From: Pontibacter qinzhouensis | GTDB lineage: Bacteria > Bacteroidota > Bacteroidia > Cytophagales > Hymenobacteraceae | Direction: 5' to 3' | Length of the DNA stretch: 64,000 bases | Assembly (NCBI RefSeq): GCF_008017455.1 | Contig: NZ_VRTY01000015.1 | Span: 1 to 64,000, forward strand | Shown: positions 1-64,000 of the stretch, one piece after another | Layout of the letters: each line of letters begins with the position of its first letter | How positions within the stretch are numbered: the first letter of the stretch is position 1 | Made by a program: the position numbers and the translations under genes | Notes under the pieces: generated by a model | Database searches by the model: none | Told to the model about the DNA's origin: nothing | Seen by the model: the letters and a program-made list of their open reading frames with translations, nothing else

Positions 1-88
1 TAATCTGCTGGTGCAGCTCAAAAAGAGTCATCGGGGACTGGAAATCCTCGAACGGGTTTTGGTTTTGCCTCGAAAATTGCTGGGCCAT
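1..88 (-). CDS. N-terminal fragment of an unidentified protein
   Basis: A reverse reading frame starts with ATG at 88 and runs off the left edge, giving 29 codons that begin MAQQFSRQNQNPFEDF and continue through PMTLFELHQQI. The amphipathic LFELHQQI segment is vaguely like the start of exodeoxyribonuclease VII large subunits, but this is too short for an assignment. No Shine-Dalgarno sequence precedes the start, as is normal in Bacteroidota. The codons look protein-like and there is no competing frame. Function unknown. Confidence 0.45.
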   Translation of the reverse strand, partial: MAQQFSRQNQNPFEDFQSPMTLFELHQQI

Positions 89-387
89 GTGCTTGGGTAC
101 TTAAACTGCGTAAAGTAAGTGAAGTTGCTGCAGTAACGCATCTGCCTCTACTTTCTCTTTTACAAAGTTATGATTTTGTAGGCTGCAGGCAAGCGGAAAT
201 GCACCCGCAAACGGAAGGTTTTGACTATTATTTATAAATAAATTAATATTTTTAAATATACCAGAAAGTAAATTTTGTTGAGTCTCAGCAAGTTCAGTCA
301 AAGCAGGTAGGCAGCTCCTGTAGAGGCTGGGAAAGAGAGGTTGTGGCGCGCACCTGCTTTTCTGTCGCAGCAGCGGGTAAGATTTTA

Positions 388-445
388 AATTATGCTAATA
401 AAAATGCCCTTCCAAAGCTATTTGATACTAAAAAGGGTCAAGGGT
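388..445 (+). repeat. 57-bp intergenic repeat, copy 1 (58-bp variant)
   Basis: Starts AATTATGCTAAT, carries the GCCCTTCC core and ends TCAAGGGT. It abuts the TGA stop of the reverse-strand acetyltransferase gene, so on that gene's transcript the ACCCTTGA end follows the stop directly. Confidence 0.8.
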
Positions 446-982
446 TCAGGTGTAGAATTGTTCGTAAACAAAGCTCTTTATAAGGCTGGCCTTTGCTATA
501 AGATCTGCTTTTGAAGATGGGGGAGAAGTACTCATCAGGTAAAGGGGCACTTGCTGTCCACTGCGGGAGTAAGCTGGCTGCAGGTAGTCGAAGGTTGGAT
601 AGAGGGTGAAACCGAGCCGCTCGTAAAACACGATGCGTTTGCGGGCCGTGTCTGTAACCGGGCGCTCTACCTCCAGGAACAGCGGCTTTCCGGATGCCTT
701 TCGCTGTAGCCACTTCACTATTTTTGTGCCAAGGCCAAGACCCCGCTGCTCCGGCACTACAGCCAGATGCTCCACAAAAAGGAACCCGGGCAATTCCCAG
801 AATATACAAAAACCAGCTAACTGTTGTTGCTCCAATGCTGCATGCAGGTGCATGTCTGGCTCCTCGAGCAGCGCCAGCAGTTGCTCAAATTCGCGACGTT
901 CTGCTACAGGAAAAGCAGCTTCGTATAGCTCGCGGAGCTGAGGCATATATACTGAAGTCTTGTTGCGGATGCTTTCAAACAT
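446..982 (-). CDS. GNAT-family N-acetyltransferase
   Basis: The 178-residue product has the GNAT fold signature. Residues about 67-74 (FLFVEHLAVV) form the beta-4 strand, followed by the acetyl-CoA pyrophosphate-binding loop PEQRGLGLG at about 77-85 (the family's Q/R-x-x-G-x-G/A motif). VFYERLGF near residue 120 is the usual motif B. Such enzymes move an acetyl group from acetyl-CoA to an amine; the substrate cannot be read from sequence. The ATG at 982 is the first in frame and leaves a full-length domain. It stands alone, with a 57-bp repeat touching its stop codon. The assignment to the superfamily is firm; the specific role is unknown. Confidence 0.85.
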   Translation of the reverse strand: MFESIRNKTSVYMPQLRELYEAAFPVAERREFEQLLALLEEPDMHLHAALEQQQLAGFCIFWELPGFLFVEHLAVVPEQRGLGLGTKIVKWLQRKASGKPLFLEVERPVTDTARKRIVFYERLGFTLYPTFDYLQPAYSRSGQQVPLYLMSTSPPSSKADLIAKASLIKSFVYEQFYT

Positions 983-1171
983 GATACGGCACTTTGCAAA
1001 TCCAAAATTCGAAATGTAGAAAAAGGCACTTCATTGGCCCTCAACGCATCTTTTTCTACAATTGATTGGTTACTGGTTGCTAATTTATAACAGTTAGCCT
1101 TACCAAGGCTTTCAGAGGCGACGTAATGCCAGTTGAAAAAATTGCCGGAGCTGCGGTTACCAGGGCAGTGT

Positions 1172-2242
1172 TTACTCTGGTTGCTCTTCCGGGTCATCGT
1201 TTCGGATGCCGAGCCTAACTGACCGTTTTTTCCAGTTTTCGCGGGCCCAGGTCTGCAGGTCGGCTACATCGTCCATTTCATCAATTATCTCCATGCCGAG
1301 CAGGGTTTCAATAATGTCTTCCATGGTTATCAGGCCGGCTGTGCCACCGTATTCATCCACCACCAGGGCCACGTGCTCCTTCTGCTCCATCAGGCGGTTA
1401 AACAGCGTCGGTATTGGCATGTAAGCAGGCACCATCTGAATTTCGCGTTTAATGCTTTTTAAGGGCATGTTCCCTTTGTTCTGGATGAGCTTGTAGAGCA
1501 CCTCATCTTTTAACACGAAGCCTTTTACGTGGTCCAGGCTTTCGGTGTAAACTGGTATGCGGGAGTAGCGGAGGCTGGTGGTTTGCTTAAAAAACTCATT
1601 CAGGGTCATGTCTTCGGGGGCACCTTTTATAACAGTGCGTGGCGTCATAATATGCCGAACCAGGATGTTGTTGAACCGGAGTATGTTTTGGATAATCTGC
1701 GATTCGCCTTCTTTAAAAATACCTTCTTTCATCCCGATTTCGGCCATTGCCGTAAAATCTGCCCGGCTCAATATACTGCGGCCTTTGTCTTTTTTGAGGC
1801 GCTTGGTTATAAACTGAGAAAATAATATAATGGGGTAGAGCGGCGAGTAAATCATTATTTTAAGAGCGGGCACGGTAAAGGGTGTCAGCTGCTTCCAGTA
1901 ATTTGCTCCGAGTGTCTTAGGTATGATCTCCGAGAAAATCAGGATGATGATGGTTAGCACCCCCGAAACAACAGATAAATACTTATCGCCCCAGATGGCC
2001 TGTGCCTGGGCACCCACTCCGGCAGCTCCTAAGGTGTGGGCAAAGGTGTTAAGCGTTAGGATGGCGGCAAGTGGTTTATCAACGTTATCCTTAAAATCTA
2101 TCAGGCTTTTACCCAGAGCCGGGTTGTTTTTAGCCGTAATGCTCACATGCGAGGGTGTAATGCTCAGTAGTACCGCTTCAAGAATTGAACACAAGAAAGA
2201 GAAAAACAGCGCAACCAACAGATAGGTGATTAATAATCCCAT
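1172..2242 (-). CDS. CNNM/DUF21 and CBS-domain membrane protein (hemolysin-C/CorB-like)
   Basis: A 356-residue membrane protein. Residues about 1-170 hold the DUF21 transmembrane domain (MGLLITYLLVALFFSFLCS, then VSGVLTIIILIFSEIIPKTLG with the family's EIIPK motif). Residues about 195-315 hold a CBS pair, including VRHIMTPRT and VDEYGGTAGLITMEDIIE. Relatives in the CNNM/CorB family move or regulate Mg2+ (known for the family, not shown here). The C-terminal CorC/HlyC domain found in many relatives is absent: the protein ends about 30 residues after the CBS pair with an acidic tail. It is divergent from the HMG-CoA lyase gene, with about 400 bp between them. Confidence 0.88.
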   Translation of the reverse strand: MGLLITYLLVALFFSFLCSILEAVLLSITPSHVSITAKNNPALGKSLIDFKDNVDKPLAAILTLNTFAHTLGAAGVGAQAQAIWGDKYLSVVSGVLTIIILIFSEIIPKTLGANYWKQLTPFTVPALKIMIYSPLYPIILFSQFITKRLKKDKGRSILSRADFTAMAEIGMKEGIFKEGESQIIQNILRFNNILVRHIMTPRTVIKGAPEDMTLNEFFKQTTSLRYSRIPVYTESLDHVKGFVLKDEVLYKLIQNKGNMPLKSIKREIQMVPAYMPIPTLFNRLMEQKEHVALVVDEYGGTAGLITMEDIIETLLGMEIIDEMDDVADLQTWARENWKKRSVRLGIRNDDPEEQPE

Positions 2243-2500
2243 TGAAATAAATTTATCTTTAAATGAATTCTACGTAAAATGTCAGAACAGATAACTACAA
2301 TATAAACAATGTTTGCGCAAGGTTACTGATTGCCCTCACCTGTATTTCTTTAAATTCGGAATTTTGTAACAGTAGGAACAGGAAAATAAGGCTATAATAA
2401 AAATGCCGCTTTATCCTTAGCTGGAAAAGAGAGGATGTAATGTGATATACCAAAAATCATGTTGTATTCTAAACGGCAAAGCTATAGATATTAATTTTCA

Positions 2501-2557
2501 AATTATTCGAATGAAAAAGGCCTCCAGAAGATAAATGTGAAAATTTAGCGAAGGCTT
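2501..2557 (+). repeat. 57-bp intergenic repeat, copy 2 (degenerate right end)
   Basis: The left part is clear (AATTATTCGAATGAAAA, then GGCCTCCAGAAG). The right box is degraded to AAGGCTT. It lies in the spacer between divergent genes, about 85 bp before the HMG-CoA lyase start. Confidence 0.65.
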
Positions 2558-2641
2558 GATGATTCTTTTTTTTGCTGACCGTGTGCTGAAAGCCATACCA
2601 AACTGATATATAAAAACCTTAATTAAAGTAGAAGCCAACCA

Positions 2642-3487
2642 ATGAAACTTATAGAATGCCCCCGAGATGCCATGCAAGGGCTGGTGCAGTTTGTGCCAAC
2701 CGAAACTAAGGTAGCTTACCTGCAGGCCCTGCTGAAAGTTGGCTTCCATACCATCGATTTTGGCAGCTTCGTTTCGCCAAAGGCTATTCCACAGTTGCGC
2801 GACACGGCGCAGGTGCTGGCGCAGTTAGATCTGGCGAATTCTGTCTCTAAACTGCTTGCCATTGTTGCTAATATGCGTGGTGCTACCGAAGCGGCTGCTT
2901 ACCATGAAATAAGCTACATTGGGTTTCCGCTTTCGGTATCAGAAACGTTTCAGCGGCGCAACACGAACAAAAGCATAGCCGAGGCAATGCAGGAGGTGGC
3001 CCGGATGCAGGAGCTGTGCCACCAGAAAAGCAAGGTGTTGGTCGTGTACCTCTCCATGGGCTTCGGAAACCCGTATAACGACCCCTGGAGTGCCGCTACG
3101 GTCAGGAGTTTTGTGGAGCAGTTACAGCAGCTGGGGGTGCAGATCGTTTCGCTTTCTGATACCATTGGTGTCGCTGATCCTGGTGTTATTACCGAACTTT
3201 TCAGTTACTTGATTCCGGCTTTCCCTGATCTGGAGTTTGGGGCACACCTGCATACGGCTCCAGCAACATGGCAAGATAAAGTAGATGCCGCCTACCGGGC
3301 CGGTTGCCAGCGTTTTGACGGGGCTTTACGGGGTTTCGGGGGTTGCCCCATGGCCAAAGATGAACTGGTAGGCAATATGCCCACCGAAAATTTAGTAGCC
3401 TACTTTGAGAATATTGGTTTAAATTTGGGCCTGAACAAGCAGGCGCTCGAAGAGGCTTTGGCCCGCTCCGGCACCGTTTTCTTATAA
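2642..3487 (+). CDS. mvaB: Hydroxymethylglutaryl-CoA lyase
   Basis: A 281-residue TIM-barrel lyase of the HMGL/DRE-TIM family. It would cleave HMG-CoA to acetyl-CoA and acetoacetate in leucine breakdown. Visible signatures are ECPRDAMQG near the N-terminus (active-site R-D), the metal-binding HLHT at about residue 203, and GFGGCPMA near 231-238, which contains the catalytic cysteine of the G-G-C-P family motif. The ATG at 2642 fits the family's start. The stop lies two bases before the next gene's ATG, so the two are almost certainly co-transcribed. The assignment is strong from motifs; the in vivo pathway is inferred from the family. Confidence 0.92.
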   Translation: MKLIECPRDAMQGLVQFVPTETKVAYLQALLKVGFHTIDFGSFVSPKAIPQLRDTAQVLAQLDLANSVSKLLAIVANMRGATEAAAYHEISYIGFPLSVSETFQRRNTNKSIAEAMQEVARMQELCHQKSKVLVVYLSMGFGNPYNDPWSAATVRSFVEQLQQLGVQIVSLSDTIGVADPGVITELFSYLIPAFPDLEFGAHLHTAPATWQDKVDAAYRAGCQRFDGALRGFGGCPMAKDELVGNMPTENLVAYFENIGLNLGLNKQALEEALARSGTVFL

Positions 3488-3489
3488 TT

Positions 3490-4233
3490 ATGGCAAGAAG
3501 AAGAGTAGTTGTTGATATATTTATTCCCTGCTTTGTAGACCAGCTTTACCCCGAAACCGGCATGAACATGGTAAAGGTACTGGAGAGCCTGGGCTGCGAT
3601 GTGCACTATAATCCGGCACAAACCTGTTGTGGCCAACCTGCCTTTAACGCTGGTTTTTTTGATGAGGCCCGGGAGGTAGCCAACAAATTTCTGGATGATT
3701 TTTCAAGCGATATCTCCGAGTATATTGTAGCTCCTTCAGCCTCTTGTGTAGGAATGGTGCGCAATGCCTACCAGGATATTTTCGTTAAATCGTCGAAGCT
3801 GGTGAAGTACCGCGCGATGCAGAAAAAGGTGTACGAATTTACCGAATTCCTGACAGATGTGATGGGTGTTACCTCTTTCCCGGATGCCTCGCTGCTGGGG
3901 CGCGCCACCTACCACGACTCCTGCAGTGCCTTGCGTGAGTGCGGCATAAAGGCTGGCCCAAGGGCGCTGCTGCAAAGTGTGCGGGGGCTTGAGTTGGTAG
4001 AGATGGAAGACAACGAAACCTGCTGCGGCTTTGGTGGTACTTTCGCCGTTAAATTTGAATCCATTTCGGTAGCGATGGCGGAGCAGAAAGTAGAGAATGC
4101 CCTGGCCACCGGAGCCGACTATATTCTCTCGACAGACACCAGCTGCCTGATGCACCTGGAAGCCTACATTCAGAAACAGAAGAAGACAATTAAAACCATG
4201 CACATAGCCGATGTACTGGCCAGTGGCTGGTAG
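3490..4233 (+). CDS. lutA: LutA/YkgE-type (Fe-S)-binding oxidoreductase subunit
   Basis: A 247-residue protein made of two cysteine-rich CCG domains. The first has PCFVDQLYPE and TCCGQPAFN (residues about 12-55); the second has CSALRECG and TCCGFGG (about 140-180). The order and spacing match LutA of the LutABC L-lactate oxidation system and related heterodisulfide reductase-type subunits. No lutB or lutC is nearby. Instead it follows HMG-CoA lyase with a two-base gap. It may therefore work with partners encoded elsewhere, or have a role linked to acyl-CoA/ketone metabolism. The family call is firm; the specific role is open. Confidence 0.85.
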   Translation: MARRRVVVDIFIPCFVDQLYPETGMNMVKVLESLGCDVHYNPAQTCCGQPAFNAGFFDEAREVANKFLDDFSSDISEYIVAPSASCVGMVRNAYQDIFVKSSKLVKYRAMQKKVYEFTEFLTDVMGVTSFPDASLLGRATYHDSCSALRECGIKAGPRALLQSVRGLELVEMEDNETCCGFGGTFAVKFESISVAMAEQKVENALATGADYILSTDTSCLMHLEAYIQKQKKTIKTMHIADVLASGW

Positions 4234-4252
4234 GGGAGAAGTGCTATAAATG

Positions 4253-4290
4253 AAAAAGGCCCGGTGCGAGTTGTAGCATCGGGCCTTTTT
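4253..4290. terminator. Bidirectional intrinsic terminator
   Basis: GGCCCGGTGC and GCATCGGGCC form a ten-pair stem (one G-U) around an eight-base loop. The stem is flanked by A5 on the left and T5 on the right. It lies between the convergent lutA-like and beta-barrel genes. Confidence 0.85.
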
Positions 4291-4304
4291 GTTTATGTAA
4301 GTTT

Positions 4305-5039
4305 CTAGTTGCCGCCGAAGTAATAGCTGAGGCCTAGGTTAATGTACTGGGGAGAAAAACTGAAACCACCGGAATTTTCCTTTCTCTTCCAAGCATAAAC
4401 TTCACCTTCATATGTCGTTCTATTTTCTTTTGTGCTGCTTCTGCTGTAGTAAATAGAACCTAAGCCAGCAGTAATTCCAAATTTACCTGTTACAAAGTAC
4501 ATAATCCCAGCGCCTAAACTAATTGAAAGACTATTACTATTGGGACCATCGGATGAATTATTAATTTCTTCTCCTTGAGATTTTGTATACTCCAAAGTAT
4601 TTCTGGCGTAAGAAAATCTATAATTAAAAGCAGAAGTAGCAGTCAAAGCGAAGCGCTCAGTTAAAAAGAAATATTTACGCACAAACGGTCCAACTGCGAA
4701 TTGATTTGTAATACTCTTGCCAAAGCTTTTGTAATTATAATTATCAGAAGAATCCTCCTGATAATTATAAGCGGTAATAGAACGGTTTTGTGAAATAGAG
4801 CCTAAGATACCTACTTCTAAATTATTTAAAACAAAATATCCTATACCTGGACTAATTTGGAGTTCCCTAGAAATATAATTGTAGATGCTTGAAGAAGTTT
4901 CAGCCTCATCTGTTTCTCTAAAATTGTTAGTCTTATAATAGCCACTTCCCGTTAAACTATATGTGCCGGCTGAAGTTTGTGCTGAGGCTACTATTGTGCT
5001 TAATAGCAATAACACAATAATTGGAATAAGTCTTTTCAT
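4305..5039 (-). CDS. Outer-membrane beta-barrel protein
   Basis: The 244-residue product starts with a clear signal peptide (MKRLIPIIVLLLLSTIVASA, cut before QTSAG). The mature part has alternating hydrophobic strands, repeated glycine/aromatic turns (GIGYFVLNNLEVGILG, GPFVRKYFFLTERF) and an aromatic C-terminus (YINLGLSYYFGGN), all typical of small Bacteroidota porin-like barrels. It is related to the next upstream gene: both share the pattern GYF(V/I)xxxLEVG, (P)xxRKYxxLxxxxA and TYFxTxKxGITA. The two lie 11 bp apart and are probably an operon from a gene duplication. No substrate can be proposed. Confidence 0.8.
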   Translation of the reverse strand: MKRLIPIIVLLLLSTIVASAQTSAGTYSLTGSGYYKTNNFRETDEAETSSSIYNYISRELQISPGIGYFVLNNLEVGILGSISQNRSITAYNYQEDSSDNYNYKSFGKSITNQFAVGPFVRKYFFLTERFALTATSAFNYRFSYARNTLEYTKSQGEEINNSSDGPNSNSLSISLGAGIMYFVTGKFGITAGLGSIYYSRSSTKENRTTYEGEVYAWKRKENSGGFSFSPQYINLGLSYYFGGN

Positions 5040-5050
5040 ACCTTTACAAT

Positions 5051-5698
5051 TTATCGTCCGATAAAATAATTAATTCCAAGAGTAAAACTGCTAAAGCTTA
5101 TATCGGCAATAAAATTTTGCTGTACCAAACTCTTTACCCCTTCCCTTCTTTTGGACATATAGCGCATGTAGCCTAAGTTCCCAATAGTGGCTGTAATTCC
5201 TATTTTTTCAGTGGCAAAATAAGTTATTCCTGGAAATATAGAGATCCCTAGATCGGTAGATTTGTATTTTGTTGGATTACGAATAGAATCATTGTCTGTC
5301 CAGGAGGTATTGAAGCCTGCAGAGGCTGTGACGGTGCCGTGCGCCATCAACTTGTCTGACAGAACAACGTATTTTCGAATATAGGGAGCAAATCCAATGA
5401 ACCTACTGCGGTATATATTGTCAACGCCGCTATAAGCTTCGTGACTTTTCGAGAAATAGATTTGCGGACTTAATCCTACTTCGAGTCTGTCCTGAATAAA
5501 ATAACCAAAAGACGGACGAAATGATACTGAAGATGATTTTCGCCTAAAACCGTCAGGATAATCCTTGTCTTCGATTTCATTTGAGGATAAGCTTCCTCCG
5601 ATTCTCCCAGTAATCACCATATTCCCCTGTTCTGTTTGAGCATAGGCCATAGTAGTCCCGGTTGCTGCCAGCAGCAGCAGTAGCCATAATTTTTTCAT
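5051..5698 (-). CDS. Outer-membrane beta-barrel protein, paralogue of its neighbour
   Basis: 215 residues with a signal peptide (MKKLWLLLLLAATGTTMAYA, then QTEQG) and a barrel-like body ending in FTLGINYFIGR. Shared landmarks with the downstream gene are GYFIQDRLEVGL, APYIRKYVVLSDKL and ITYFATEKIGITATIG, in the same order and spacing. The likely topology is eight to ten strands in the outer membrane. It is the first gene of the two-gene unit; upstream is an AT-rich stretch of several hundred bases that probably holds the promoter. The function is unknown; a surface role is inferred from the fold only. Confidence 0.8.
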   Translation of the reverse strand: MKKLWLLLLLAATGTTMAYAQTEQGNMVITGRIGGSLSSNEIEDKDYPDGFRRKSSSVSFRPSFGYFIQDRLEVGLSPQIYFSKSHEAYSGVDNIYRSRFIGFAPYIRKYVVLSDKLMAHGTVTASAGFNTSWTDNDSIRNPTKYKSTDLGISIFPGITYFATEKIGITATIGNLGYMRYMSKRREGVKSLVQQNFIADISFSSFTLGINYFIGR

Positions 5699-6054
5699 AT
5701 TCCATGTTTTTTGGTGTGCTGAGATGATTACAAGAATAATGCCCGTTTAAATTAAATTTATCCTGCATCAGCTTTGAAAAATATAACTATAAATGTTGCT
5801 TTCCTTAGTTAGATATTTATAATTTATTATTTCTCATATAGTTATAATTTTTAATTAAATCATGAATAGCTTGTATTTTATGCTAAAACATTAAATATTA
5901 AAGATTTTTAATTAATTAAAATAATTGTGATATTTTGTTTAGGTAATAAATTGATGCTACTCTTAAGAAGTGACGGTAAATACGTAGATTTAACCGAACA
6001 AAAACGGGTTTTACTAACAACCGTTATTTTTTCTCATTATCCATTCACCAAATT
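5699..6054. other. AT-rich spacer without recognisable gene
   Basis: This strongly AT-rich stretch upstream of the barrel operon has no open frame that looks coding and no clear palindrome or hairpin. It presumably contains the operon's promoter, which I cannot place. Confidence 0.5.
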
Positions 6055-6689
6055 TTAGGGGGCCCGTATAGGTAGGTACAGTGTCGCAGACGCACACGCT
6101 GCAGGAGCTAACTTTTGGTTGGTTGAGTTCAGCTCCAGGCGTGATTCGAAGGTGTTGGTTAAAGGCTGATAGCCGGTCTGTGATAACTGAATTTTGTTGA
6201 ACTCATGAGAATGCTGCCTTTTGTTGGGTGCTTTAGGTAGCAGTATCATGTGCAGATAAGGGAGCTGGCGCTTGAGAAAAAGCTTGCAGATGCCGAAAGC
6301 CAGCTCCCTCATCTTTCCCTTTTTCTCCTTATTTTTTGTTTCGGATTTATCTTCCAGCAGCCCATCAAGAGTTTCTGATTCCAAGGTTAAACCCTTGAAC
6401 ATATTTCCACCTTTTCCCTTCTGAAGGCTTTTTTGATTAGAATAATTCGGTTGAGCCTTATTCTTCTTCTCATCTGCATTTCCATACTCTTGCCTTTCAG
6501 AACCCGGCAATAACTGCGACAAAACTTTTCCGAAATCAACAGTTGGTTTATGCAATTCCAACTGAAGAAGATAAACTTTAATCCTCTGCCTTGCTTCTTG
6601 TGTTCTATCTCTAAAGGGTTTGCAAGTTTAAATTCAGGAAAGTTTTTACCTGCCTCATAACAGGTGAATGGTTTATTCTTTAAAGCCAC
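6055..6689 (-). pseudogene. Possible decayed, frameshifted gene of unknown family
   Basis: Two reverse frames overlap here. The upstream frame (GTG at 6689) reads through FTCYEAGKNFPEFKLANP. Near 6622 the other frame takes over with FRDRTQEARQRIKVYLLQLE and continues 168 residues from the ATG at 6561 to a stop at 6055. The joined reading looks more protein-like than either alone, which suggests one ancestral gene with a -1 type frameshift. The product is basic, with a Lys/Glu-rich middle and no domain I recognise. Neither frame has a convincing start. It may equally be chance open frame in non-coding DNA. Confidence 0.25.
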
Positions 6690-6809
6690 AGAACTATAAC
6701 TTTTGTTGAGAAAACGAAGTGATATAAGGCTGGAAAGAGGTGATAGTTTAGCAGGTTAAAAAGTAAAGAGCCAGCGGAGTGCCGCTTTTCGTTAATGCAC
6801 GTATAAGCG

Positions 6810-7622
6810 ATGCAGTCAACGTACATAAACATGCAAATTTCTACCTCGATCTCTATATTTTATAAAATTACACTGATTATTGGTTTTTTAGGCCTGGCTT
6901 TACAGGCGATGGCACAGGATGAGTTACCGGAAATGAAAACTGACAGGCCAGATCAGACCGAGTCGTCTTCTATAGTGCCACGCAGAACAGTACAACTCGA
7001 AACGGGGTTTTTCTTTCAGAAAGATACGCAGGGCGATACAGAGCTAAAATCGCATGCCTACCCAACGGCGCTGCTTAGGGTGGGGGTGCTGAAAAATGTG
7101 GAGCTTTTGTTTTTGGCTGCTTACCGCGATTCGGTTATTCAGAAAAACGACCGCCGAAAACTGCAGGGCATGGGTCCGTTGAGTGTGGGCGCCAAAGTAA
7201 AATTATGGAACGAGAGTGGCTGGCGACCAGAAGCGGCACTTCTTTTTCGGGTGCTGTTGCCAACGGGTAACCGCCAGTTCAGGCCTGCTAACCCGGAGCC
7301 TCATATGCGCTTAAACCTTTCGCACCAACTTACCGATAAAATGGAACTGGCCTACAACCTGGTGCATGGCTGGGCCGATGGCTACTCAGTGCCGGGATAT
7401 ACCGCCTCGCTCAGCTATGAGGTGCATGATAAAATAAGTGTTTTTGGCGAGGTTTTCGGTAGTAAAGAGGAAGGAGAAAAGGCAGGACACCAGGCCGATG
7501 CCGGGATCCTCTTTCTGGTGCTGCCCAACCTGCAGCTCGATGTGGCAGTCGGCACCCGATTAAATGCTGCTGCTCCTGATTATTTTGTTACATCGGGTAT
7601 TTCGGTAAGGCTGCCTCATTAA
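6810..7622 (+). CDS. Transporter-like outer-membrane protein (phenol MetA-type barrel)
   Basis: 270 residues. An N-terminal hydrophobic segment (ITLIIGFLGLALQAMA, cut before QDELP) is a signal peptide. The mature N-terminus MKTDRPDQTESSSIVPRRTVQLETGF is characteristic of the Phenol_MetA_deg/transporter barrel family of Bacteroidota, and the rest is strand-turn-strand ending in SGISVRLPH. These proteins are predicted outer-membrane channels of unknown substrate. A start at 6831 (MQISTSIS) is an alternative and would give a more usual signal peptide. It stands first in a same-strand run leading to the membrane pair and cyanophycinase. Confidence 0.8.
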   Translation: MQSTYINMQISTSISIFYKITLIIGFLGLALQAMAQDELPEMKTDRPDQTESSSIVPRRTVQLETGFFFQKDTQGDTELKSHAYPTALLRVGVLKNVELLFLAAYRDSVIQKNDRRKLQGMGPLSVGAKVKLWNESGWRPEAALLFRVLLPTGNRQFRPANPEPHMRLNLSHQLTDKMELAYNLVHGWADGYSVPGYTASLSYEVHDKISVFGEVFGSKEEGEKAGHQADAGILFLVLPNLQLDVAVGTRLNAAAPDYFVTSGISVRLPH

Positions 7623-7655
7623 ATAGGAAGCAAATACGCCAGAAATTAGCACAGT

Positions 7656-7736
7656 ATGCAAAAAAACAATCTGTTTTATAATGTAGGTACTTGTTTCGTG
7701 GTGGTTTTTATTCTTGGCAGTTTGTTCAATAAGTAA
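7656..7736 (+). CDS. 26-residue single-span membrane peptide (candidate)
   Basis: A very short ORF begins with ATG at 7656 and reads MQKNNLFYNVG followed by TCFVVVFILGSLFNK, then TAA. It has a polar, positively charged start, one hydrophobic stretch long enough to nearly span a membrane, and a lysine at the end. It ends two bases before the ATG of the TIGR02587-type gene, so it sits exactly where a co-translated partner would. I recognise no named family. The evidence is position plus composition only. Confidence 0.5.
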   Translation: MQKNNLFYNVGTCFVVVFILGSLFNK

Positions 7737-7738
7737 AT

Positions 7739-8611
7739 ATGGTACAGAAAAAAAGGCCTATTCATAAGTCGGTTCGGGAATACGGGCAAGGAATTATTGG
7801 TGGCCTTTTGTTTAGTTTTCCGATGCTGTTTACCATGGAAGTGTGGTGGGCAGGCTTCTCGGCAACACCCCTGCAGTTACTGCTGCTTATAGTAACTACT
7901 TACATGCTTTTGCTGGGCTACAACCGCTATGCCGGTATGCGTGCCGAAACCTCCTGGCGCAGTATTTTAATCGACTCCGTGGAGGAAATGGGTATAGGCC
8001 TGGTGCTGTCTTTTGTCGTTTTATTTTTGCTGAACCGAATAAGGCTGGAGGGCATGACCATAGATGAAATGCTGGGCAAAACAATTCTGGAGGCAATGGC
8101 CGTCTCTATAGGCGTTTCGATTGGTACGGCGCAACTGGGAGTTAACTCAGAGAACGACAAAGACAATGGCAAAAAGCCGGAAGAACTAACAGCCGAACCA
8201 AGGCAGGCCAGCTGGTGGTCTGACAAAAGCAGCCTGCTGGCACTTAGTTTTTGCGGAGCCATTATAGTAGGCGGCAACATAGCTCCTACCGAAGAAGTTA
8301 TTTTACTGGCTATTGAGTCGGAGCCGTACCATATTCTGCTCCTGTCTATTTTATCGGTGGTGTTAAGTCTTATAGCTATTTATTATAGTGTTTTAAACGG
8401 ACCAGAAAAGCATAATCATAAGTCAAAACTGTTTAATGTGGCTTTCGATACCTGCCTGAGCTACCTGGTGGCGCTGGTGGCATCGGCTATGTGCCTGTGG
8501 TTTTTTGGCAGGTTTCAGAATGTTAGTTTTTATGTGGCGGTTTCGCAGTGCATCGTGCTGGGAGTAATTGCTACGTTGGGTGCATCGGCAGGCCGTTTAT
8601 TAATAAAGTAA
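7739..8611 (+). CDS. TIGR02587-family integral membrane protein
   Basis: 290 residues with about seven or eight hydrophobic spans and a central polar loop (NSENDKDNGKKPEELTAEPRQ, about residues 135-160). It begins with the cytoplasmic segment MVQKKRPIHKSVREYGQGIIGGLLFSFPMLFTMEVWW, where REYGxGxxGxLLFSxPLLxTxE is the hallmark of the TIGR02587 family. The function of that family is not known. The immediate downstream gene is the TIGR02588 partner; the two families commonly occur side by side, supporting a shared complex. The start follows the tiny ORF by two bases. Confidence 0.85.
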   Translation: MVQKKRPIHKSVREYGQGIIGGLLFSFPMLFTMEVWWAGFSATPLQLLLLIVTTYMLLLGYNRYAGMRAETSWRSILIDSVEEMGIGLVLSFVVLFLLNRIRLEGMTIDEMLGKTILEAMAVSIGVSIGTAQLGVNSENDKDNGKKPEELTAEPRQASWWSDKSSLLALSFCGAIIVGGNIAPTEEVILLAIESEPYHILLLSILSVVLSLIAIYYSVLNGPEKHNHKSKLFNVAFDTCLSYLVALVASAMCLWFFGRFQNVSFYVAVSQCIVLGVIATLGASAGRLLIK

Positions 8612-8618
8612 CTACTAT

Positions 8619-9026
8619 ATGCAAAGGAATATTCGCGAAGGGGACGACGATAAAAATGTGCTGGAGTGGCTGGTATTCGGGTGTAGCCTTTTGCTTATTT
8701 GTGCCGTATTCATGTACCTGGGCTACCAGGCTTACACAGCAGAAAAAGATCCAAAGCCTGAACTGGAGGTGCATTACCGCCTCGACCCGTCGGCTCTGGA
8801 GCCATACCGGTACCATATAAAAGTCGAAAACAGGGGCAAAGAAACGGCCGAGGAAGTTACTATTCAGGTATGGACCGAAAAGGATGGACAGGAGCTGGAG
8901 TCGGCGGATCTGCAGTTACCTTTTGCCCCGAAAGAATCGTCGAGAGAGGGCTGGATAATTTTTAAGGATAACCCTGCACTGGCAGATACTATTGTAGCAC
9001 GGGTTAAAAGTTATAAAAAGCCCTAA
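8619..9026 (+). CDS. TIGR02588-family single-span protein
   Basis: 135 residues. The N-terminal cytoplasmic part (MQRNIREGDDDKNVLEWLVF) leads into one transmembrane helix (about 16-36, VFGCSLLLICAVFMYLGYQ). An extracytoplasmic domain follows, with HIKVENRGKETAEEVTIQVW, a pattern of an immunoglobulin-like beta fold. This matches TIGR02588, the usual neighbour of TIGR02587 membrane proteins. The function is unknown. It starts seven bases after the upstream stop, so the pair is an operon. Confidence 0.85.
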   Translation: MQRNIREGDDDKNVLEWLVFGCSLLLICAVFMYLGYQAYTAEKDPKPELEVHYRLDPSALEPYRYHIKVENRGKETAEEVTIQVWTEKDGQELESADLQLPFAPKESSREGWIIFKDNPALADTIVARVKSYKKP

Positions 9027-9089
9027 GGAAGTGGAGTAATTTAAATCGAATTAATATTATTCTGTTTATAACTTATACTACTGAGAAGG

Positions 9090-9983
9090 ATGACGAAGCG
9101 AAAACAGGTAAAAACGTATAATTCACAAAAAGAGGCTCCCATACCAAAAGGCCGGTTGCTGGCTATGGGAGGCGCAGAAGATAAAGGACATGCTGAACTT
9201 AAAGAGGAGCAAAACAAGAACATTGACTTTATAAGCGAAGAAATACTTAAACGCTTTGTAGCCGAACTTCGCGGAGATAATCCCTTGGTGGCGATAGTGC
9301 CAACGGCTTCTACCGTGCCCGATGAAATAGCCAAAGATTACCAGGCAGTTTTTACAGAGCTTGGAGTTAAAAACCTGGAAATTATAGACATCAGGGCAAG
9401 GAAAGATGCCTACAACGAGACCTATTGCGAAATTCTGGAGCAGGCTGCCGGCATTATGTTTACTGGAGGCGACCAGTTGCGATTGACCTCCATACTGGGA
9501 GGAACGCCTGCTTTAGAGCTTATGAAAGAGCGCTACACTTTTCAAGATATAATAATTGCAGGTACCAGTGCCGGAGCCACAGCCATGTCAACACCCATGA
9601 TATATGAGGGCGAAACGCATGGCGGCTATATTAAAGGCGATGTGCGTATTACAACAGGGCTGGAGTTTATGAAAAATGTAGCCATAGATACTCATTTTAT
9701 TGCCAGAGGTCGCATTGTGCGTATGTCGCAGGCAATCTCCACAAATCCGGGCTGTATTGGCATTGGGCTGGAAGAAGATACTGCCATTCTGGTAACGGAA
9801 GGTAAAGAGGTGGAAGTACTTGGTAGTGGATTAGTAACGGTTGTAGATGGTATGGGTATTAGCTACACGAATATCTACGAAATCAAAACTGGCGAACCTT
9901 TCACTGTCCGGGACATGCGTGTGCACCTGCTTTCGCGGGGAGAGCGCTACACGCTGCCAATATACGACCAACTGCATATTTAA
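9090..9983 (+). CDS. cphB: Cyanophycinase
   Basis: A 297-residue serine peptidase of family S51. It hydrolyses cyanophycin (multi-L-arginyl-poly-L-aspartate) to beta-Asp-Arg dipeptides. Visible signatures are GRLLAMGGAEDK (about 21-32), VAIVPTAST (about 67-75), FTGGDQLRL (about 124-132) and the nucleophile elbow AGTSAGA with Ser160. ATHFxxRGR-like DTHFIARGRIVRM follows, with the catalytic histidine region. There is no signal peptide, fitting a cytoplasmic enzyme. A cyanophycin synthetase gene lies about 9 kb away on the other strand, so both making and using the polymer are encoded here. A 57-bp repeat begins 42 bp after the stop. Confidence 0.93.
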   Translation: MTKRKQVKTYNSQKEAPIPKGRLLAMGGAEDKGHAELKEEQNKNIDFISEEILKRFVAELRGDNPLVAIVPTASTVPDEIAKDYQAVFTELGVKNLEIIDIRARKDAYNETYCEILEQAAGIMFTGGDQLRLTSILGGTPALELMKERYTFQDIIIAGTSAGATAMSTPMIYEGETHGGYIKGDVRITTGLEFMKNVAIDTHFIARGRIVRMSQAISTNPGCIGIGLEEDTAILVTEGKEVEVLGSGLVTVVDGMGISYTNIYEIKTGEPFTVRDMRVHLLSRGERYTLPIYDQLHI

Positions 9984-10025
9984 TACCAGGTAGCTGCTGT
10001 AACCGAAGATTCATTTTAACTGGTA

Positions 10026-10082
10026 GCCCTTGACCTGATTTCTGCTGAAAACCTTCCGGAGGCTGTTTTCATTCAAATAATC
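10026..10082 (-). repeat. 57-bp intergenic repeat, copy 3
   Basis: Read on the reverse strand: GATTATTTGAATGAAAAC, core GCCTCCGGAAGG, end TCAAGGGC. It lies 42 bp after the cyanophycinase stop with its CCCTTGA end towards the gene. CCTTCCGGAGG forms the small hairpin, followed by TTTTCATT. Confidence 0.8.
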
Positions 10083-10247
10083 GGAACGGGGTTAACCTAA
10101 CAGAACATATTCCAAAATCAGCTTTATTTTAGATAAGTAAGGCTGCTTATTTATTTGCTTTTAGCTTTTACTCCTAATTTGTAACTTTGAAATTCTAATT
10201 TTTAATTGGATAAGCAATAGCATCAGCCACAACTAACCCGCATGCGC

Positions 10248-10790
10248 TTAGAGTTTGGTTTCAGGCTTCTTCAGGAAAACCTGCTCCTGTGCTGCCAGCC
10301 ATTGCACGGCAATAATGGTTTTGGCGTCAGCCCATTTCTGAAGCAGCAGGTCCTCCATAGGTAGTTCCAGTACCTTAAGGTGCTCGTGCTCTTCATCAAG
10401 CCCACCACCTTCCGATTTCTTTTTGCTTACTTCTGCATAAAACAAAAATACCTTTTCGGTGCAGGCTCCCGGCGAGGTGTAAAAATCCCAGATATGCTTT
10501 ACATGATCTACTGCATAGCCTGTTTCTTCTTCAATTTCTTTCCGGATGGTTTTTTCCGGATCGTGGTCCTCTACCACGCCAGCCACTACTTCGAGCAACT
10601 CCATGCCGGCACTATACCGAAACTGCTTCACAAACAGGTAAGCGTCTTTGTCGGTGTTGTACACAATGGCAGCGGCAGCATGGCCACTTTCAAATTGTTC
10701 CCGCTCAAAGGTTTCCCCATCTTGTTCTATAATCAGTTTCCTGAATGTATAAAAGCCTTCGTAAATGGTTTTTCTATCTTTAATTTTCAT
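10248..10790 (-). CDS. NUDIX hydrolase of the NudK/AdpP type
   Basis: 180 residues from the ATG at 10790. The start MKIKDRKTIYEGFYTFRKL aligns with the NudK N-terminus. An in-frame ATG at 10856 would add 22 residues, which I think are not native. The Nudix box runs from GVVEDHDPEKTIRKEIEEETGY, containing R-x-E-x-x-E-E-x-G. The later GGGLDEEHEHLKVLELP is typical of the NudK/ADP-ribose pyrophosphatase (YffH) branch. The enzyme would split a sugar nucleotide such as GDP-mannose or ADP-ribose into nucleoside monophosphate and sugar phosphate. It is a monocistronic gene with a 57-bp repeat just upstream. Confidence 0.88.
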   Translation of the reverse strand: MKIKDRKTIYEGFYTFRKLIIEQDGETFEREQFESGHAAAAIVYNTDKDAYLFVKQFRYSAGMELLEVVAGVVEDHDPEKTIRKEIEEETGYAVDHVKHIWDFYTSPGACTEKVFLFYAEVSKKKSEGGGLDEEHEHLKVLELPMEDLLLQKWADAKTIIAVQWLAAQEQVFLKKPETKL

Positions 10791-10863
10791 AGCATAGAAA
10801 TAGTTTGAATTACCATTCTGAAAAATACGATGCTGGCCTTGCCAAGGGTTAGCCATAACTGGT

Positions 10864-10920
10864 AATTATTTGAATGAAATAGGCCTTCAGAAGAAAATGA
10901 GCCCTCAAAGCCTCAAGGGT
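10864..10920 (+). repeat. 57-bp intergenic repeat, copy 4
   Basis: AATTATTTGAATGAAAT, core GGCCTTCAGAAG, end CTCAAGGGT; exactly 57 bp. It lies between the divergent NUDIX gene and the frameshifted membrane gene. Confidence 0.85.
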
Positions 10921-11243
10921 AAAAAGGAACAAGCCTGCCTGCCCTACACCACTTCCTTTACTAATCGAACTATTTTTATTTTTTATACGAATTAGAACCA
11001 ATAGAATTATTGATAGCGACACAACTCATCGGAAATCAATAGTGGATTTTTCCATTTTAGCAGTATAAGGATAATCTTGTGGCCTGCGTCTTGTGTTCTT
11101 TAACAGGTAACAGTGCAATTTGTAATTCCGATAGGTTAAGAGAGAGTCTATAGCGGCACTCCCGGATTTAAAGGCTTCTGAAGTCCGGCTTTAACTCAAC
11201 CCATTTTATGTTGCACAGCACAATGTTGTAACTACATACTACT

Positions 11244-11605
11244 ATGATAAAACCTTCTTTCGTCTCGAAACTACAAGGGAGCTACTGGGCCATAACCGGC
11301 ATATGGCCACTGGTGCATATGCCAAGTTTTATATGGGTATCTGGTCCAAAAACAGACTTATGGTTAGTGCGCACCGTGGGGCTGCTATTAACGGTTATCG
11401 GTTTCACATTGCTGGCGGCAGGCCTACACAGGCGCGTTACGCCTGAAATTATCTGGTTAGGTGTGGGTGGGGCAGCCAGCATGGCATTTATAGACTTTTT
11501 TATGCCCTTAACGATGTGATTTGGAATGTATACATGCTCGATGGTCTGGCAGAGCTGGCGTTAATTGTGCTGTGGCTGCTAGCCATAAAATACAAATCTT
11601 CTTAG
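11244..11605 (+). pseudogene. Small membrane protein gene with a frameshift at a T6 run
   Basis: The frame from ATG 11244 reads a hydrophobic protein (MIKPSFVSKLQGSYWAITG, then three likely membrane helices) and stops at 11519. At the six-T run 11496-11501 a one-base shift continues the protein as DFFYALNDVIWNVYMLDGLA and ELALIVLWLLAIKYKSS to a stop at 11605. This restores a fourth helix and gives about 120 residues in all. The join is smooth, so the break is probably a recent mutation, a base-calling error, or slippage in the T run. It is not a canonical X-XXY-YYZ slippery site in this frame. I do not recognise the family. Confidence 0.6.
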
Positions 11606-11930
11606 GCTAGAAAAAGCACGGTCAGGCAGGCAGGTAATACTTGGAATTATAACGAAATTGCCTGTTGTATCTCTGTTGGTCTGCTTATTTACTAAATCTT
11701 TACATTAGATTTATTCAAAAACGGAAGAAGTTAGTAAAACTATATTTTTAGAATTATTGTAAGCTGGGTTTTGTGCAACAGGTAGTTAGGCCTGGCTAAA
11801 ATAGCTGCTACTCTTTTATAGATTGGTAAGTATTACTATTTTAATAATTTCTGAACAAGAACAGAAATAGGGCGTACAAGTATTACTTTTCAAACATCCT
11901 TATCATCTCTAAACAAAATAAAACTACACT
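11606..11930. other. 325-bp AT-rich spacer
   Basis: No gene or clear hairpin seen. It probably holds the promoter of the OmpA-like gene that follows; I cannot place it with confidence. Confidence 0.4.
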
Positions 11931-12563
11931 ATGGCAGATTTAGATGTACAACCAAAAAAGAACAAACCAGGGTGGCTTTGGATTCTTTTAGTAGCACTTG
12001 CAATTGCAATTCTATTTTTCTTGATGAGAGGCTGTAACGACGACGATCGGGTTGAGACAACAGATCCGGCCACGACCGATACCACAGCCGCCGCTACGAC
12101 CCGCGACCGCGACTGGAATACCGTTAATTTTAACGCGCCACGCGCCACTTACTCCGAAATTTCTGACAGAGACATAGAAGTGCGCGGAAACGAAGATTAC
12201 GCAATTTACAGCTTAGACGAAACCATACTTTTTGATGTGGATCAGAGTAACTTACGAAGCGGAGCAGAAGCTAAATTAAAGCAGATAACCGCTTCTGTTG
12301 GGCAACGTTTCAGCGGTGGCGATATACGAGTTTATGGTCACACCGATACGCAGGGCAGTGCCGGTTATAACAAAGAGCTGGCGGAGCAACGAGCCGAATC
12401 TGTTAAAAGCTGGCTTACTCAGAACACCGACATCGACGATGATAAAATTTCAGTTCATCCGGTTGGGGAGTCGCAGCCAGTGGCCTCTAACGAAACAGCA
12501 GAAGGACGGCAGCAAAACCGCCGGGTAGAAATTGTAGCCCGACGTGGCGCCAATAATGAATAA
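11931..12563 (+). CDS. Membrane-anchored OmpA-family protein
   Basis: 210 residues. A short cytoplasmic, lysine-rich start (MADLDVQPKKNKPGW) is followed by one transmembrane helix (about 16-33), a disordered Thr/Asp-rich linker (about 37-65), and a C-terminal OmpA peptidoglycan-binding domain (about 95-205). The domain shows LFDVDQSNLRSGAEAKL, VYGHTDTQGSAGYNKELAEQRAESV and the closing GRQQNRRVEI. Such domains bind diaminopimelate in peptidoglycan. Because the anchor is a helix, not a barrel, the protein probably links the inner membrane to the wall. The next gene is a PRC-barrel/DUF2382 protein 54 bp downstream, a combination often seen in stress loci. Confidence 0.87.
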   Translation: MADLDVQPKKNKPGWLWILLVALAIAILFFLMRGCNDDDRVETTDPATTDTTAAATTRDRDWNTVNFNAPRATYSEISDRDIEVRGNEDYAIYSLDETILFDVDQSNLRSGAEAKLKQITASVGQRFSGGDIRVYGHTDTQGSAGYNKELAEQRAESVKSWLTQNTDIDDDKISVHPVGESQPVASNETAEGRQQNRRVEIVARRGANNE

Positions 12564-12617
12564 CTTGTTAGATTTTAGAAACAAGAGGAGTTTGCTCTTC
12601 TAAACAATATCAAAGCT

Positions 12618-13622
12618 ATGAATGAGAACGAAAAATTAAATAATAACAATCAGCTAATAGAACTGGGTGGCAGCGATTACGAAATTGTAGACGGACAACC
12701 AGACATTAGGGGCTGGAAAGTGAAAAATGCCCAAGACGAAACAATTGGCGAAGTCGATGAACTGATATTTGACCCTTCAGCGCTTAAAGTACGTTACATC
12801 GTGCTCGATCTGGAAGGAAATGTATTCGACCTGGAGCCGCGTGATGTGATTGTTCCAATCGGAGCTGCAGAACTGCACGAATCAGATGACCTGGTGTACC
12901 TGAGCCAGGTTACGGCCGACCAGCTGCAGACACTGCCTGAGTACAGGAGAGGGAGCCTGGATCGCGACCATGAACTGCAGGTTAGGAACATTTTCGGTGG
13001 CTTGGGAGCGGCCGGAGTAGCAGGTGCCGCTGCAACCACTTCTCTGCAAGACACCGACTATAACTACGATGAGGAGTTTTTCAACGAAGATAACCTGTAC
13101 CGCAGGCGACAACCCGGCACACCTCCCGTAACAGACACCACTGATATTTCTGACACAGGCACAGGTTCTATACCTATTATTGAGGAAGACTTGCAGGTTG
13201 GCAAGCGCACCATCGAGACTGGCGGTGCCCGCATACGCTCTAAAATTACAGAGCGTCCTGTAGAAGAAGATATAACGCTGCGCGAAGAGTCCGTTTATGT
13301 TAATCGTGAGCCCGTAAACAGGCCAGCTTCCGAATCAGATCTGGATACATTTAAAGAAGGTGAAATCGAGATTACAGAACATACAGAGGTGCCTGTGGTG
13401 TCTAAAGAAGCTAACGTGGTAGAGGAGGTAACTATTCGCAAAGAGGTGGAAGAACATGAAGAAACCATTAGAGACACAGTTCATAAAACCGATGTGGAGA
13501 TAACAGAGCTAACGCCGAACAATCCAGACAGGCCAGCCGACCTGGACGATGATACGTACCTCGATGACGAAGCCAGAAGAAGAAACCGGCTCGACTCAGA
13601 TAGAGACGAACCAGTTATTTAA
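12618..13622 (+). CDS. PRC-barrel and DUF2382 (YsnF-like) stress protein
   Basis: 334 residues. Residues about 18-100 form a PRC-barrel (DYEIVDGQPDIRGWKV, IGEVDELIFDPSALKVRYIV). A Gly/Ala-rich linker follows, and then a DUF2382 domain (about 190-300) with LQVGKRTIETGGARIRSKI, ITLREESVYVNREPVNRP and VVSKEANVVEEVTIRKEVEE. The tail is highly acidic. Proteins with this layout are general-stress proteins in Bacillus (YsnF) and cyanobacteria (AvaK-like); the mechanism is unknown. There is no signal peptide, so it is cytoplasmic. It is probably co-transcribed with the OmpA-like gene and ends at a strong terminator. Confidence 0.87.
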   Translation: MNENEKLNNNNQLIELGGSDYEIVDGQPDIRGWKVKNAQDETIGEVDELIFDPSALKVRYIVLDLEGNVFDLEPRDVIVPIGAAELHESDDLVYLSQVTADQLQTLPEYRRGSLDRDHELQVRNIFGGLGAAGVAGAAATTSLQDTDYNYDEEFFNEDNLYRRRQPGTPPVTDTTDISDTGTGSIPIIEEDLQVGKRTIETGGARIRSKITERPVEEDITLREESVYVNREPVNRPASESDLDTFKEGEIEITEHTEVPVVSKEANVVEEVTIRKEVEEHEETIRDTVHKTDVEITELTPNNPDRPADLDDDTYLDDEARRRNRLDSDRDEPVI

Positions 13623-13705
13623 CTACACGAATGTGAGCATGACTTTATAATTAAAATTGTGTTGAAGGTAAGAAGTACAGGAAGTACAACGAACTTGCTG
13701 ATAAT

Positions 13706-13747
13706 AAAAAAGCAGTGGCAGATAATCTTATCTGCCGCTGCTTTTTT
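13706..13747. terminator. Bidirectional intrinsic terminator
   Basis: GCAGTGGCAGATAA and TATCTGCCGCTGC form a long stem with a tiny loop, flanked by A6 and T6. It lies about 85 bp after the PRC-barrel gene. Confidence 0.85.
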
Positions 13748-14004
13748 ATGGACTTATCCCTAAGGAACTTCGCCAAATTCAAATTAAAAATGATGAATAA
13801 GGTCCTGTAATGGTCTATTTACAAGCATTCTCAGTCGTTTTTAATTAGATGTTGCTGATTTGTTATGGCAGCTTTATGAAGTTCAGGTTTAAATTTTGCT
13901 GTTGCAAGCGCGAATTTTTCACAAAAGGATTGGATGAGAAAAGTGAGAGTCTGGGTCTTTTATGGGCAATTCGTAGCGCAAAAAATTAATTTTAAGCTTG
14001 GCTG

Positions 14005-14061
14005 GCCTGAGCTCTTTAAATGGCTTTTAACCTCCGGAAGGCCATTTTCATTAGAATAATT
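14005..14061 (-). repeat. 57-bp intergenic repeat, copy 5 (degenerate right end)
   Basis: Reverse-strand reading: AATTATTCTAATGAAAAT, core GGCCTTCCGGAGG. The terminal box is degraded to CTCAGGC but lies at the expected distance. It sits in the 420-bp spacer before the deiminase-fold gene; no other signal is visible there. Confidence 0.75.
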
Positions 14062-14166
14062 TGGAGCTGTAGGCAGTTCAAGAGCAGCAAGAGAATATTT
14101 AGCAGTTCATAAGCAAACAGCTTCCGTTTTTTGCGTAAGCCAAAGGTACACTAACAAAACAGCCGT

Positions 14167-15495
14167 ATGTCCGAAAAGTTTCCGCTAAAGAAAAGACACT
14201 ACTCCCTTGTAGAAGGCTTATTTAACGAAACGCAGCAAGACCTGCCCGAAAGCGGCATGCGGCGGCGGGCTATTGCCATGGGCTTTCTGGAAAAGTTTCT
14301 GCACCTGCCCCAGCAACCCAGCATGACACCCAGCGCCGATGGGAGCCTGGAAGCCATCATCTTCACCATACCAGACCACGTGTTGGAAGGAACAGATAAT
14401 CCACTCTGGAAGGCCTATAAAGATCTGTTTCTGAAATTACCTGTCTATACCCAACTGCAGCTCATGGTGCATGAGCAGGTAGCAGAGGAGGTGGCGCTAT
14501 GGCTGCAACAAAACGGGCTGGAGCAAAAGGCGCACCTGCACAAAGTACCGTCGCATTACCATATGTATATCTGGGCCGAAGATGCTTACGAAGTTATTAC
14601 CGACAAAAGCGATGGGAAAAGGTACCTGGTGCAGCCACACTCCAACAGGCGCGGGGCCGATAGCCTGGTAAGTTACCTGACAAGCCGCGCCCTGGGCCAT
14701 ACGCGCGTAACCATACCTCTATATTTTGAAGGTGGCAACATTCTTATAGGCGATGATTTCTTTTTGATGGGTGCCGACTATGGCATCGATTCTATGCTGG
14801 ATCTGAAGGGAGTGCTGCCACTGCAAAATGGTGTATCAGCTACCGAAACAGTTGCCAAACTTTTTAAGCAGTACTTCGACAAAGAGCGCAGGCTTATATT
14901 TGTGGGCTCCACCTTGTATGTGCCAGGTGAGGAAATCAGGAAGTTCAGAAAAAACGGCATCGAATGGACAGAAACCTTTCATACCAAAAACCAGGAGGGA
15001 ACGGTGCAGCCACTCTTCCACATCGATATGTTTATTACACTTGCAGGCCGCAACAGCCAAGGTCAGTACCAGTTAGTGGTCGGTGATACCCGCATGGCGG
15101 CAGAACTTCTTGGCGAGGAACTGATGCAGTACAGTATCCCTGATGTGTTCGATGATATAGCGGAGTATCTGCAAGGGCTGGGCTTTGTCGTTTATCGGAA
15201 CCCGCTGCCTGTTACGTGCCTGGACGATGAAGAAAAGAAAACCCGGAAGTGGTACTATGCCACCTCCAACAATGCACTGGTAGAGATTAAAAGTATTCAG
15301 GATAAAACTATCTGGCTGCCTAGTTATGGCCACGGCAGCTGGCCCGAACTGAAAAAAACAGACGAAGCGAACAGGCAACTATGGGAAGAGCTTGGCTTTA
15401 GAGTAGTGATGCTGGAAGATTTTCATCCGTTTGCCGAAAATTCCGGATCGGTGCACTGCATTAAAAAATACCTCCAGCGAGGAAATATGAATTAA
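14167..15495 (+). CDS. Guanidine-modifying (arginine/agmatine deiminase-fold) enzyme
   Basis: 442 residues. The order of motifs matches the pentein guanidine-modifying superfamily that includes agmatine deiminase and peptidylarginine deiminase. WAEDAYEV (about 138) stands where W-x-x-D is expected, and YFEGGNILIGDD (about 191) supplies the substrate-binding acids. LFHIDMFITLAG (about 282) gives the catalytic H-x-D, and a late cysteine in GSVHC (residue 431) is the likely nucleophile. The family acts on the guanidine group of arginine-like substrates; the exact substrate cannot be read. Its place between cyanophycinase and cyanophycin synthetase suggests an arginine-related role. No signal peptide is present. 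Confidence 0.75.
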   Translation: MSEKFPLKKRHYSLVEGLFNETQQDLPESGMRRRAIAMGFLEKFLHLPQQPSMTPSADGSLEAIIFTIPDHVLEGTDNPLWKAYKDLFLKLPVYTQLQLMVHEQVAEEVALWLQQNGLEQKAHLHKVPSHYHMYIWAEDAYEVITDKSDGKRYLVQPHSNRRGADSLVSYLTSRALGHTRVTIPLYFEGGNILIGDDFFLMGADYGIDSMLDLKGVLPLQNGVSATETVAKLFKQYFDKERRLIFVGSTLYVPGEEIRKFRKNGIEWTETFHTKNQEGTVQPLFHIDMFITLAGRNSQGQYQLVVGDTRMAAELLGEELMQYSIPDVFDDIAEYLQGLGFVVYRNPLPVTCLDDEEKKTRKWYYATSNNALVEIKSIQDKTIWLPSYGHGSWPELKKTDEANRQLWEELGFRVVMLEDFHPFAENSGSVHCIKKYLQRGNMN

Positions 15496-15500
15496 GAGCC

Positions 15501-15554
15501 GCTACTTGTTTCTGATCTCTGCAGAATAGCGTGCAGAGATCAGAAACAAGTAGC
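15501..15554. terminator. Long perfect inverted repeat after the deiminase-fold gene
   Basis: Arms of 23 bases (beginning GCTACTTGTTTCTGATC and mirrored exactly) surround an eight-base loop. It starts six bases after the stop codon. There is no long T run beyond it, so it may act as a terminator or as an RNA-stabilising 3' hairpin. Confidence 0.7.
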
Positions 15555-15613
15555 GTTTAGGCCATTTAAGTTAGATTGTCAGATAAAGTAGGGAAGATTA
15601 AATGCCAAACTCC

Positions 15614-15670
15614 AATTATTCCAATGAAAAGAGCCTTCCAAAGGTTTTTTATCGAAATTTCTCTCAGGGT
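15614..15670 (+). repeat. 57-bp intergenic repeat, copy 6
   Basis: AATTATTCCAATGAAAA, core GCCTTCCAAAGG, end CTCAGGGT. It lies 57 bp beyond the reverse-strand ferredoxin stop, with the ACCCTGAG end facing that gene. Confidence 0.82.
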
Positions 15671-15727
15671 CTATCTGGCACTTATTATTTAAAAGTACTT
15701 AGCTTCTAACAAGGATCGGCTCTTCAA

Positions 15728-16051
15728 TTAAGCCTCCGGCTTCAGGCGCACCACCAACCCCTCAAGAGCAGGCCCGATGCGGAGCTGGCAGGAAAGGCGG
15801 CTATTTTCGGTGGCGTGCGGCAACGATTCCAGCATAAAAGCCTCATCGTCGCTTGGCTCTGGCAGCTCGCCACTTTCCAGTACCTCCACATGGCAGGTAG
15901 CGCAAATGGCCATGCCGCCACAAATGGCTGGTATATCGTATTCGCTGGCTTTTAATATTTCCATCACAGATAGGCCCATATCTGTTGGGGCTTCTACAGG
16001 AACGCGCTCTCCGTTTTCCTGCTCCACGTAAATTGTTATGGCATCTTCCAT
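15728..16051 (-). CDS. [2Fe-2S] ferredoxin, adrenodoxin-like
   Basis: 107 residues. Cysteines at 44, 50, 53 and 88 follow the C-x5-C-x2-C...C pattern of vertebrate-type/adrenodoxin ferredoxins, in ICGGMAICATC and RLSCQL. An acidic surface stretch (SGELPEPSDDEAF) is typical for docking to a reductase. It carries one electron between a reductase and an oxygenase or similar acceptor. Its ATG overlaps the stop of the upstream reductase gene (TAATG), so translation is coupled. That neighbour is a fitting electron donor. The final acceptor is not encoded here. Confidence 0.9.
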   Translation of the reverse strand: MEDAITIYVEQENGERVPVEAPTDMGLSVMEILKASEYDIPAICGGMAICATCHVEVLESGELPEPSDDEAFMLESLPHATENSRLSCQLRIGPALEGLVVRLKPEA

Positions 16052-17055
16052 TATAGCTCCTGAATTCCGTTTACGGTGGTGTACTTCAGTACATATTTTT
16101 TGCCAGGGTTTATGATATTGTAAGCGCTCTGCGCCATTAAAGCCGCCTCATGGAACCCACACAAGATCAGTTTCAGCTTGCCGGGGTACGTGTTTATGTC
16201 GCCGATGGCGTAAATGCCCGGTATGTTGGTGGAGTAGTCGAGGGTGTTTACGACAATGGCGTTTTTGTCGAGCTCCAGTCCCCAGTTCTCCAGCGGCCCC
16301 AGTTTTGGCACCAGCCCGAACAGCGGAATCAGGTAATCGGTTTCGAGGTTGTAATGCTCTTGGTTATCAACGGCAATAGAAACGGCGTTGAGCTTGCCAT
16401 TGCCCTGCACAGTTACCACATTCGACTTGAGCAAAAGTTTTATCTTACCTTCCTCCGCCAGTGTCAGCACCTTTTCGGCAGATTCGGGAGCCCCTCTGAA
16501 AGTGGTGCCACGGTGCACCAGGGTAAGTTCTTCAGCCAGCCCTGAGAGGTAAATCGTCCAGTCGAGGGCAGAGTCGCCGCCACCGGCAATTACAAGTTTT
16601 TTGCTTCGAAACAACTCCGGGTCGCGCACCATGTAGGTTACACCTCTACCCTCGAAATGTTCCAGATTCTCGATGGCTGGTTTGCGGGGCTCAAAAGAAC
16701 CAAGCCCACCGGCTATTACCACCACCTTACAGGCTATCTCTGTTCCTTCAGAAGTGATGACGATGAAAGAGCCGTCTTCTTGTTTCTGCAGCTCCTCTAC
16801 ACGCTCCCCTAAGGTAAAGGTAGGGTGGAAGGGGGCAATTTGTTTCTCCAGGTTCTTAACAAGATCCCCGGCCAGCACTTCCGGAAAACCAGGTATATCG
16901 TAAATGGGTTTTTTAGGGTAAATCTCTGTAAGCTGACCACCAACAGCTGGTAAAGCGTCTACCACATGGCAACGCATTTTCAGAAGTCCGGCCTCAAACA
17001 CAGCGAACAGACCTACCGGGCCTGCACCTACTATGCATATATCTGTCTGTATCAT
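16051..17055 (-). CDS. Ferredoxin--NADP(+) reductase, thioredoxin-reductase type
   Basis: 334 residues from the ATG at 17055 (MIQTDICIVGAGPVG). A longer frame from 17115 has a cysteine/serine-rich start that looks non-native. It is a two-dinucleotide-binding flavoprotein: the FAD site is at GAGPVG (about 9-14), the NADPH site is at VIAGGGDSALDW (about 152-163), and IPGIYAIGDINTYPGKLKLI near 282 is the closing FAD motif. There is no C-x-x-C between the two, so it is not a thioredoxin reductase but the FNR2/YumC type. It would reduce the ferredoxin encoded next, whose start overlaps its stop by one base. Confidence 0.88.
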   Translation of the reverse strand: MIQTDICIVGAGPVGLFAVFEAGLLKMRCHVVDALPAVGGQLTEIYPKKPIYDIPGFPEVLAGDLVKNLEKQIAPFHPTFTLGERVEELQKQEDGSFIVITSEGTEIACKVVVIAGGLGSFEPRKPAIENLEHFEGRGVTYMVRDPELFRSKKLVIAGGGDSALDWTIYLSGLAEELTLVHRGTTFRGAPESAEKVLTLAEEGKIKLLLKSNVVTVQGNGKLNAVSIAVDNQEHYNLETDYLIPLFGLVPKLGPLENWGLELDKNAIVVNTLDYSTNIPGIYAIGDINTYPGKLKLILCGFHEAALMAQSAYNIINPGKKYVLKYTTVNGIQEL

Positions 17056-17280
17056 ATTATACTGTATTTTGCTTGTGCTGCGGGAGCTGACTGCTCCTCT
17101 ACTGCAAGTACACAAAGTAACGTTTTTAGGGTTATATTAGCTAATTACTATCTGTTATTAGTCATAACGTAAAGTTATAACAGTACCACTTGCTATAGCC
17201 ATAACAGCTGCTGCTTAAAATTGTTCTGCTTCGTCTAAAGCCTGTTGTTGTTTAAACAATTATTAATTTTAAAAGCTAAT

Positions 17281-18021
17281 TCACCATGCGCTTTGTTCCC
17301 TCAGGATTTCCTGCAGTCGACTGGCGTTAAAGGCAGCAAAGCCATACTGGTCGTTGTCGAAGTAGATGTACACATCCAGTCCCTGCTGCTGCCAGTTTCT
17401 GCAGTTGCCGGCCCACCAGCGAAGTGTGTCGTCGGTATAACTGCCAGCGTATTTGCCTTCGGGGCCGTGCAGCCGCACGTACACAAAGTTGGTGGTTACT
17501 TCCATGGGCGAGAGGTGCCACTCGAGTTCGTAAATGCAAAAGGCTGCCTGGTGCTTTCGTAGTAGCTCCAGTACGCCAGGGGTGTACCAGCTGTGGTGCC
17601 TGAACTCGAAGGTGTAGCGGTAGTGCGAGGGGAGTGCCGCCAGAAAATCGGCCAGCCGGGTTTCGTTAACGGCCCAGCCCGGAGGCAACTGAAACAGGAT
17701 TGGCCCCAGCTTTTCTTCTAAAGCATTGGCGTTCTCGAAAAAGCGGGCAATGCTCTGCTGCGGGTCCTTCAGCTTTTTCATGTGCGTAATGTACCGGCTG
17801 GCCTTTACCGAAAACAAAAAATCGGGTGGTACGCTCTTACGCCAGTTGGCAAATGTTTCGGCGGAAGGGAGTTTATAAAACGAGTTGTTGACCTCGACTG
17901 TGCTGAAATGCTGCACATAATGACTCGTGAAGTCCTTAGGTTTCACTCCTTCCGGATAGAAGTTTCCCATCCAGTGTTTATAGTGCCAGCCCGAGGTGCC
18001 AATGTGTATTTTCCGTTCCAC
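17281..18021 (-). CDS. DUF72 (YecE-like) protein
   Basis: 246 residues of the DUF72 TIM-barrel family. The start IHIGTSGWHYKHWMGNFYPEG is the family hallmark. Later landmarks are FSTVEVNNSFYKLPS (about 40-54), FLFSVKASRYITHMKKL (about 70-86), LGPILFQLPPGW (about 105-116) and FVYVRLHGPEGKYAGSY (about 174-190). No enzymatic activity is firmly known for the family. The ATG at 18021 gives a full-length protein. It is followed on the same strand, upstream by 22 bp, by an uncharacterised gene with which it probably shares a transcript. Confidence 0.88.
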   Translation of the reverse strand: MERKIHIGTSGWHYKHWMGNFYPEGVKPKDFTSHYVQHFSTVEVNNSFYKLPSAETFANWRKSVPPDFLFSVKASRYITHMKKLKDPQQSIARFFENANALEEKLGPILFQLPPGWAVNETRLADFLAALPSHYRYTFEFRHHSWYTPGVLELLRKHQAAFCIYELEWHLSPMEVTTNFVYVRLHGPEGKYAGSYTDDTLRWWAGNCRNWQQQGLDVYIYFDNDQYGFAAFNASRLQEILREQSAW

Positions 18022-18043
18022 AACTTACTTTTAATTCCGAAGA

Positions 18044-18604
18044 CTAAAGTTCTTTATCGGTGGTGGCAAATACCAGGAAACTCAGGAAAGTATGGTACAG
18101 CTGGCAAAGCTGCCCTGGATCTGTAATGGCTTCCTGTATCCATAAATCGAGACGTGCAGGTTCGCCTGGCTCCTCCGGCAGGTACAGTTCCAGCTTGTAA
18201 TCTGAGAGGTGCAGCAGTGGCTGGCGCACATCCGGCTGGCTTAGCATCCTGATAACTTTGGCTTCGTTGTTTGTCTGCACCAGCGTGTGTGCATCGAACT
18301 CCGGGTGCCCTACCTTTACATCCTGCATACCAAGCAGTTTGCCTACTTCCTCCAGCAAGCCTTGTTGCTGCAGACTAAACCTGTAATTACCTTCCTGTTG
18401 CAAAGCGGCACTAAAAAGGGTGGTGGAGATGCCACTTTCGAAGCCGCCACCGAGGTCTATGTCTAACTGAAAATAAACCGGGTACTGCTGGTGCTGCAGT
18501 AGCGCCCGGTACTGGAACATGTCTTGTTGTTGCGCTATATCTTCTGCCAGCTTCTGGCAAATTTCTTCTATGCTGTGGCCGATTATGTGCCGTTCTTCTA
18601 TCAT
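18044..18604 (-). CDS. Conserved-looking hypothetical protein
   Basis: 186 residues with no signal peptide or membrane helix. The sequence is a soluble alpha/beta protein rich in Leu and Gln. It starts MIEERHIIGHSIEEICQKL and has a Gly-rich turn LDIDLGGGFESGISTT at about 49-64. I do not recognise the family. It has normal composition for the region and is probably co-transcribed with the DUF72 gene 22 bp downstream, which is the only clue to its role. The start at 18604 is the first in-frame ATG. Confidence 0.65.
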   Translation of the reverse strand: MIEERHIIGHSIEEICQKLAEDIAQQQDMFQYRALLQHQQYPVYFQLDIDLGGGFESGISTTLFSAALQQEGNYRFSLQQQGLLEEVGKLLGMQDVKVGHPEFDAHTLVQTNNEAKVIRMLSQPDVRQPLLHLSDYKLELYLPEEPGEPARLDLWIQEAITDPGQLCQLYHTFLSFLVFATTDKEL

Positions 18605-18697
18605 GGGTTGAGCAGCTTTGTATGTGCTGGTTAGAGGTGCTTACGCACGCGCTACAGCTAAGTTTTCGTACACGTTTTCTTGCCTTTTGCAAGTCTT

Positions 18698-18754
18698 ACC
18701 CTTGAGGTTATTTTACTTAAAAGCCTTTGGAAGGCCATTTTTATTTGAATAATT
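18698..18754 (-). repeat. 57-bp intergenic repeat, copy 7
   Basis: Reverse-strand reading: AATTATTCAAATAAAAAT, core GGCCTTCCAAAGG, end CTCAAGGGT. It lies in the spacer between cphA and the hypothetical gene. Confidence 0.85.
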
Positions 18755-19207
18755 GTATGGCAGGTTGGTTAGGCTGGTAAGTTGAGAATGCGTCTAACTT
18801 AGTAGAGTTGATATAATACCGTGCAGTACTATCACTCTTTCATTTCTGGTTCAGTACTGATCACTCTGTCATTCTGGAAGAATCTTATGCACTAGATGCA
18901 TCAGCAATGGCAGCTCTGGAAATAAGTTAGAATAGTTTCTGCTAACGCTGTAACAGCGGCACGAAGCTTTTGTATAGTTTGCTTGCTTGTTCTTTCTGTC
19001 TTGATACCAAAGCCAAAAGGCTTTTGGTGTCTTACTTACTGCACTGGCAACAGAATCTGCACTGCCTGCCTTTGCCGGGTGTTTTTACAAGCCAGCCATA
19101 CTCCCCCGGAGCCTGAGTAGAAATTCAGGTTCTGACTTTTTTGGTTTTTCTTGCTGACAGGACAAAAAACCTCTTGAACCTTCAATCGCAAAAGCCCTTA
19201 TGCTGCT
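18755..19207. other. Non-coding stretch downstream of cphA
   Basis: No coding frame is visible. The only structure is an imperfect hairpin at 19003-19031 (GATACCAAAGCC against GGCTTTTGGTGTC), which may end the cphA transcript. Confidence 0.45.
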
Positions 19208-21835
19208 TTACTCAGATACTGCCTTCCTGTGCTGAATTATCCGGAAACTTTCTACCATTTTAACTGCCTCTGGAACATTCTCAGAAAACAAGGTAATAAA
19301 GGCGCCTGCCGGGGCATATTCGAGGGCATGTGCCAGGGCCCGGGTTTCTTCTTTAATCTCAGTTACCTTTACGTGTGGAGCACCTTTTTTAATGCCTTCC
19401 TGAAGCAACAGGTTTATCTGGTGCCCATGCCTGTCGCGCGAGTCTACATCCTGTTTTATAATGATGTAGTCGAACATGGTGGCTGCCAGCTGACCGATTT
19501 TAATAATTTCTTCGTCTTTTCTGTCGCCTACGCCCGATATTATTCCTATTTTATGTGTTGCCGGCACCTGCTTCAGAAATTCGCTTATAGCCTCCATGCC
19601 TGCCACATTATGCGCATAATCAATGAGCACTTCCGACTTCGGGAGCTTAAATAAGTTCATGCGACCAGGAGTGGTTTCAGCGGAAGGCACAAAGGTGCGT
19701 AAAGCCATTTTAATCTCATTAACTTCGAAATGGGCTATATAAGCTGCCAAGGTAGCTGCTAACACATTTTGTATGTTAAAACGGGCTCGTCCGCCAAAGG
19801 TAAGAGGTATGTCGGCCACCCGGTCTATGCGCATTTTGTAAGAATTCTTGAAAATAGAGATAAAGCCGTCTTCTAATACTGCCGCCAGTCCTCCTTTCTG
19901 GATGTGTTTCAGGATGCGGGGATTCTGCTCATTCATACTGAACAATGCTACTTTACAGGCGAGGTTACCTGCCATGGCATACACCAGGTCGTCGTCAGCG
20001 TTTAGTATGGCAAAGCCGTCGGCACAAACAGTTTTGGGAATAACTGCTTTAACCTGGGCCATATCTTCGAGCGTGTTAATGTCTTTCAGGCCCAGATGGT
20101 CTTCAGATACGTTCAGCACAATACCAATATCGCATTTCCTGAAGGCAAGGCCGGCGCGCACGATGCCACCCCTGGCGCACTCCAGCACGGCATAGTTTAC
20201 AGTAGGGTCCTTTAGTACAAACTCGCTGCTAAACGAGCCGGTGGTATCGCCGGCTATAATCTTATTCTCTTGAATGTAGATGCCATCGGTTGTGGTAAAA
20301 CCTACCTGGTAGCCTTTTTGCCGGAGCATGTGCGCAATAAGGCGGGTGGTGGTTGTTTTACCGTTGGTGCCTGTAACAGCTACAATAGGAATGCGGCTGG
20401 GGCTGCCATGCGGAAACAGCATATTTATTATAGGCTCCGCTACATTACGTGCCAGGCCTTCGGTAGGCGAAATATGCATGCGCAGACCGGGAGCCGCGTT
20501 AACCTCTATTACTGCACCTCGGGCTTCAGGCAGCGGAATGGCAATATCAGTGGTCATCACATCAATACCGCAAATGTCGAGCCCTATAATGCCGGCTATT
20601 CGCTCAGCCATCTGCACATTGTAAGGGTGCACCAGGTCGGTTACGTCGGTAGCAGTGCCTCCTGTACTTAAATTAGCTGTGTTTTTCAGGAAAAGGACCT
20701 GTCCGGCAGGCAATACCGATTTCAGGGTAAGGTCTTTATCTTTTAAGATGGAGCGTGTTAGTTTATCTATTTTAATATGTGTCAGAGCTTTTTCGTGCCC
20801 TATGCCGCGCCTGGGGTCCTGGTTCACCTGCTTTACCAGCTGCTGTATCGTAGAAACGCCATCTCCGGTTACCATGGCGGGTGTGCGTTTGGCAGCGGCT
20901 ACAAACTTTCCGTTTATTACGAGCATTCTGTAATCGTCGCCAGCTATATATTGCTCTGCCATTACAGCCTCAGAAAAGCGTTGCGCCTCGGCCAGACCTT
21001 TTAAGGCTTCTTTCCAGGTTCTAAGGTTTATGCTGGCTCCTTTGCCCTGGTTGCCGTGCAGCGGCTTTAGTACAATCGGGTAATCCAGCTCTGCTATGGC
21101 GGCTTCTAAGTCGGTTGTGTTATACACGATCTTACCATGGGGTACTGGAATACCCGCCTCGTCCAGAATAACTTTTGTCTCGTTTTTATCGCCGGCACTT
21201 TCTACTGCAAAATAGGAGGTGTTGCTTGTGATGGCCGCCTGAATATGTTTTTGATAGATGCCATAACCAAGCTGAATAAGGTTTCGCTTTTGGTTGTTGA
21301 TGTAGGGGATGTCTCTGCTGACAGCCTCCATAACAATAGCTTCGGTGCTGGGTCCGAAATATTCATCTTCCCTGATCTGGTGTAGCCGGGCTATGTCCTG
21401 CACAATGCTGACCCGTTGCCCCCTGGCCAGCGCTTCTGTTATCCGGACGGCTGCCTGTGCGGCGTAGGCTCCTGCCCGTTCCTGCTGATACGAGAAAACC
21501 ACGAAATCTTCTCCGGGTGCAGGAGCAGGGTACCTGCGGCCATAGCCACAGTCCATGCCAGCCATGGTCTGCAGTTCGAGGGCAATATGCTGTACTACTT
21601 TGCTTAAAATAGTACCCTGGCGTACCAACCTGAAAAAACCTCCTTCGGTACCTTCTAAAGACCGGTGCTTATACATGCCAGGAAATAGTTTTTCCAGTTT
21701 GTCAGAGAAGCCGGGTATCTCGTTTGTGGTCAGCTCCTGCTGGTCTTCCATTTGCAGCTTCAGAACTATAATTTTGGGGTGCTTCACAGACCAGTAATTC
21801 GGACCGCGCATAATCCTTACTTCAACAATTTTCAT
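19208..21835 (-). CDS. cphA: Cyanophycin synthetase
   Basis: 875 residues, the usual length. It adds Asp to the backbone and Arg to its side chain, using ATP, to make cyanophycin. Order of domains: N-terminal domain (about 1-160); ATP-grasp (about 210-480) with YPIVLKPLHGNQGKGASINL and AVIEVNAAPGLRMH; then a Mur-ligase-like part (about 485-870) with the P-loop VTGTNGKTTTTRLI, LECARGGIVRAGLAFRKCDI, NVSEDHLG and LIDYAHNVAG. It is a single gene divergent from the disordered-protein gene. Cyanophycinase lies about 9 kb away. All key motifs appear intact, so activity is likely. Confidence 0.95.
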   Translation of the reverse strand: MKIVEVRIMRGPNYWSVKHPKIIVLKLQMEDQQELTTNEIPGFSDKLEKLFPGMYKHRSLEGTEGGFFRLVRQGTILSKVVQHIALELQTMAGMDCGYGRRYPAPAPGEDFVVFSYQQERAGAYAAQAAVRITEALARGQRVSIVQDIARLHQIREDEYFGPSTEAIVMEAVSRDIPYINNQKRNLIQLGYGIYQKHIQAAITSNTSYFAVESAGDKNETKVILDEAGIPVPHGKIVYNTTDLEAAIAELDYPIVLKPLHGNQGKGASINLRTWKEALKGLAEAQRFSEAVMAEQYIAGDDYRMLVINGKFVAAAKRTPAMVTGDGVSTIQQLVKQVNQDPRRGIGHEKALTHIKIDKLTRSILKDKDLTLKSVLPAGQVLFLKNTANLSTGGTATDVTDLVHPYNVQMAERIAGIIGLDICGIDVMTTDIAIPLPEARGAVIEVNAAPGLRMHISPTEGLARNVAEPIINMLFPHGSPSRIPIVAVTGTNGKTTTTRLIAHMLRQKGYQVGFTTTDGIYIQENKIIAGDTTGSFSSEFVLKDPTVNYAVLECARGGIVRAGLAFRKCDIGIVLNVSEDHLGLKDINTLEDMAQVKAVIPKTVCADGFAILNADDDLVYAMAGNLACKVALFSMNEQNPRILKHIQKGGLAAVLEDGFISIFKNSYKMRIDRVADIPLTFGGRARFNIQNVLAATLAAYIAHFEVNEIKMALRTFVPSAETTPGRMNLFKLPKSEVLIDYAHNVAGMEAISEFLKQVPATHKIGIISGVGDRKDEEIIKIGQLAATMFDYIIIKQDVDSRDRHGHQINLLLQEGIKKGAPHVKVTEIKEETRALAHALEYAPAGAFITLFSENVPEAVKMVESFRIIQHRKAVSE

Positions 21836-22232
21836 ATAGGTTATGTTAATAAAACAAATTTACCCGTTGCTTACTGTTTAGGTGGGCAAGGCAGGAAGTG
21901 CAGGAAAGATCTGATGTATCTGACCGAAAAAGTCTTATAGTAGTGCTTTACGAAAATCAGCCGGATTTGTAGAAACAGATACTTTAAATTTCTGAAATAC
22001 TGGGCTGCGTATTTAACCTGATGTGCATAAATTACGGTGCTGGCCGTACGTGTAAAAACTGATTTTTTAAAATTTATAACATGTTGATACATAATTTGTT
22101 GCTGTATATGCAGAAGGTTGCATTTTATTTAAGGAACTGCCAATTTTTATGCATTGACACCTCAACCAGAAAGTAAACTCTGCGTTTAAACTAAATAACA
22201 AGTATTAGTTAAATTTTACATCAACTACGACA
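21836..22232. other. Divergent promoter region of cphA and its neighbour
   Basis: 397 AT-rich bases between divergent starts. I see no palindrome or consensus Bacteroidota promoter that I would defend. Confidence 0.4.
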
Positions 22233-23090
22233 ATGTCTAAACAGTATCAGCGTATTAACGAAGATGGTGGCTACGGCTACCATGACAATCCGTACGGTTT
22301 TGAAAGAAGTCAAAAGACAGGCGGCAACCAGGCAGATTTCTCAGGCCGGGTTGATGACAATATCCGTCATGCCTGGGAAGGTAATGCTGGTGATGAAAAC
22401 CGTCGCAGACAGGACAACCAGCTGTCTGGATACTCTGATGTAGATAGGTTTAGCCGAGGTCGTTACAGTTCTCTACCTGATTACGGCGATTATGGCACTC
22501 CACCTGCTGATCATCAAGAAGCAACAGATTTCAGATCAGGACAGTTTTTTCATCGTCAGGAGTTCGGACAAACAAGAGGGCAGAGCGCGGGCAGCTCATA
22601 CTCAGATAACAGTTATGGCCGCAACTTCATGGATGCCACTTACGGTTCATCAGCAGGGAGAGGCAGTGAGGCAGAGCGCAGAATTAGCGGAGCAGCCTTT
22701 ACGGGTATAAACTACAGCGATCCGGCCAGGCAGGGCAGTTCCGGTTCTATGGGAGGCGGCAGCTTTGGCAGTGGTGGCGGTAGCTTTGGTGGCGGTATTT
22801 ACAGTGAGACAGGTACTATGGGTACGCCCAGGCAGATGGGCAGTAGCAGAGGCTGGACACCAGACACTTACAGGCAGCAACGGCAGGAAGAAACACACCT
22901 CAGCGGTAGCCCCATGCGGTCAGGTATTTATGGTTCAGACTATAACGACGGCTCCGATTATGAGCTTACAACCTGGACAGGGCAAAGCCGCAGCTTTACG
23001 GATGGAGACTATGGCACCTCCGAAACAGAAGAACAAAAGGATCGCTTGCCAGATTACAAGCGCAGAGGCTGGAACAGCAGAAATTTGTAG
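22233..23090 (+). CDS. Disordered Gly/Ser/Tyr/Arg-rich protein of unknown function
   Basis: 285 residues with almost no hydrophobic core. The sequence is dominated by Gly, Ser, Asp, Arg, Tyr and Gln, with a glycine-serine run at about 168-190 (SMGGGSFGSGGG). Recurrent short motifs include YGDYG, SDYND and SYSDN. There is no signal peptide, membrane span or cysteine. Tyr/Gly/Arg-rich compositions of this kind favour phase separation or surface coating, but that is inference. The frame is clean over its full length and ends before a strong bidirectional terminator, so it is a real gene. It is divergent from cyanophycin synthetase. Confidence 0.75.
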   Translation: MSKQYQRINEDGGYGYHDNPYGFERSQKTGGNQADFSGRVDDNIRHAWEGNAGDENRRRQDNQLSGYSDVDRFSRGRYSSLPDYGDYGTPPADHQEATDFRSGQFFHRQEFGQTRGQSAGSSYSDNSYGRNFMDATYGSSAGRGSEAERRISGAAFTGINYSDPARQGSSGSMGGGSFGSGGGSFGGGIYSETGTMGTPRQMGSSRGWTPDTYRQQRQEETHLSGSPMRSGIYGSDYNDGSDYELTTWTGQSRSFTDGDYGTSETEEQKDRLPDYKRRGWNSRNL

Positions 23091-23190
23091 TGAATGCTCC
23101 TGATGCACGCTAGTGGTACAGCCTGCTTAACAACTCTTAAATTGCTTATGAAGTTATAACTAACAAACCAAGGAATCTTAAACATAGCTG

Positions 23191-23266
23191 AAAACCTTAC
23201 AGATTCTCATAGACAAACGGCCCGCCATAGTGTGGGCCTTTTGTCTATGAGAATCTGTAAGGTTTT
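23191..23266. terminator. Very long perfect hairpin terminator between convergent genes
   Basis: Outer arms of 27 bases (AAAACCTTACAGATTCTC and onward, mirrored exactly) enclose an inner GGCCC/GGGCC stem. The right arm ends GGTTTT. It separates the disordered-protein gene from the convergent STAS gene. Confidence 0.85.
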
Positions 23267-23314
23267 GATTTTGTAAAGCCCACTAATCAGGTAGAACCTG
23301 GTTTTAAGTAAAAA

Positions 23315-23695
23315 TTAGCTGTTTAACCCAGGTGCCTGTGCTAGCATATGGTTTGACCGATACATGTAATAAGCCAACTCTTTAGTAGGTATTACAGGTA
23401 AGGTAGCATCTAACTGCGTGGTATTAAATAAGTACTGAATTTGCTGATTTAACTGAATCAACAGGAAGTTAATATTATGCTCCTTCAGAATGTGCTGGTA
23501 CAGAATTAAAAATTCTATGGCTTCGGTGGTTATGCTCTTCAACAAACTACAGTCAAGCCAAACTTCTTTTTGAGCCTTCCGGGCAATAATAGCCTGCAGA
23601 AGTGTAGATTTTAAAACAGAGAATGTTTTAGTTTCTAAGTCACCGGCCAGTTGAATATGAAATATATTATCTTCAGTTGTAATGGTTATTTTCAT
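23315..23695 (-). CDS. STAS-domain protein (anti-sigma factor antagonist-like)
   Basis: 126 residues from the ATG at 23695 (MKITITTEDNIFHIQLAGDLE). An in-frame ATG at 23869 would add a hydrophobic leader, but STAS proteins normally start where I place it. The fold is visible as IFHIQLAGDLET, VWLDCSLLKSITTEAIEFLILY and INFLLIQLNQQIQYLF. The usual D-S-S-G phospho-acceptor loop reads KSITTEA, so a Ser or Thr could still be phosphorylated. Such proteins act in partner-switching control of sigma factors; no partner kinase or sigma gene is adjacent. Confidence 0.75.
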   Translation of the reverse strand: MKITITTEDNIFHIQLAGDLETKTFSVLKSTLLQAIIARKAQKEVWLDCSLLKSITTEAIEFLILYQHILKEHNINFLLIQLNQQIQYLFNTTQLDATLPVIPTKELAYYMYRSNHMLAQAPGLNS

Positions 23696-24950
23696 ATGAT
23701 AAAATCCTACTTCTACACTATGTCTATTCCTGAAATGTACGGGTACAGCAGATTTACTACTTCTGAATTTTAGGCCTTTAGAGTTAATTGTAAAGGAGAT
23801 GCCTAAGAAGAACGGAGTGTAAAAATCAAAAAAATAGCCAATGACGAAAACAAATATAGTGTTAAGCACTTGATTAGCAAATACCTGGAAGCAGGTATTT
23901 TGGAAGAATTAAATAATTTTTTTTTAATTGGTTAATCAGGCTACTTGTGGTCCGGCAGCTTTATACTTAATAACAATAATGAGCCAATTTAAACCCCTTT
24001 TACAATAAGCCTAAATCTGATCTTGTTGCTATACTTAAAATCAATGTAGAAGCAGTTTGCTTACACCTAATTGTTATTTTTAGTTTAAATATGTAAAAGA
24101 AGATACTACTGAAGGAGGGAAGCACGGTTAAATGATAAGTCATGTTGAGTGACTCAAGTGAAAGACTTGCTGAGGCTTCAGTTTTAAAGTCTTTTTTTAC
24201 CTAAAGAGCTTGCTGCCCGGCAGAATGCCTCAAAAAGGAAATTTGACTGCTACAAATATAGTTGACGATATATAAACATGGTATCTCCTTAAAATAACTT
24301 ATTATTGTATCAAATTAAACTCGCTTTTAGTAGGAAGATGGACGAGGGCTTAATTTGAGAAAGATGGTGGAAGTTTGTCTTAAAGGATGAAGTACAATAC
24401 GGTATTCTAACTTACCGTCGTTATAAAGTTTACCCACACCCAATCCATTATTTTTTTTATAATAATCTGATAAAAAACATATATTGGAATTGTTATAAGT
24501 TCAGAACAGACAATCATAACACAGGTAAAACTGACCCTAATTCATGTTAATAAGCTCTATCTGTGATTTGGGGTTAATACGCACCTAGGTGGGTGGCAAA
24601 TACTTAAATTTAATTTTATTCGTCGAAATGTCTTCTCTGACAACTATATTTAAAAAATATTAGGTTTGAGCAGAAACTGCGCGGTGTTACAAAACGGCAA
24701 TTTTATTTGATAATACTAATCTAACTACCACCTTAGGCTGCTTAGTCAGTAGTTGCCGTAACCTTGTTAACTTACAAATTTGTTATAAACTTAGAATTAT
24801 TTAAAAAGGTTATTGAATAGGCTTCTTATGGTGCTCATTTAATTATTTTCTGAAAAACTAGTATATTTTTTTGTAATTTAAGATGGTGGTAACAATCTAT
24901 AAATAATGTTGTCACATCAAAATCTATCAAACACACTTTGCACGAGTTCT
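23696..24950. other. 1.25-kb AT-rich region without recognisable gene
   Basis: Both strands lack a convincing coding frame. The region is strongly AT-rich, with no long inverted repeat and no copy of the 57-bp element. It may hold regulatory DNA or an unrecognised RNA gene. Confidence 0.45.
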
Positions 24951-25613
24951 ATGATAAATGTTATTATTACAGATGATCATAAAATTATTCGCGATGGAAT
25001 AATCGCCTTACTTCACAACGACCCTGCTATAACAGTAGTAGGAGAGGCTTCTAATGGCAAAGAACTAATTGAACTTTTAGATAGTGTTACTCCTGATGTC
25101 GTTTTACTTGACATAAACATGCCGGAACTGGATGGGTTTGAGACAACAAAATATTTAAAGCAACATTACCCAAACGTGAAAGTCCTGGTGCTTTCTATGC
25201 TCGATCATGAGAGCTATGTAAACAGGGTAATTGAACTAGGGGCTTCTGGCTATATTCTTAAAAACTCAGGCAAGGAAGAACTTTCTGCGGCTATCAGGCT
25301 CGTGTCCAGTGGGCACATCTACATCAGTTCTACAGTGGCATTAGACCTGCTGAAGAAAATAGGAAACCAGAATATGTTCAGCTCTGTGACTTGCCCCGAT
25401 ACAAAGGACAAAAAATACAAAGACATTTCGAAACGTGAGCTGGAAGTACTCACACTTATTGGAGAGGGTTATACCAATGCCGAAATAGCCGAAAGACTTT
25501 TCACAAGCAAGCGTACCATTGAAACGCACCGCCAGAACCTGCTCGAAAAAACTCAAACCAAAAACACGGCAACGCTAATAAAATATGCGCTTCAGAATAA
25601 TATTATAAATTAA
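24951..25613 (+). CDS. NarL/LuxR-type response regulator
   Basis: 220 residues from ATG 24951 (MINVIITDDHKIIRDG); a longer frame from 24906 adds an unlikely leader. The receiver domain (about 1-118) has the acidic pair D8-D9, phospho-acceptor D54 in LLDINMPELDG, and the conserved lysine in YILKNSG. The C-terminal LuxR helix-turn-helix (about 155-215) reads SKRELEVLTLIGEGYTNAEI, ending in SKRTIETHRQN. It would be phosphorylated by a sensor kinase and bind DNA. No kinase gene is nearby, so it is an orphan. A strong terminator follows 18 bp after the stop. Confidence 0.92.
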   Translation: MINVIITDDHKIIRDGIIALLHNDPAITVVGEASNGKELIELLDSVTPDVVLLDINMPELDGFETTKYLKQHYPNVKVLVLSMLDHESYVNRVIELGASGYILKNSGKEELSAAIRLVSSGHIYISSTVALDLLKKIGNQNMFSSVTCPDTKDKKYKDISKRELEVLTLIGEGYTNAEIAERLFTSKRTIETHRQNLLEKTQTKNTATLIKYALQNNIIN

Positions 25614-25630
25614 CTGTAGTCGAAGGCACG

Positions 25631-25670
25631 AAAAAAGTGCGGCCCTCATTTCGGGAGCCGCACTTTTTTT
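25631..25670. terminator. Bidirectional intrinsic terminator
   Basis: AAAAAAGTGCGGC and GCCGCACTTTTTTT form the stem around CCTCATTTCGGGA. It lies between the convergent response-regulator gene and the small reverse gene. Confidence 0.88.
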
Positions 25671-25690
25671 GTGCTTCCGCAGGAAACGTC

Positions 25691-25933
25691 CTAAACCTGC
25701 TCCTTTTGCACCTGAGAAATTTTGTTTACCAGTTGTTCGTCGCTTAGTTCTGCCAGCCAATTATTCGGCACCTGCAGCCGTACTGTTTGGGCACCACCGC
25801 TAGGTGTACAAACCAATGTTACCATGTTGTCTGCGTCTCCAGCCTTGTCGGCAACTTCTTTGCCAAGTGCGGCATAAGCCTGCACACAAGTCCAGGTGGT
25901 ATTTTCTGTATCTGTTACTTCTCTTTGCTCCAT
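25691..25933 (-). CDS. Small hypothetical protein
   Basis: 80 residues, acidic, no signal peptide or membrane helix. It starts MEQREVTDTENTTWTCVQAY and ends in a helical stretch ELSDEQLVNKISQVQKEQV. The middle (NMVTLVCTPSGGAQTVRLQV) suggests a small beta-rich fold. I do not recognise the family. It follows the pepD gene on the same strand at a distance of 64 bp and precedes a terminator, so it is probably the last gene of that transcript. Confidence 0.6.
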   Translation of the reverse strand: MEQREVTDTENTTWTCVQAYAALGKEVADKAGDADNMVTLVCTPSGGAQTVRLQVPNNWLAELSDEQLVNKISQVQKEQV

Positions 25934-25997
25934 CCGTTTTTAGAAAATTATAGGCAAATTTATTTTTATCTGGCTGCCTGTTGTTGCTACTGCTGGC

Positions 25998-27476
25998 TTA
26001 TACTGTTTTTTCGGCCAAAGGGATGTTTTTGAGTGTTTCAAGCAGGAAATGCCAGTACTTCTGCACAGAGCTTATCTGTACTGTTTCGTCTGGAGAGTGT
26101 GCCCCGCGAATATTCGGACCAAAAGAAATCATTTCCATATCCGGATAATTCGCACCGATGATACCGCATTCCAGACCGGCGTGGCAAGCATTTACGTGAG
26201 GTGCTTCTGCAAACAGGTCGCGGTACAAATCGCTCATCAGCTTTACGATGGTGGCTCCTGGTCGTGGAGTCCAGCCGGGGTAGGAGCCGGCGCGCTTTAT
26301 GTTGGCTCCAAGCAATTCGAAGGTGGCCGCAATCGCAGAGGCAAGATCTTCTTTTTCAGAATCGACGGAGCTGCGGGTAAGGCATTGGATGGTATAGCTG
26401 CCTTCTTTTAGCAACACCCTGGCCACGTTGTTTGAGGTCTGTACCAGGTTCTGGATATCGGGGCTCATGCGGTAGATGCCGTTGGGACAAGCGTATACAG
26501 CTCGCAGAAAATTAGCCTGAAACGCAGGCGAAACCACCTCATTCGGAACGTCTACGGTCTGAAGCAGTAGCTCCAGCTTTGGGTCTGTGCTGCTATACTC
26601 TGCCTGCAGCACTGCCGTTTGCTCATCAATAAAGCCTTCGAAAGCACCTGCCTCACCTGCCGGAACAACAACTTCAGCAAAAGATTCTCTTGGGATGGCA
26701 TTGCGAAGGCCACCGCCATCTACTGTGCAGAGGCGGAGGCTAAACTGCTTAGATGCCTGGTAGAGTAACCTGTTCATCAGTTTGTTGGCGTTACCACGAC
26801 CTACGTGTATATCCATGCCTGAATGGCCGCCTGTTAGGCCCTTTACACTTACTTTAAAGGCTTTTGAACCAGCAGGAACAGGCGCCATGTCATAATTTCC
26901 GGATGCTGTTACGTCTACGCCACCGGCACAACCAATTGTCAGTTCCCGATCGTCTTCTGTATCCAGGTTCAGCATGATACTAGCCTGCAGTAGTCCGCCT
27001 TTCAGGGCTAAGGCTCCTGTCATGCCGGTTTCTTCATCAATAGTAAACAGCGCTTCTAAGGGTGGGTGTGCTATGTCGGTGGCCTCCAAAAGAGCCATTA
27101 TGGTGGCTACACCTACTCCGTTGTCCGCTCCCAGCGTAGTTCCGTTAGCTTTCACCCAATCTCCGTCTACCAACATGTCTATACCCTGTGTCTGAAAATT
27201 GAAGGTAGTGTCGGCATTTTTCTGGTGTACCATGTCGAGGTGACTCTGCAGCACGATGGTTTGACGGTTCTCCATGCCGGCACTAGGCGGTTTCCTGATA
27301 ATAATGTTACCTGCTTCGTCTTCAGTTGTGTCTAGGCCAAGGTTCTGACCAAACTCCTTTATAAATTTAATAACGCGCTCCTCTTGTTTAGATGGGCGAG
27401 GTACAGCGTTTAGGTCGGCAAAATTGTTCCAAAGTGCCTCAGGCTGAAGGCTTCTCACAGATGTAGTAGTTGTCAT
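25998..27476 (-). CDS. pepD: Beta-Ala-His (Xaa-His) dipeptidase
   Basis: 492 residues of the M20 metallopeptidase family, PepD type. Metal ligands appear in order: LQSHLDMVHQ (about 74-83), GADNGVGVATIMA (bridging Asp, about 117), DEETGMTGA (catalytic Glu, about 148), DTEDD (about 175) and a C-terminal NACHAGLECG histidine (about 450). The dimerisation domain includes GLTGGHSGMDIHVGRGNANK. It releases amino acids from dipeptides such as carnosine in the cytoplasm. The start at 27476 gives the family's usual length. A role on cyanophycin-derived beta-Asp-Arg is not the normal specificity and is only a remote idea. Confidence 0.92.
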   Translation of the reverse strand: MTTTTSVRSLQPEALWNNFADLNAVPRPSKQEERVIKFIKEFGQNLGLDTTEDEAGNIIIRKPPSAGMENRQTIVLQSHLDMVHQKNADTTFNFQTQGIDMLVDGDWVKANGTTLGADNGVGVATIMALLEATDIAHPPLEALFTIDEETGMTGALALKGGLLQASIMLNLDTEDDRELTIGCAGGVDVTASGNYDMAPVPAGSKAFKVSVKGLTGGHSGMDIHVGRGNANKLMNRLLYQASKQFSLRLCTVDGGGLRNAIPRESFAEVVVPAGEAGAFEGFIDEQTAVLQAEYSSTDPKLELLLQTVDVPNEVVSPAFQANFLRAVYACPNGIYRMSPDIQNLVQTSNNVARVLLKEGSYTIQCLTRSSVDSEKEDLASAIAATFELLGANIKRAGSYPGWTPRPGATIVKLMSDLYRDLFAEAPHVNACHAGLECGIIGANYPDMEMISFGPNIRGAHSPDETVQISSVQKYWHFLLETLKNIPLAEKTV

Positions 27477-27992
27477 AGGTTACGAATTAAATATATGAGC
27501 TGCCTGCGCAGCAGAAACAAGCTAGCAAATATTTGAGCAGCATAAAAATAACGAACCAAATTTTACTGTCTGCAAGCTGCCTTATAGGCTGCGTCATAAC
27601 TTATCGGAAATTGAAATTGTATCTCTCCTGGAAACAGGACACAAGTATCACGACACAAGACACAAGACTTTTTTTCTTTTGTATTTTTCGTAAAACTATT
27701 TCCAGGAAGTACTGTCGCTGTCTATATCTGTGGTTAACGTGCTCAACATAAGGTCTTAACAGCCGCAACTGCCTCTTGTTATAGAGTGCTGTGTTAGCTG
27801 CACCACAAGCTGCGTACAAGTAAGAGAGAGTTGCCTCTACTACAGTGTTAGCTTCCGAATTATTTAAATGAAAACAGCCTCCAAAAGGTTTTTTACAACT
27901 TTACCTTCAAGGGTTCGAGGTTGAGGAAGTAAGGCAAGAGTTGCTTGCGTACCAAAATTCTTTTAACTAGCAGAACAAACGCCGAAACACGT
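27477..27992. other. Divergent spacer between pepD and arsC
   Basis: About 515 bp with one copy of the 57-bp repeat at 27858-27914. No other gene or clear operator seen. Confidence 0.5.
27858..27914 (+). repeat. 57-bp intergenic repeat, copy 8
   Basis: AATTATTTAAATGAAAAC, core GCCTCCAAAAGG, end TTCAAGGGT; exactly 57 bp. It is 78 bp before the arsC start, in a divergent spacer. Confidence 0.85.
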
Positions 27993-28334
27993 ATGCTCAC
28001 AATTTACCATAATACCCGTTGTAGCAAAAGCCGCCAGGCACTAGACCTCCTTCAGCAGGAAAACCGGGAGGTACAGGTAATCGAGTACCTGAAAACTCCT
28101 CCCACAGCAGCAGAACTTCAAAGCCTGGCGCAGAAGTTGCATCTGAAACCAGAGGACCTGGTGCGGAAGCAGGAAAAACTATTTAAAGAAAAGTTTGCAG
28201 GCAAAGTGTACACCGATGAGGAATGGGTGGCGATTTTGGTAGCCAACCCATCGCTTATCGAAAGACCTATAGTGGTAAAAGGAGATAAAGCCGTGATAGG
28301 AAGACCTCCGGAAAATGTGCTAGCGTTGCTGTAA
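27993..28334 (+). CDS. arsC: Arsenate reductase, glutaredoxin-coupled ArsC type
   Basis: 113 residues from the ATG at 27993 (MLTIYHNTRCSKSRQAL); a longer frame from 27945 adds an unlikely start. The catalytic cysteine is C10 in N-T-R-C-S-K-S. The family's later landmarks are EYLKTPPTAAEL (about 33-44), the basic RKQEKLFKE stretch and ERPIVVKGDKAVIGRPPE near 89-106, which contains the substrate-binding arginine residues. It reduces arsenate to arsenite, or belongs to the closely related YfgD/Spx-like group. No other ars gene is nearby. It is flanked on both sides by 57-bp repeats. Confidence 0.88.
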   Translation: MLTIYHNTRCSKSRQALDLLQQENREVQVIEYLKTPPTAAELQSLAQKLHLKPEDLVRKQEKLFKEKFAGKVYTDEEWVAILVANPSLIERPIVVKGDKAVIGRPPENVLALL

Positions 28335-28444
28335 CTTCTGCATTATTCCTATGCTTCGACCAATCGGCAAAGTTTTGTCAAGAACATTCAAGCTTTTCCC
28401 TAACATTTTGCTGCTCCCTTTTAACAAGGCTGGTTAAGAAAAGT

Positions 28445-28501
28445 AATTATTCTAATGAAAATGCCCTTCCAAAAGAATTTAGGCCCTTTTTATCCAAGGG
28501 T
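28445..28501 (+). repeat. 57-bp intergenic repeat, copy 9
   Basis: AATTATTCTAATGAAAAT, core GCCCTTCCAAAAG, end TCCAAGGGT. It lies between the convergent arsC and MFS genes, 48 bp beyond the MFS stop. Confidence 0.87.
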
Positions 28502-28549
28502 CAGTTAGGCTATGAACCAGGTAGTGCAGAGGAGAACGTCTGAGAAACA

Positions 28550-29803
28550 TTAAATGGTAGCAGCTACATGGGTGCGCTCTTTATCTGATTTAAGAGAGTG
28601 CCTGTGCAGCACACGCAGTAATATAAACAGACTGGTAAGCGTAAGTGCAATAGCTGCTAAAAAGGGAGCTTCGGGTAAATAAACAGGGGCGCTGCCAGAG
28701 GTGAAGAAGGCGAACAAATAACTCATCATGGGTGCTCCTATAAGAGCCGTGGCACTCGCCAGGCTGGCAATACCGCCTTGTAACTCACCTTGTTCGGTTT
28801 CAGGAACTTCGCTTGAAAGAATACTTTGAATGGCTGGCTCTGAAATACCACCCATGGCGTACGGCAGCAAAAAGGCAAACAACATCCAGGAGTCGGTGGC
28901 CAGGGCTAGTAGCAGGTAACCCAGGCTGTAAAGTCCTACTCCTATATAAGCTGTTTTTTTCAGACCTAACTTTGGTGCCACAAAACCGGTAAGCCAACCC
29001 TGAACAAAGGCAATAAGTAAACCCAGTAAACCAAATGAGTAGCCGATATGATTTTCGGCCCAGTTAAATTTTAAGGCTGTAAAATAAGCCCAGACGTTAT
29101 GAAACACATGCACCGCAATGTAGGTGCAACATAACGAGCAGCATAAACCTACCACCAAAGGGTACTTCCGGAGGTGCAGCCAGGTCCCTAACGGGTTGGC
29201 TCTGCTCCAGCTAAAGGCGCTTCTCTTATGGACGGGCAACGATTCCGGAACCACAAAAGCAGTGTAGACCAGATTTAGGAGCGTAATGCCCAATGCCGCA
29301 TAAAACGGTACCCGCAGCCCAACCTGACTCAGTTCGCCACCCAGCACCGGACCAACAGTAATACCAAGCCCAAAAGCTGCACCTAATAGCCCAAAGCGTT
29401 TAGCACGATCAGCCATGGAAGTTATGTCGGCGGTGTAGGCGGTAGCCATGTAAAACGTTGTATTGGTAGTGCCTGCCAGCAACCTCCCAATAAATAGCCA
29501 CCCGATGCCAGAGGTAAAACTCATGAACAGGTAATCTGTTCCTATGCCAGCCAGCGACAGCAGCAGGATAGCCCGTCGGCCAAAGCGGTCGCTTAGTTTG
29601 CCCATGGTAGGGGCCAGCAGGAACTGAGTAAGCGAGAACGCAAACATGAGCCAGCCGCCATAAACCGACGCTTCGCTTAATGTGCAGCCTGTTATCTGGC
29701 TCAGCAGGCCCGGGAGAACCGGCAATACCATGCCAAGGCACAGAACATCTAAAAACAAGGTAGCCAGAACAAAACTCTGAGCCGCTTTGGGCATAAAAAC
29801 CAT
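28550..29803 (-). CDS. MFS transporter of the TetA-like drug/proton antiporter family
   Basis: 417 residues with about twelve hydrophobic spans. The loop 2-3 signature GKLSDRFGRRAILLLSLAG (about 68-86) is the classic MFS motif A. GLGITVGPVLGGELS (about 145-159) is motif C, specific for antiporters. The overall pattern matches the TCR/TetA group. It would export a small molecule in exchange for protons; the substrate is unknown, and tetracycline cannot be claimed. It is monocistronic with a terminator-like hairpin on its upstream side. Confidence 0.85.
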   Translation of the reverse strand: MVFMPKAAQSFVLATLFLDVLCLGMVLPVLPGLLSQITGCTLSEASVYGGWLMFAFSLTQFLLAPTMGKLSDRFGRRAILLLSLAGIGTDYLFMSFTSGIGWLFIGRLLAGTTNTTFYMATAYTADITSMADRAKRFGLLGAAFGLGITVGPVLGGELSQVGLRVPFYAALGITLLNLVYTAFVVPESLPVHKRSAFSWSRANPLGTWLHLRKYPLVVGLCCSLCCTYIAVHVFHNVWAYFTALKFNWAENHIGYSFGLLGLLIAFVQGWLTGFVAPKLGLKKTAYIGVGLYSLGYLLLALATDSWMLFAFLLPYAMGGISEPAIQSILSSEVPETEQGELQGGIASLASATALIGAPMMSYLFAFFTSGSAPVYLPEAPFLAAIALTLTSLFILLRVLHRHSLKSDKERTHVAATI

Positions 29804-29903
29804 AAAAGTTAATTAATGGCCTGAAAGTAAAACTTTTATAGCAAATCGCAACACTTCAGCAGTCAGAATAAGGTGTATAGCCAGTAGAAAAGGGTAAAAC
29901 TAC

Positions 29904-29952
29904 AACAGCCTGCCATTGGTTTAAGAAAGAACTAAACCAAAGGCAGGCTGTT
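29904..29952. terminator. Hairpin terminator
   Basis: AACAGCCTGCC and GGCAGGCTGTT form the outer stem, and GGTTTA/TAAACC an inner one, followed by TTGTTT. It lies between two reverse-strand genes, upstream of the DUF922 gene stop side, where a forward or reverse transcript may end. Confidence 0.65.
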
Positions 29953-30022
29953 TTGTTTACAGCAACAAGATCGCAAGGCAACTGTAGCCTTGTTTAGAAC
30001 AGTTAATCGGGAGGTAATGCTG

Positions 30023-30595
30023 TTACTGATAGGCTTCTAATTCCTTCAAGCGTTGCTCAATGTTGGCCGCCCACTCAGCTTGTGCTTCATAATTAAGCCC
30101 ATGACGTACCGATTTGTCGAACTTGTCCTGCTCGGCTTTCCAGGCAGCAAAGGCGGCTGTAACGGTAGGGCCTAGTTTCTGCTGCACGTTGTCGCAGGAG
30201 CTGCCAAGAGCTTGCAGTTGCTGGCGAAGCAGGCGCGCATGCACCTCCGTCAGGTCGAAATGAAGCTGCTCGTGGTACAGCAGCTTTTCAGATTTCTTGT
30301 TTTTAGACCACGACTGCGTAGGCAGAAAAACGCAGGATACCTGGAACTCCAGTTGGTTGTTCCGGCACTTGGCATCCAGGGCTAGGTTTGCAGCAGTTAA
30401 GGCGTGGTGTGGGTTCTCAGTGTCAGGGTCTCCTTTAAAATCTTCCCAACTCAGCTTTCTACTGGGAGACCAGGAAAGTTTTTCGCTTTTTGCACTATTG
30501 TCTTCCTCCACTGCTGGCATAGCAGGAGTAAAAGGAACGGTGGCTGGTGCAAAGAATCCTGTAACAAAAGATAAGAGTAGCGTGATAATAAACAT
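30023..30595 (-). CDS. DUF922-type secreted zinc protease (predicted)
   Basis: 190 residues. An N-terminal hydrophobic segment (MFIITLLLSFVTGFFAPA) is a signal peptide. The mature protein contains LSWEDFKGDPD (about 48-58) and LLYHEQLHFDLTEVHARLL (about 104-122), whose H-E-x-x-H-F-D is the proposed zinc site of DUF922. The tail (YEAQAEWAANIEQRLKELE) is helical. The family is annotated as predicted secreted Zn-dependent proteases, without biochemical proof that I know of. It lies about 70 bp from the MATE gene start side and is probably separately transcribed. Confidence 0.8.
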   Translation of the reverse strand: MFIITLLLSFVTGFFAPATVPFTPAMPAVEEDNSAKSEKLSWSPSRKLSWEDFKGDPDTENPHHALTAANLALDAKCRNNQLEFQVSCVFLPTQSWSKNKKSEKLLYHEQLHFDLTEVHARLLRQQLQALGSSCDNVQQKLGPTVTAAFAAWKAEQDKFDKSVRHGLNYEAQAEWAANIEQRLKELEAYQ

Positions 30596-30667
30596 TGGCT
30601 AAAAGTAAAATTATCGTCATTACAGGGGCAACAAGGGCTATTTTAGAAAGGTTGCATTTTTTTTAAT

Positions 30668-32011
30668 TTATTTTTGAAGCAGTTGAATCGTCTGTTTATT
30701 GAACCGCCAGAAGAGCAAAACAGCAGCTACAGAAAGTCCTATCAGTAGCCCGGCCCAGATTCCGTTTACACCAACTCCAAGCTTAAAACAGAGCAAATAT
30801 CCTAATGGAAGTCCAATTATCCAGTAGGCAACAAACGACACAAGACTCGGAATTCTGACATCTTCCAGGCCTCGTAAAGTACCTAAGCCAACCACCTGTA
30901 CTCCATCCGAAATCTGGAAAAGAGCAGCGATAATCAGGAGCTGCGAGGCAATCGCGATTACCGCCGGATCATCGATGTATAGCATCGGAATGAGCCGGTT
31001 AAAAGTCACCATAAGCAGGCCGCTGCCGATCATAAACACAATGGCCATTAAAAAACTGCTGAAGCCTGCCATGCGCATAGCTCTTATGTTACCCAGGCCT
31101 TTCTGGTTTCCTACCCGAATGGTGGCAGCTGCTGCTATGCCGCTGGCCATCATATACGATACAGAGGCTATGTTAATAGCAATCTGGTGCGCCGCCAGTT
31201 CACTTGCCCCGATCCACCCGATCATGATAGCAGAGAAACTGAACGCGCCCACCTCGAACAGCATTTGCAGCGAAATTGGTAGCCCCAGTTTAAAGATGCG
31301 CGACATATGGATGAGCGACAGGTGGCGCAGGTTCAGGTAATGGCGGTACATAGCAAATCGTTTGGCGTAGAGCACGTAACCACCCATCAGGAGGGCCATG
31401 ATGATGCGCGAGATAAAAGTAGCCCAACCAGCCCCCACCAGTCCCATAGCCGGGAAACCGAGTTTCCCATAAATTAAGATATAATTAAAGACGATGTTGA
31501 GGCTGTTAGCGACAACTGAAATATACATGGCCTGTTTTGTAAGCGAAAGCCCTTCGGTAAACTGCCGGAACGCCTGAAATACCATGAGCGGCACCATAGA
31601 GTAGAACAGAATCCGGATGTAAGGAATGGCCAGCTCCACCACAGCCTCGGGCTGGTTCAGCAGGCTAAGGCCCGGCGACAGGAAATAGCCCGCCACCATC
31701 ACCAGCAGGCCGAGCAGCACATTAGAAACAAGCCCGTTCAGTAACCACAGCGAGATGCGGGTAGGATTGCCACGGCCATCGGCAGAGGCAATTAAAGGAG
31801 TGATGCTCATCGAGACGCCGATGCCAAACATCATCATCACGACAAATACACTATTGCCCAGTGAGGCGGCTGCCAGTGGCAGGGTGCCAATTTGACCCAC
31901 CATCAGGCTATCGAAAACACTTACCATAATGTGCCCCAGCTGACTGAGAACAACAGGGTAAGCAAGCAGGAAATTTTTAGCGAAATGTTCTTTATATTCT
32001 TCTGATCTCAT
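30668..32011 (-). CDS. MATE-family efflux transporter
   Basis: 447 residues and about twelve membrane helices in two similar halves. The first begins at FLLAYPVVLSQLGHIMVSVFDSLMVGQIG (about 13-41), the family's best conserved part. The second begins at FKLGLPISLQMLFEVGAFSFSAIMIGWIG (about 240-268). This internal duplication and the GTLPLAAASLGNS motif identify the NorM branch. Such proteins export cationic drugs or metabolites using Na+ or H+ gradients. The substrate is unknown. The gene is alone, with a hairpin and a 57-bp repeat upstream. Confidence 0.9.
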   Translation of the reverse strand: MRSEEYKEHFAKNFLLAYPVVLSQLGHIMVSVFDSLMVGQIGTLPLAAASLGNSVFVVMMMFGIGVSMSITPLIASADGRGNPTRISLWLLNGLVSNVLLGLLVMVAGYFLSPGLSLLNQPEAVVELAIPYIRILFYSMVPLMVFQAFRQFTEGLSLTKQAMYISVVANSLNIVFNYILIYGKLGFPAMGLVGAGWATFISRIIMALLMGGYVLYAKRFAMYRHYLNLRHLSLIHMSRIFKLGLPISLQMLFEVGAFSFSAIMIGWIGASELAAHQIAINIASVSYMMASGIAAAATIRVGNQKGLGNIRAMRMAGFSSFLMAIVFMIGSGLLMVTFNRLIPMLYIDDPAVIAIASQLLIIAALFQISDGVQVVGLGTLRGLEDVRIPSLVSFVAYWIIGLPLGYLLCFKLGVGVNGIWAGLLIGLSVAAVLLFWRFNKQTIQLLQK

Positions 32012-32118
32012 ACCAGCGGCTCATTTTAGGCCCGCAAAAGTACGCTTTTTAAATTTGATAAAGTTAGATATGCAGAAATTTGAAATCAGGAACAGGTAGT
32101 GGCGTGTTATCAATTTGT

Positions 32119-32162
32119 AACTACAGCTATTTGTAGCGTTCCTCTTACAAATAGCTGTAGTT
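32119..32162. terminator. Perfect inverted repeat between MATE and aminotransferase genes
   Basis: AACTACAGCTATTTGTA and its exact mirror surround a ten-base loop, giving a 17-pair stem. It is likely a terminator for the aminotransferase operon on the reverse strand. Confidence 0.7.
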
Positions 32163-32172
32163 GCTGTGTTCA

Positions 32173-32229
32173 ACCCTTGGCATAATTTTGCCCTTTTTTC
32201 TTTTGAAGGTCATTTTCATTAGCAGAATT
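32173..32229 (-). repeat. 57-bp intergenic repeat, copy 10
   Basis: Reverse-strand reading: AATTCTGCTAATGAAAAT, core GACCTTCAAAAG, end GCCAAGGGT. It lies 24 bp beyond the aminotransferase stop, but in the orientation opposite to most post-stop copies. Confidence 0.82.
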
Positions 32230-32252
32230 AGAACTTCCCCGACAAATTAAGC

Positions 32253-33365
32253 TTATTGCACCACCAGTCCTTCCAGCGCCTCTTTTAAACGTATGAGCGC
32301 CTCTTGCAGCGTTTCTTTCTCTACGGCGAAAGAGAGGCGGGCATGGCCCGATGCTCCAAAGTTTTCGCCGGCATAGAGCTGTAGCGCCACTTCATCCTTC
32401 AGGTACTGGCACAAATCCTGGCTGCTGGTTAAGGTAGTGCCTTGTGGCGTAGTTCCGGGTAGGTAATAGCTGAAGTCGGGGAAAAAATAGTAAGCTCCCT
32501 CCGGATAGAAATATGGCAGGTGCGGAATGTCATGTAATACGGCTGCCGTAAGGCGGCGGTTTTCCTGCAGTACCTCCAGCATGGGTTTCAGCACCTCCGT
32601 GCGTTGTTGCAGCATAGAGGCGGCTCCTTTTTGCAAAAAATTGCTAACGCCGGCCAGAGTAGCCCCCTGAAACCGGGTGCACCTGCTAACAAGTTCTGTT
32701 GGCCCTACCATAAAGCCGAGCCGCCAATCGGTCATGGCAAACGACTTGGAGAAACCGTTTACGACAACTATTTCCTGGCCCGCCCCTTCGCAGGAAAGGA
32801 TACTAGTAAAAGCCCCGTTGTAAGTAATAAAGTCATAAATCTCATCAGCTATAATGGTTAAGTCAGGAAAATCGCGGGTAACCGAAAGTATGCCTTCCAG
32901 TTCCTGCTTTGTATAGATACGGCCGGTTGGGTTGCAGGGGTTTGTGAGCAAAAGTATGCGGCTGTGCTCGTTTAATTTTTTTCGTAGATCCGCCGAATCG
33001 AGGCGGTAACCTGTGCTGGCAGCTGTAGGCAGCTCCACTAGTTTACCTTTACCGTAAGCCATTAACTCCCTGAAGCCACCCCAGGCAGGAGTGGGAATCA
33101 CCAGTTCATCGGAGTCGTGCTGCAGCAACGTGGTAAATAGATAAAATAGGGCTTGCTTGCTGCCAGGCGTTACCAGCACCTGCTCTGGCGCAATGGCAAT
33201 GCCGTCAGCTTGGTAGCGTTGGGCAATGGCTTCTCGCAGTTCTGGTATACCCTCTGCGGTGCCATGGCCAGTTGCACCGGCCTCCAGTGCTGCTATGGCA
33301 GTGGCTATGGCAGGAGCAGGACTACGGAAGTAGCTTGCTCCTGAGGCTAAATTAATATCGGTCAT
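32253..33365 (-). CDS. Class I/II PLP-dependent aminotransferase
   Basis: 370 residues, fold-type I. The PLP-lysine lies in VVNGFSKSFAMTDWRLGF (about 200-217); other cofactor contacts are NPCNPTGRIY (about 143) and ADEIYDFITY (about 173). ARLSFAVE near the end holds the carboxylate-binding arginine. It resembles aspartate/aromatic aminotransferases. The start lies four bases after the egtD stop, so it is the third gene of an egtB-egtD operon. It could supply or recycle an amino acid for the pathway, or replace the C-S lyase EgtE. Its sequence alone favours an ordinary aminotransferase. Confidence 0.85.
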   Translation of the reverse strand: MTDINLASGASYFRSPAPAIATAIAALEAGATGHGTAEGIPELREAIAQRYQADGIAIAPEQVLVTPGSKQALFYLFTTLLQHDSDELVIPTPAWGGFRELMAYGKGKLVELPTAASTGYRLDSADLRKKLNEHSRILLLTNPCNPTGRIYTKQELEGILSVTRDFPDLTIIADEIYDFITYNGAFTSILSCEGAGQEIVVVNGFSKSFAMTDWRLGFMVGPTELVSRCTRFQGATLAGVSNFLQKGAASMLQQRTEVLKPMLEVLQENRRLTAAVLHDIPHLPYFYPEGAYYFFPDFSYYLPGTTPQGTTLTSSQDLCQYLKDEVALQLYAGENFGASGHARLSFAVEKETLQEALIRLKEALEGLVVQ

Positions 33366-33369
33366 AGGT

Positions 33370-34386
33370 CTACTTTACGGCGAAAAGGATATCAGCAAAA
33401 TACTGGTTTTTGTCCAGAAAAACAGTCTCGATGCTGAAGTTTGTGGCTTTGCCCATTTCCTGCGCCTGCTCAAGCGAGTATTTATGGGAGTTTTCGGTAT
33501 GAATGGTTTCCCAGGCGGTAAACGAGAACATTTTGCCAATAGCCTCTATCCAGACCTCCTGCCGTTTCCTGCTGACCAGGTAGCTGCGCATAACCCCGGC
33601 CTGCGGGTCGTAGGTGGCGTAGTGGCTAAAGCAGTTTAGGTCGAAGTTACCGCCCAGTTCCTCGTTTATGCGCCGCAGCAGGTTCAGGTTAAAAGCGGCT
33701 GTTACTCCTGTTTTGTCGTCGTAGGCATCCAGAATGGTGTTGGGGTCTTTGCGCAGGTCCATGCCCATCAGCAGTTTGTCGCCGGAGCCGAGGTAGCTCC
33801 TCACAATTTTGAGGAAGGCCATGCTTTCATCAGAAGTGAAATTGCCGATGTTGGAGCCCAGGAACAGTACCACCTTCCGCTCCGATTTATGCTCCTGCAG
33901 CCATTCAAGCGCCTGAATATACTCGCCAACCACCGCCTGCACCGGCACATCGGGCAGTTCGTGGTGCAGGCGCTCGGTCAGTTCCTGCATGGCGTGCCCC
34001 GAAATATCTACCGGCACATAATCGAACTGCTGCTTTTGCTTGTGCAGCTCCCGCAGCAGAATCTTGGTTTTAAGGGCGTCGCCTGCGCCAAGGTCTATTA
34101 AATGGAAAAAGCCTTCGGCCGCTACCTCTGCTGCAATAGCCTCTTTCTGGTCGGTGAGCACCTCGAACTCGCTTCGGGTAAGGTAGTACTCCGGCAGCGC
34201 CATAATATCCTGAAAAAGCTGGCTGCCCCGGCTGTCGTAGAAGTACCGCGACGAGAGTGTTTTATTTTTTTTGCTGAGGCCGGCCTCCACATCTTTGGCG
34301 AAAGCAGCTTTCGAAACGCTTCCGTCAGGTTCTTTGTGTAATTCTACGAGTGGCAATTTGTTGGGTGTTGAGGTTAGTGTTTTCAT
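33370..34386 (-). CDS. egtD: L-histidine N-alpha-methyltransferase
   Basis: 338 residues of the EgtD (Methyltransf_33) family, which trimethylates histidine to hercynine using S-adenosylmethionine. Signatures are SSRYFYDSRGSQLFQDIMALPEYYLTRSE near the N-terminus, the SAM-binding HLIDLGAGDALKTKILL (about 93-109), VVLFLGSNIGNF (about 171-182) and LLMGMDLRKDP (about 202-212). It follows egtB by five bases. With EgtB it would make the sulfoxide precursor of ergothioneine. No gene for a gamma-glutamylcysteine ligase (EgtA) or a clear EgtE is present in the window. Confidence 0.93.
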   Translation of the reverse strand: MKTLTSTPNKLPLVELHKEPDGSVSKAAFAKDVEAGLSKKNKTLSSRYFYDSRGSQLFQDIMALPEYYLTRSEFEVLTDQKEAIAAEVAAEGFFHLIDLGAGDALKTKILLRELHKQKQQFDYVPVDISGHAMQELTERLHHELPDVPVQAVVGEYIQALEWLQEHKSERKVVLFLGSNIGNFTSDESMAFLKIVRSYLGSGDKLLMGMDLRKDPNTILDAYDDKTGVTAAFNLNLLRRINEELGGNFDLNCFSHYATYDPQAGVMRSYLVSRKRQEVWIEAIGKMFSFTAWETIHTENSHKYSLEQAQEMGKATNFSIETVFLDKNQYFADILFAVK

Positions 34387-34391
34387 ACGTT

Positions 34392-35660
34392 TTAATAAGC
34401 CAGCCTTATTCCGTTGTATTGCCAGCGTTTGTCAGGGTGAAAGAAGTTTCGGTAAGTAGTGCGTATATGGCTTTGCGGTGTGGCGCAGGAGCCACCGCGC
34501 AGCACCATTTGGTTCAGCATAAATTTGCCGTTGTACTCGCCCAGCGCACCGGGAGCTTTCGAAAAACCGGGGTATGGGTGGTAGGCGCTATAGGTCCATT
34601 CCCACACATCGCCATAGAGCTGCTGCAGACCCGAAGCGCCAGGTGTGGCAGCAGCCGGCTCCAGCAACTCCGATTCCATAAAATTACCTTTGCTGGGAGC
34701 ATAAAGTTGCGAGGCTGCCTCCCATTCGAACTCGGTAAGTAAACGTTTACCGGCCCAGGTGGCGTATGCGTTGGCTTCGTAAAAGCTGAGGTGGCATACC
34801 GGCTGGTGCGGGTCCAGTGGCTCCAGCCCGTGCATGCTAAACCGTTGCCACTCGCCATCTTGCTCCAGCCAGTACAGCGGAGCTTTTAGCCCGGCAGCTT
34901 TTATAAGGGCCAGGCCTTCATCCAGCCAGTGCCTGAAATCGGTGTAGCCCCCATCTTGTATAAAGGCCAGGTACTCACCGTTGGTCACGAGCCTGTTCAT
35001 GACTTGTACATCCTGCAACAGCACCTCGTGCACACCCTGTTCGTTATCGAAACTAAAGCCGCTGCCCTGGTGGCCAATGCTGTAAATGCCGCCCGGAACT
35101 TCCAGAAATTCGGCTGCCACAGCAGTTGTATGGGGTGCCTTGGTAGGTGCTGCCTGGTAGGCCGGTACAAGCGGGTTGGTGCTGAGGATGTATTTTATAT
35201 CGGTAATAAGCAGCTCCTGGTGCTGTTGCTCGTGCTGCAGGCCAAGTTCCAGCAAGGGCATTATGGCTGCAGCCTTATCATCGTCGAGCTGCTGTAGGAG
35301 TTGGCTTATATGTTCATCTACGTGCTGACGGTAGGCATAAATGTCGCGGAGGGGCGGACGGGTAAGGGTGCTGCGGGCATCGCGCTGCACGCGGTTACCA
35401 ACCGTGTTGTAGTAGGAGTTAAACAGAAAGCCGTAGTTGGCATGAAACAGTTTATAACCCGGCAGGTGCGGCTGCAGCACAAAGGTCTCGAAAAACCAGG
35501 TGGTGTGGGCCATGTGCCATTTCGGCGGACTAACATCTATAATAGGCTGCACAACAGTATCTTCTGCTTCGAGGGGGGCACAGATTTTTTCGGTGCGTGC
35601 CCTTATTTCCTGGAAGCGCTGCAAGCTTACTGTTGGTGCTGTGGCGGTGATGGTGCTCAT
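34392..35660 (-). CDS. egtB: Ergothioneine biosynthesis sulfoxide synthase
   Basis: 422 residues. The N-terminal DinB-like part has KWHMAHTTWFFETFVL (about 48-63) and LQHEQQHQELLITDIKY (about 138-154), which supply the three histidines of the mononuclear iron site (H-x3-H-x-E in the second). The C-terminal FGE-sulfatase-like domain includes VPGGIYSIGHQG, YGDVWEWTYSAYHPYPGF and VLRGGSCATP. The enzyme joins hercynine to cysteine or gamma-glutamylcysteine with O2. It is the first gene of the operon; a 57-bp repeat lies in the divergent region upstream. Confidence 0.94.
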   Translation of the reverse strand: MSTITATAPTVSLQRFQEIRARTEKICAPLEAEDTVVQPIIDVSPPKWHMAHTTWFFETFVLQPHLPGYKLFHANYGFLFNSYYNTVGNRVQRDARSTLTRPPLRDIYAYRQHVDEHISQLLQQLDDDKAAAIMPLLELGLQHEQQHQELLITDIKYILSTNPLVPAYQAAPTKAPHTTAVAAEFLEVPGGIYSIGHQGSGFSFDNEQGVHEVLLQDVQVMNRLVTNGEYLAFIQDGGYTDFRHWLDEGLALIKAAGLKAPLYWLEQDGEWQRFSMHGLEPLDPHQPVCHLSFYEANAYATWAGKRLLTEFEWEAASQLYAPSKGNFMESELLEPAAATPGASGLQQLYGDVWEWTYSAYHPYPGFSKAPGALGEYNGKFMLNQMVLRGGSCATPQSHIRTTYRNFFHPDKRWQYNGIRLAY

Positions 35661-36158
35661 GTGTTTATCGCTGAAAAAATGATTTTGATGTTATGGATGA
35701 CGATTTAACTTATTGGAAATCAAAATTTTATTTTAGCAGGATTAAGAATAAATCCTGAGTCCTTCGTCCTATAAGTCTTGTGTCCTATAACATTTGGTAG
35801 TAAAATTTCAAATTCCGAAAAGTTAAGTCTCAGTATATCAGGACTGGCAACTGCTGTACAACCAGGCGTACGACACATTCTTTGTTGATTATTTAAATAA
35901 AAATGGCCTTCAGAAGCTTTTACTAGCTTTTTTAGTCAAGGGGCGTGCTGCTATGAAGGCTACTTAAACTAAGTGGAGTAACTGCCTGCCGCGGCTCCTT
36001 TTTATGGTTTACACTGTCCATTCAGGCTTATTTTCTTAAATTCATTGTTTACTTTATACAGATGTTTTTAGTTTTACAGAAGCCAGTCAATTCATCAATT
36101 CTTTGCCTGTTTGTCAGGCTGCTGATTTATTTCATTATCTGTTGCTAACTTTTCTGCT
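35661..36158. other. Divergent spacer between egtB and menC
   Basis: About 500 AT-rich bases holding one 57-bp repeat (35887-35943). No further gene or hairpin is visible; it should contain both promoters. Confidence 0.45.
35887..35943 (+). repeat. 57-bp intergenic repeat, copy 11
   Basis: GATTATTTAAATAAAAAT, core GGCCTTCAGAAGC, end GTCAAGGGG; exactly 57 bp. Confidence 0.82.
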
Positions 36159-37244
36159 ATGCGCTACCACCTGCACCTTTTGCCTCACACCCTGCTTTTT
36201 AAGTTCGATGCCCGTACCTCGCGCGGAGCCATTGCCGAACATAAAGTTTATTACCTGGTGCTATCGGAGCAAAACCGACCCGAAAAACAAGGCATTGGTG
36301 AGTGTGCTCCCTTAGCTGGCTTAAGCGTAGATGCAACCCCTGATCTGGAGGCGAAGCTGGAGCAACTCTGTAGGCAGGTGAACAGTGGTGCCGTAGCACT
36401 TACCGGTAACGAGGAATTTTTAGATACCGAAGGCCTGGCCCTTGCCGGCTGGCCAGCCATACGTTTTGCCCTCGAAACCGCCTGGCTGGATCTGCAGCAT
36501 GGCGGTAACAGAATTATTTTCAGAAATGCTTTTTCGGAAGGGCAGCAAGGCATCGCTATAAACGGCCTGATCTGGATGGGCGACAAGGCTTTTATGCAGG
36601 ATCAGATAAAGAAAAAGCTGAAGGAGGGCTACACTTGTCTAAAGCTTAAAATCGGCAGCCTCGACTTTGCTACCGAACTAGAGATTCTGGAAAGCATCCG
36701 AAGTACTGCCAGTGCCGCTGAACTGACCATACGGGTAGATGCTAATGGCGCCTTTAAACCGGAAGAAGCCTTCCGGAAACTGGAGCGGCTGGCACGGTAC
36801 GAGCTACATTCTATCGAGCAACCCATACGGCAGCAACAGCCGGAGCAAATGGCCCAGCTTTGTGCCTACACTCCAGTTCCTATTGCCTTAGATGAAGAAC
36901 TGATCGGAGTGGAGCAGCCGGAGGAAAAAGCCCGCTTACTTGATGTTATAAAGCCACAGTATATTATTCTGAAGCCTACGCTGGTGGGTGGTTTGCAGGC
37001 AAGTGCCAACTGGATTTCGCTGGCAGAGGGCAGGGGCATTGGCTGGTGGGTAACGTCGGCCCTGGAATCGAACATCGGGCTGAATTCAGTTAGCCAGTTC
37101 ACCGCAACTTATACTACTACCATGCCGCAGGGCCTCGGTACCGGGCAGCTATACCATAACAACCTGGCCTCACCGCTCACCATAAAACAGGGCTTTTTGT
37201 GGTACGACCAGCAGCAGGAGTGGGGCAATGTGCCATCAGCATAA
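36159..37244 (+). CDS. menC: o-Succinylbenzoate synthase
   Basis: 361 residues, enolase superfamily, MLE subgroup. The catalytic pair of lysines is in CLKLKIGS (K-x-K, about 158) and IILKPTLVGG (about 270). Metal ligands are in IRVDANGAF (about 188), SIEQPI (about 217) and ALDEELIG (about 243). TSALESNIGLN (about 292) is typical of bacterial OSBS enzymes. It converts SHCHC to o-succinylbenzoate in menaquinone synthesis. No other men gene is adjacent. It is not the missing fuconate dehydratase of the nearby fucose cluster, which would be longer and of the mandelate-racemase subgroup. Confidence 0.85.
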   Translation: MRYHLHLLPHTLLFKFDARTSRGAIAEHKVYYLVLSEQNRPEKQGIGECAPLAGLSVDATPDLEAKLEQLCRQVNSGAVALTGNEEFLDTEGLALAGWPAIRFALETAWLDLQHGGNRIIFRNAFSEGQQGIAINGLIWMGDKAFMQDQIKKKLKEGYTCLKLKIGSLDFATELEILESIRSTASAAELTIRVDANGAFKPEEAFRKLERLARYELHSIEQPIRQQQPEQMAQLCAYTPVPIALDEELIGVEQPEEKARLLDVIKPQYIILKPTLVGGLQASANWISLAEGRGIGWWVTSALESNIGLNSVSQFTATYTTTMPQGLGTGQLYHNNLASPLTIKQGFLWYDQQQEWGNVPSA

Positions 37245-37271
37245 CATCATGGCTTTAAAATTTTAAGCCAG

Positions 37272-37328
37272 ACCCTTGGCGGTTTTCTGAGGTAAACTCT
37301 TTTGGAGAAGCATTTTATTCAAATAATT
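37272..37328 (-). repeat. 57-bp intergenic repeat, copy 12
   Basis: Reverse-strand reading: AATTATTTGAATAAAAT, core GCTTCTCCAAAAGAG, end GCCAAGGGT. It lies 27 bp after the menC stop with the ACCCTTGG end towards the gene. Confidence 0.84.
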
Positions 37329-37360
37329 AACCCGGACCAGAAGCAATTGGCTACTAACGC

Positions 37361-37395
37361 AAAAAGGTCCGCCATGTTAAGTGGCGGACCTTTTG
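37361..37395. terminator. Bidirectional intrinsic terminator
   Basis: AAAAAGGTCCGCCA and TGGCGGACCTTTT form a 13-pair stem around TGTTAAG. It separates the convergent menC and lipoprotein genes. Confidence 0.88.
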
Positions 37396-37438
37396 AGATT
37401 TGTAAGCTAACACCAGTTGTTATGTGGTGAAGCAACAG

Positions 37439-37909
37439 TTATTCTACTTTTCTGAATTTGTAGGTCCAGGTGCCTCTGCGGGAGGTAATGTAGGTGTCGT
37501 CTTTTTTATAGCTGGCATAGCGCACTACCTTCTCCCACACCATATCGGTTGCTGTGAGCGATTTAATTTCGAAAACATCCTGGTTGTTCTGAGAGTCGGA
37601 AATAACGATGTAGCGGGTGCCACTGGAGTCTGGCAAAGCATAGTTAACAGTTGCTTCCTGGCCAGATACAGAGTGTACCATTTTCATGTTCGGCTTGTTA
37701 AACGAATGTTTTACTACAGCGCGCGAGGTGTCGGTGTGGGCCACTTTGTCCTGGCCATCAATAAATACAGCTACTGTTTCAAAGTTTTCCCAGTTGCCTT
37801 TCAACTCCAGGTCGAGGGGTGTTTCTACAAATGGTTCAGCTTCGTCGTCTTTACAGGAAGTGAATGTAACAAGCATGACTAATATCGGGAGTAATAATAG
37901 TTTTCTCAT
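37439..37909 (-). CDS. Putative lipoprotein (lipocalin-like)
   Basis: 156 residues from the ATG at 37909 (MRKLLLLPILVMLVTFTSCKDDEAEP). The lipobox TFTSC places the lipidated cysteine at residue 19. The following acidic KDDEAEP resembles the export signal that sends Bacteroidota lipoproteins to the cell surface (inference). The mature domain is beta-rich, with LKGNWENFETVAVFIDGQD at the start and TSRRGTWTYKFRKVE at the end, as in small lipocalin-like proteins. No specific function can be given. A longer frame from 37945 lacks a sensible start. Confidence 0.75.
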   Translation of the reverse strand: MRKLLLLPILVMLVTFTSCKDDEAEPFVETPLDLELKGNWENFETVAVFIDGQDKVAHTDTSRAVVKHSFNKPNMKMVHSVSGQEATVNYALPDSSGTRYIVISDSQNNQDVFEIKSLTATDMVWEKVVRYASYKKDDTYITSRRGTWTYKFRKVE

Positions 37910-38446
37910 GTTAGTGTTGTTTTTAATTTTAAATAATAATTGCATTATATTAATAGTGATTAAAAGGGTGTGGCCTGATTTACAGGAGTAGGTGCCTGAT
38001 TAGATGCACAACTACAAAAATTAGGATGTGCAACTTGTGTTTTTATTTATCGATTAATTTCTAAACGACTCCTTTTACGCTATCGCCTGCTAAAGGATTC
38101 AATATTTAAAATAAAAGATTTTTGAATACTTGAAATGCCTGATTAGAAGCCATTTTAAAACTTTGACTGGTGCCACTCCAGCCGAAATATGAAAATAACC
38201 GCGGCGCGGAAGCTTTTTTTTTTACTACACGCTGCCTGATTATAAACAGATAACCGGATTGTAACATTTGAGGATGGGACTTGTACGATTACTGGCTTGT
38301 TGAACTGATGATTGCCTAACTGCTGTACCTGAAAAGTAACCAACTACAGGTGTAGTGAATGCTGGGGGAAAGTCTGGTAGAAATAAGATGCTGCAGCTAC
38401 GCAAGCAGCCAGCTGCAGAGGTTGTTTAACAGGAACAAAATAACAG

Positions 38447-38503
38447 ACCCTTGACCTATAATTAATGAAAAAGCTTGGGAAGGCTATTTTCATCAGAATA
38501 ATT
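38447..38503 (-). repeat. 57-bp intergenic repeat, copy 13
   Basis: Reverse-strand reading: AATTATTCTGATGAAAAT, core AGCCTTCCCAAGCT, end GTCAAGGGT. It is far from any stop codon. Confidence 0.85.
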
Positions 38504-38755
38504 TTATGGTATAATAACAGATGGAGGCGTATAAGTATAGTACTATACTAATTTACACCGCTGGTTTAGGCGCAGCAGTAACTAATGGGGCCATTGTTTT
38601 CAACCTGCGAAAGTATGAAAGCAGGTGGTTTAAGTAAGTTGAAAACTTGCTGTTATACCAAACCACAAGTTGCGCTTCGCTAAACATGCGGCAGGAATTT
38701 ACTCCTTATAAATATACTCATGCCTCTTCAAGTCTAAAACACTCAAATAATTTTA

Positions 38756-38818
38756 AAACATACCTCCTTTAACTATTGGTGGCATGCGGACTTAATGCGT
38801 TAGTAAGGAGGTATGTTT
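38756..38818. terminator. Inverted repeat downstream of the DinB gene
   Basis: AAACATACCTCCTT and AAGGAGGTATGTTT form a 14-pair stem with a 35-base loop. It lies about 50 bp beyond the reverse-strand DinB stop, so termination is likely. Confidence 0.65.
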
Positions 38819-38866
38819 CTTAGAAGCTAAACAAGCTGACCCTAAACCGAAGCAGCTTGTCGTTAC

Positions 38867-39364
38867 TTACTCGGTTTCATCATCGGCACTTGGGCCGTAG
38901 CTGCCTGGAATCGGGATGTCGAGCAGGCGAAGGTAAACGCCTAACTGCGCCCGATGATGGATGATTTGCGATATAGCCATCCGGATAACGGCACCTTTTG
39001 AGCCTTTGTACATAACCTGGCCACCCTCCAGCATTTGCCACTCCTCTGCCAGTTGGTCCTCGTGTGCCTTTTGGAGGTGTTCCTTGCCGCCTTCTAAGGA
39101 GCGTTGAAAAAAGTCCATTAGTTCTGCTTTAGAGTTTATCACCTGTGGCTCGTAAGGGTTGTTATCGAAATTGAGTTCGCTGGTGTTAAAGGTCATGCCG
39201 ATCCAGCCTGGCAGCTCGGCCACGTGCGCTGCCAGGCGCCGCAGCGTCATGCTCTTGGGGTGTGGCTGCCAATCGAGTTTGTCTGTGGGCACACGTTCCA
39301 GCATTTTTCGGGTGGTGTGCGACTCTTGCTCCAGCTCCTGCGCAAAAACTTCTAACATATTCAT
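38867..39364 (-). CDS. DinB-family protein
   Basis: 165 residues from the ATG at 39364 (MNMLEVFAQELEQES). A longer frame to 39505 adds a hydrophobic leader that belongs to the spacer, not the family. The four-helix DinB/YfiT fold is recognised by RRLAAHVAELPGWIGM (first metal histidine, about 53) and ISQIIHHRAQLGVYLRLLDIPIPGSYGPS near the C-terminus (two more histidines). Members bind a divalent metal, and some are thiol transferases; the role of this one is unknown. It stands divergent from the fucose cluster. Confidence 0.85.
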   Translation of the reverse strand: MNMLEVFAQELEQESHTTRKMLERVPTDKLDWQPHPKSMTLRRLAAHVAELPGWIGMTFNTSELNFDNNPYEPQVINSKAELMDFFQRSLEGGKEHLQKAHEDQLAEEWQMLEGGQVMYKGSKGAVIRMAISQIIHHRAQLGVYLRLLDIPIPGSYGPSADDETE

Positions 39365-39575
39365 AGTTTTATTTTTTGTTGATGCTACAAAGAAAACTGC
39401 CACTAGTGACAACCCTATGGCAGTAAGATTTTCGGTCATCGAAATAAATTTTTTATGCAGAAATGGAAGGATTACCGGAAAAGGATTCAGGTTTAGCCCA
39501 TACATGTTAAAATTTTATAATAACATGGTAATAACCTAGAGCAGCCGCAGCCAGAAATTAGTTTTCTTTGGATAA

Positions 39576-39591
39576 ACAAACAATTGTTTGT
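39576..39591. promoter_or_regulatory. Perfect 16-bp palindrome upstream of fucP
   Basis: ACAAACAATTGTTTGT is its own reverse complement. A sequence differing only at one central base (ACAAACAAATGTTTGT) lies upstream of susC at 45726. Distance to the fucP start is about 170 bp. It is a likely operator for a regulator shared by the two sugar loci. Bacteroidota promoter elements could not be placed with confidence around it. Confidence 0.55.
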
Positions 39592-39716
39592 AACTAGTTT
39601 GCAGCTAAAACCGGATTAACTTTGTTTTGCTTACTTTGCAGCAACATAAGCTTTGTAAAAAGCAGCAGCCTCAGAAACTGTGGCAGGTTAGGTAAGCTTT
39701 ACGCTGTTAGTGCCGC

Positions 39717-39728
39717 TTAACCGGTTAA
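39717..39728. promoter_or_regulatory. Palindrome just before fucP, possible operator
   Basis: TTAACCGGTTAA is a perfect 12-bp palindrome 35 bp before the fucP start, in the likely 5' leader. A central CCGG or CG is usual in LacI-family sites, but no regulator gene is adjacent. Confidence 0.45.
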
Positions 39729-39763
39729 AAAAACATCTGCGACCATAATTATCGACTTAAAAC

Positions 39764-41104
39764 ATGAGTAGTTCCGCACCAAAGGCTTCCCTGTTCAGAG
39801 CAGGCACCACCTGGCCTTTTATTTTGATTACGAGCCTCTTTTTTCTATGGGGACTGGCCAACAACATGACCGATACCTTGCTGGCAGCCTTTAAGCGAAT
39901 CATGAGCATGTCCGATTTCCAGACAGCCTGGATTCAGTATGCCTTTTATGGGGCTTACTTTTTCCTTGCCTTGCCTGCTGCCATCATTATTAAGAAATTT
40001 ACTTACAAAACCGGTGTACTGCTCGGCTTGGGGCTCTTTATTCTGGGGTCGCTGCTGTTTTATCCGGCCAGTATTACCATGGTGTTTGGGCATTTCCTGG
40101 CGGCGCTTTTTGTGCTGGCTGGCGGGCTTTCTATTCTGGAAACAGCTGCCAACCCCTATATTGTGGCGCTTGGGCCCGAAGAGTCTGGCACGCGGCGGCT
40201 TAACCTGGCGCAGGCTTTTAACCCGATTGGTTCCATTATCGGGGTTTTACTGAGCAAGGTTTTTATCTTGTCGCAGCTCAACCTCTCTAGCGCGGAGGAG
40301 CGAAGCGCCATGAGCGAGGCGGAACTGGCTGCCGTTCAATCAGAAGAACTGACGGCTGTGATGGGGCCTTATGTAGGAGTGGCTCTTTTTCTGATGCTGC
40401 TTTGGCTTGTACTAAAGTTTACTAAAATGCCCAAAGCCTCTGATAGCGGGCCAGACCTCGAGCTTGCCTCCACTTTTAAGCGGCTTACTAAATTGCCGCA
40501 TTACGTGTGGGCCGTGGTGGCACAGTTCTTTTATGTGGGTGCCCAGATTTGTGTCTGGTCTTTCACGATCAGGTATGTGATGCAGGAACTTAACCTCAAC
40601 GAAGACAGCGCTTCTAACTACTATTTAGGTGCGCTAGTGTTGTTTATGGTATCCAGGTTTATATTTTCGGCCCTGATGAGCTTTATAAAGCCTGCCACGC
40701 TACTCATGATAACGGGATTGGCTGCGGCCGTCTGCACACTGCTTGTGGTTGTTGGCAGCGGCTACCTCGGAGTGTATGCCCTTGTCGGAATTTCAGGTTG
40801 TATGTCGCTTATGTTTCCTACTATTTATGGTTTGGGCATCAGAGGGTTAGGGAAAGATACCAAAGTTGGAGGCTCTGGATTGATTATGGCTATTTTAGGA
40901 GGTGCAGTAGTTACAGGTATTCAAAGTATTGTGTCTGACATGACCGGTAGTATTGGGCTCTCCTTTATAGTGCCCATGATTTGCTTCCTGGTAATTGTGG
41001 TGTATGCCATTATTGCCGGCAAGCACGAGGAGGCCCTAAACAAACGCCTGCGCGGTGCCGGAGCGGCAGGATCACCATCGCCTCAGTTTAATACAGTAAA
41101 GTAG
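39764..41104 (+). CDS. fucP: L-fucose:H+ symporter (fucose permease)
   Basis: 446 residues with about twelve membrane helices. The start PFILITSLFFLWGLANNMTDTLLAAFKRI (about 19-47) is the FucP/NanT-type signature: the W-G-x-x-N/D-x-x-N/D motif with the helix 1 acid. ILETAANPYIVALGP (about 126-140) is diagnostic of the fucose/glucose-galactose permease group. It brings L-fucose, or a related sugar, into the cell with a proton. It is the first gene of a five-gene forward cluster encoding oxidative fucose breakdown. Two palindromes lie in its upstream region. Confidence 0.88.
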   Translation: MSSSAPKASLFRAGTTWPFILITSLFFLWGLANNMTDTLLAAFKRIMSMSDFQTAWIQYAFYGAYFFLALPAAIIIKKFTYKTGVLLGLGLFILGSLLFYPASITMVFGHFLAALFVLAGGLSILETAANPYIVALGPEESGTRRLNLAQAFNPIGSIIGVLLSKVFILSQLNLSSAEERSAMSEAELAAVQSEELTAVMGPYVGVALFLMLLWLVLKFTKMPKASDSGPDLELASTFKRLTKLPHYVWAVVAQFFYVGAQICVWSFTIRYVMQELNLNEDSASNYYLGALVLFMVSRFIFSALMSFIKPATLLMITGLAAAVCTLLVVVGSGYLGVYALVGISGCMSLMFPTIYGLGIRGLGKDTKVGGSGLIMAILGGAVVTGIQSIVSDMTGSIGLSFIVPMICFLVIVVYAIIAGKHEEALNKRLRGAGAAGSPSPQFNTVK

Positions 41105-41149
41105 CACGCCTAAAACGAAGCATTTAAATTCAAAGTAACTTATATTCTT

Positions 41150-41914
41150 ATGTTTGAATTAACAGATAAAGTAGCCCTTGTAACAGGTGCAGGTAGTGGC
41201 ATCGGGAAGGCCGTTGCCCTAACTTTTGCTAAACAAGGAGCCCAAGTACAAGTGCTGGACCTGAACCAGGAGCAGGCCCTGCAAACCGTTTCAGAAATTG
41301 AACATGCTGGCGGCAAAGCAACGGCACATGTTTGCGATGTAACCAACCATCAGCAGGTAATACAAGTGTTCGAGAGCATCGGTACGATCAACATTCTGGT
41401 GAATAGCGCCGGTATTTCGCATATCGGCCGTGTGGATACAACTTCGGAGCAGGATTTTGACCGGGTGTACCAGGTTAACGTGAAGGGCGTGTATAACTGC
41501 CTGTTTGCTGCCATCCCGGTTATGCGGGCAAATGGGGGAGGCGCTATTCTGAATATGGGTTCTATTGCGGCCGTTATCGGTTTACCCGACCGTTTTGCCT
41601 ACTCCATGAGCAAAGGTGCGGTGCAGGCCATGACCATGTCGGTGGCCAAAGATTATATACACGACAACATCCGGTGCAACAGCATTTCGCCGGCCCGCGT
41701 GCATACCCCGTTTGTAGATGGTTTCCTGGCCAAGAACTACCCGGGGCAGGAGCAGGAAATGTTCGACAAGCTGTCTAAAACCCAGCCAATAGGCAGAATG
41801 GCCAAGCCAGACGAAATCTCGAAGCTGATCCTCTACCTCTGCTCCGACGAAGCCTCCTTTATTACCGGCAACGATTACCCGATTGATGGGGGCTTTATTA
41901 AACTTAATAACTAA
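41150..41914 (+). CDS. SDR dehydrogenase, likely 2-keto-3-deoxy-L-fuconate dehydrogenase
   Basis: 254 residues, classical short-chain dehydrogenase. Cofactor motif TGAGSGIG (about 12-19), N-S-A-G in INILVNSAGIS (about 86), and the catalytic Ser plus Y-x3-K in FAYSMSKGAVQA (Tyr about 151, Lys about 155). In the known non-phosphorylating fucose route, an SDR oxidises 2-keto-3-deoxy-L-fuconate to the 2,4-diketo compound, the substrate of the FAH-type hydrolase encoded next. That role is inferred from context. A 57-bp repeat begins six bases after the stop. Confidence 0.82.
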   Translation: MFELTDKVALVTGAGSGIGKAVALTFAKQGAQVQVLDLNQEQALQTVSEIEHAGGKATAHVCDVTNHQQVIQVFESIGTINILVNSAGISHIGRVDTTSEQDFDRVYQVNVKGVYNCLFAAIPVMRANGGGAILNMGSIAAVIGLPDRFAYSMSKGAVQAMTMSVAKDYIHDNIRCNSISPARVHTPFVDGFLAKNYPGQEQEMFDKLSKTQPIGRMAKPDEISKLILYLCSDEASFITGNDYPIDGGFIKLNN

Positions 41915-41920
41915 GCTCCA

Positions 41921-41977
41921 ACCCTTGGACTAAAAATACAAAAAGCCCTTCTGAAGGGCTTTTTCATTCAAATAATT
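41921..41977 (-). repeat. 57-bp intergenic repeat, copy 14 (terminator-like)
   Basis: The clearest hairpin of the family. On the plus strand AAAAAGCCCTTC and GAAGGGCTTTTT pair almost without a loop, followed by CATTCAAATAATT. The ACCCTTGG end starts six bases after the SDR stop codon. It should work as an intrinsic terminator or attenuator inside the fucose cluster. Confidence 0.9.
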
Positions 41978-42107
41978 TGAACAGACAGAGAATTATTTGG
42001 CGCCTTGCTCTAAATTACAACAAGAACAAAGTAACTTTACCATAAAATAAGATATTCACTAATAAACATAAAAGAGCCGGGCTAGCTGGTGCGGCACACG
42101 ATCTACT

Positions 42108-42965
42108 ATGAAACTTATTCGATACGGAGAACCAAATCAGGAAAAGACTGGCGTTTTAATAGACGATGTAGCTTACGACACTTCTGCTTTTGGTGAAGAT
42201 TATAATGAGCGCTTTTTCGAGAACGACGGCCTGAACCGCTTAAGAGAGTTCGTGAAAAAGAACGAAGGCAACCTGGAGCGCATACCGGAAGGAAGCCGCC
42301 TGTCCAGCCCGTTTGCGCGGCCTTCTAAAATAGTGTGTATTGGTTTGAACTATGCCGACCATGCCCGCGAAACCAACGCCAAAGTGCCGACTGAGCCGGT
42401 GCTGTTTTTTAAGTCGACAACCGCGCTGGTTGGCCCTAACGATGATGTGGTAATTCCTAAGAACTCCGTTAAAACCGACTGGGAAGTGGAACTGGCCTTT
42501 GTAATTGGCAAGAAAGCCAGCTACGTAAGCGAAGAAGAAGCGATGGACTATGTGGCCGGTTACTGCCTGCACAACGATGTGTCGGAGCGGGAGTTCCAGC
42601 TCGAGCGCGGTGGCACCTGGGACAAAGGCAAAGGCTGCGATACGTTTGCTCCTATGGGGCCGTTTCTGGCAACTAAAGACGAGATCGCCGATATCGATAA
42701 CCTGCGCCTGTGGCTCAAAGTAAATGGTGTGATGATGCAGGATGGCAACACCTCGAACTTCATCTTTAAAATACCGCACCTGGTATCGTACCTGAGCCAG
42801 TTTATGACCCTGCTGCCCGGCGATGTGGTTTCTACAGGCACTCCGGCTGGCGTAGGTTTAGGTTTTGACCCGCCGGTGTACCTGAAGCCAGGCGATGAAA
42901 TGGAGTTGGGTATTGAAGGCCTCGGTACGTCGAAGCAATATGTGAAAGCGTATGCCAAAAATTGA
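42108..42965 (+). CDS. FAH-family hydrolase, likely 2,4-diketo-3-deoxy-L-fuconate hydrolase
   Basis: 285 residues. An N-terminal domain (about 1-70) precedes the fumarylacetoacetate hydrolase domain. That domain has KIVCIGLNYADHARETN (about 73-89), PVLFFKSTTALVGPND (about 96-111), the metal-binding D-x-E-x-E in TDWEVELAFVIGK (about 125-137) and a late GDVVSTGTPAGVGLG (about 243-257). In the oxidative fucose pathway it splits the diketo acid to pyruvate and L-lactate. The closest alternative is the matching rhamnose or ureidoglycolate enzyme. Its last 14 bases overlap the lactonase gene. Confidence 0.85.
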   Translation: MKLIRYGEPNQEKTGVLIDDVAYDTSAFGEDYNERFFENDGLNRLREFVKKNEGNLERIPEGSRLSSPFARPSKIVCIGLNYADHARETNAKVPTEPVLFFKSTTALVGPNDDVVIPKNSVKTDWEVELAFVIGKKASYVSEEEAMDYVAGYCLHNDVSEREFQLERGGTWDKGKGCDTFAPMGPFLATKDEIADIDNLRLWLKVNGVMMQDGNTSNFIFKIPHLVSYLSQFMTLLPGDVVSTGTPAGVGLGFDPPVYLKPGDEMELGIEGLGTSKQYVKAYAKN

Positions 42966-43785
42966 TTCGCACCAGCATTTCTGGAAATATGACCCGGTTC
43001 GCGATAGCTGGATAAACGACGACATGTCTCGGATTCAGCGTGATTTTCTGCCCGAAGACCTGCAGCCGGTATTGGAGCGCAACGGTTTCGAGGGCTGCGT
43101 ATTGGTGCAGTCGGCACAGCCGGAGTTCGAAAACGATTTTCTGCTGGAGCAGGCGGCAAAGCACTCCTTTATAAAAGGCGTAGTAGGCTGGGTCGATTTT
43201 TTTGCTGAGGACCTGGAGGAACGACTCCAGAACTATAGCAAGTTTGATAAGCTGAAAGGGTTCAGGTATATTCTGCAGGGAGCCGAAGACCGGGCCCTGA
43301 TGCTGACACCAGAGTTCCGGAAAGGCATCAGCAAACTGCAGCAGTTTGGCTACACCTACGATGTGCTGATTTTCCCGGATCAGTTGGGGTATACACAAGA
43401 GTTTGTGGCGGAGTTTCCGGAGCAGCCTTTCGTAATAGACCACATGGCCAAGCCTTACATCAAAGACCAAAAAGTTGATAGCTGGAAAAAGGATATGCAG
43501 GCGGTGGCAGCGCACCAACATGTGTATTGCAAAATATCGGGCATAGTAACCGAGGCAGATTGGCATAACTGGAAAAAAGAAGATTTCCGGCCTTACCTCG
43601 ATACCGTAGTTGAGGCCTTCGGCACGAACCGGATTATGTATGGTTCTGATTGGCCGGTGTGCCTGGTGGCAGGTGCTTACGAAGAAATGCTCGGCATTGT
43701 GCAAGACTACTTTTCTGCTTTCAGCGAGCAGGAGCAGGCTGCCTTTTTCGGAGGAAATGCTGCTTCTTTTTACAAGCTGAACTAA
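42952..43785 (+). CDS. Amidohydrolase-family lactonase, likely L-fuconolactonase
   Basis: 277 residues, amidohydrolase_2 TIM barrel. It starts PKIDSHQHFWKYDP, with the H-x-H metal motif at residues 6-8. Further ligands are FVIDHMAKP (about 164) and the final MYGSDWPVCLVAG (catalytic Asp, about 228). This set and length match COG3618 lactonases that open fucono- or rhamnono-lactone. The ATG lies inside the end of the upstream gene (14-bp overlap), showing translational coupling. Within the pathway it acts before the dehydratase and follows the sugar dehydrogenase. Confidence 0.87.
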   Translation: MPKIDSHQHFWKYDPVRDSWINDDMSRIQRDFLPEDLQPVLERNGFEGCVLVQSAQPEFENDFLLEQAAKHSFIKGVVGWVDFFAEDLEERLQNYSKFDKLKGFRYILQGAEDRALMLTPEFRKGISKLQQFGYTYDVLIFPDQLGYTQEFVAEFPEQPFVIDHMAKPYIKDQKVDSWKKDMQAVAAHQHVYCKISGIVTEADWHNWKKEDFRPYLDTVVEAFGTNRIMYGSDWPVCLVAGAYEEMLGIVQDYFSAFSEQEQAAFFGGNAASFYKLN

Positions 43786-43836
43786 ACAATACCTGCCTGA
43801 CTATTGAAGGCAATTCAAATAAAGAATACGTGTTTC

Positions 43837-44853
43837 ATGAGAACATTAGTTTGTACCACTCCGAAGCAATTCGATTACGCTACCGGAGAACAACCTGCTT
43901 TAACCCCAGGTCATGCCATCATCAAGATCAGGCGCATTGGTATCTGCGGAACCGACCTGCACGCCTACGAGGGCACACAACCATTTTTTGAGTACCCGCG
44001 CATTCTGGGCCACGAACTGGCTGGCGAGCTTGTCGATTTTGATGATGCCCCCGGTTTTGAAAAAGGAGAGGCTGTAACCTTTATTCCTTATTTTAACTGC
44101 GGGACCTGTGTCGCTTGCCGGGCAGGAAAACCAAACTGCTGCACGCACATGAAAGTATGCGGTGTGCACGTGCATGGCGGTATGGTGGAATACCTGTCGG
44201 TGCCTTCTTATGCTCTGGTGCACGGCGAAGGCCTCAGTTTTGACGAGCTGGCACTCGTGGAGCCCTTAGCCATAGGTGCGCATGGTGTAAGAAGAGCCGG
44301 CGTGCGGCCTGGTGAGTTTGTGCTGGTGATAGGAGCGGGCCCCATCGGGCTTGGTATTATGGAGTTTGCCCGCATAGCTGGTGCCCAGGTTATCGCCATG
44401 GATATTAACGACTCGCGCCTCACCTTCTGTAAAGAGAAGCTCAAGGTGCAGCATATTGTGAACGCACTCTCCCCGGACGTGACGGAGCAGCTGCAGCAAA
44501 TCACGAACGGCGACATGCCGACTGTGGTAATTGATGCAACCGGAAGTCAGCGTGCCATTAACAATGCATTCCAGTACATGGCGCACGGCGCCCGCTACGT
44601 TATGGTGGGGCTGCAGAAGGGGGAGGTAAGCTTCAGCCATCCGGAGTTCCATAAGCGGGAGTCTACGCTCATGAGCAGCCGCAACGCCACACGCGAGGAT
44701 TTTGAGCACGTGGTGGCCTCCATGAAGAAAGGATTAGTGGAACCTACTACTTACATTACACACCGGGTTCAGTTTGAGCAGGTGAAGGAGGAGTTCGCTG
44801 GCTGGTTAGACCCTGCAAACGGTGTTATTAAAGCCATGGTAGAACTGGATTAA
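43837..44853 (+). CDS. Zinc-binding MDR alcohol/sugar dehydrogenase
   Basis: 338 residues from ATG 43837 (MRTLVCTTPKQFDYA); a longer frame from 43804 has no support. Catalytic zinc ligands are GICGTDLHAYEG (Cys about 35) and RILGHELAGE (His-Glu about 59). The structural zinc loop CGTCVACRAGKPNCC (about 88-102) has four cysteines. The Rossmann motif is GAGPIGLG (about 167). It resembles L-gulonate/galactonate 5-dehydrogenases and sorbitol dehydrogenases. In this cluster it is the candidate for oxidising L-fucose to the lactone, though known fucose dehydrogenases are often SDR or AKR enzymes. Confidence 0.83.
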   Translation: MRTLVCTTPKQFDYATGEQPALTPGHAIIKIRRIGICGTDLHAYEGTQPFFEYPRILGHELAGELVDFDDAPGFEKGEAVTFIPYFNCGTCVACRAGKPNCCTHMKVCGVHVHGGMVEYLSVPSYALVHGEGLSFDELALVEPLAIGAHGVRRAGVRPGEFVLVIGAGPIGLGIMEFARIAGAQVIAMDINDSRLTFCKEKLKVQHIVNALSPDVTEQLQQITNGDMPTVVIDATGSQRAINNAFQYMAHGARYVMVGLQKGEVSFSHPEFHKRESTLMSSRNATREDFEHVVASMKKGLVEPTTYITHRVQFEQVKEEFAGWLDPANGVIKAMVELD

Positions 44854-44858
44854 CTTCA

Positions 44859-44916
44859 ACCCTTGACACCAAAAGGTTGAATTCGCCTTCTGAAGCCCAT
44901 TTTAATTAGCATAATT
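44859..44916 (-). repeat. 57-bp intergenic repeat, copy 15 (58-bp variant)
   Basis: Reverse-strand reading: AATTATGCTAATTAAAAT, core GGGCTTCAGAAGGC, end TGTCAAGGGT. It begins five bases after the dehydrogenase stop. Like copy 1 it has ATTATGC and is one base longer. Confidence 0.84.
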
Positions 44917-44959
44917 TAAAAGCCCCGGTTAAACAACTTGTTTCGCCGGGGCTTTTTTT
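44917..44959. terminator. Intrinsic terminator of the fucose cluster
   Basis: AAAAGCCCCGG and CCGGGGCTTTTTTT form the stem around a 20-base loop. It abuts the preceding repeat and ends the five-gene cluster. Confidence 0.87.
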
Positions 44960-45136
44960 GCTCTTCTTAAAATAGCTTTCTGTCTGGATTAATCCTCCAC
45001 GTTAAGCGCCTTCTTCGTCTTTACCTATAAGTTCTCTTTAACAACTAATACCTTAATTATGCTTCACAAACTCCACTATCAGGGGAGAGGGCACGGGGCA
45101 GAGTGGGAAAAACTAGCTTATGATTCGTTTAACTCA

Positions 45137-45193
45137 AATTATTTAAATGAATAGACCCTCCAGAAGGAATTCTGTTAAAATGTTGTCAAGGGT
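45137..45193 (+). repeat. 57-bp intergenic repeat, copy 16
   Basis: AATTATTTAAATGAATAG, core ACCCTCCAGAAGG, end GTCAAGGGT; exactly 57 bp. It lies between the fucose-cluster terminator and the susC operators. Confidence 0.84.
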
Positions 45194-45675
45194 TCCCAGC
45201 CGCATGTCTGTATGAAAAATAGTTGATCAGCATTAATGCTTATCGTGCCGCTGAAGCTTAAAGGTAGCAGAAGCTATAGCAGGTATGTAACAAGGCGTAT
45301 CTAGTTGAAAAATTATGTTAAGCAGCTTGCGGTGGTGCCATTTGTAGTAGATCTTGATTATAACTTAAGTTTTGCGATACGCTTTATTTAGATGCACGTA
45401 CCATTCAACCAAACTATATTTGCCAGTATTTGTGATTAGCTTCTGTAAACTAAGTTTACCACAACAGATTGCAGCAACAATAGCAGTTTTTATTTTCGAA
45501 CTTCATTGTCTTCTCCTACAGCTGTTTATATGCAAGAAAAGCAGGCACTTATCATTTAATCTAAGCTTAGAAAGGCCTCTTTACTGCCAGCTCTGAAGTA
45601 TTGGGGCCTTTTCGTAATTATTAACGGATTACTTCTTATTAGAATAACTTAAATAGTGTTGCAGAAAAAAAATTG

Positions 45676-45691
45676 TTGCAATCGGTTGCAA
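45676..45691. promoter_or_regulatory. LacI-type operator upstream of susC
   Basis: TTGCAATCGGTTGCAA has six-base mirrored arms around a central CG, the normal form for LacI-family operators. The same 16 bases, and a few beyond on both sides, occur at 63248-63263 in front of the lacI gene. This is the probable site for the LacI regulator at the far end of the xylan locus. Confidence 0.75.
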
Positions 45692-45725
45692 TTATAAAAT
45701 ATTATTATCAAGTTTATGTCGGCTT

Positions 45726-45741
45726 ACAAACAAATGTTTGT
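45726..45741. promoter_or_regulatory. Second palindrome upstream of susC, shared with fucP
   Basis: ACAAACAAATGTTTGT has seven-base mirrored arms, ACAAACA and TGTTTGT. It matches the site at 39576 upstream of fucP in 15 of 16 bases and lies 34 bp after the LacI operator. It probably binds a second regulator. Confidence 0.55.
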
Positions 45742-46224
45742 TTAAGGGCTTTTCTGGTGCTGCTTCTATACCCTATGCATTATTTAGATCCATACTTCTT
45801 ACACGTTTCTTCTCCTGGCTATGAGCAGGTTAGGCAGAACAATCAACGTTGGGCGGAGAGGAAGAGAATGCAACGTGTATCTGGCAAGCCTGTTAGCTAC
45901 TTTTATATGCTTATTTGTAAGAACGCATTTACTCCGGAACAGCAGTGGCAGCAAAGTGAGGTGAGGCAACAACAGGTGCCCGCACTTTTGCTTTATATCG
46001 AAAAATATATTGGTATGTCAAAAATTGCCAACGTTGGCATAAACTATCAGTCTTTAAAAAAGTGTTCATTTTTCCATCTCTCATACCACTCACAACTCAT
46101 GTTAACTACTCCCCGCAACGCTGCCTGTTTCGGCAGTTGTTCTCTAACCAGGCTTCCATTTGCAGGGTGCCTTTGCCTCTTTATAGTTCATCATTTAAAA
46201 TAACCTCAAAAACAATACATATCT

Positions 46225-49200
46225 ATGAAATGTGATTTTACACAAAAACCAAGAGCGATCAGCGGGCAACTGGGCAAGCCAAGAGCCTTGCAAGTAGCCT
46301 CCATGCTGGTAACCTTTCTTTTCCTGAGTCTGCAAACGCTGGCGCAAACCGGCAGTTTCCGGGTAAGCGGCCGTGTAACAGATGAGACTGGTGCCGGCCT
46401 TCCGGGGGTAACGGTGCTTCAAAAAGGAACTTCTAATGCTGCTCCAACCGATATAGACGGCAACTATACACTGAACCTTCCTGACGGAACAGGTACGCTG
46501 GTATTCACGTTTGTCGGTTATCAGTTGCTGGAGCAGGCGGTTAACAATAGGGCTACTATAAATGTTACCCTGCAAAGCGACTCCAGAGCGCTTGATGAGG
46601 TGGTGGTTATTGGCTACGGCGTGCAGCGGCAGGAAGCTGTAACTGGTTCTGTTGTTTCTATAAGTGGAGCAGAGTTAAACCAGGTGCCGTCAGCAAATAT
46701 TTCACAGGCTCTGCAAGGGCGCTTGCCAGGTGTAGAATTTTCACAGTCATCTTCTCAGCCGGGTGCCACCACCCAGATACGCATCCGGGGTACACGCTCT
46801 TTAACTGCTACAAACGACCCGTTGGTAGTATTAGACGGTATTCCTTTCCCAGGGTCTATTGGCGATATCAATCCAATTGATATACAGAGTGTAGACATAT
46901 TGAAAGATGCCTCTGCAACTGCTATCTATGGTTCACGCGGTGCCAACGGTGTTATATTGGTTACAACCAAATCAGGTAAAGCAGGACAAAAAGCACAGAT
47001 AACTTTTAACAGTTTTACTGGTGCAAAAACGGTGTTCTCCAGGTATCCGATGATGAACGGCGAAGAGTTCTTTGCGCTCCGTCAGGCTGCCGGGCAGTAT
47101 GCTGGTCAGCTTGGAGAGGATGAGGCTGAGGGTGTGAATACTGATTGGCAGGATTTACTTTTCAAAACAGGTGTCATTACAAGCCAGGATATTAATGTTT
47201 CCGGTGGAACAGAGAAAGGTCGCTACAGCTTCAGTGGAGGTTACTTTAAAGACCAGGGCGTGGTACCTACACAGCAGTACACTCGATATTCCATGCGAGG
47301 CAGCCTAGATCAAGGAGTAGGTAAATACATCCGTTTAGGTTTTACAACAAACAATAATTACAGTACTACAGAGGGTGCAAATATTGGCTTGTACAACACG
47401 TTAAGTGCTTCCCCAATTGCAAACCCATACAATGCTGACGGCTCCCTGAAAAGAACTGTAAGACTACCGCTCGATGAACAGTGGGTGTTTGAAAGAAACA
47501 GGATAGAAGACTTAAGTGATCGCTGGCTGAATCAAAATAGAGTTCTTGCCTCCTATAACAATGTTTTTGGCGAATTGGCTATTCCTGGCGTGGAAGGGTT
47601 AAAGTTCCGCACGAACCTGGGTTTAAACTACCGTCATAGCCAAACAGGTACTTTTACTGGTGAGGGTATCAACGCTGTTACTCCGACAACGCCTTCAAGC
47701 GGCACACTTAGCAATTCAGTAACTGCAGACTATACGATTGAGAACATCCTGACTTATGATCGCACTTTTGCAGAGAAGCATAATTTAAATGTAGTTGGGT
47801 TATATTCAGCGTCTCAGACCCGGTTCAACCGTTCGCATATTCTAGGACGTAATATTCCTTCAGATGCCTTCCAGTTTTATAACCTAGGATTGGCCACTGA
47901 CGAAATTACAGTTGATCCTAATCAGCAGCAATACTGGCAAACAGGCTTAATGTCTTGGATGGGACGGGCCATGTACTCCTATGATGACCGCTATATGATT
48001 AGTGCAACTGTGCGATCAGATGGTTCTTCTGTGCTGGCACCAGGTTATAAATGGAATACTTATCCTGCTGTATCAGTAGGCTGGAATATTGCCAGGGAAT
48101 CATTTATGCAGGATGTTAGCCTTATAAATATGCTGAAGTTGCGTGCTGGCTATGGTCAGACCTCTAACCAGGCTGTAACTGCTTACTCCACTTTAGGACG
48201 CTTGGCTACCAGGCCTTATAACTTTGGTCCTACAGATTATCAGACAGGATTATGGGTAAACCAGTTACCTAACGACAGATTAGGATGGGAGTTTTCTAAA
48301 ACATGGAATTATGGCTTGGATTTCGCAATCTTAAATCATCGTTTGTCAGGTACTGTGGAGTATTATGTAACTAACACGGAAGATGTTCTGCTTGGATTGC
48401 CTCTGCCTAGAACATCAGGTGCAGAAAGCTTTACAACTAATATTGGCTCAACCCAAAATAAAGGTATTGAGCTTGCTCTTAACGGCGTAATCCTGGACAA
48501 TCTTAACGGCTGGACGTGGGAAGCGGGTATAAACATGTATGCTAACCGCAACAAAATAGTATCGTTAGCAGGGGAGCAGCAAAGAAATGAAAGCCAGTGG
48601 TGGTTTGTAGGCAGCCCTATCAACGTTATCTATGACTTTGAGAAAACAGGCCTGTGGCAAGAGGGAGATCCTCATCTTAATATCCTGGAGCCAGGTGGTA
48701 ATGTAGGCATGATAAAAGTACGCTATACCGGCGATTATACTGCTGATGGCACACCAACAAGACCAGTTGGGCCTCAAGACCGACAGATTCTGGATACAAC
48801 TCCTAACTTCCAGGGCGGATTTAACACACGAGTTGCTTACAAAGGATTCGACCTGACTGCAGTAGGAGCATTTCAGAATGGAGGCATCCTTATTAGCACA
48901 CTCTATGGATCGTCGGGCTACCTGAACATGCTGAACGGACGACGCGGAAACATTAATGTAGATTACTGGACACCAGAAAACACTGATGCCAAATACCCAA
49001 GACCAGGTGGCGCAACCAGCGGCGACAACCCCAGATATGCCAGCACTTTGAGTTATTTCGATGCGTCTTACCTGAAAATGCGCACCATTACCCTGGGCTA
49101 TAATTTTAACCAGAACAACTGGATTAAAGAAGCAGGATTCAGTAATCTGCGCCTTTACGTTACAGCACAGAATCCTTTTGTTTTATTCTCGCCATATAAC

Positions 49201-49347
49201 AGAGAATCAGGCATGGACCCTGAGACCAACTCCTATGCCGATCAAAATGTGGCTGTAACAACTGGTACTCCTAATCGCTTTTTAACGATCGGTACAAACG
49301 CACCTTCAACACGCAGTTTTCTGGTTGGTTTAAATGTTACTTTCTAA
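46225..49347 (+). CDS. SusC/RagA-family TonB-dependent transporter
   Basis: 1040 residues. A signal peptide ends at about residue 39 (SLQTLAQ). A carboxypeptidase-like regulatory domain follows (about 45-120, VSGRVTDETGAGLPGVTVL). The TonB box/plug (about 128-245) contains EVVVIGYGVQRQEAVTGSV, the SusC signature, and DILKDASATAIYGSRGANGV. The barrel ends in FLVGLNVTF, with the terminal Phe needed for outer-membrane insertion. It imports oligosaccharides with TonB energy and pairs with the SusD lipoprotein encoded next. The surrounding genes point to (methyl)glucuronoxylan fragments as cargo. Two operators lie about 0.5 kb upstream. Confidence 0.95.
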   Translation: MKCDFTQKPRAISGQLGKPRALQVASMLVTFLFLSLQTLAQTGSFRVSGRVTDETGAGLPGVTVLQKGTSNAAPTDIDGNYTLNLPDGTGTLVFTFVGYQLLEQAVNNRATINVTLQSDSRALDEVVVIGYGVQRQEAVTGSVVSISGAELNQVPSANISQALQGRLPGVEFSQSSSQPGATTQIRIRGTRSLTATNDPLVVLDGIPFPGSIGDINPIDIQSVDILKDASATAIYGSRGANGVILVTTKSGKAGQKAQITFNSFTGAKTVFSRYPMMNGEEFFALRQAAGQYAGQLGEDEAEGVNTDWQDLLFKTGVITSQDINVSGGTEKGRYSFSGGYFKDQGVVPTQQYTRYSMRGSLDQGVGKYIRLGFTTNNNYSTTEGANIGLYNTLSASPIANPYNADGSLKRTVRLPLDEQWVFERNRIEDLSDRWLNQNRVLASYNNVFGELAIPGVEGLKFRTNLGLNYRHSQTGTFTGEGINAVTPTTPSSGTLSNSVTADYTIENILTYDRTFAEKHNLNVVGLYSASQTRFNRSHILGRNIPSDAFQFYNLGLATDEITVDPNQQQYWQTGLMSWMGRAMYSYDDRYMISATVRSDGSSVLAPGYKWNTYPAVSVGWNIARESFMQDVSLINMLKLRAGYGQTSNQAVTAYSTLGRLATRPYNFGPTDYQTGLWVNQLPNDRLGWEFSKTWNYGLDFAILNHRLSGTVEYYVTNTEDVLLGLPLPRTSGAESFTTNIGSTQNKGIELALNGVILDNLNGWTWEAGINMYANRNKIVSLAGEQQRNESQWWFVGSPINVIYDFEKTGLWQEGDPHLNILEPGGNVGMIKVRYTGDYTADGTPTRPVGPQDRQILDTTPNFQGGFNTRVAYKGFDLTAVGAFQNGGILISTLYGSSGYLNMLNGRRGNINVDYWTPENTDAKYPRPGGATSGDNPRYASTLSYFDASYLKMRTITLGYNFNQNNWIKEAGFSNLRLYVTAQNPFVLFSPYNRESGMDPETNSYADQNVAVTTGTPNRFLTIGTNAPSTRSFLVGLNVTF

Positions 49348-49357
49348 AAAGATACTA

Positions 49358-51322
49358 ATGAAACGTTATAAAATTAAGAAATTTATAGGCACGGCTGCCT
49401 TAACACTGGCCTTAGTGGGGTGCAAAGATATTCTGGATGAACAGCCCCGTAGTATATATGATCCCAGCTTTTTCCAGACCGAAAGGGGGCTGGATGGTGG
49501 CTTAACGTCGATGTACGCGCACTTGCGTTGGATTTATGGCGATGCCTACTACTATAACACCGGACTAACAGGCACCGATGAAGTTACCTACGGCAGAGAT
49601 GCTGATGAGAACTTCCTGGTAATGGACTTATCAGGTAGAGGTGTTATTAACTCCAACAACAGCCGCGCCGACAGGTTATGGGAGAATGCATTCCCTAATA
49701 TTAACACTGCTAGCGGCATTATCGAAAATGCTGCTTTAGTTGGCACCGTTTCGCCGGCACTAGTTGCTGAGGCAAGATTTTTCCGTGCCTTCGATTACTT
49801 TTTGCTGGTGCAGACGTTCGGTGGTGTGCCCTTAGATTTGGGTTCAGGAGAGTTACAGTTTAACAGAACTCCCAATAGGAATTCTGTTCGTAACACGGTG
49901 CCGGAAGTTTATACCAAAGCCATATTCCCTGACTTAATTAGGGCAGTAGAAGATTTGCCTGTAACCGGGCGAATGATTGGCGGGGCAACTAAAACGTTAG
50001 CACAACTATATCTGGCAAAAGCTTACTTAACCTACGGGTGGTGGCTGGAGAATCCCAATAATATTCCTACTTACCCGGCTGCACAACGAGTTGATCCGGA
50101 TGGCCATAATGCCCAGTGGTATTTCCAGCAGGCTTATGATATAGCAGCCTCAGCCATAGATAATCCAGGTCCTTTCGGTCTGATGGAAACCTTTTATGAT
50201 GTGAATCTGGCGCAAAACGACCGCAACAAAGAAATGCTATTGTTTGCCGATCATACTGAGGCTAGCGAGTTGTATAATGGTGGCAGCCTTACCTGGGGTA
50301 ATGGCGGCGCACCCGATAACTTTGCCGGCTGGATGATGACATGGAACTACACCAACATCAGAAGCTCAACTAGTGAGACAAGTTGGTCTAACCCGACTGT
50401 TTCTTCTGTTCAACGCGAAGCTGTGCAGGCACTTGGCCGCCCCTGGACGCGTATGGCTCCCACAATTGGTGCCATTACAAATACGTTTGCAGATAAAACC
50501 AATGACTCGCGCTACGATGGCACTTTTACAACTGTTTATCGTGGAAACTGGCCGAAAGGCGGGGTTGCTAATCCTATGCTTTACAATGCTAATTTACTTC
50601 CAGTTCAACCAGGTGATGCCATTCTTACATTCCTGAACGAAGAACCTGCAGGAACTATTAGTTACCCTGCACCAGGTCAAGCAGGAAGAAGCAATGTGGG
50701 TGCAGGAGAACTTCCGGGAAGAGCCGATTTTGTAATTTCACCACAAGGCATAAGCAGAATTGTATATCCTGGCCTTTGGAAGCTGGGCCCTTACCGTACC
50801 GATAATGGTGACGGATTAGGACAACCCAATGCCGGCAGTACTCGCCCTTTCCATATTGCCAAATTCTCAGAACTGTACTTTATAGCTGCTGAAGCAGCTG
50901 TAAAGGGAGCTACTCCACAAGGTGGTAAGAGCGCCAGAGATTTGATAAACGTTATCCGGGCACGTGCCGGTATGTGGCGCTGGAACAACAATGGCAATGT
51001 TGCCAAAGTAGAAGACAACAGCGCAGCCATGGTAGCGGCAACACCTGCCACTTTAGATGTTAACTATATTCTGGCAGAGCGCTCACGCGAGTATTTTGGC
51101 GAAGGTTACCGTTGGTACGATCTGGTACGTACGCAAAAGTGGAATGAACTTGCTTCCTCTTACAGTATAGGCGGAGACAGATATGGAGATCATACACCAG
51201 TAACTGTAACACGAACAATAGAACCTTATCATTACCTTCGACCAATTCCGCAAGCACAGTTAGATCGGATGGATGTAAGCCCTGATGTAAAGGCTGCTTA
51301 CCAAAACCCGAATTATAATTAA
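49358..51322 (+). CDS. SusD/RagB-family nutrient-binding lipoprotein
   Basis: 654 residues from ATG 49358 (MKRYKIKKFIGTAALTLALVGC). The lipobox ALVGC puts the lipidated cysteine at residue 22. The SusD N-terminal domain begins KDILDEQPRSIYDPSFFQTERGL, and the C-terminal RagB/SusD domain includes HIAKFSELYFIAAEAAVKGA (about 500) and VNYILAERSREYFGEGYRWYDLVRT (about 570). It caps the SusC channel on the cell surface and binds glycan. The start lies ten bases after the susC stop. A perfect 19-pair hairpin about 145 bp downstream marks the end of the pair's transcript. Confidence 0.95.
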   Translation: MKRYKIKKFIGTAALTLALVGCKDILDEQPRSIYDPSFFQTERGLDGGLTSMYAHLRWIYGDAYYYNTGLTGTDEVTYGRDADENFLVMDLSGRGVINSNNSRADRLWENAFPNINTASGIIENAALVGTVSPALVAEARFFRAFDYFLLVQTFGGVPLDLGSGELQFNRTPNRNSVRNTVPEVYTKAIFPDLIRAVEDLPVTGRMIGGATKTLAQLYLAKAYLTYGWWLENPNNIPTYPAAQRVDPDGHNAQWYFQQAYDIAASAIDNPGPFGLMETFYDVNLAQNDRNKEMLLFADHTEASELYNGGSLTWGNGGAPDNFAGWMMTWNYTNIRSSTSETSWSNPTVSSVQREAVQALGRPWTRMAPTIGAITNTFADKTNDSRYDGTFTTVYRGNWPKGGVANPMLYNANLLPVQPGDAILTFLNEEPAGTISYPAPGQAGRSNVGAGELPGRADFVISPQGISRIVYPGLWKLGPYRTDNGDGLGQPNAGSTRPFHIAKFSELYFIAAEAAVKGATPQGGKSARDLINVIRARAGMWRWNNNGNVAKVEDNSAAMVAATPATLDVNYILAERSREYFGEGYRWYDLVRTQKWNELASSYSIGGDRYGDHTPVTVTRTIEPYHYLRPIPQAQLDRMDVSPDVKAAYQNPNYN

Positions 51323-51466
51323 TATTATATTTATTTATTTAGAGAGGCTTGGTTGAGCAGACGGGACAACCAAGCCTGCTTTTAAGCAGAATTAAAAATG
51401 AACATTGGCTACTGTTCTACCATACTTTTAAATTCTGTATCACCTGAATTCATAATATTTTAAATG

Positions 51467-51511
51467 AGTTAGATAAAAGGGCTGCTCCTTAGGCAGCCCT
51501 TTTATCTAACT
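51467..51511. terminator. Perfect hairpin terminator after susD
   Basis: AGTTAGATAAAAGGGCTGC and its exact mirror enclose TCCTTAG. The run TTTTATCTAAC in the right arm serves as the T-rich side. Confidence 0.85.
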
Positions 51512-51570
51512 TATCGATTATAGTAACTTTATAAAACTAATCAGCTTCTTTCATTTAACTATAAATTAAT

Positions 51571-52734
51571 ATGCCCTTACTACAAAGCTGGCGCTGGTAC
51601 GGCCCCAACGACCCCGTTACACTTCAGGATATAAAGCAGGCAGGAGCCACGGCCATAGTGAGTGCCCTGCACCACATGCCACACGGCGCAGTTTGGCCAC
51701 TGGAGGAGATACAGGAGCGCAAACGAATAATAGAGGAAGCAGGCCTTACCTGGGCTGTGGTAGAAAGTGTGCCGGTGCATGAGGCCATTAAAACCCGCAG
51801 TACCGATTGCGAGCTTTACATCGAGAATTACCGGCAGTCGCTGCGCAATATCGCTGCTTGCGGCATCCGGACGGTCTGCTACAACTTTATGCCCGTACTC
51901 GACTGGACCCGCACCAACCTCGCCTACACACTCGCAAACGGTGCCAAAGCCCTCTATTTCGACTGGACCGATCTGGCGGTTTTTGACCTCTATATTTTGA
52001 AAAGAGCAGGTGCTGAACAAGATTACGAAGCAGCAGTAGTGGCAGAGGCCAAACAGCGGGTGGAGACGAAGCCGACAGCTTATCTGCAGGAACTGGCCGA
52101 TATTATTTTAATGGGTGTGCCCACAGAAGGCAGCATCACACTGGAGCAGCTTACGCACAGCATCGGCATTTACAAAGAGATCGGGCATGCCGGCCTTCGC
52201 GAGAACCTGGCTTATTTCCTGGAGAGTATTATGGAGGTGTGTGAGGAAACAGGGATCAACATGACCATTCACCCGGACGATCCGCCGTACCCCATACTTG
52301 GCCTGCCCCGCATTGCCAGCTCTAAAGATGATCTGTTGTATATAATCGAGCGAGTTGACCGGGAGCCGAATGGTATCTGCTTCTGCACGGGCTCACTTGG
52401 TGCTGGCCGGCATAACGACCCGGTAGAGATTCTGAAAGCCGTAGGGCACCGGGTTTATTTTGCCCACCTGCGCAATGTGAAACACGACGAGTCAGGTAAC
52501 TTCTACGAATCTGATCATCTGGCAGGAGATGTAGACATGTATGGCGTAATGCGTGAGCTGGTAGAAATTAACCGGCAACGGGAGCAGCCAATCCCTTTCC
52601 GACCAGACCACGGCCACCAGATGCTCGACGACTTGCACAAAGTTACGAACCCAGGTTATTCTGCTATCGGGCGCTTACGAGGCCTGGCGGAACTGCGGGG
52701 CCTGGAAATGGGCATCGAGCGGTCATTACATTAG
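51571..52734 (+). CDS. uxuA: D-mannonate dehydratase
   Basis: 387 residues of the UxuA family. It dehydrates D-mannonate to 2-keto-3-deoxy-D-gluconate in glucuronate breakdown. Signatures are the start SWRWYGPNDPVTLQDIKQAGAT, VCYNFMPVLDWTRT (about 110-123), the metal-binding MTIHPDDPPYPILGLPRI (about 230-247, His-x-Asp), FCTGSLGAGRHND (about 271-283, Cys) and FRPDHGHQML (about 345). It links the xylan side-chain sugar released by GH67/GH115 to central metabolism. The isomerase UxaC, which supplies fructuronate from glucuronate, is not in the window. A 57-bp repeat follows 15 bases after the stop. Confidence 0.94.
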   Translation: MPLLQSWRWYGPNDPVTLQDIKQAGATAIVSALHHMPHGAVWPLEEIQERKRIIEEAGLTWAVVESVPVHEAIKTRSTDCELYIENYRQSLRNIAACGIRTVCYNFMPVLDWTRTNLAYTLANGAKALYFDWTDLAVFDLYILKRAGAEQDYEAAVVAEAKQRVETKPTAYLQELADIILMGVPTEGSITLEQLTHSIGIYKEIGHAGLRENLAYFLESIMEVCEETGINMTIHPDDPPYPILGLPRIASSKDDLLYIIERVDREPNGICFCTGSLGAGRHNDPVEILKAVGHRVYFAHLRNVKHDESGNFYESDHLAGDVDMYGVMRELVEINRQREQPIPFRPDHGHQMLDDLHKVTNPGYSAIGRLRGLAELRGLEMGIERSLH

Positions 52735-52749
52735 TAAGCAGTCGTCCGG

Positions 52750-52806
52750 ACCCTTGACTACTTATTGGCTCCAAGGCTTCGGAAGGCTATTTTCATTCAA
52801 ATAATT
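52750..52806 (-). repeat. 57-bp intergenic repeat, copy 17
   Basis: Reverse-strand reading: AATTATTTGAATGAAAAT, core AGCCTTCCGAAGCC, end GTCAAGGGT. It lies between uxuA and the GH115 gene, ACCCTTGA end towards the uxuA stop. Confidence 0.87.
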
Positions 52807-52882
52807 TGCGCAAAGCGTAAGAAGTTAACCTCTTACCTGCAGATGGGTTTTCTATTTGTGGGTTGCAACACGATAAGTAAGC

Positions 52883-55837
52883 ATGACGTTTTTCAGGCAT
52901 CAAACCCATTTAAGAACAATGCCACCAGCCATGGGTGCTGCAGTGGCGCAACCATGGTACCAGCTACGGCTCCTGCTCCTGCTTTGCCTCCTGCTGCCAC
53001 TGGCAGCGGCAGCCACCGTAGGTCAGAAGCCCTACATCTCTAACCAGAAGGTAGCCGGAAGTTTCTCGTTAGCGACAGCTGGTAAAGCGGCTCCACTGTA
53101 TGTAAGCTCTCAGGATTTTCCGGGGGTTATGCGGGTGGCAAAGCACCTGCAAGCCGATGTGAAGCGGGTAACACAAACGGAGCCGGTTCTTACCGTCAGT
53201 AATTCGCCTGCCTCCAAACAGAAAGAAATTGTGCTGATCGGAACACTGGGCAAAAGTCCGCTGATCGATAAGCTGGTGAAACAGAAGAAGCTGGCGGTGG
53301 AGGGCGTGGCCGGAAAACGCGAAACTTTCCTGATACAGGTGGTGGAGAAACCGATGAAAGGTGTAGACCGGGCTCTGGTAATTGCAGGCAGTGACAAGCG
53401 CGGCACCATCTATGGCATGTACGACCTGTCGGCACAAATCGGGGTGTCGCCGTGGTACTACTGGGCCGATGTGCCGGTGCGGCAGAAAGAGCAGCTGTTC
53501 GTGCTGCCTGGCCGCCACACCGAAGGCGAGCCGGTGGTGGAGTACCGTGGTATATTTATCAATGATGAGGCTCCAGCCCTGAGTGGCTGGTCGAGGGAGC
53601 AGTTCGGAGGCTTTAACCATAAATTTTACGACAAGGTATTTGAACTCCTGCTGCGCCTGAAAGGAAACTATTTGTGGCCAGCCATGTGGGGCAGCGCCTT
53701 CAGCGACGACGATCCGCTCAATGCTCCGCTGGCCGATGAGTATGGCGTGGTTATCGGCACCTCGCACCACGAGCCGCTCATGCGCGCCCACGACGAATGG
53801 CGCCGCTACGGCTCCGGCCCGTGGAACTACGACACCAACAAAGCCAACCTGCAGGAGTTCTGGCGCAAAGGCATCGAGCGCATGGGCACCAAAGAGAGCA
53901 TCGTATCGGTAGGCATGCGCGGCGATGGCGATGAGCCGATGAGTGAAGAAAGCAACATTGCCCTACTGGAGAAAATTGTGGAAGACCAGCGCCAGATTAT
54001 TGCAGAGGTAACCGGAAAACCCGCCTCTCAAACGCCTCAGCTCTGGGCGCTCTACAAAGAGGTGCAGGAGTACTACGAGAAAGGCATGCGCGTACCCGAT
54101 GATGTAACGCTACTCCTATGCGACGACAACTGGGGCAACATCCGGAAGCTGCCCAAACCAAACGAAAAACCGCACCCAGGCGGTTACGGCATCTATTACC
54201 ACTACGATTATGTAGGTGGCCCAAGAAATTACAAATGGCTTAATACTAACCCAATACCCAGGGTGTGGGAGCAGATGCACTTGGCTTATCGCTACGGCGC
54301 CACCAAAATCTGGATCGTGAACGTAGGTGATATCAAACCAATGGAGTTCCCTACAGAGTTCTTTCTTGACTACGCCTGGAACCCGGAGAAGTGGCCTATA
54401 GAGAGGCTTCAGGAGTACACACAACTGTGGGCTGCCCGTGAGTTTGGCGCAGAGCATGCACCTGCCATAGCAGACTTTGTGGCCCGCTACACCAAATACA
54501 ACAGCCGCCGTAAGCCTGAACTGCTTGCCCCCAACACCTACAGCCTGGTTAACTACCGGGAGGCAGAACGGGTGGTGGCCGAATACAAGCAGCTGGCAGA
54601 GGAGGCCGAGAAGGTTTACAGCGCCTTGCCGGAAGCACATCGGGATGCCTATTACCAGTTGGTGCTGCACCCCATAAAGGCCTGTGCCAACCTGAACGAG
54701 CTGCACGTAAACACCGGCCTCAACTGGCTCTATGCCAAACAAAGCCGGGCCGCCGCTAATAAAATGGCTGCCAGTGTAAAAGAGCTGTTCGAAAAAGATC
54801 AGGAGCTGAGCAGGTACTACAACAAAACTATGGCTGGCGGCAAATGGAACCACATGATGGACCAGACCCACATTAGCTACACCTATTGGCAGCAACCCGA
54901 GAAAGATGTACTCCCGGAGCTGAAAACGCTGAACCTGCCAAGCGCAGCTGCCTTGGGAGTGGCCATAGAAGGCAGCGAAGCCTGGTGGCCAGAGGCAAAG
55001 CAGGAGGCAACGCTACCTGCTCTGGATCCGCTGCAGCAGCAGACTACTTACATCGACATCTATAACAGAGGCACAACGCCCTTCGAGTTTACAGTGCAGG
55101 CAGGAGCACCTTGGCTTAAAGTATCGGCTGGCAAAGGCAGAGTAGAGGAGGAGCAACGACTGGTCCTGAGCGTAGACTGGCAGCAGGCGCCACAGGGGCA
55201 GCATCGCGTTCCGATAACCATCAGCGGCCCCAAAGGCAGCAAGGTGGTGGTACAGGCACTTGTAAATAATACGGCTCTAAAGGCAGCGCAGCAACAGGGT
55301 TTTGTGCACAGCTCCAGCTACCTGACCATAGAAGCCCCGCAGTATATCAGGGCACAGGAAACGGAGCAGGTAAAATGGCAACTGCTGCCAGACCTGGGCC
55401 GAATAGGTTCTGCCATTACTGCTTTTCCTGTAACAGCTCCGGCCCAAAAACCTGGCGGCAAAAGCCCATGCCTGGAGTACCGCATAACCCTGCAGCAGGC
55501 CGGTGAAATTACTGTGCATGCTTACCTTAGCCCAACGCTCAATTTCAACGATACCCAAGGCCTGCGCTATGCCGTTTCTATCGATGACGAAACACCGCAG
55601 CTGATCAACATGCATGCTGGCGAGACTGGTAAGCTATGGGATCAGTGGGTGGCAAACAACATCAACATCAAATCCTCGAAGCATCAGGTAAAGGAGCCGG
55701 GCGAGCACGTGCTTAAGTTCTGGGTGGTAGACCCCGGGGTAGTGTTGCAAAGGCTTATTATTGATACCGGCGGCTTAAAACCTTCGTACCTGGGTCCGCC
55801 CGAAAACTACAGGCAAACCTCGCAGGCGGTCAATTAA
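52883..55837 (+). CDS. GH115 alpha-glucuronidase
   Basis: 984 residues. The N-terminal hydrophobic stretch LRLLLLLCLLLPLAAAATV is a signal peptide; ATG 52919 (MPPAMGAAVAQPW) is a likely alternative start. GH115 landmarks are GSDKRGTIYGMYDLSAQIGVSPWYYWADVP (about 173-202), VEYRGIFINDEAPALSGW (about 219-236), LKGNYLWPAMWGSAF (about 256-270) and VSVGMRGDGDEPM. A Gylcosyl-hydrolase-115 C-terminal domain follows to the end. The enzyme removes 4-O-methylglucuronic acid from internal xylose units of polymeric xylan, complementing GH67, which needs a terminal position. It would act in the periplasm or outside. Confidence 0.92.
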   Translation: MTFFRHQTHLRTMPPAMGAAVAQPWYQLRLLLLLCLLLPLAAAATVGQKPYISNQKVAGSFSLATAGKAAPLYVSSQDFPGVMRVAKHLQADVKRVTQTEPVLTVSNSPASKQKEIVLIGTLGKSPLIDKLVKQKKLAVEGVAGKRETFLIQVVEKPMKGVDRALVIAGSDKRGTIYGMYDLSAQIGVSPWYYWADVPVRQKEQLFVLPGRHTEGEPVVEYRGIFINDEAPALSGWSREQFGGFNHKFYDKVFELLLRLKGNYLWPAMWGSAFSDDDPLNAPLADEYGVVIGTSHHEPLMRAHDEWRRYGSGPWNYDTNKANLQEFWRKGIERMGTKESIVSVGMRGDGDEPMSEESNIALLEKIVEDQRQIIAEVTGKPASQTPQLWALYKEVQEYYEKGMRVPDDVTLLLCDDNWGNIRKLPKPNEKPHPGGYGIYYHYDYVGGPRNYKWLNTNPIPRVWEQMHLAYRYGATKIWIVNVGDIKPMEFPTEFFLDYAWNPEKWPIERLQEYTQLWAAREFGAEHAPAIADFVARYTKYNSRRKPELLAPNTYSLVNYREAERVVAEYKQLAEEAEKVYSALPEAHRDAYYQLVLHPIKACANLNELHVNTGLNWLYAKQSRAAANKMAASVKELFEKDQELSRYYNKTMAGGKWNHMMDQTHISYTYWQQPEKDVLPELKTLNLPSAAALGVAIEGSEAWWPEAKQEATLPALDPLQQQTTYIDIYNRGTTPFEFTVQAGAPWLKVSAGKGRVEEEQRLVLSVDWQQAPQGQHRVPITISGPKGSKVVVQALVNNTALKAAQQQGFVHSSSYLTIEAPQYIRAQETEQVKWQLLPDLGRIGSAITAFPVTAPAQKPGGKSPCLEYRITLQQAGEITVHAYLSPTLNFNDTQGLRYAVSIDDETPQLINMHAGETGKLWDQWVANNINIKSSKHQVKEPGEHVLKFWVVDPGVVLQRLIIDTGGLKPSYLGPPENYRQTSQAVN

Positions 55838-55938
55838 GTTCTGAGAATAGCGAATTGAGATGCAACCTTATTTGTAGCGAAACTTCAGATAGTTTTACTT
55901 GTAACCATTCAAAACAACAATTTAACCATCAATAACCA

Positions 55939-55995
55939 AATTATTTGAATGAAAATAGCCTTCCGAAGGTAAATCAGCAATTTTAAGTCAAGGGC
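55939..55995 (+). repeat. 57-bp intergenic repeat, copy 18
   Basis: AATTATTTGAATGAAAAT, core AGCCTTCCGAAGG, end GTCAAGGGC. It lies 101 bp after the GH115 stop, in the opposite orientation to most post-stop copies. Confidence 0.86.
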
Positions 55996-56091
55996 TCCTT
56001 AATGGATCGTTCAGAAATATTATCTTCAGTTTTTTCATTAGAAGTTGCTGAGGTTGTTATAACAACTGTACTTAAAATATAAATTTAAATC

Positions 56092-57216
56092 ATGTACTAT
56101 AAAATGAACAGACACTCCACTTACAAGAAAGCAATCTTCCTGCTGGCCTTTTCATCCGTATTTGCAGTCGGTTGCCAAAACAATGCTTCCGAAAACCAGG
56201 CGCAGGAGACCGATACACCAGGCGCGACTTCTGGTTCTAAAAAATACCTGTCGGAGCCGTTGGTGACCGATAATTATACGGCAGATCCTTCTGCACATGT
56301 GTTCGACGGCAGAATCTACATCTACCCATCGCACGACATAGATGCAGGAGTGGCTGAAAAAGACGATGGCTCCCATTTCGATATGCGCGACTACCATGTG
56401 TACTCCATGGATAGTGTAGGCGGTGCAGTAACAGACCATGGCAAGGTGCTCGATATAAAGGATATTTCGTGGGCAGGGCGGCAGCTTTGGGCACCAGATG
56501 CTGCGCACAAAAACGGAAAATATTACCTCTACTTCCCTGTTAAAGATAAGCAGGATGTGTTCAGGATCGGCGTTGCCACCAGCAATTCGCCAGCCGGACC
56601 GTTTAAGCCGGAGCCACAGCCCATCGCCAACAGCTACAGCATAGACCCGGCTGTTTTTACCGATACCGACGGAACCTCCTATATGTATTTGGGTGGTATC
56701 TGGGGTGGTCAGTTGCAACGCTGGAGCACAGGAACCTACCAGGCAGAAGATAAATACCCAGCAGATGATCAGCCTGCCTTGATGCCGAAAGTTGCCCGAA
56801 TGAGCGCAGATATGCTCTCTTTTGATGGCCCTCTCAAAGATGTGCAGCTGCTCGATGAAAACGGTAAACCTTTACTTACTGGCGACAACGAACGCCGCTT
56901 TTTTGAAGCCGCCTGGGTGCATACGTACAACGGTAAATACTACTTCTCGTACTCCACCGGCGACACTCACAACATTGCTTACGCCACCGGCGACAGCCCT
57001 CTGGGGCCTTTCACTTACAAAGGAGTTATTCTGAACCCGGTTGAAGGCTGGACAAACCACCACTCCATTGTAGAGCACAACGGCAAATGGTACCTATTCT
57101 ACCACGACACGCAACGCTCCGGCAAAACGCACCTTCGCAACATAAAAGTAACGGAGCTGCAGCATAACCCTGACGGCAGCATCCAGACCATTACGGCTCA
57201 ATCGGAAGAAGCTTAG
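56092..57216 (+). CDS. GH43 beta-xylosidase/alpha-L-arabinofuranosidase lipoprotein
   Basis: 374 residues. A lipoprotein signal ends VFAVGC (lipidated Cys about 28; the start may be the Met at residue 5). The five-bladed propeller shows the three acid residues of GH43: catalytic base Asp in YTADPSAHVFDGRIYIYPS (about 63), the pKa-modulating Asp in SIDPAVFTDTDG (about 183) and the acid Glu in RRFFEAAWVHTYNGKYYFSY (about 262). It trims xylose or arabinose from xylan oligomers. It is the last forward gene of the locus; the specificity cannot be settled from sequence. Confidence 0.9.
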   Translation: MYYKMNRHSTYKKAIFLLAFSSVFAVGCQNNASENQAQETDTPGATSGSKKYLSEPLVTDNYTADPSAHVFDGRIYIYPSHDIDAGVAEKDDGSHFDMRDYHVYSMDSVGGAVTDHGKVLDIKDISWAGRQLWAPDAAHKNGKYYLYFPVKDKQDVFRIGVATSNSPAGPFKPEPQPIANSYSIDPAVFTDTDGTSYMYLGGIWGGQLQRWSTGTYQAEDKYPADDQPALMPKVARMSADMLSFDGPLKDVQLLDENGKPLLTGDNERRFFEAAWVHTYNGKYYFSYSTGDTHNIAYATGDSPLGPFTYKGVILNPVEGWTNHHSIVEHNGKWYLFYHDTQRSGKTHLRNIKVTELQHNPDGSIQTITAQSEEA

Positions 57217-57258
57217 ATCAGGCTATTTAGGTGTGTTCAACTGAGATAAACCGGCCGG

Positions 57259-57315
57259 ACCCTTGGCAAAATTTGGATGTGAAACCTTTTGGAGGCTATT
57301 TTCATTTGAATAATT
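57259..57315 (-). repeat. 57-bp intergenic repeat, copy 19
   Basis: Reverse-strand reading: AATTATTCAAATGAAAAT, core AGCCTCCAAAAGG, end GCCAAGGGT. It begins 42 bases after the GH43 stop with the ACCCTTGG end first. Confidence 0.87.
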
Positions 57316-57450
57316 TGCAAGCTAAGCCTGAAGCAATAGTCAATTTACCAGGCAAAACGATCGTGCCCTCATTTATCCGGCAATCAGAAGTAACATCTTA
57401 CCCTAATAGGAGATGAGGTTATAAATAGACAAGAATAGAACCTAAATACT

Positions 57451-57499
57451 TAAAACCAAAGGGCCTGCTGGTATTGTACCGGCAGGCCCTTTGGTTTTA
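57451..57499. terminator. Bidirectional intrinsic terminator
   Basis: TAAAACCAAAGGGCCTGC and GCAGGCCCTTTGGTTTTA form a near-perfect stem. It separates the convergent GH43 and GH10 genes and ends both halves of the xylan locus. Confidence 0.9.
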
Positions 57500-57672
57500 A
57501 GGTAAAAGGATAGTTTGTGTTGTGTTATTGAAGGTGTAGAAGGTATTACATTATTAAATCGGTAAGCTACCAATAAGCAGCCTTATTGTGGCTTCTATTC
57601 TAAGCTCGTGTCAGCTTCAAATAAAATCCGGAGGGTAGGAGCAGTGCATCGTGAGCAATCAAAAACCAGAAG

Positions 57673-58791
57673 CTACTTTTTTGCTGCGGCCTTTACAACT
57701 GCCTCAAAAGCTGGTTTAGGCTGGTAGTTCCGGTCGAAGAGCATCGGGTAGCTTGTTCTTCCTTTTATAGGCCAATCGTTGAGCCAGGAGTCGCGGTCGG
57801 TTACACCCCAGAACGTAACCCTGCTGATTTTGTCTTGGTGCTTCCGGAAGAGCTTGAAAATCTCGGCGTAGCGTGCTGCCAGCTCCTGCTGTACATCGTC
57901 TGGCAAGCCATCGGTGTAGAGGTTGTATTTTTCGTCAAAGCCGAAGGTTGCGTCTATATCGGCTCCCTGGCGGTTGCTCGGATTAGGGAGCACATCGATG
58001 TCGAGTTCCGTAATAACCACCTTGGCACCTGTTTTTGCAAAGGCAACAATGCTTTCTTCTATCTGGGCGATGGTCGGGGTCTTTAGGCCCCAATGGCCCT
58101 GCATGCCTATGGCATCTACTTTTATGCCCTTCTCCTGCAAGCTTTTTACCAACCTGATGGCGCCATCGCGTTTGGCTGGTTTCCACATGTTGTAGTCGTT
58201 GTAGTATAGCTCGGCTGCAGGGTCTGCTTTTCTGGCAAAGGTAAAGGCCTGCGCCACAAAATCGTCGCCTATCTGCTGCTGCCATTTGCTCTGGCGCATG
58301 GTGCCATCGTCGTTCAGTGCCTCGTTCACCACATCCCAGCCATTAATTTTGCCTTTATACCGACCGGCCACAGCCTGTATGTGCTCTTCCATGCGCTTCA
58401 GTAACTGGTTCTTGCCAAGTGGTTTTCCCTGCTCATCTTCAAACACCCAGGCCGGCGTTTGCTGGTGCCACACCAGTGCATGCCCTACAATAAACATGTT
58501 GTGCTTCTGGCCAAGTGCTACATAATCGTCGGCGGGTTTAAAGTTATAGCTGTCGGGGCGGGGATGCACCGATTCCCATTTCAGCAGGTTTTCAGGGCTG
58601 ATGGTGTTGTAGTGCCTGGCTATTATAGCTTCTGCCTGCGGATCTTGTGAACCTGCCTGCCTGCCGTTTAGGGCTGCTCCTATATAGAAGTCCTTTTTAT
58701 ACAAGTCTTTCAGGGCAACATCGCCTCGTTGGGTAAAACCGATACACGCCAGCGCCAGGCACGTGCTAAGCCAGGTTTTTCTTATATTCAT
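57673..58791 (-). CDS. GH10 endo-beta-1,4-xylanase
   Basis: 372 residues. A short signal-like start (MNIRKTWLSTCLALACIGF) precedes one GH10 TIM barrel. The acid/base is Glu157 in GWDVVNEALND and the nucleophile is Glu262 in VVITELDID. NLLKWESVHPRPDSYNF (about 68-84), HALVWHQQTPAW (about 104-115) and WGVTDRDSWL near 330 are further family landmarks. It cuts the xylan backbone. There is a Cys at 15 without a good lipobox, so lipidation is uncertain. On the reverse strand it is the last gene of the lacI-GH67-SDR-GH10 series. Confidence 0.93.
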   Translation of the reverse strand: MNIRKTWLSTCLALACIGFTQRGDVALKDLYKKDFYIGAALNGRQAGSQDPQAEAIIARHYNTISPENLLKWESVHPRPDSYNFKPADDYVALGQKHNMFIVGHALVWHQQTPAWVFEDEQGKPLGKNQLLKRMEEHIQAVAGRYKGKINGWDVVNEALNDDGTMRQSKWQQQIGDDFVAQAFTFARKADPAAELYYNDYNMWKPAKRDGAIRLVKSLQEKGIKVDAIGMQGHWGLKTPTIAQIEESIVAFAKTGAKVVITELDIDVLPNPSNRQGADIDATFGFDEKYNLYTDGLPDDVQQELAARYAEIFKLFRKHQDKISRVTFWGVTDRDSWLNDWPIKGRTSYPMLFDRNYQPKPAFEAVVKAAAKK

Positions 58792-58836
58792 ATTCGTATT
58801 TTTAAAGCTTGATCTAAAGGAGGCATGCGTTCAATA

Positions 58837-58893
58837 AATTATTCTAATGAATTGGCCCTTCCAAAAGGTTTTAGTCAGAATTTATCCAAGGGT
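58837..58893 (+). repeat. 57-bp intergenic repeat, copy 20
   Basis: AATTATTCTAATGAATTG, core GCCCTTCCAAAAGG, end TCCAAGGGT. It lies between the SDR and GH10 genes, with the ACCCTTGG end facing the upstream SDR stop. Confidence 0.87.
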
Positions 58894-58967
58894 CTGGAAC
58901 ATGACAACTTTCCCGAATCCTGTTCCTTTTACTTGTTTTCTTGATACAGAACTTTGCTGAAGGTGAC

Positions 58968-59035
58968 AATTATGCGAACTAACACGGCCTTCAGAAGCAC
59001 TTCAAGAGCATTTCTTCCTGAGGCTTGCCCAGGGG
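58968..59035 (+). repeat. 57-bp-type repeat, copy 21 (degenerate)
   Basis: AATTATGCGAACTAACACG and GGCCTTCAGAAG are recognisable. The right end reads CCCAGGGG about ten bases later than usual and touches the SDR stop. It is an older, decayed copy next to copy 20. Confidence 0.55.
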
Positions 59036-59794
59036 CTAAAACCCGATAGAGTTACCGCCATCAACAGGTAGTATGGTGCCTGTAACGTACTTGGCTGCGT
59101 CGGTGGCGTAAAAATAAACGGCTTCTGCCACATCGTCTGGTGCGCCTAACCTGCCCATCGGGGTGCGCGACATTACTTTGTTTTTGCGTTCAGGGTCGTT
59201 GTCCAGTGCTTTGGCCGACATGTCGGTGGCGATAAAACCGGGGGCGATGCAGTTTACCCGGATGCCCAGCGGCGAGAGCTCCACTGCCATGGCTTTGGTC
59301 ATGCCCTCTATGCCTGATTTAGCGGCTGTGTAGGCAATTACCTTCGGAATACCGTATTGGGCGGCCATGGAACTGATGTTGATAATACAGCCTTGCCCCT
59401 GGGGCAGCATTACCTTTACCACCTCGCGGCTTAAGGCAAATACGGATGTTACGTTGGTCAGCAGCACCTTCTGAAAATCCTCATCTGTTACTTCCACAAA
59501 AGGTTTTTTCATGTTTACTCCGGCGTTATTTACCAGAATGTCTATGCGGCCAAATTCAGCTTCTATTTCCCGTACCAGCCCCGGAATGCGGTCCAGGTGG
59601 CTCAGGTCGAATGAGATGCAGGAACACATGTCGCCAAAGGCTTCTTTGGCGCGCTTTAGTTTCTGCTCATCTCTTCCGATAATGATAGTGCGTATATTGT
59701 TTCGCACAAATTTTTCGACGATGGCATAACCAAGTCCGGAGCCGCCTCCGGTTACTATCGCTATTTTGGGTGCTGCAGTAGTATGCTCGTTCAT
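59036..59794 (-). CDS. SDR dehydrogenase, probably a fructuronate/keto-sugar-acid reductase
   Basis: 252 residues, classical SDR. Cofactor site VTGGGSGLG (about 14-22), NNAG in DILVNNAGVN (about 88), catalytic Ser in ISSMAAQYG and Y-x3-K in VIAYTAAKSG (Tyr about 154). The closest groups are gluconate 5-dehydrogenase, 2-deoxy-D-gluconate 3-dehydrogenase and SDR-type fructuronate reductase. Since mannonate dehydratase is encoded in the same locus and no UxuB-type reductase is seen, reduction of fructuronate to mannonate is the best inference. It lies between GH67 and GH10 on the same strand. Confidence 0.83.
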   Translation of the reverse strand: MNEHTTAAPKIAIVTGGGSGLGYAIVEKFVRNNIRTIIIGRDEQKLKRAKEAFGDMCSCISFDLSHLDRIPGLVREIEAEFGRIDILVNNAGVNMKKPFVEVTDEDFQKVLLTNVTSVFALSREVVKVMLPQGQGCIINISSMAAQYGIPKVIAYTAAKSGIEGMTKAMAVELSPLGIRVNCIAPGFIATDMSAKALDNDPERKNKVMSRTPMGRLGAPDDVAEAVYFYATDAAKYVTGTILPVDGGNSIGF

Positions 59795-59948
59795 ATGTAT
59801 TTAGTAATTTTGATACGTTTGAAGTTATTAGTAACTAGCTGATTTACAATTAAGTTGTAGTATTACAGAAGTTGGTATTCCTTAGGAAGCAAACTTTTAT
59901 GATTAGATATAAATTAGCCTGTTTATAAGCTAAGTGATTATTTAAATA

Positions 59949-62114
59949 TTAAATGCCAGGCACAAACTGCGGATCTAGGTTCATGTAGTACTCCAGGGTT
60001 TGGGTTGGTTTCTCCAGCTCCTGTGGTATGGGTCTCTTAGAATATGTCTGGAAGTAGAGCAGGCAGGCATCGCGCCACCACCTGGCTTCCTGCTCCTGAA
60101 TCTTCAGCAACGATTGCACGTGGGCAAACCGTTCTTCATCTAGCGCAGGTGCTACTTTCGCCCAGTTTTGCTGCATGTCGCGCACTTGCTGCACTCCGTC
60201 GGAGTACCTGTAACAGAGTTCGTTCCAGAGCGTTCGGCCAGACTTTAGCTTATGATCCCAGCTTACATGGTGGAACCAGAGCAAAAACTCCTCTGGGCAG
60301 GTTTTGAGGTTGCCAAACTGTTTTTGTACGGCAGGTGCATACTGGGCCAGGGCGTTACTACCTGTCTTGGTTCTGTCGAAGCCAATACCTTTTTCATCGG
60401 CGCGGTGGTAGTAAACCGATGTCCAGTCGGCGCGGTGCTTGTCTTTTATCCAGGGGCCGGGGCCGTAGTGGTGCGACCAGCCCATAATGTGGTGCAGGCC
60501 CAGTGGTGTCATGTAGTTAACCACAGCTTCGCGCGAGGTCATCAGCATATCCTGAACCGGCAGTACAACGTTGGCATTGGTAGAAAAGGTCATGTTAATC
60601 CATTCGGTTGCAATGGATTCAGAAGAAAGCTGGTGGTTCCAGGCAAGTCTCCCGAAAGCATACCAGTTCGACTGCCCGAACAAATGCCCGGTCCAGTTGC
60701 GGTCGTTTCCAATGTTGGCTACACCTGCTATGCCTGTTAAGGTGTGGTTATCGAGGGTGCCGTCTATTACTTTTGCTACAGTAGATCCTTTTCCCTTGGT
60801 GTGGGTGTCGGCCTGCAGGGTTTCGCGGAACATAGGTGCCAGGTAAGCCAGGTTCGTTGCCTGCCCCAGGTACTCCTGCGTTATCTGGAACTCCATCATA
60901 ATAGGCGTTTTAGGCATAGCTCCAAACAGCGGGTGAAAAGGCTCTCTGGGCTGAAAATCGATAGCGCCGTTCTTCACCTGCACCATCACATTTTTCCGGA
61001 ACTGCCCATCGAGCGGTTTAAACTCATTGTAAGCTTGTTTAGCGCGGTCATCGGGTTCTTTGTCATCGTACACAAAGGCGCGCCACATCACAATGCCACC
61101 TTGGGGCGCTACGGCATCTGCCAGCATATTGGCACCATCAGCGTGGTTACGGCCATAGTTCTGCGGCCCTGGTTGCCCCTCAGAGTTGGCTTTCACCAGA
61201 AAGCCCCCAAAGTCGGGCACATAGCTATAAATTTCAGCGGCTTTGTCTTTCCACCAGGTTTGTACCGTTGGGTCGAGCGGGTCGGCTGTTTGCAGGCCAC
61301 CTATTTCTATGGGGGCACTGAAGCGGGCTGTCAGGTACACTTTTAAGCCGTACGGCCTGAAGGCATCTGCCAGGGCAGCCACCTTTACCAGGTACTCTTT
61401 TGTAAGCACCAGGGCGTTGGCGTTTACATTTGTAAGCACGGTACCGTTAATTCCTAAGGAGGCATTGGCGCGGGCATAGTCGAGGTACCGCTGATCTATG
61501 TAGCCCGGTAGTTTATGCCAGTCCCAGAGCGAGAAACCGGCATAGCCGCGTTCTACGGTACGGTCGAGGTTATCCCAGTGGTTGAGCACGCGGTGCTGTA
61601 GTTTGGGGGAGCTGCTGATCGAGAGCTTGCTGATGTCCTGGGCAGTTTGGAGTAGGCGCAGAAAATGAAAGGTGCCATACAGCACACCCACCTCTGTGTT
61701 TGCAGCCAGCACAGTGCTGTTTTTGCCATTCACGGGCATGGTCAGCAGGAGGTAACCTTCGGGGCCAACAGCTTTGAGTTTATCATTTAGTTGCAAGGCA
61801 GCCACTACAGGTGAGCTGGCAGGCGTACCTGCCACCAGGGCACCGGCTTTGGTGGGTTGTTTCGTGAAAATTATGTCCTGGCCCAGGAGGCCTTTTAGCC
61901 CCTGCGTCAATTCTTTTCTGGCAATAGCCAGCGTCGGGCTGCTGCCTTCTATAACTATTTCGGAGACCTGCTGCCGGTATTGCTGTAGCTTGTTGGCATC
62001 CTGCACCTGGTCGTAGCGCAACCACAGCCTGTAACCATCTTCCGCCAGTACGGAGCGGCCCATGCTGAGCACCAGGATGAGCAGTGCTGTGAGGGTGAGT
62101 GTTTTGTGTATCAT
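59949..62114 (-). CDS. GH67 alpha-glucuronidase
   Basis: 721 residues from the ATG at 62114 (MIHKTLTLTALLILVLSMG), which begins a signal peptide ending near LAEDG. A longer frame to 62159 lacks a sensible start. GH67 landmarks: VLNHWDNLDRTVERGYAGFSLWDW (about 190-213), DFGGFLVKANSEGQPGPQNYGR with the acid Glu (about 317), and the base pair Asp in AIDFQPREPF (about 386) and Glu in PIMMEFQITQEYLG (about 414). It removes methylglucuronic acid from the non-reducing end of xylo-oligomers. It lies 79 bp after lacI and is probably co-transcribed. Confidence 0.94.
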   Translation of the reverse strand: MIHKTLTLTALLILVLSMGRSVLAEDGYRLWLRYDQVQDANKLQQYRQQVSEIVIEGSSPTLAIARKELTQGLKGLLGQDIIFTKQPTKAGALVAGTPASSPVVAALQLNDKLKAVGPEGYLLLTMPVNGKNSTVLAANTEVGVLYGTFHFLRLLQTAQDISKLSISSSPKLQHRVLNHWDNLDRTVERGYAGFSLWDWHKLPGYIDQRYLDYARANASLGINGTVLTNVNANALVLTKEYLVKVAALADAFRPYGLKVYLTARFSAPIEIGGLQTADPLDPTVQTWWKDKAAEIYSYVPDFGGFLVKANSEGQPGPQNYGRNHADGANMLADAVAPQGGIVMWRAFVYDDKEPDDRAKQAYNEFKPLDGQFRKNVMVQVKNGAIDFQPREPFHPLFGAMPKTPIMMEFQITQEYLGQATNLAYLAPMFRETLQADTHTKGKGSTVAKVIDGTLDNHTLTGIAGVANIGNDRNWTGHLFGQSNWYAFGRLAWNHQLSSESIATEWINMTFSTNANVVLPVQDMLMTSREAVVNYMTPLGLHHIMGWSHHYGPGPWIKDKHRADWTSVYYHRADEKGIGFDRTKTGSNALAQYAPAVQKQFGNLKTCPEEFLLWFHHVSWDHKLKSGRTLWNELCYRYSDGVQQVRDMQQNWAKVAPALDEERFAHVQSLLKIQEQEARWWRDACLLYFQTYSKRPIPQELEKPTQTLEYYMNLDPQFVPGI

Positions 62115-62193
62115 AGGAGTTGTTGTATGGCAAAAGGAAAGCTGCCCGTAACCCGACACAGGTCAGCAGCTGGAAGTGGCAGAAGATAAAGAA

Positions 62194-63222
62194 CTATTCT
62201 ATCTTCGTTCTAAGGGAGGAAGCCCGCACAATCAATTCGGAACGGAGGGTGATGGTATTGGTGATGGTAATGTCAGATAAGCCGTTGAGGTGATGAATCA
62301 GACTTCGGACAGCTACTTCGCCCATTTCGTAGCCAGGGTAATTCACGGTGGTCAGGTTTGGCTCAATAACCCTTGAAATAGGGTCGTTGTTGAAGCCAAC
62401 TACTGCTATATCATCTGGTATCATTATTCCGGCCTTTTGTAACTCTCTCATACAGCTTACCGCAGCAGTGTCGTTCGATACGAAAAGACCGTCGGGCATA
62501 GGCTGCATTTTCAGAATCTGCTGTGCCGCCTCCACGCCAGCCTCTTCACTCAGGTTCGTGATGAGGACGAAAGACTCATCGAAGGGCAGGTTGTTATCTA
62601 TTAGAGCGTATCTATAGCCTTTTAGCCTGTCGGCATATACGTTTCGTTTCTGGTTTGCGGTCAGGTGCAAAATGCGTTTGCAACCTTGTTTGGCCAGGTG
62701 GCAGGTAGCTTTGTAAGCTGCCTGGAAATTATCTATCACAATGCTGGTACACTGGTTATGCTCAATTACACGATCATAAAAAATAACAGGCGTACCTTTG
62801 CTGATAAATGGCTCAAAATGATCCATGGTGTCTGTTTCATAAGCCAGCGAGACCAGCAGGCCATCTACACGACTATCGAACATGGTGCGGGCATTGGTTA
62901 TCTCCTTTTGCATGGTCTCCAGCGACTGCGTAATTATCAGGTTATAGTCAGCGTTGTTGGCTTCTTTTTCCATGCCCGCCATTACCGACGACATAAAGGG
63001 GCTGTTAAGGCGGGGTACAATAACCCCGATGGTATTGGTGCGTTGCTTCCGGAGGTTGCTGGCAAAGATGTTCGACCTATAGCCCATTTGCGCCGCAATG
63101 TCACAGATTTTTTGCTTGGTGTTTTTGTTTACGGCCGGATGATCGTTTAGCGCTCTGCTCACAGTAGTAGGAGAGAGGTCTAATTCTTTCGCTATATCAT
63201 AGATTGTTATATCTTTATCCAT
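62194..63222 (-). CDS. LacI-family transcriptional regulator of the xylan locus
   Basis: 342 residues. The N-terminal helix-turn-helix and hinge read ITIYDIAKELDLSPTTVSRAL and MGYRSNIFASNLRKQRTNTIG (about 5-65). The sugar-binding periplasmic-protein-like domain spans about 65-335 (GVIVPRLNSPFMSSVMAGME, VAVVGFNNDPISRVIEPNLTTV). An operator identical to the one before susC lies 26-41 bp upstream of its start, so it probably represses itself and the susC side until an inducer, likely a xylan or glucuronate derivative, binds. It is the first gene of the reverse half. Confidence 0.93.
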   Translation of the reverse strand: MDKDITIYDIAKELDLSPTTVSRALNDHPAVNKNTKQKICDIAAQMGYRSNIFASNLRKQRTNTIGVIVPRLNSPFMSSVMAGMEKEANNADYNLIITQSLETMQKEITNARTMFDSRVDGLLVSLAYETDTMDHFEPFISKGTPVIFYDRVIEHNQCTSIVIDNFQAAYKATCHLAKQGCKRILHLTANQKRNVYADRLKGYRYALIDNNLPFDESFVLITNLSEEAGVEAAQQILKMQPMPDGLFVSNDTAAVSCMRELQKAGIMIPDDIAVVGFNNDPISRVIEPNLTTVNYPGYEMGEVAVRSLIHHLNGLSDITITNTITLRSELIVRASSLRTKIE

Positions 63223-63247
63223 AACCGGAAGTATTTATCAATTGTTG

Positions 63248-63263
63248 TTGCAATCGGTTGCAA
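63248..63263. promoter_or_regulatory. LacI-type operator upstream of lacI
   Basis: TTGCAATCGGTTGCAA, identical to the site at 45676-45691 before susC, and sharing TTG before and T after it. Its place right upstream of the lacI start suggests autoregulation. Confidence 0.78.
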
Positions 63264-64000
63264 TATAAAAAAATCCTGCTTGCTGCACTATGTTTTCAAA
63301 AAAAATATATGACTTCCACTATTGTTTTCTATACCTGATGCGTAGTTTCTGCAGTTGATCTCGTGGTCGACGTTTATTCTCTTTCTCGTGCTCCAAGACA
63401 TCCTTTCTAATTATGAGGATTTCCATACACAGAAACATTTTCTGGTATATCTACAGTGTTTAAGTTAAGTAATCGATTGCGCACAACACCTTTATCTGAA
63501 TTCAGTGTCTGTTAGAACTCTTTTCCAAAAGGATCTTCTGTAACAATGGTTTCCTCTTTCAACACGAGCATAGTAAATGAAGGAAAGGAGTTTTCAAATG
63601 CTGTTAGTACATAATGTTAACGCCGCTTATTTCTTCCAGGCATAGTATCCTTAGTGCTTGCCTGAAATAGTTAGATGATAGTATTTTAATTGCTTCCTAC
63701 ATGGCATTTCTACAATTCAGAAAACTCCACTCCTGTAAGCTCAACTTTTTATTATAGTTCAATCGGCATTGCCTGTATAAAGTGGTTTAGCTGATACTGT
63801 ACCTTTAGCTTTTATAACACATTTGGGAGAGACGGTACCAGTATCTAAACCTAACTATCGTTTGTGAAAATCGAATTATATTCGTAATATGCAAACGATT
63901 GCGCAGCTCGGTGCCAAACGTCATGTTTTTTAGATTGCCTGAACCAGCTGCCATAGCTGCAGTACAGTCCGTCTTCCCCAAATACCCTGGTACTTATAGC
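63264..64000. other. 737-bp right-end region without a recognisable gene
   Basis: No convincing coding frame on either strand. It contains a LacI-like site at 63890-63905 and a related partial site near 63472. Reverse frames open at the very edge have no start and no family resemblance. It may be the upstream region of a gene beyond the window. Confidence 0.4.
63890..63905. promoter_or_regulatory. Possible second LacI-family operator
   Basis: TGCAAACGATTGCGCA has the T-G-C-A-A-n-C-G-n-T-T-G-C core form. It shares CGATTGCGCA with a weaker site near 63474-63483. The target gene, if any, is outside the window. Confidence 0.4.

Follow-up and report, generated by a model that had tools for sequence, protein, structure and literature searches.

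Two identical LacI-type operators very probably place both halves of a Pontibacter xylan locus under one repressor

A xylan utilization locus of Pontibacter qinzhouensis is very probably switched, in both of its halves, by a single sugar-sensing repressor, because identical sites lie at both promoters and are conserved in related bacteria. The site, TTGCAATCGGTTGCAA (op1), is present as exact copies on the + strand at positions 45676–45691 in the susC promoter (op1a) and 63248–63263 before lacI (op1b) of the window, the whole 64,000-nucleotide stretch of DNA that was analyzed. Based on sequence comparisons, there is strong reason to regard op1a and op1b as the operators of LacI-1, which would repress both halves; an effector and co-control through a further site, op4, are part of this explanation.

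Results

Organization of the locus

The forward half encodes the TonB-dependent outer-membrane transporter SusC (46225–49347), SusD (49334–51322), the mannonate dehydratase UxuA (51571–52734), a GH115 alpha-glucuronidase (52883–55837) and a GH43 enzyme (56092–57216). On the − strand lie LacI-1, a LacI-family repressor (62194–63222), a GH67 alpha-glucuronidase (59949–62159), an SDR dehydrogenase (59036–59794) and a GH10 xylanase (57673–58791), and all of these genes bear out the assignments of the first-pass annotation. The SDR enzyme is possibly a fructuronate/mannonate oxidoreductase, and none of the equivalog models reached its cut-off for this protein. LacI-1 combines an N-terminal LacI helix-turn-helix domain (PF00356, E = 5.6e-11) with a periplasmic-binding-protein-like sensor domain (PF13377, E = 8.3e-31), as is characteristic of the family. 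Genes of glucuronate catabolism adjoin it: uxuA in the window and, in relative G001, a glucuronate isomerase next to uxuA. Intergenic gaps of 148–254 bp occur within each half and could contain further promoters. Between 45.2 and 64 kb, 30 terminator-like matches were counted, compared to 21.4 ± 4.8 in shuffled sequence. An open reading frame in the susC leader (45673–46203, 176 aa, TTG start) that overlaps op1a was judged not to be a gene: it has no Pfam match, and the leader aligns poorly with those of relatives G026 and G028 except in short blocks, which counts against a coding function.

Op1 is unique in the genome

The first-pass annotation had reported op1 before susC and before lacI as the only two exact copies, and this observation extends to the entire genome (6,217,397 bases, or 6.22 Mb, in 220 contigs), for which a second-order Markov estimate predicts 0.0056 exact copies. 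The 16-mer is self-complementary at 14 of 16 positions and has a central CG. Op1a begins 549 bp 5′ of the susC ATG (46225), and op1b, 17.6 kb from op1a, starts 26 bp from the lacI ATG (63222, − strand), with 25 bases in between. An even palindrome with a central CG is the form of most LacI operators (PMC4052901, as described there). Op1 has sequence features typical of a LacI/GalR operator, namely this symmetry, a position before the candidate target genes, including lacI itself, and conservation.

When up to three mismatches were allowed, six strand-wise matches were found in the window, compared to a shuffle mean of 1.08. Two of the candidates so identified are probably due to chance: one at 56162 (two mismatches), which falls within the GH43 frame and is not matched, at up to two mismatches, in the GH43 gene of G026, the closest relative, and one at 60598 (three mismatches), inside GH67. 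In the genome, this threshold gave 56 strand-wise matches at 50 distinct places, against 42 strand-wise for a reversed-pattern control, so most three-mismatch matches are chance. Mechanical reading frames enclose 15 of the 20 op1-like loci that were read and 9 of 12 sites in a further reading (37 of the 50 three-mismatch places were read in all). The sole site outside the window at up to two mismatches precedes the gene for a paralog, LacI-3.

Op1 is conserved with LacI-1

LacI-1 is present in 15 of 37 genomes of the genus, and GH67 is found in exactly the same 15 and in none of the other 22. Among 385 16-base windows in the 400 bp before lacI, ranked by conservation, the operator window takes first place, with a match at up to two mismatches in the 700 bp before lacI of 12 of 13 orthologs. 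Before susC, the operator region again ranks first among 785 windows in 800 bp (10/12; exact 16-mer, 9/12), although the two tests overlap in that many relatives share one intergenic region, where a match may be either site. In 13 of the 15 genomes, the lacI start has a site with up to three mismatches no more than 55 bp away; in the other two, G024 and G025, none was found within 70 bp at up to four mismatches. At up to one mismatch in 50 genus genomes, 14 of 19 matches fall at LacI-1 loci, and the reversed-pattern control gave two. Outside the genus, sites 5′ of LacI-1 are also seen in L168, L169, L174 and G054, while L170, L171 and L172 have none at up to three mismatches between LacI and the next upstream gene.

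The arrangement of the locus differs among these bacteria. In 9 of the 15 genomes, the two units are divergent neighbors, whereas the window shows a rearrangement in which both halves have an op1 site. Several relatives carry two op1 sites separated by approximately 190–270 bp within the intergenic region that the units share, against 17.6 kb in the window; these are the spacings on which any DNA looping by a LacI tetramer would depend. The gene orders lacI-GH67-SDR-GH10 and susC-susD-uxuA are retained in most of the 15. In addition, uxuA has its own op1 site in G028 and G024, as does GH43 in Aquiflexum L170 and in G028, where the site is common to lacI.

Op1a adjoins a conserved, probable promoter element

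The sequence CAAGTTTA (45709–45716, + strand) is a likely −7 box. Its AnGTTTA core is invariant, at a fixed distance of 18 bp after the operator, in all 12 aligned orthologs, a placement that makes steric repression likely. This alignment comprises the genomes with a susC-side site of up to two mismatches; G024, G025 and G032 were excluded for weaker sites or the lack of a susC ortholog in the stretch, and in G020 the aligned site precedes a 743-aa open reading frame that itself lies before susC. Conservation of the operator in this set partly reflects how the genomes were chosen, whereas the downstream box played no part in that choice. At 21 further sites not used for its discovery, some of them from close relatives of the 12 and so not all independent (L167 resembles G009), AnGTTTA occurs at the same offset in 8, against a background of approximately 0.0004 per position, and the exact motif is absent there from 13. 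The first and last bases of CAAGTTTA do not fit TAnnTTTG. An inverted repeat, AAACAAATGTTTGTTT (45728–45743, + strand), closely follows the likely start site; its sequence varies among relatives, several of which have a perfect or imperfect AGTGAG-N6-CTCACT. On the lacI side, a −7-like motif directly follows the operator in five relatives (G007, G034, G009, G003 and G022) and is absent from the window and from G026.

LacI paralogs probably have variant operators

A search for further op1 copies near uxaC, kdgK and kdgA had been suggested; it returned instead variant operators by LacI-2 and LacI-3. The LacI-3 gene adjoins kdgK/kdgA, and its site, CTGCAATCGTTTGCAA, is op1 with two mismatches. 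The operator pair of the LacI-2 (uxaC) locus recurs in the window as an op2-like site, AAGTAATCGATTGCGC (63467–63482, + strand), and an op2 site, ATGCAAACGATTGCGC (63889–63904, + strand), that fits the LacI-2 operator class exactly and precedes a GH43/GH28/GH115 cluster (first ORF start, 64371). Op2 sites with up to three mismatches occur in the 1.5 kb upstream of LacI-2 in 6 of 19 genomes, the one in G017 probably by chance; of the remaining 13, four (G001, G003, G007 and G022) have the pair near or beyond 1.5 kb, past kduI-kduD. The op2 pairs on contigs C57 and C101 are both spaced by 422 bp, a correspondence that was dropped as a lead, as no long alignment exists between the two regions; in G026 the spacing differs (411 bp on C9, and the C2 pair is also different). 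Several LacI paralogs with diverged operators are the best view of these sequences.

A second LacI-type palindrome lies in the susC leader

The leader of susC also contains op4, a perfect LacI-type palindrome, TGCCAACGTTGGCA (46026–46039), that differs from op1. It is the probable operator of LacI-4, a xylose LacI whose gene lies on contig C155: elsewhere, op4 recurs exactly three times, before xylB-xylA/LacI-4, before a GH3 beta-xylosidase gene and before another susC. Op4 is also found at LacI-4 in G007, G002, G025, G024 and G000, cases that were located via op4 itself, so the independent set is five stretches fetched by LacI similarity. In this set, exact op4 is present in all three with an adjacent xylB (G026 C75, G028 C53 and G034) and in neither of the two without it (G028 C54 and G000 C152). 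A second repressor site at susC suggests that another sugar sensor also acts there. The earlier proposal that the two op1 copies define one LacI regulon is strengthened by the conservation of op1, the co-occurrence of LacI-1 with GH67 and the sites of uxuA and GH43 in relatives; the word "define" is too strong, because of op4, by context the site of the xylose LacI, and because of the gaps inside each half.

Discussion

In the proposed mechanism, LacI-1 dimers would occupy op1b without inducer, repressing their own gene and the lacI-GH67-SDR-GH10 unit. At op1a, the operator TTG appears to replace the −33 element, 20 nt before the CAAGTTTA −7 box, so that bound LacI-1 would keep RNA polymerase from loading for susC-susD-uxuA-GH115-GH43. 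The effector, we infer, would be a metabolite of the glucuronate pathway (glucuronate, fructuronate or an aldouronate) set free from (methyl)glucuronoxylan, and it would derepress both units together, with read-through across each. LacI-4, encoded beside xylA/xylB, is probably a second repressor that acts at op4 on the susC side.

That the halves are instead governed mainly by separate factors, activators or other repressors, with op1 only fine-tuning and no single regulon in practice, is improbable yet deserves consideration: op4 is restricted to the susC side, the leader is long, AAACAAATGTTTGTTT lies just past the likely start site, and PMC10766802, with examples from Bacteroides, describes hybrid two-component and ECF systems as canonical for hemicellulase genes. 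However, op1 overlaps the likely susC core promoter, and no hybrid two-component or ECF/anti-sigma gene was found in 19 ORFs scanned (33–63 kb) or in nine downstream. It is less probable still, and quite unlikely, that op1 is bound mainly by LacI-2 or LacI-3, with overlapping paralog operators and a minor role for LacI-1. Cross-talk is possible, as CTGCAATCGTTTGCAA of LacI-3 and ATGCAATCGGTTGCGC of LacI-2 score 22.0 and 19.5 on the op1 matrix, on which op1 members average 25.8. In contrast, op1 and op2 members separate clearly on matrices built from the same members that they score (own means 25.8 and 23.5, cross means 12.1 and 7.3), and LacI-3 orthologs occur in only seven genus genomes, G000 included (E ≤ 1e-90), whereas 13 of the 15 LacI-1 genomes show a lacI-proximal op1. 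Moreover, residues 17, 18 and 29 of LacI-1, in E. coli LacI numbering, differ from those of LacI-2 and LacI-3. The copies do mark the outer ends of a rearranged locus and point the same way, as would be possible for a repeat due to chance or for a footprint of recombination; same-kind sites precede the same genes in unrearranged relatives, and this reading is close to refuted.

With LacI-1 as the common repressor, the susC promoter might be a two-key lock within a paralog set, at which LacI-1/op1 (glucuronate) and LacI-4/op4 (xylose) must both release, a proposal that we advance tentatively. Taken jointly with it, and just as tentatively, at least four LacI paralogs would have half-sites that share TGCnAnCG, with other bases varying with residues 17, 18 and 29, and susC promoters of one genome would bear different operator pairs, op1 with op4 here and op2 with op4 on C213. 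This putative two-repressor promoter is the most interesting part of the locus. More broadly, outer-membrane uptake, debranching and glucuronate catabolism appear to be joined under a cytoplasmic repressor that is recognizable beyond the genus, and its operators have remained beside the genes on either side of a rearrangement. The paralog set is a natural experiment on operator discrimination between related LacI repressors and on the possible integration of two sugar signals at a glycan transporter.

Comparison with known systems

In the literature cited here, Bacteroidota hemicellulose loci are described chiefly via hybrid two-component and ECF systems. Such control can govern SusCD xylan loci (PMC10766802, as described there) but uses membrane sensors, of which the scanned ORFs hold none. 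By role and neighbors, a likeness exists to UxuR, UxaR and KdgR of Bacteroides, predicted regulators of the LacI family for the catabolism of glucuronate, galacturonate and KDG (PMC3878776 and PMC4052901, as described there): several paralogs of one family serve hexuronate genes of one pathway, and LacI-1, LacI-2 and LacI-3, beside uxuA, uxaC and kdgK/kdgA, match these roles. Unlike the UxuR group, LacI-1 adjoins GH67, GH115, GH10, GH43 and SusCD genes and so stands at the level of the polysaccharide. A single-protein contig search, which reaches only close relatives, returned 15 loci, none labeled Bacteroides. Xylose utilization in B. thetaiotaomicron is under XylR, a member of a different protein family (NrtR; BT0791 in Table 2 of PMC3878776), whereas the neighbor of xylA/xylB here is LacI-4. 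Two repressors over xylan and xylose genes are also found in Anaerocellum bescii, where XynR (LacI) and XylR (ROK) share targets; XynR sites, four of them binding-validated among those listed, include xyl3A, xynR-xylB and a predicted alpha-glucuronidase-uxuBA operon (PMC12285236, in the account given there). That organism is a Firmicute with ABC transporters and no SusCD, and its XylR is a ROK protein, whereas both candidate regulators here belong to the LacI family. Finally, LacI control of TonB-dependent xylan uptake is of a kind already in print: TonB-dependent beta-1,4-xylan systems of B. ovatus, P. bryantii or X. campestris are described with LacI-family or HTCS regulators, in a text that leaves the pairing of organism and regulator unstated (PMC12125979), and by this description the present locus would be of the same kind.

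A conserved pair of predicted operators at the xylan locus

The 16-mer TTGCAATCGGTTGCAA occurs exactly at 45676-45691 (+) on the susC side of the xylan locus (op1a) and at 63248-63263 (+) on the lacI side (op1b). The first-pass annotation had described these as the only two exact copies, and this holds genome-wide: an exact-match scan of all 6,217,397 bases, in which about 0.006 copies are expected by chance, returned no third. Its gene names are likewise correct, with SusC, SusD, UxuA, GH115 and GH43 encoded forward and LacI, GH67, an SDR dehydrogenase and GH10 in reverse. For footprint ranking, every 16-mer from the 400 bp upstream of lacI was sought in the 700 bp preceding its orthologs, with the operator not named beforehand and G026 omitted because it is too close to the window genome. 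The operator ranked first among 385 windows, with ≤2 mismatches to a site in 12 of the 13 orthologs. On the susC side, the operator region ranked first among 785 windows (10/12), the exact 16-mer scoring 9/12. The finding itself is real.

Within the genus, an op1 site at ≤3 mismatches lies ≤55 bp from the lacI start in 13 of 15 genomes; G024 and G025 have no such site within that distance. A scan of 50 genus genomes at ≤1 mismatch gave 19 matches, against 2 with the reversed pattern. Judged by position, 14 of the 19 fall at loci of LacI-1, the repressor encoded in the window. The other five are in G030 (C3), G009 (C7), G067 (C6) and G028, where one match (C29:27036) stands before another susC, far off along the same contig, and a second (C15) precedes the gene for beta-galactosidase GalB. 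Beyond the genus, op1 sites are found upstream of LacI-1 in Cognataquiflexum (L168), Adhaeribacter (L169), a bin (L174) and G054, and none was seen in the stretch from LacI to the next upstream gene in L170-L172. The LacI-1/SDR/GH115 locus of L174 resembles Bacteroidota ones; its contig bears the label Beijerinckiaceae and is possibly mis-binned.

Orthologs of LacI-1 (70-92% identity) are present in 14 of 36 same-genus relatives; other LacI proteins fall to ≤42% identity, except for a second copy in G028 (59%). GH67 occurs in exactly the same 15 genomes, window genome counted, and in none of the remaining 22 of the genus. Outside the genus, the two occur together in G054, of another family (LacI-1 ortholog at 61% identity), and GH67 is present in G040 and G046 without any LacI above 40% identity to LacI-1. 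G002 has a second GH67 copy (C1:5063791, 62% identity) apart from its LacI-1 locus.

Arrangement of the locus

In 9 of 15 genomes (G001, G002, G003, G007, G009, G019, G022, G024 and G034), susC and lacI are divergent neighbours, and in G020 a single ORF separates them. In the window genome and G026 the halves are turned round, so that each promoter sits with its operator at an outer end of the locus; the distance between the two is 17.6 kb in the former and 23 kb in the latter. Other rearrangements are seen in G028, G025 and G032. An op1 site of its own precedes uxuA in G028 and G024. For GH43, the G028 site lies within a region shared with lacI, and one also precedes the gene in Aquiflexum (L170). 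Because genes inside or outside the unit, such as uxuA and GH43, can carry their own op1 site, the sequence comparison argues that both halves would belong to the LacI-1 regulon. The G001 units additionally encode glucuronate isomerase, xylose isomerase and XylE, together with a transporter nearest the galactonate type and a xylulokinase-like kinase (both matches below cut-off).

The susC and lacI promoters

In a gapless alignment of 12 orthologs anchored on the susC-side operator, an A-tract, the operator core and 18 bp are followed by AnGTTTA (12/12). Information per column is 1.77 bits in this box, compared with 0.90 for the spacer and 0.53 for the bases immediately past the box; columns far upstream average 0.30 and those further downstream 0.26. 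Among 21 further op1 sites, none used in box discovery and not all independent, AnGTTTA stands at the identical offset in 8, against a background of about 0.0004 per position; of the 13 without it, G024 has AAGTTTG there. In the parts of two studies consulted, Bacteroidota promoters carry TAnnTTTG at −7, to which Bacteroides adds TTTG around −33, a motif described there as not found in Flavobacterium johnsoniae (PMC7366714, PMC9723704). CAAGTTTA agrees with TAnnTTTG at 4 of 6 fixed positions, and the operator-internal TTG stands 20 nt upstream of it. LacI-1 bound at op1a would block the −33 region. In five relatives, a TTAnTTTG-like motif directly follows the lacI-side operator; the window and G026 have no such motif at that position. 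Separately, an inverted repeat at 45728-45743, directly past the likely susC start (AGTGAG-N6-CTCACT or close in several relatives), may form a hairpin at the 5' end of the mRNA or serve as a site for another regulator.

A probable second operator in the susC leader

The reading of the two 16-mers as LacI operators of one regulon was largely right, with conserved sites before lacI and susC; the regulation is of the ordinary kind, and what had not been foreseen is that the transporter promoter carries a second probable operator of LacI type. With the ATG 549 bp beyond the op1a start, susC has a long leader, and its second block conserved against G026 and G028 is a perfect palindrome, TGCCAACGTTGGCA, at 46026-46039 (op4). 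Exact copies number four in the whole genome, against none for the reversed pattern. The others precede another susC (C213:1737), lie between xylB-xylA and the LacI paralog LacI-4 (C155:33881; xylA match above cut-off, xylB below) and precede the gene of a GH3 protein that NCBIfam matches best, below cut-off, to beta-xylosidase Xyl3A (C138:27221). An exact copy lies between LacI-4 and xylB in G026, G028 and G034, whose loci were retrieved through similarity of the LacI protein, as well as in G007, G002, G025 and G024, located via the palindrome itself; two LacI neighbourhoods lacking xylB, retrieved in the former manner, have no TGCCAACGTTGGCA. By context, TGCCAACGTTGGCA is the predicted operator of a xylose LacI. 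Three genomes have it in the xylan susC leader, the window genome and G026 exactly and G028 with a single mismatch; it is absent at ≤2 mismatches from the leaders of the other relatives read. The C213 susC promoter has an op2 site (1365) 372 bp from its op4 site (1737); op1 and op4 are 350 bp apart in the window.

Predicted sister operators of the LacI paralogs

Further TTGCAATCGGTTGCAA copies had been proposed for a search near uxaC, kdgK and kdgA; differing sites stand beside LacI-2 and LacI-3 instead. On C101, uxaC lies in a unit headed by LacI-2, with ATGCAATCGGTTGCGC and GCGTAATCGTTTGCGC (op2) in its divergent susC intergenic region. Both positions are conserved at ≤2 mismatches in 5 of 5 relatives compared, and 6 of 19 LacI-2 genomes have a ≤3-mismatch site within 1.5 kb upstream. 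On C143, kdgK and kdgA are divergent from LacI-3-kduI-SDR, with the variant operator CTGCAATCGTTTGCAA in between (C143:44662). G026 has this site too and G034 has it with 1 mismatch; it was not seen at five more distant LacI-3 orthologs.

Under position matrices, op1 and op2 fall into separate classes (own scores 25.8 and 23.5, cross scores 12.1 and 7.3). On the 84-kb contig, the op1 matrix, built with both window sites included, scores these two at 28.0 and the next best at 16.5. The op2 matrix picks out 63889-63904 (23.8) and 63467-63482 (21.2; next best 12.8), before a GH43/GH28/GH115/arabinofuranosidase cluster with its first ORF from 64371. This suggests that the adjoining pectin/arabinan cluster belongs to the galacturonate regulon of LacI-2, the uxaC-locus type. 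In the window genome, the recognition regions of the paralogs differ at residues 17, 18 and 29 (E. coli LacI numbering): LacI-1 has P,T,A, LacI-2 has A,S,R and LacI-3 has V,S,H, and we infer that these residues read the bases that differ between operators. Elsewhere in the genome, op2-like sites at C183:29002 and 29203 and at C152:37613 precede regulators with a GntR HTH and a sugar-binding domain, the last with a LacI gene on its opposite side. Two other LacI-type palindromes are repeated, GCGCAATCGATTGCGC at C20:1916 and C49:4792 and ATGCAAACGTTTGCAG at C134:45059, C139:13215 and C174:29085.

Comparison with known systems

Among the matches listed in the open literature, there was no publication on these operators in Pontibacter. 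As excerpted here, published work describes most LacI regulators as local and autoregulated, with even palindromes and a CG centre (PMC4052901), mentions TonB-dependent xylan systems under LacI-family control (PMC12125979) and assigns xylan control in Anaerocellum bescii jointly to LacI (XynR) and ROK (XylR) regulators (PMC12285236). By its legend, a Gramella flava xylan PUL figure includes a LacI gene (PMC5306329). In Bacteroides, according to the portion of PMC3878776 drawn on, UxuR, UxaR and KdgR are predicted LacI regulators of these same pathways.
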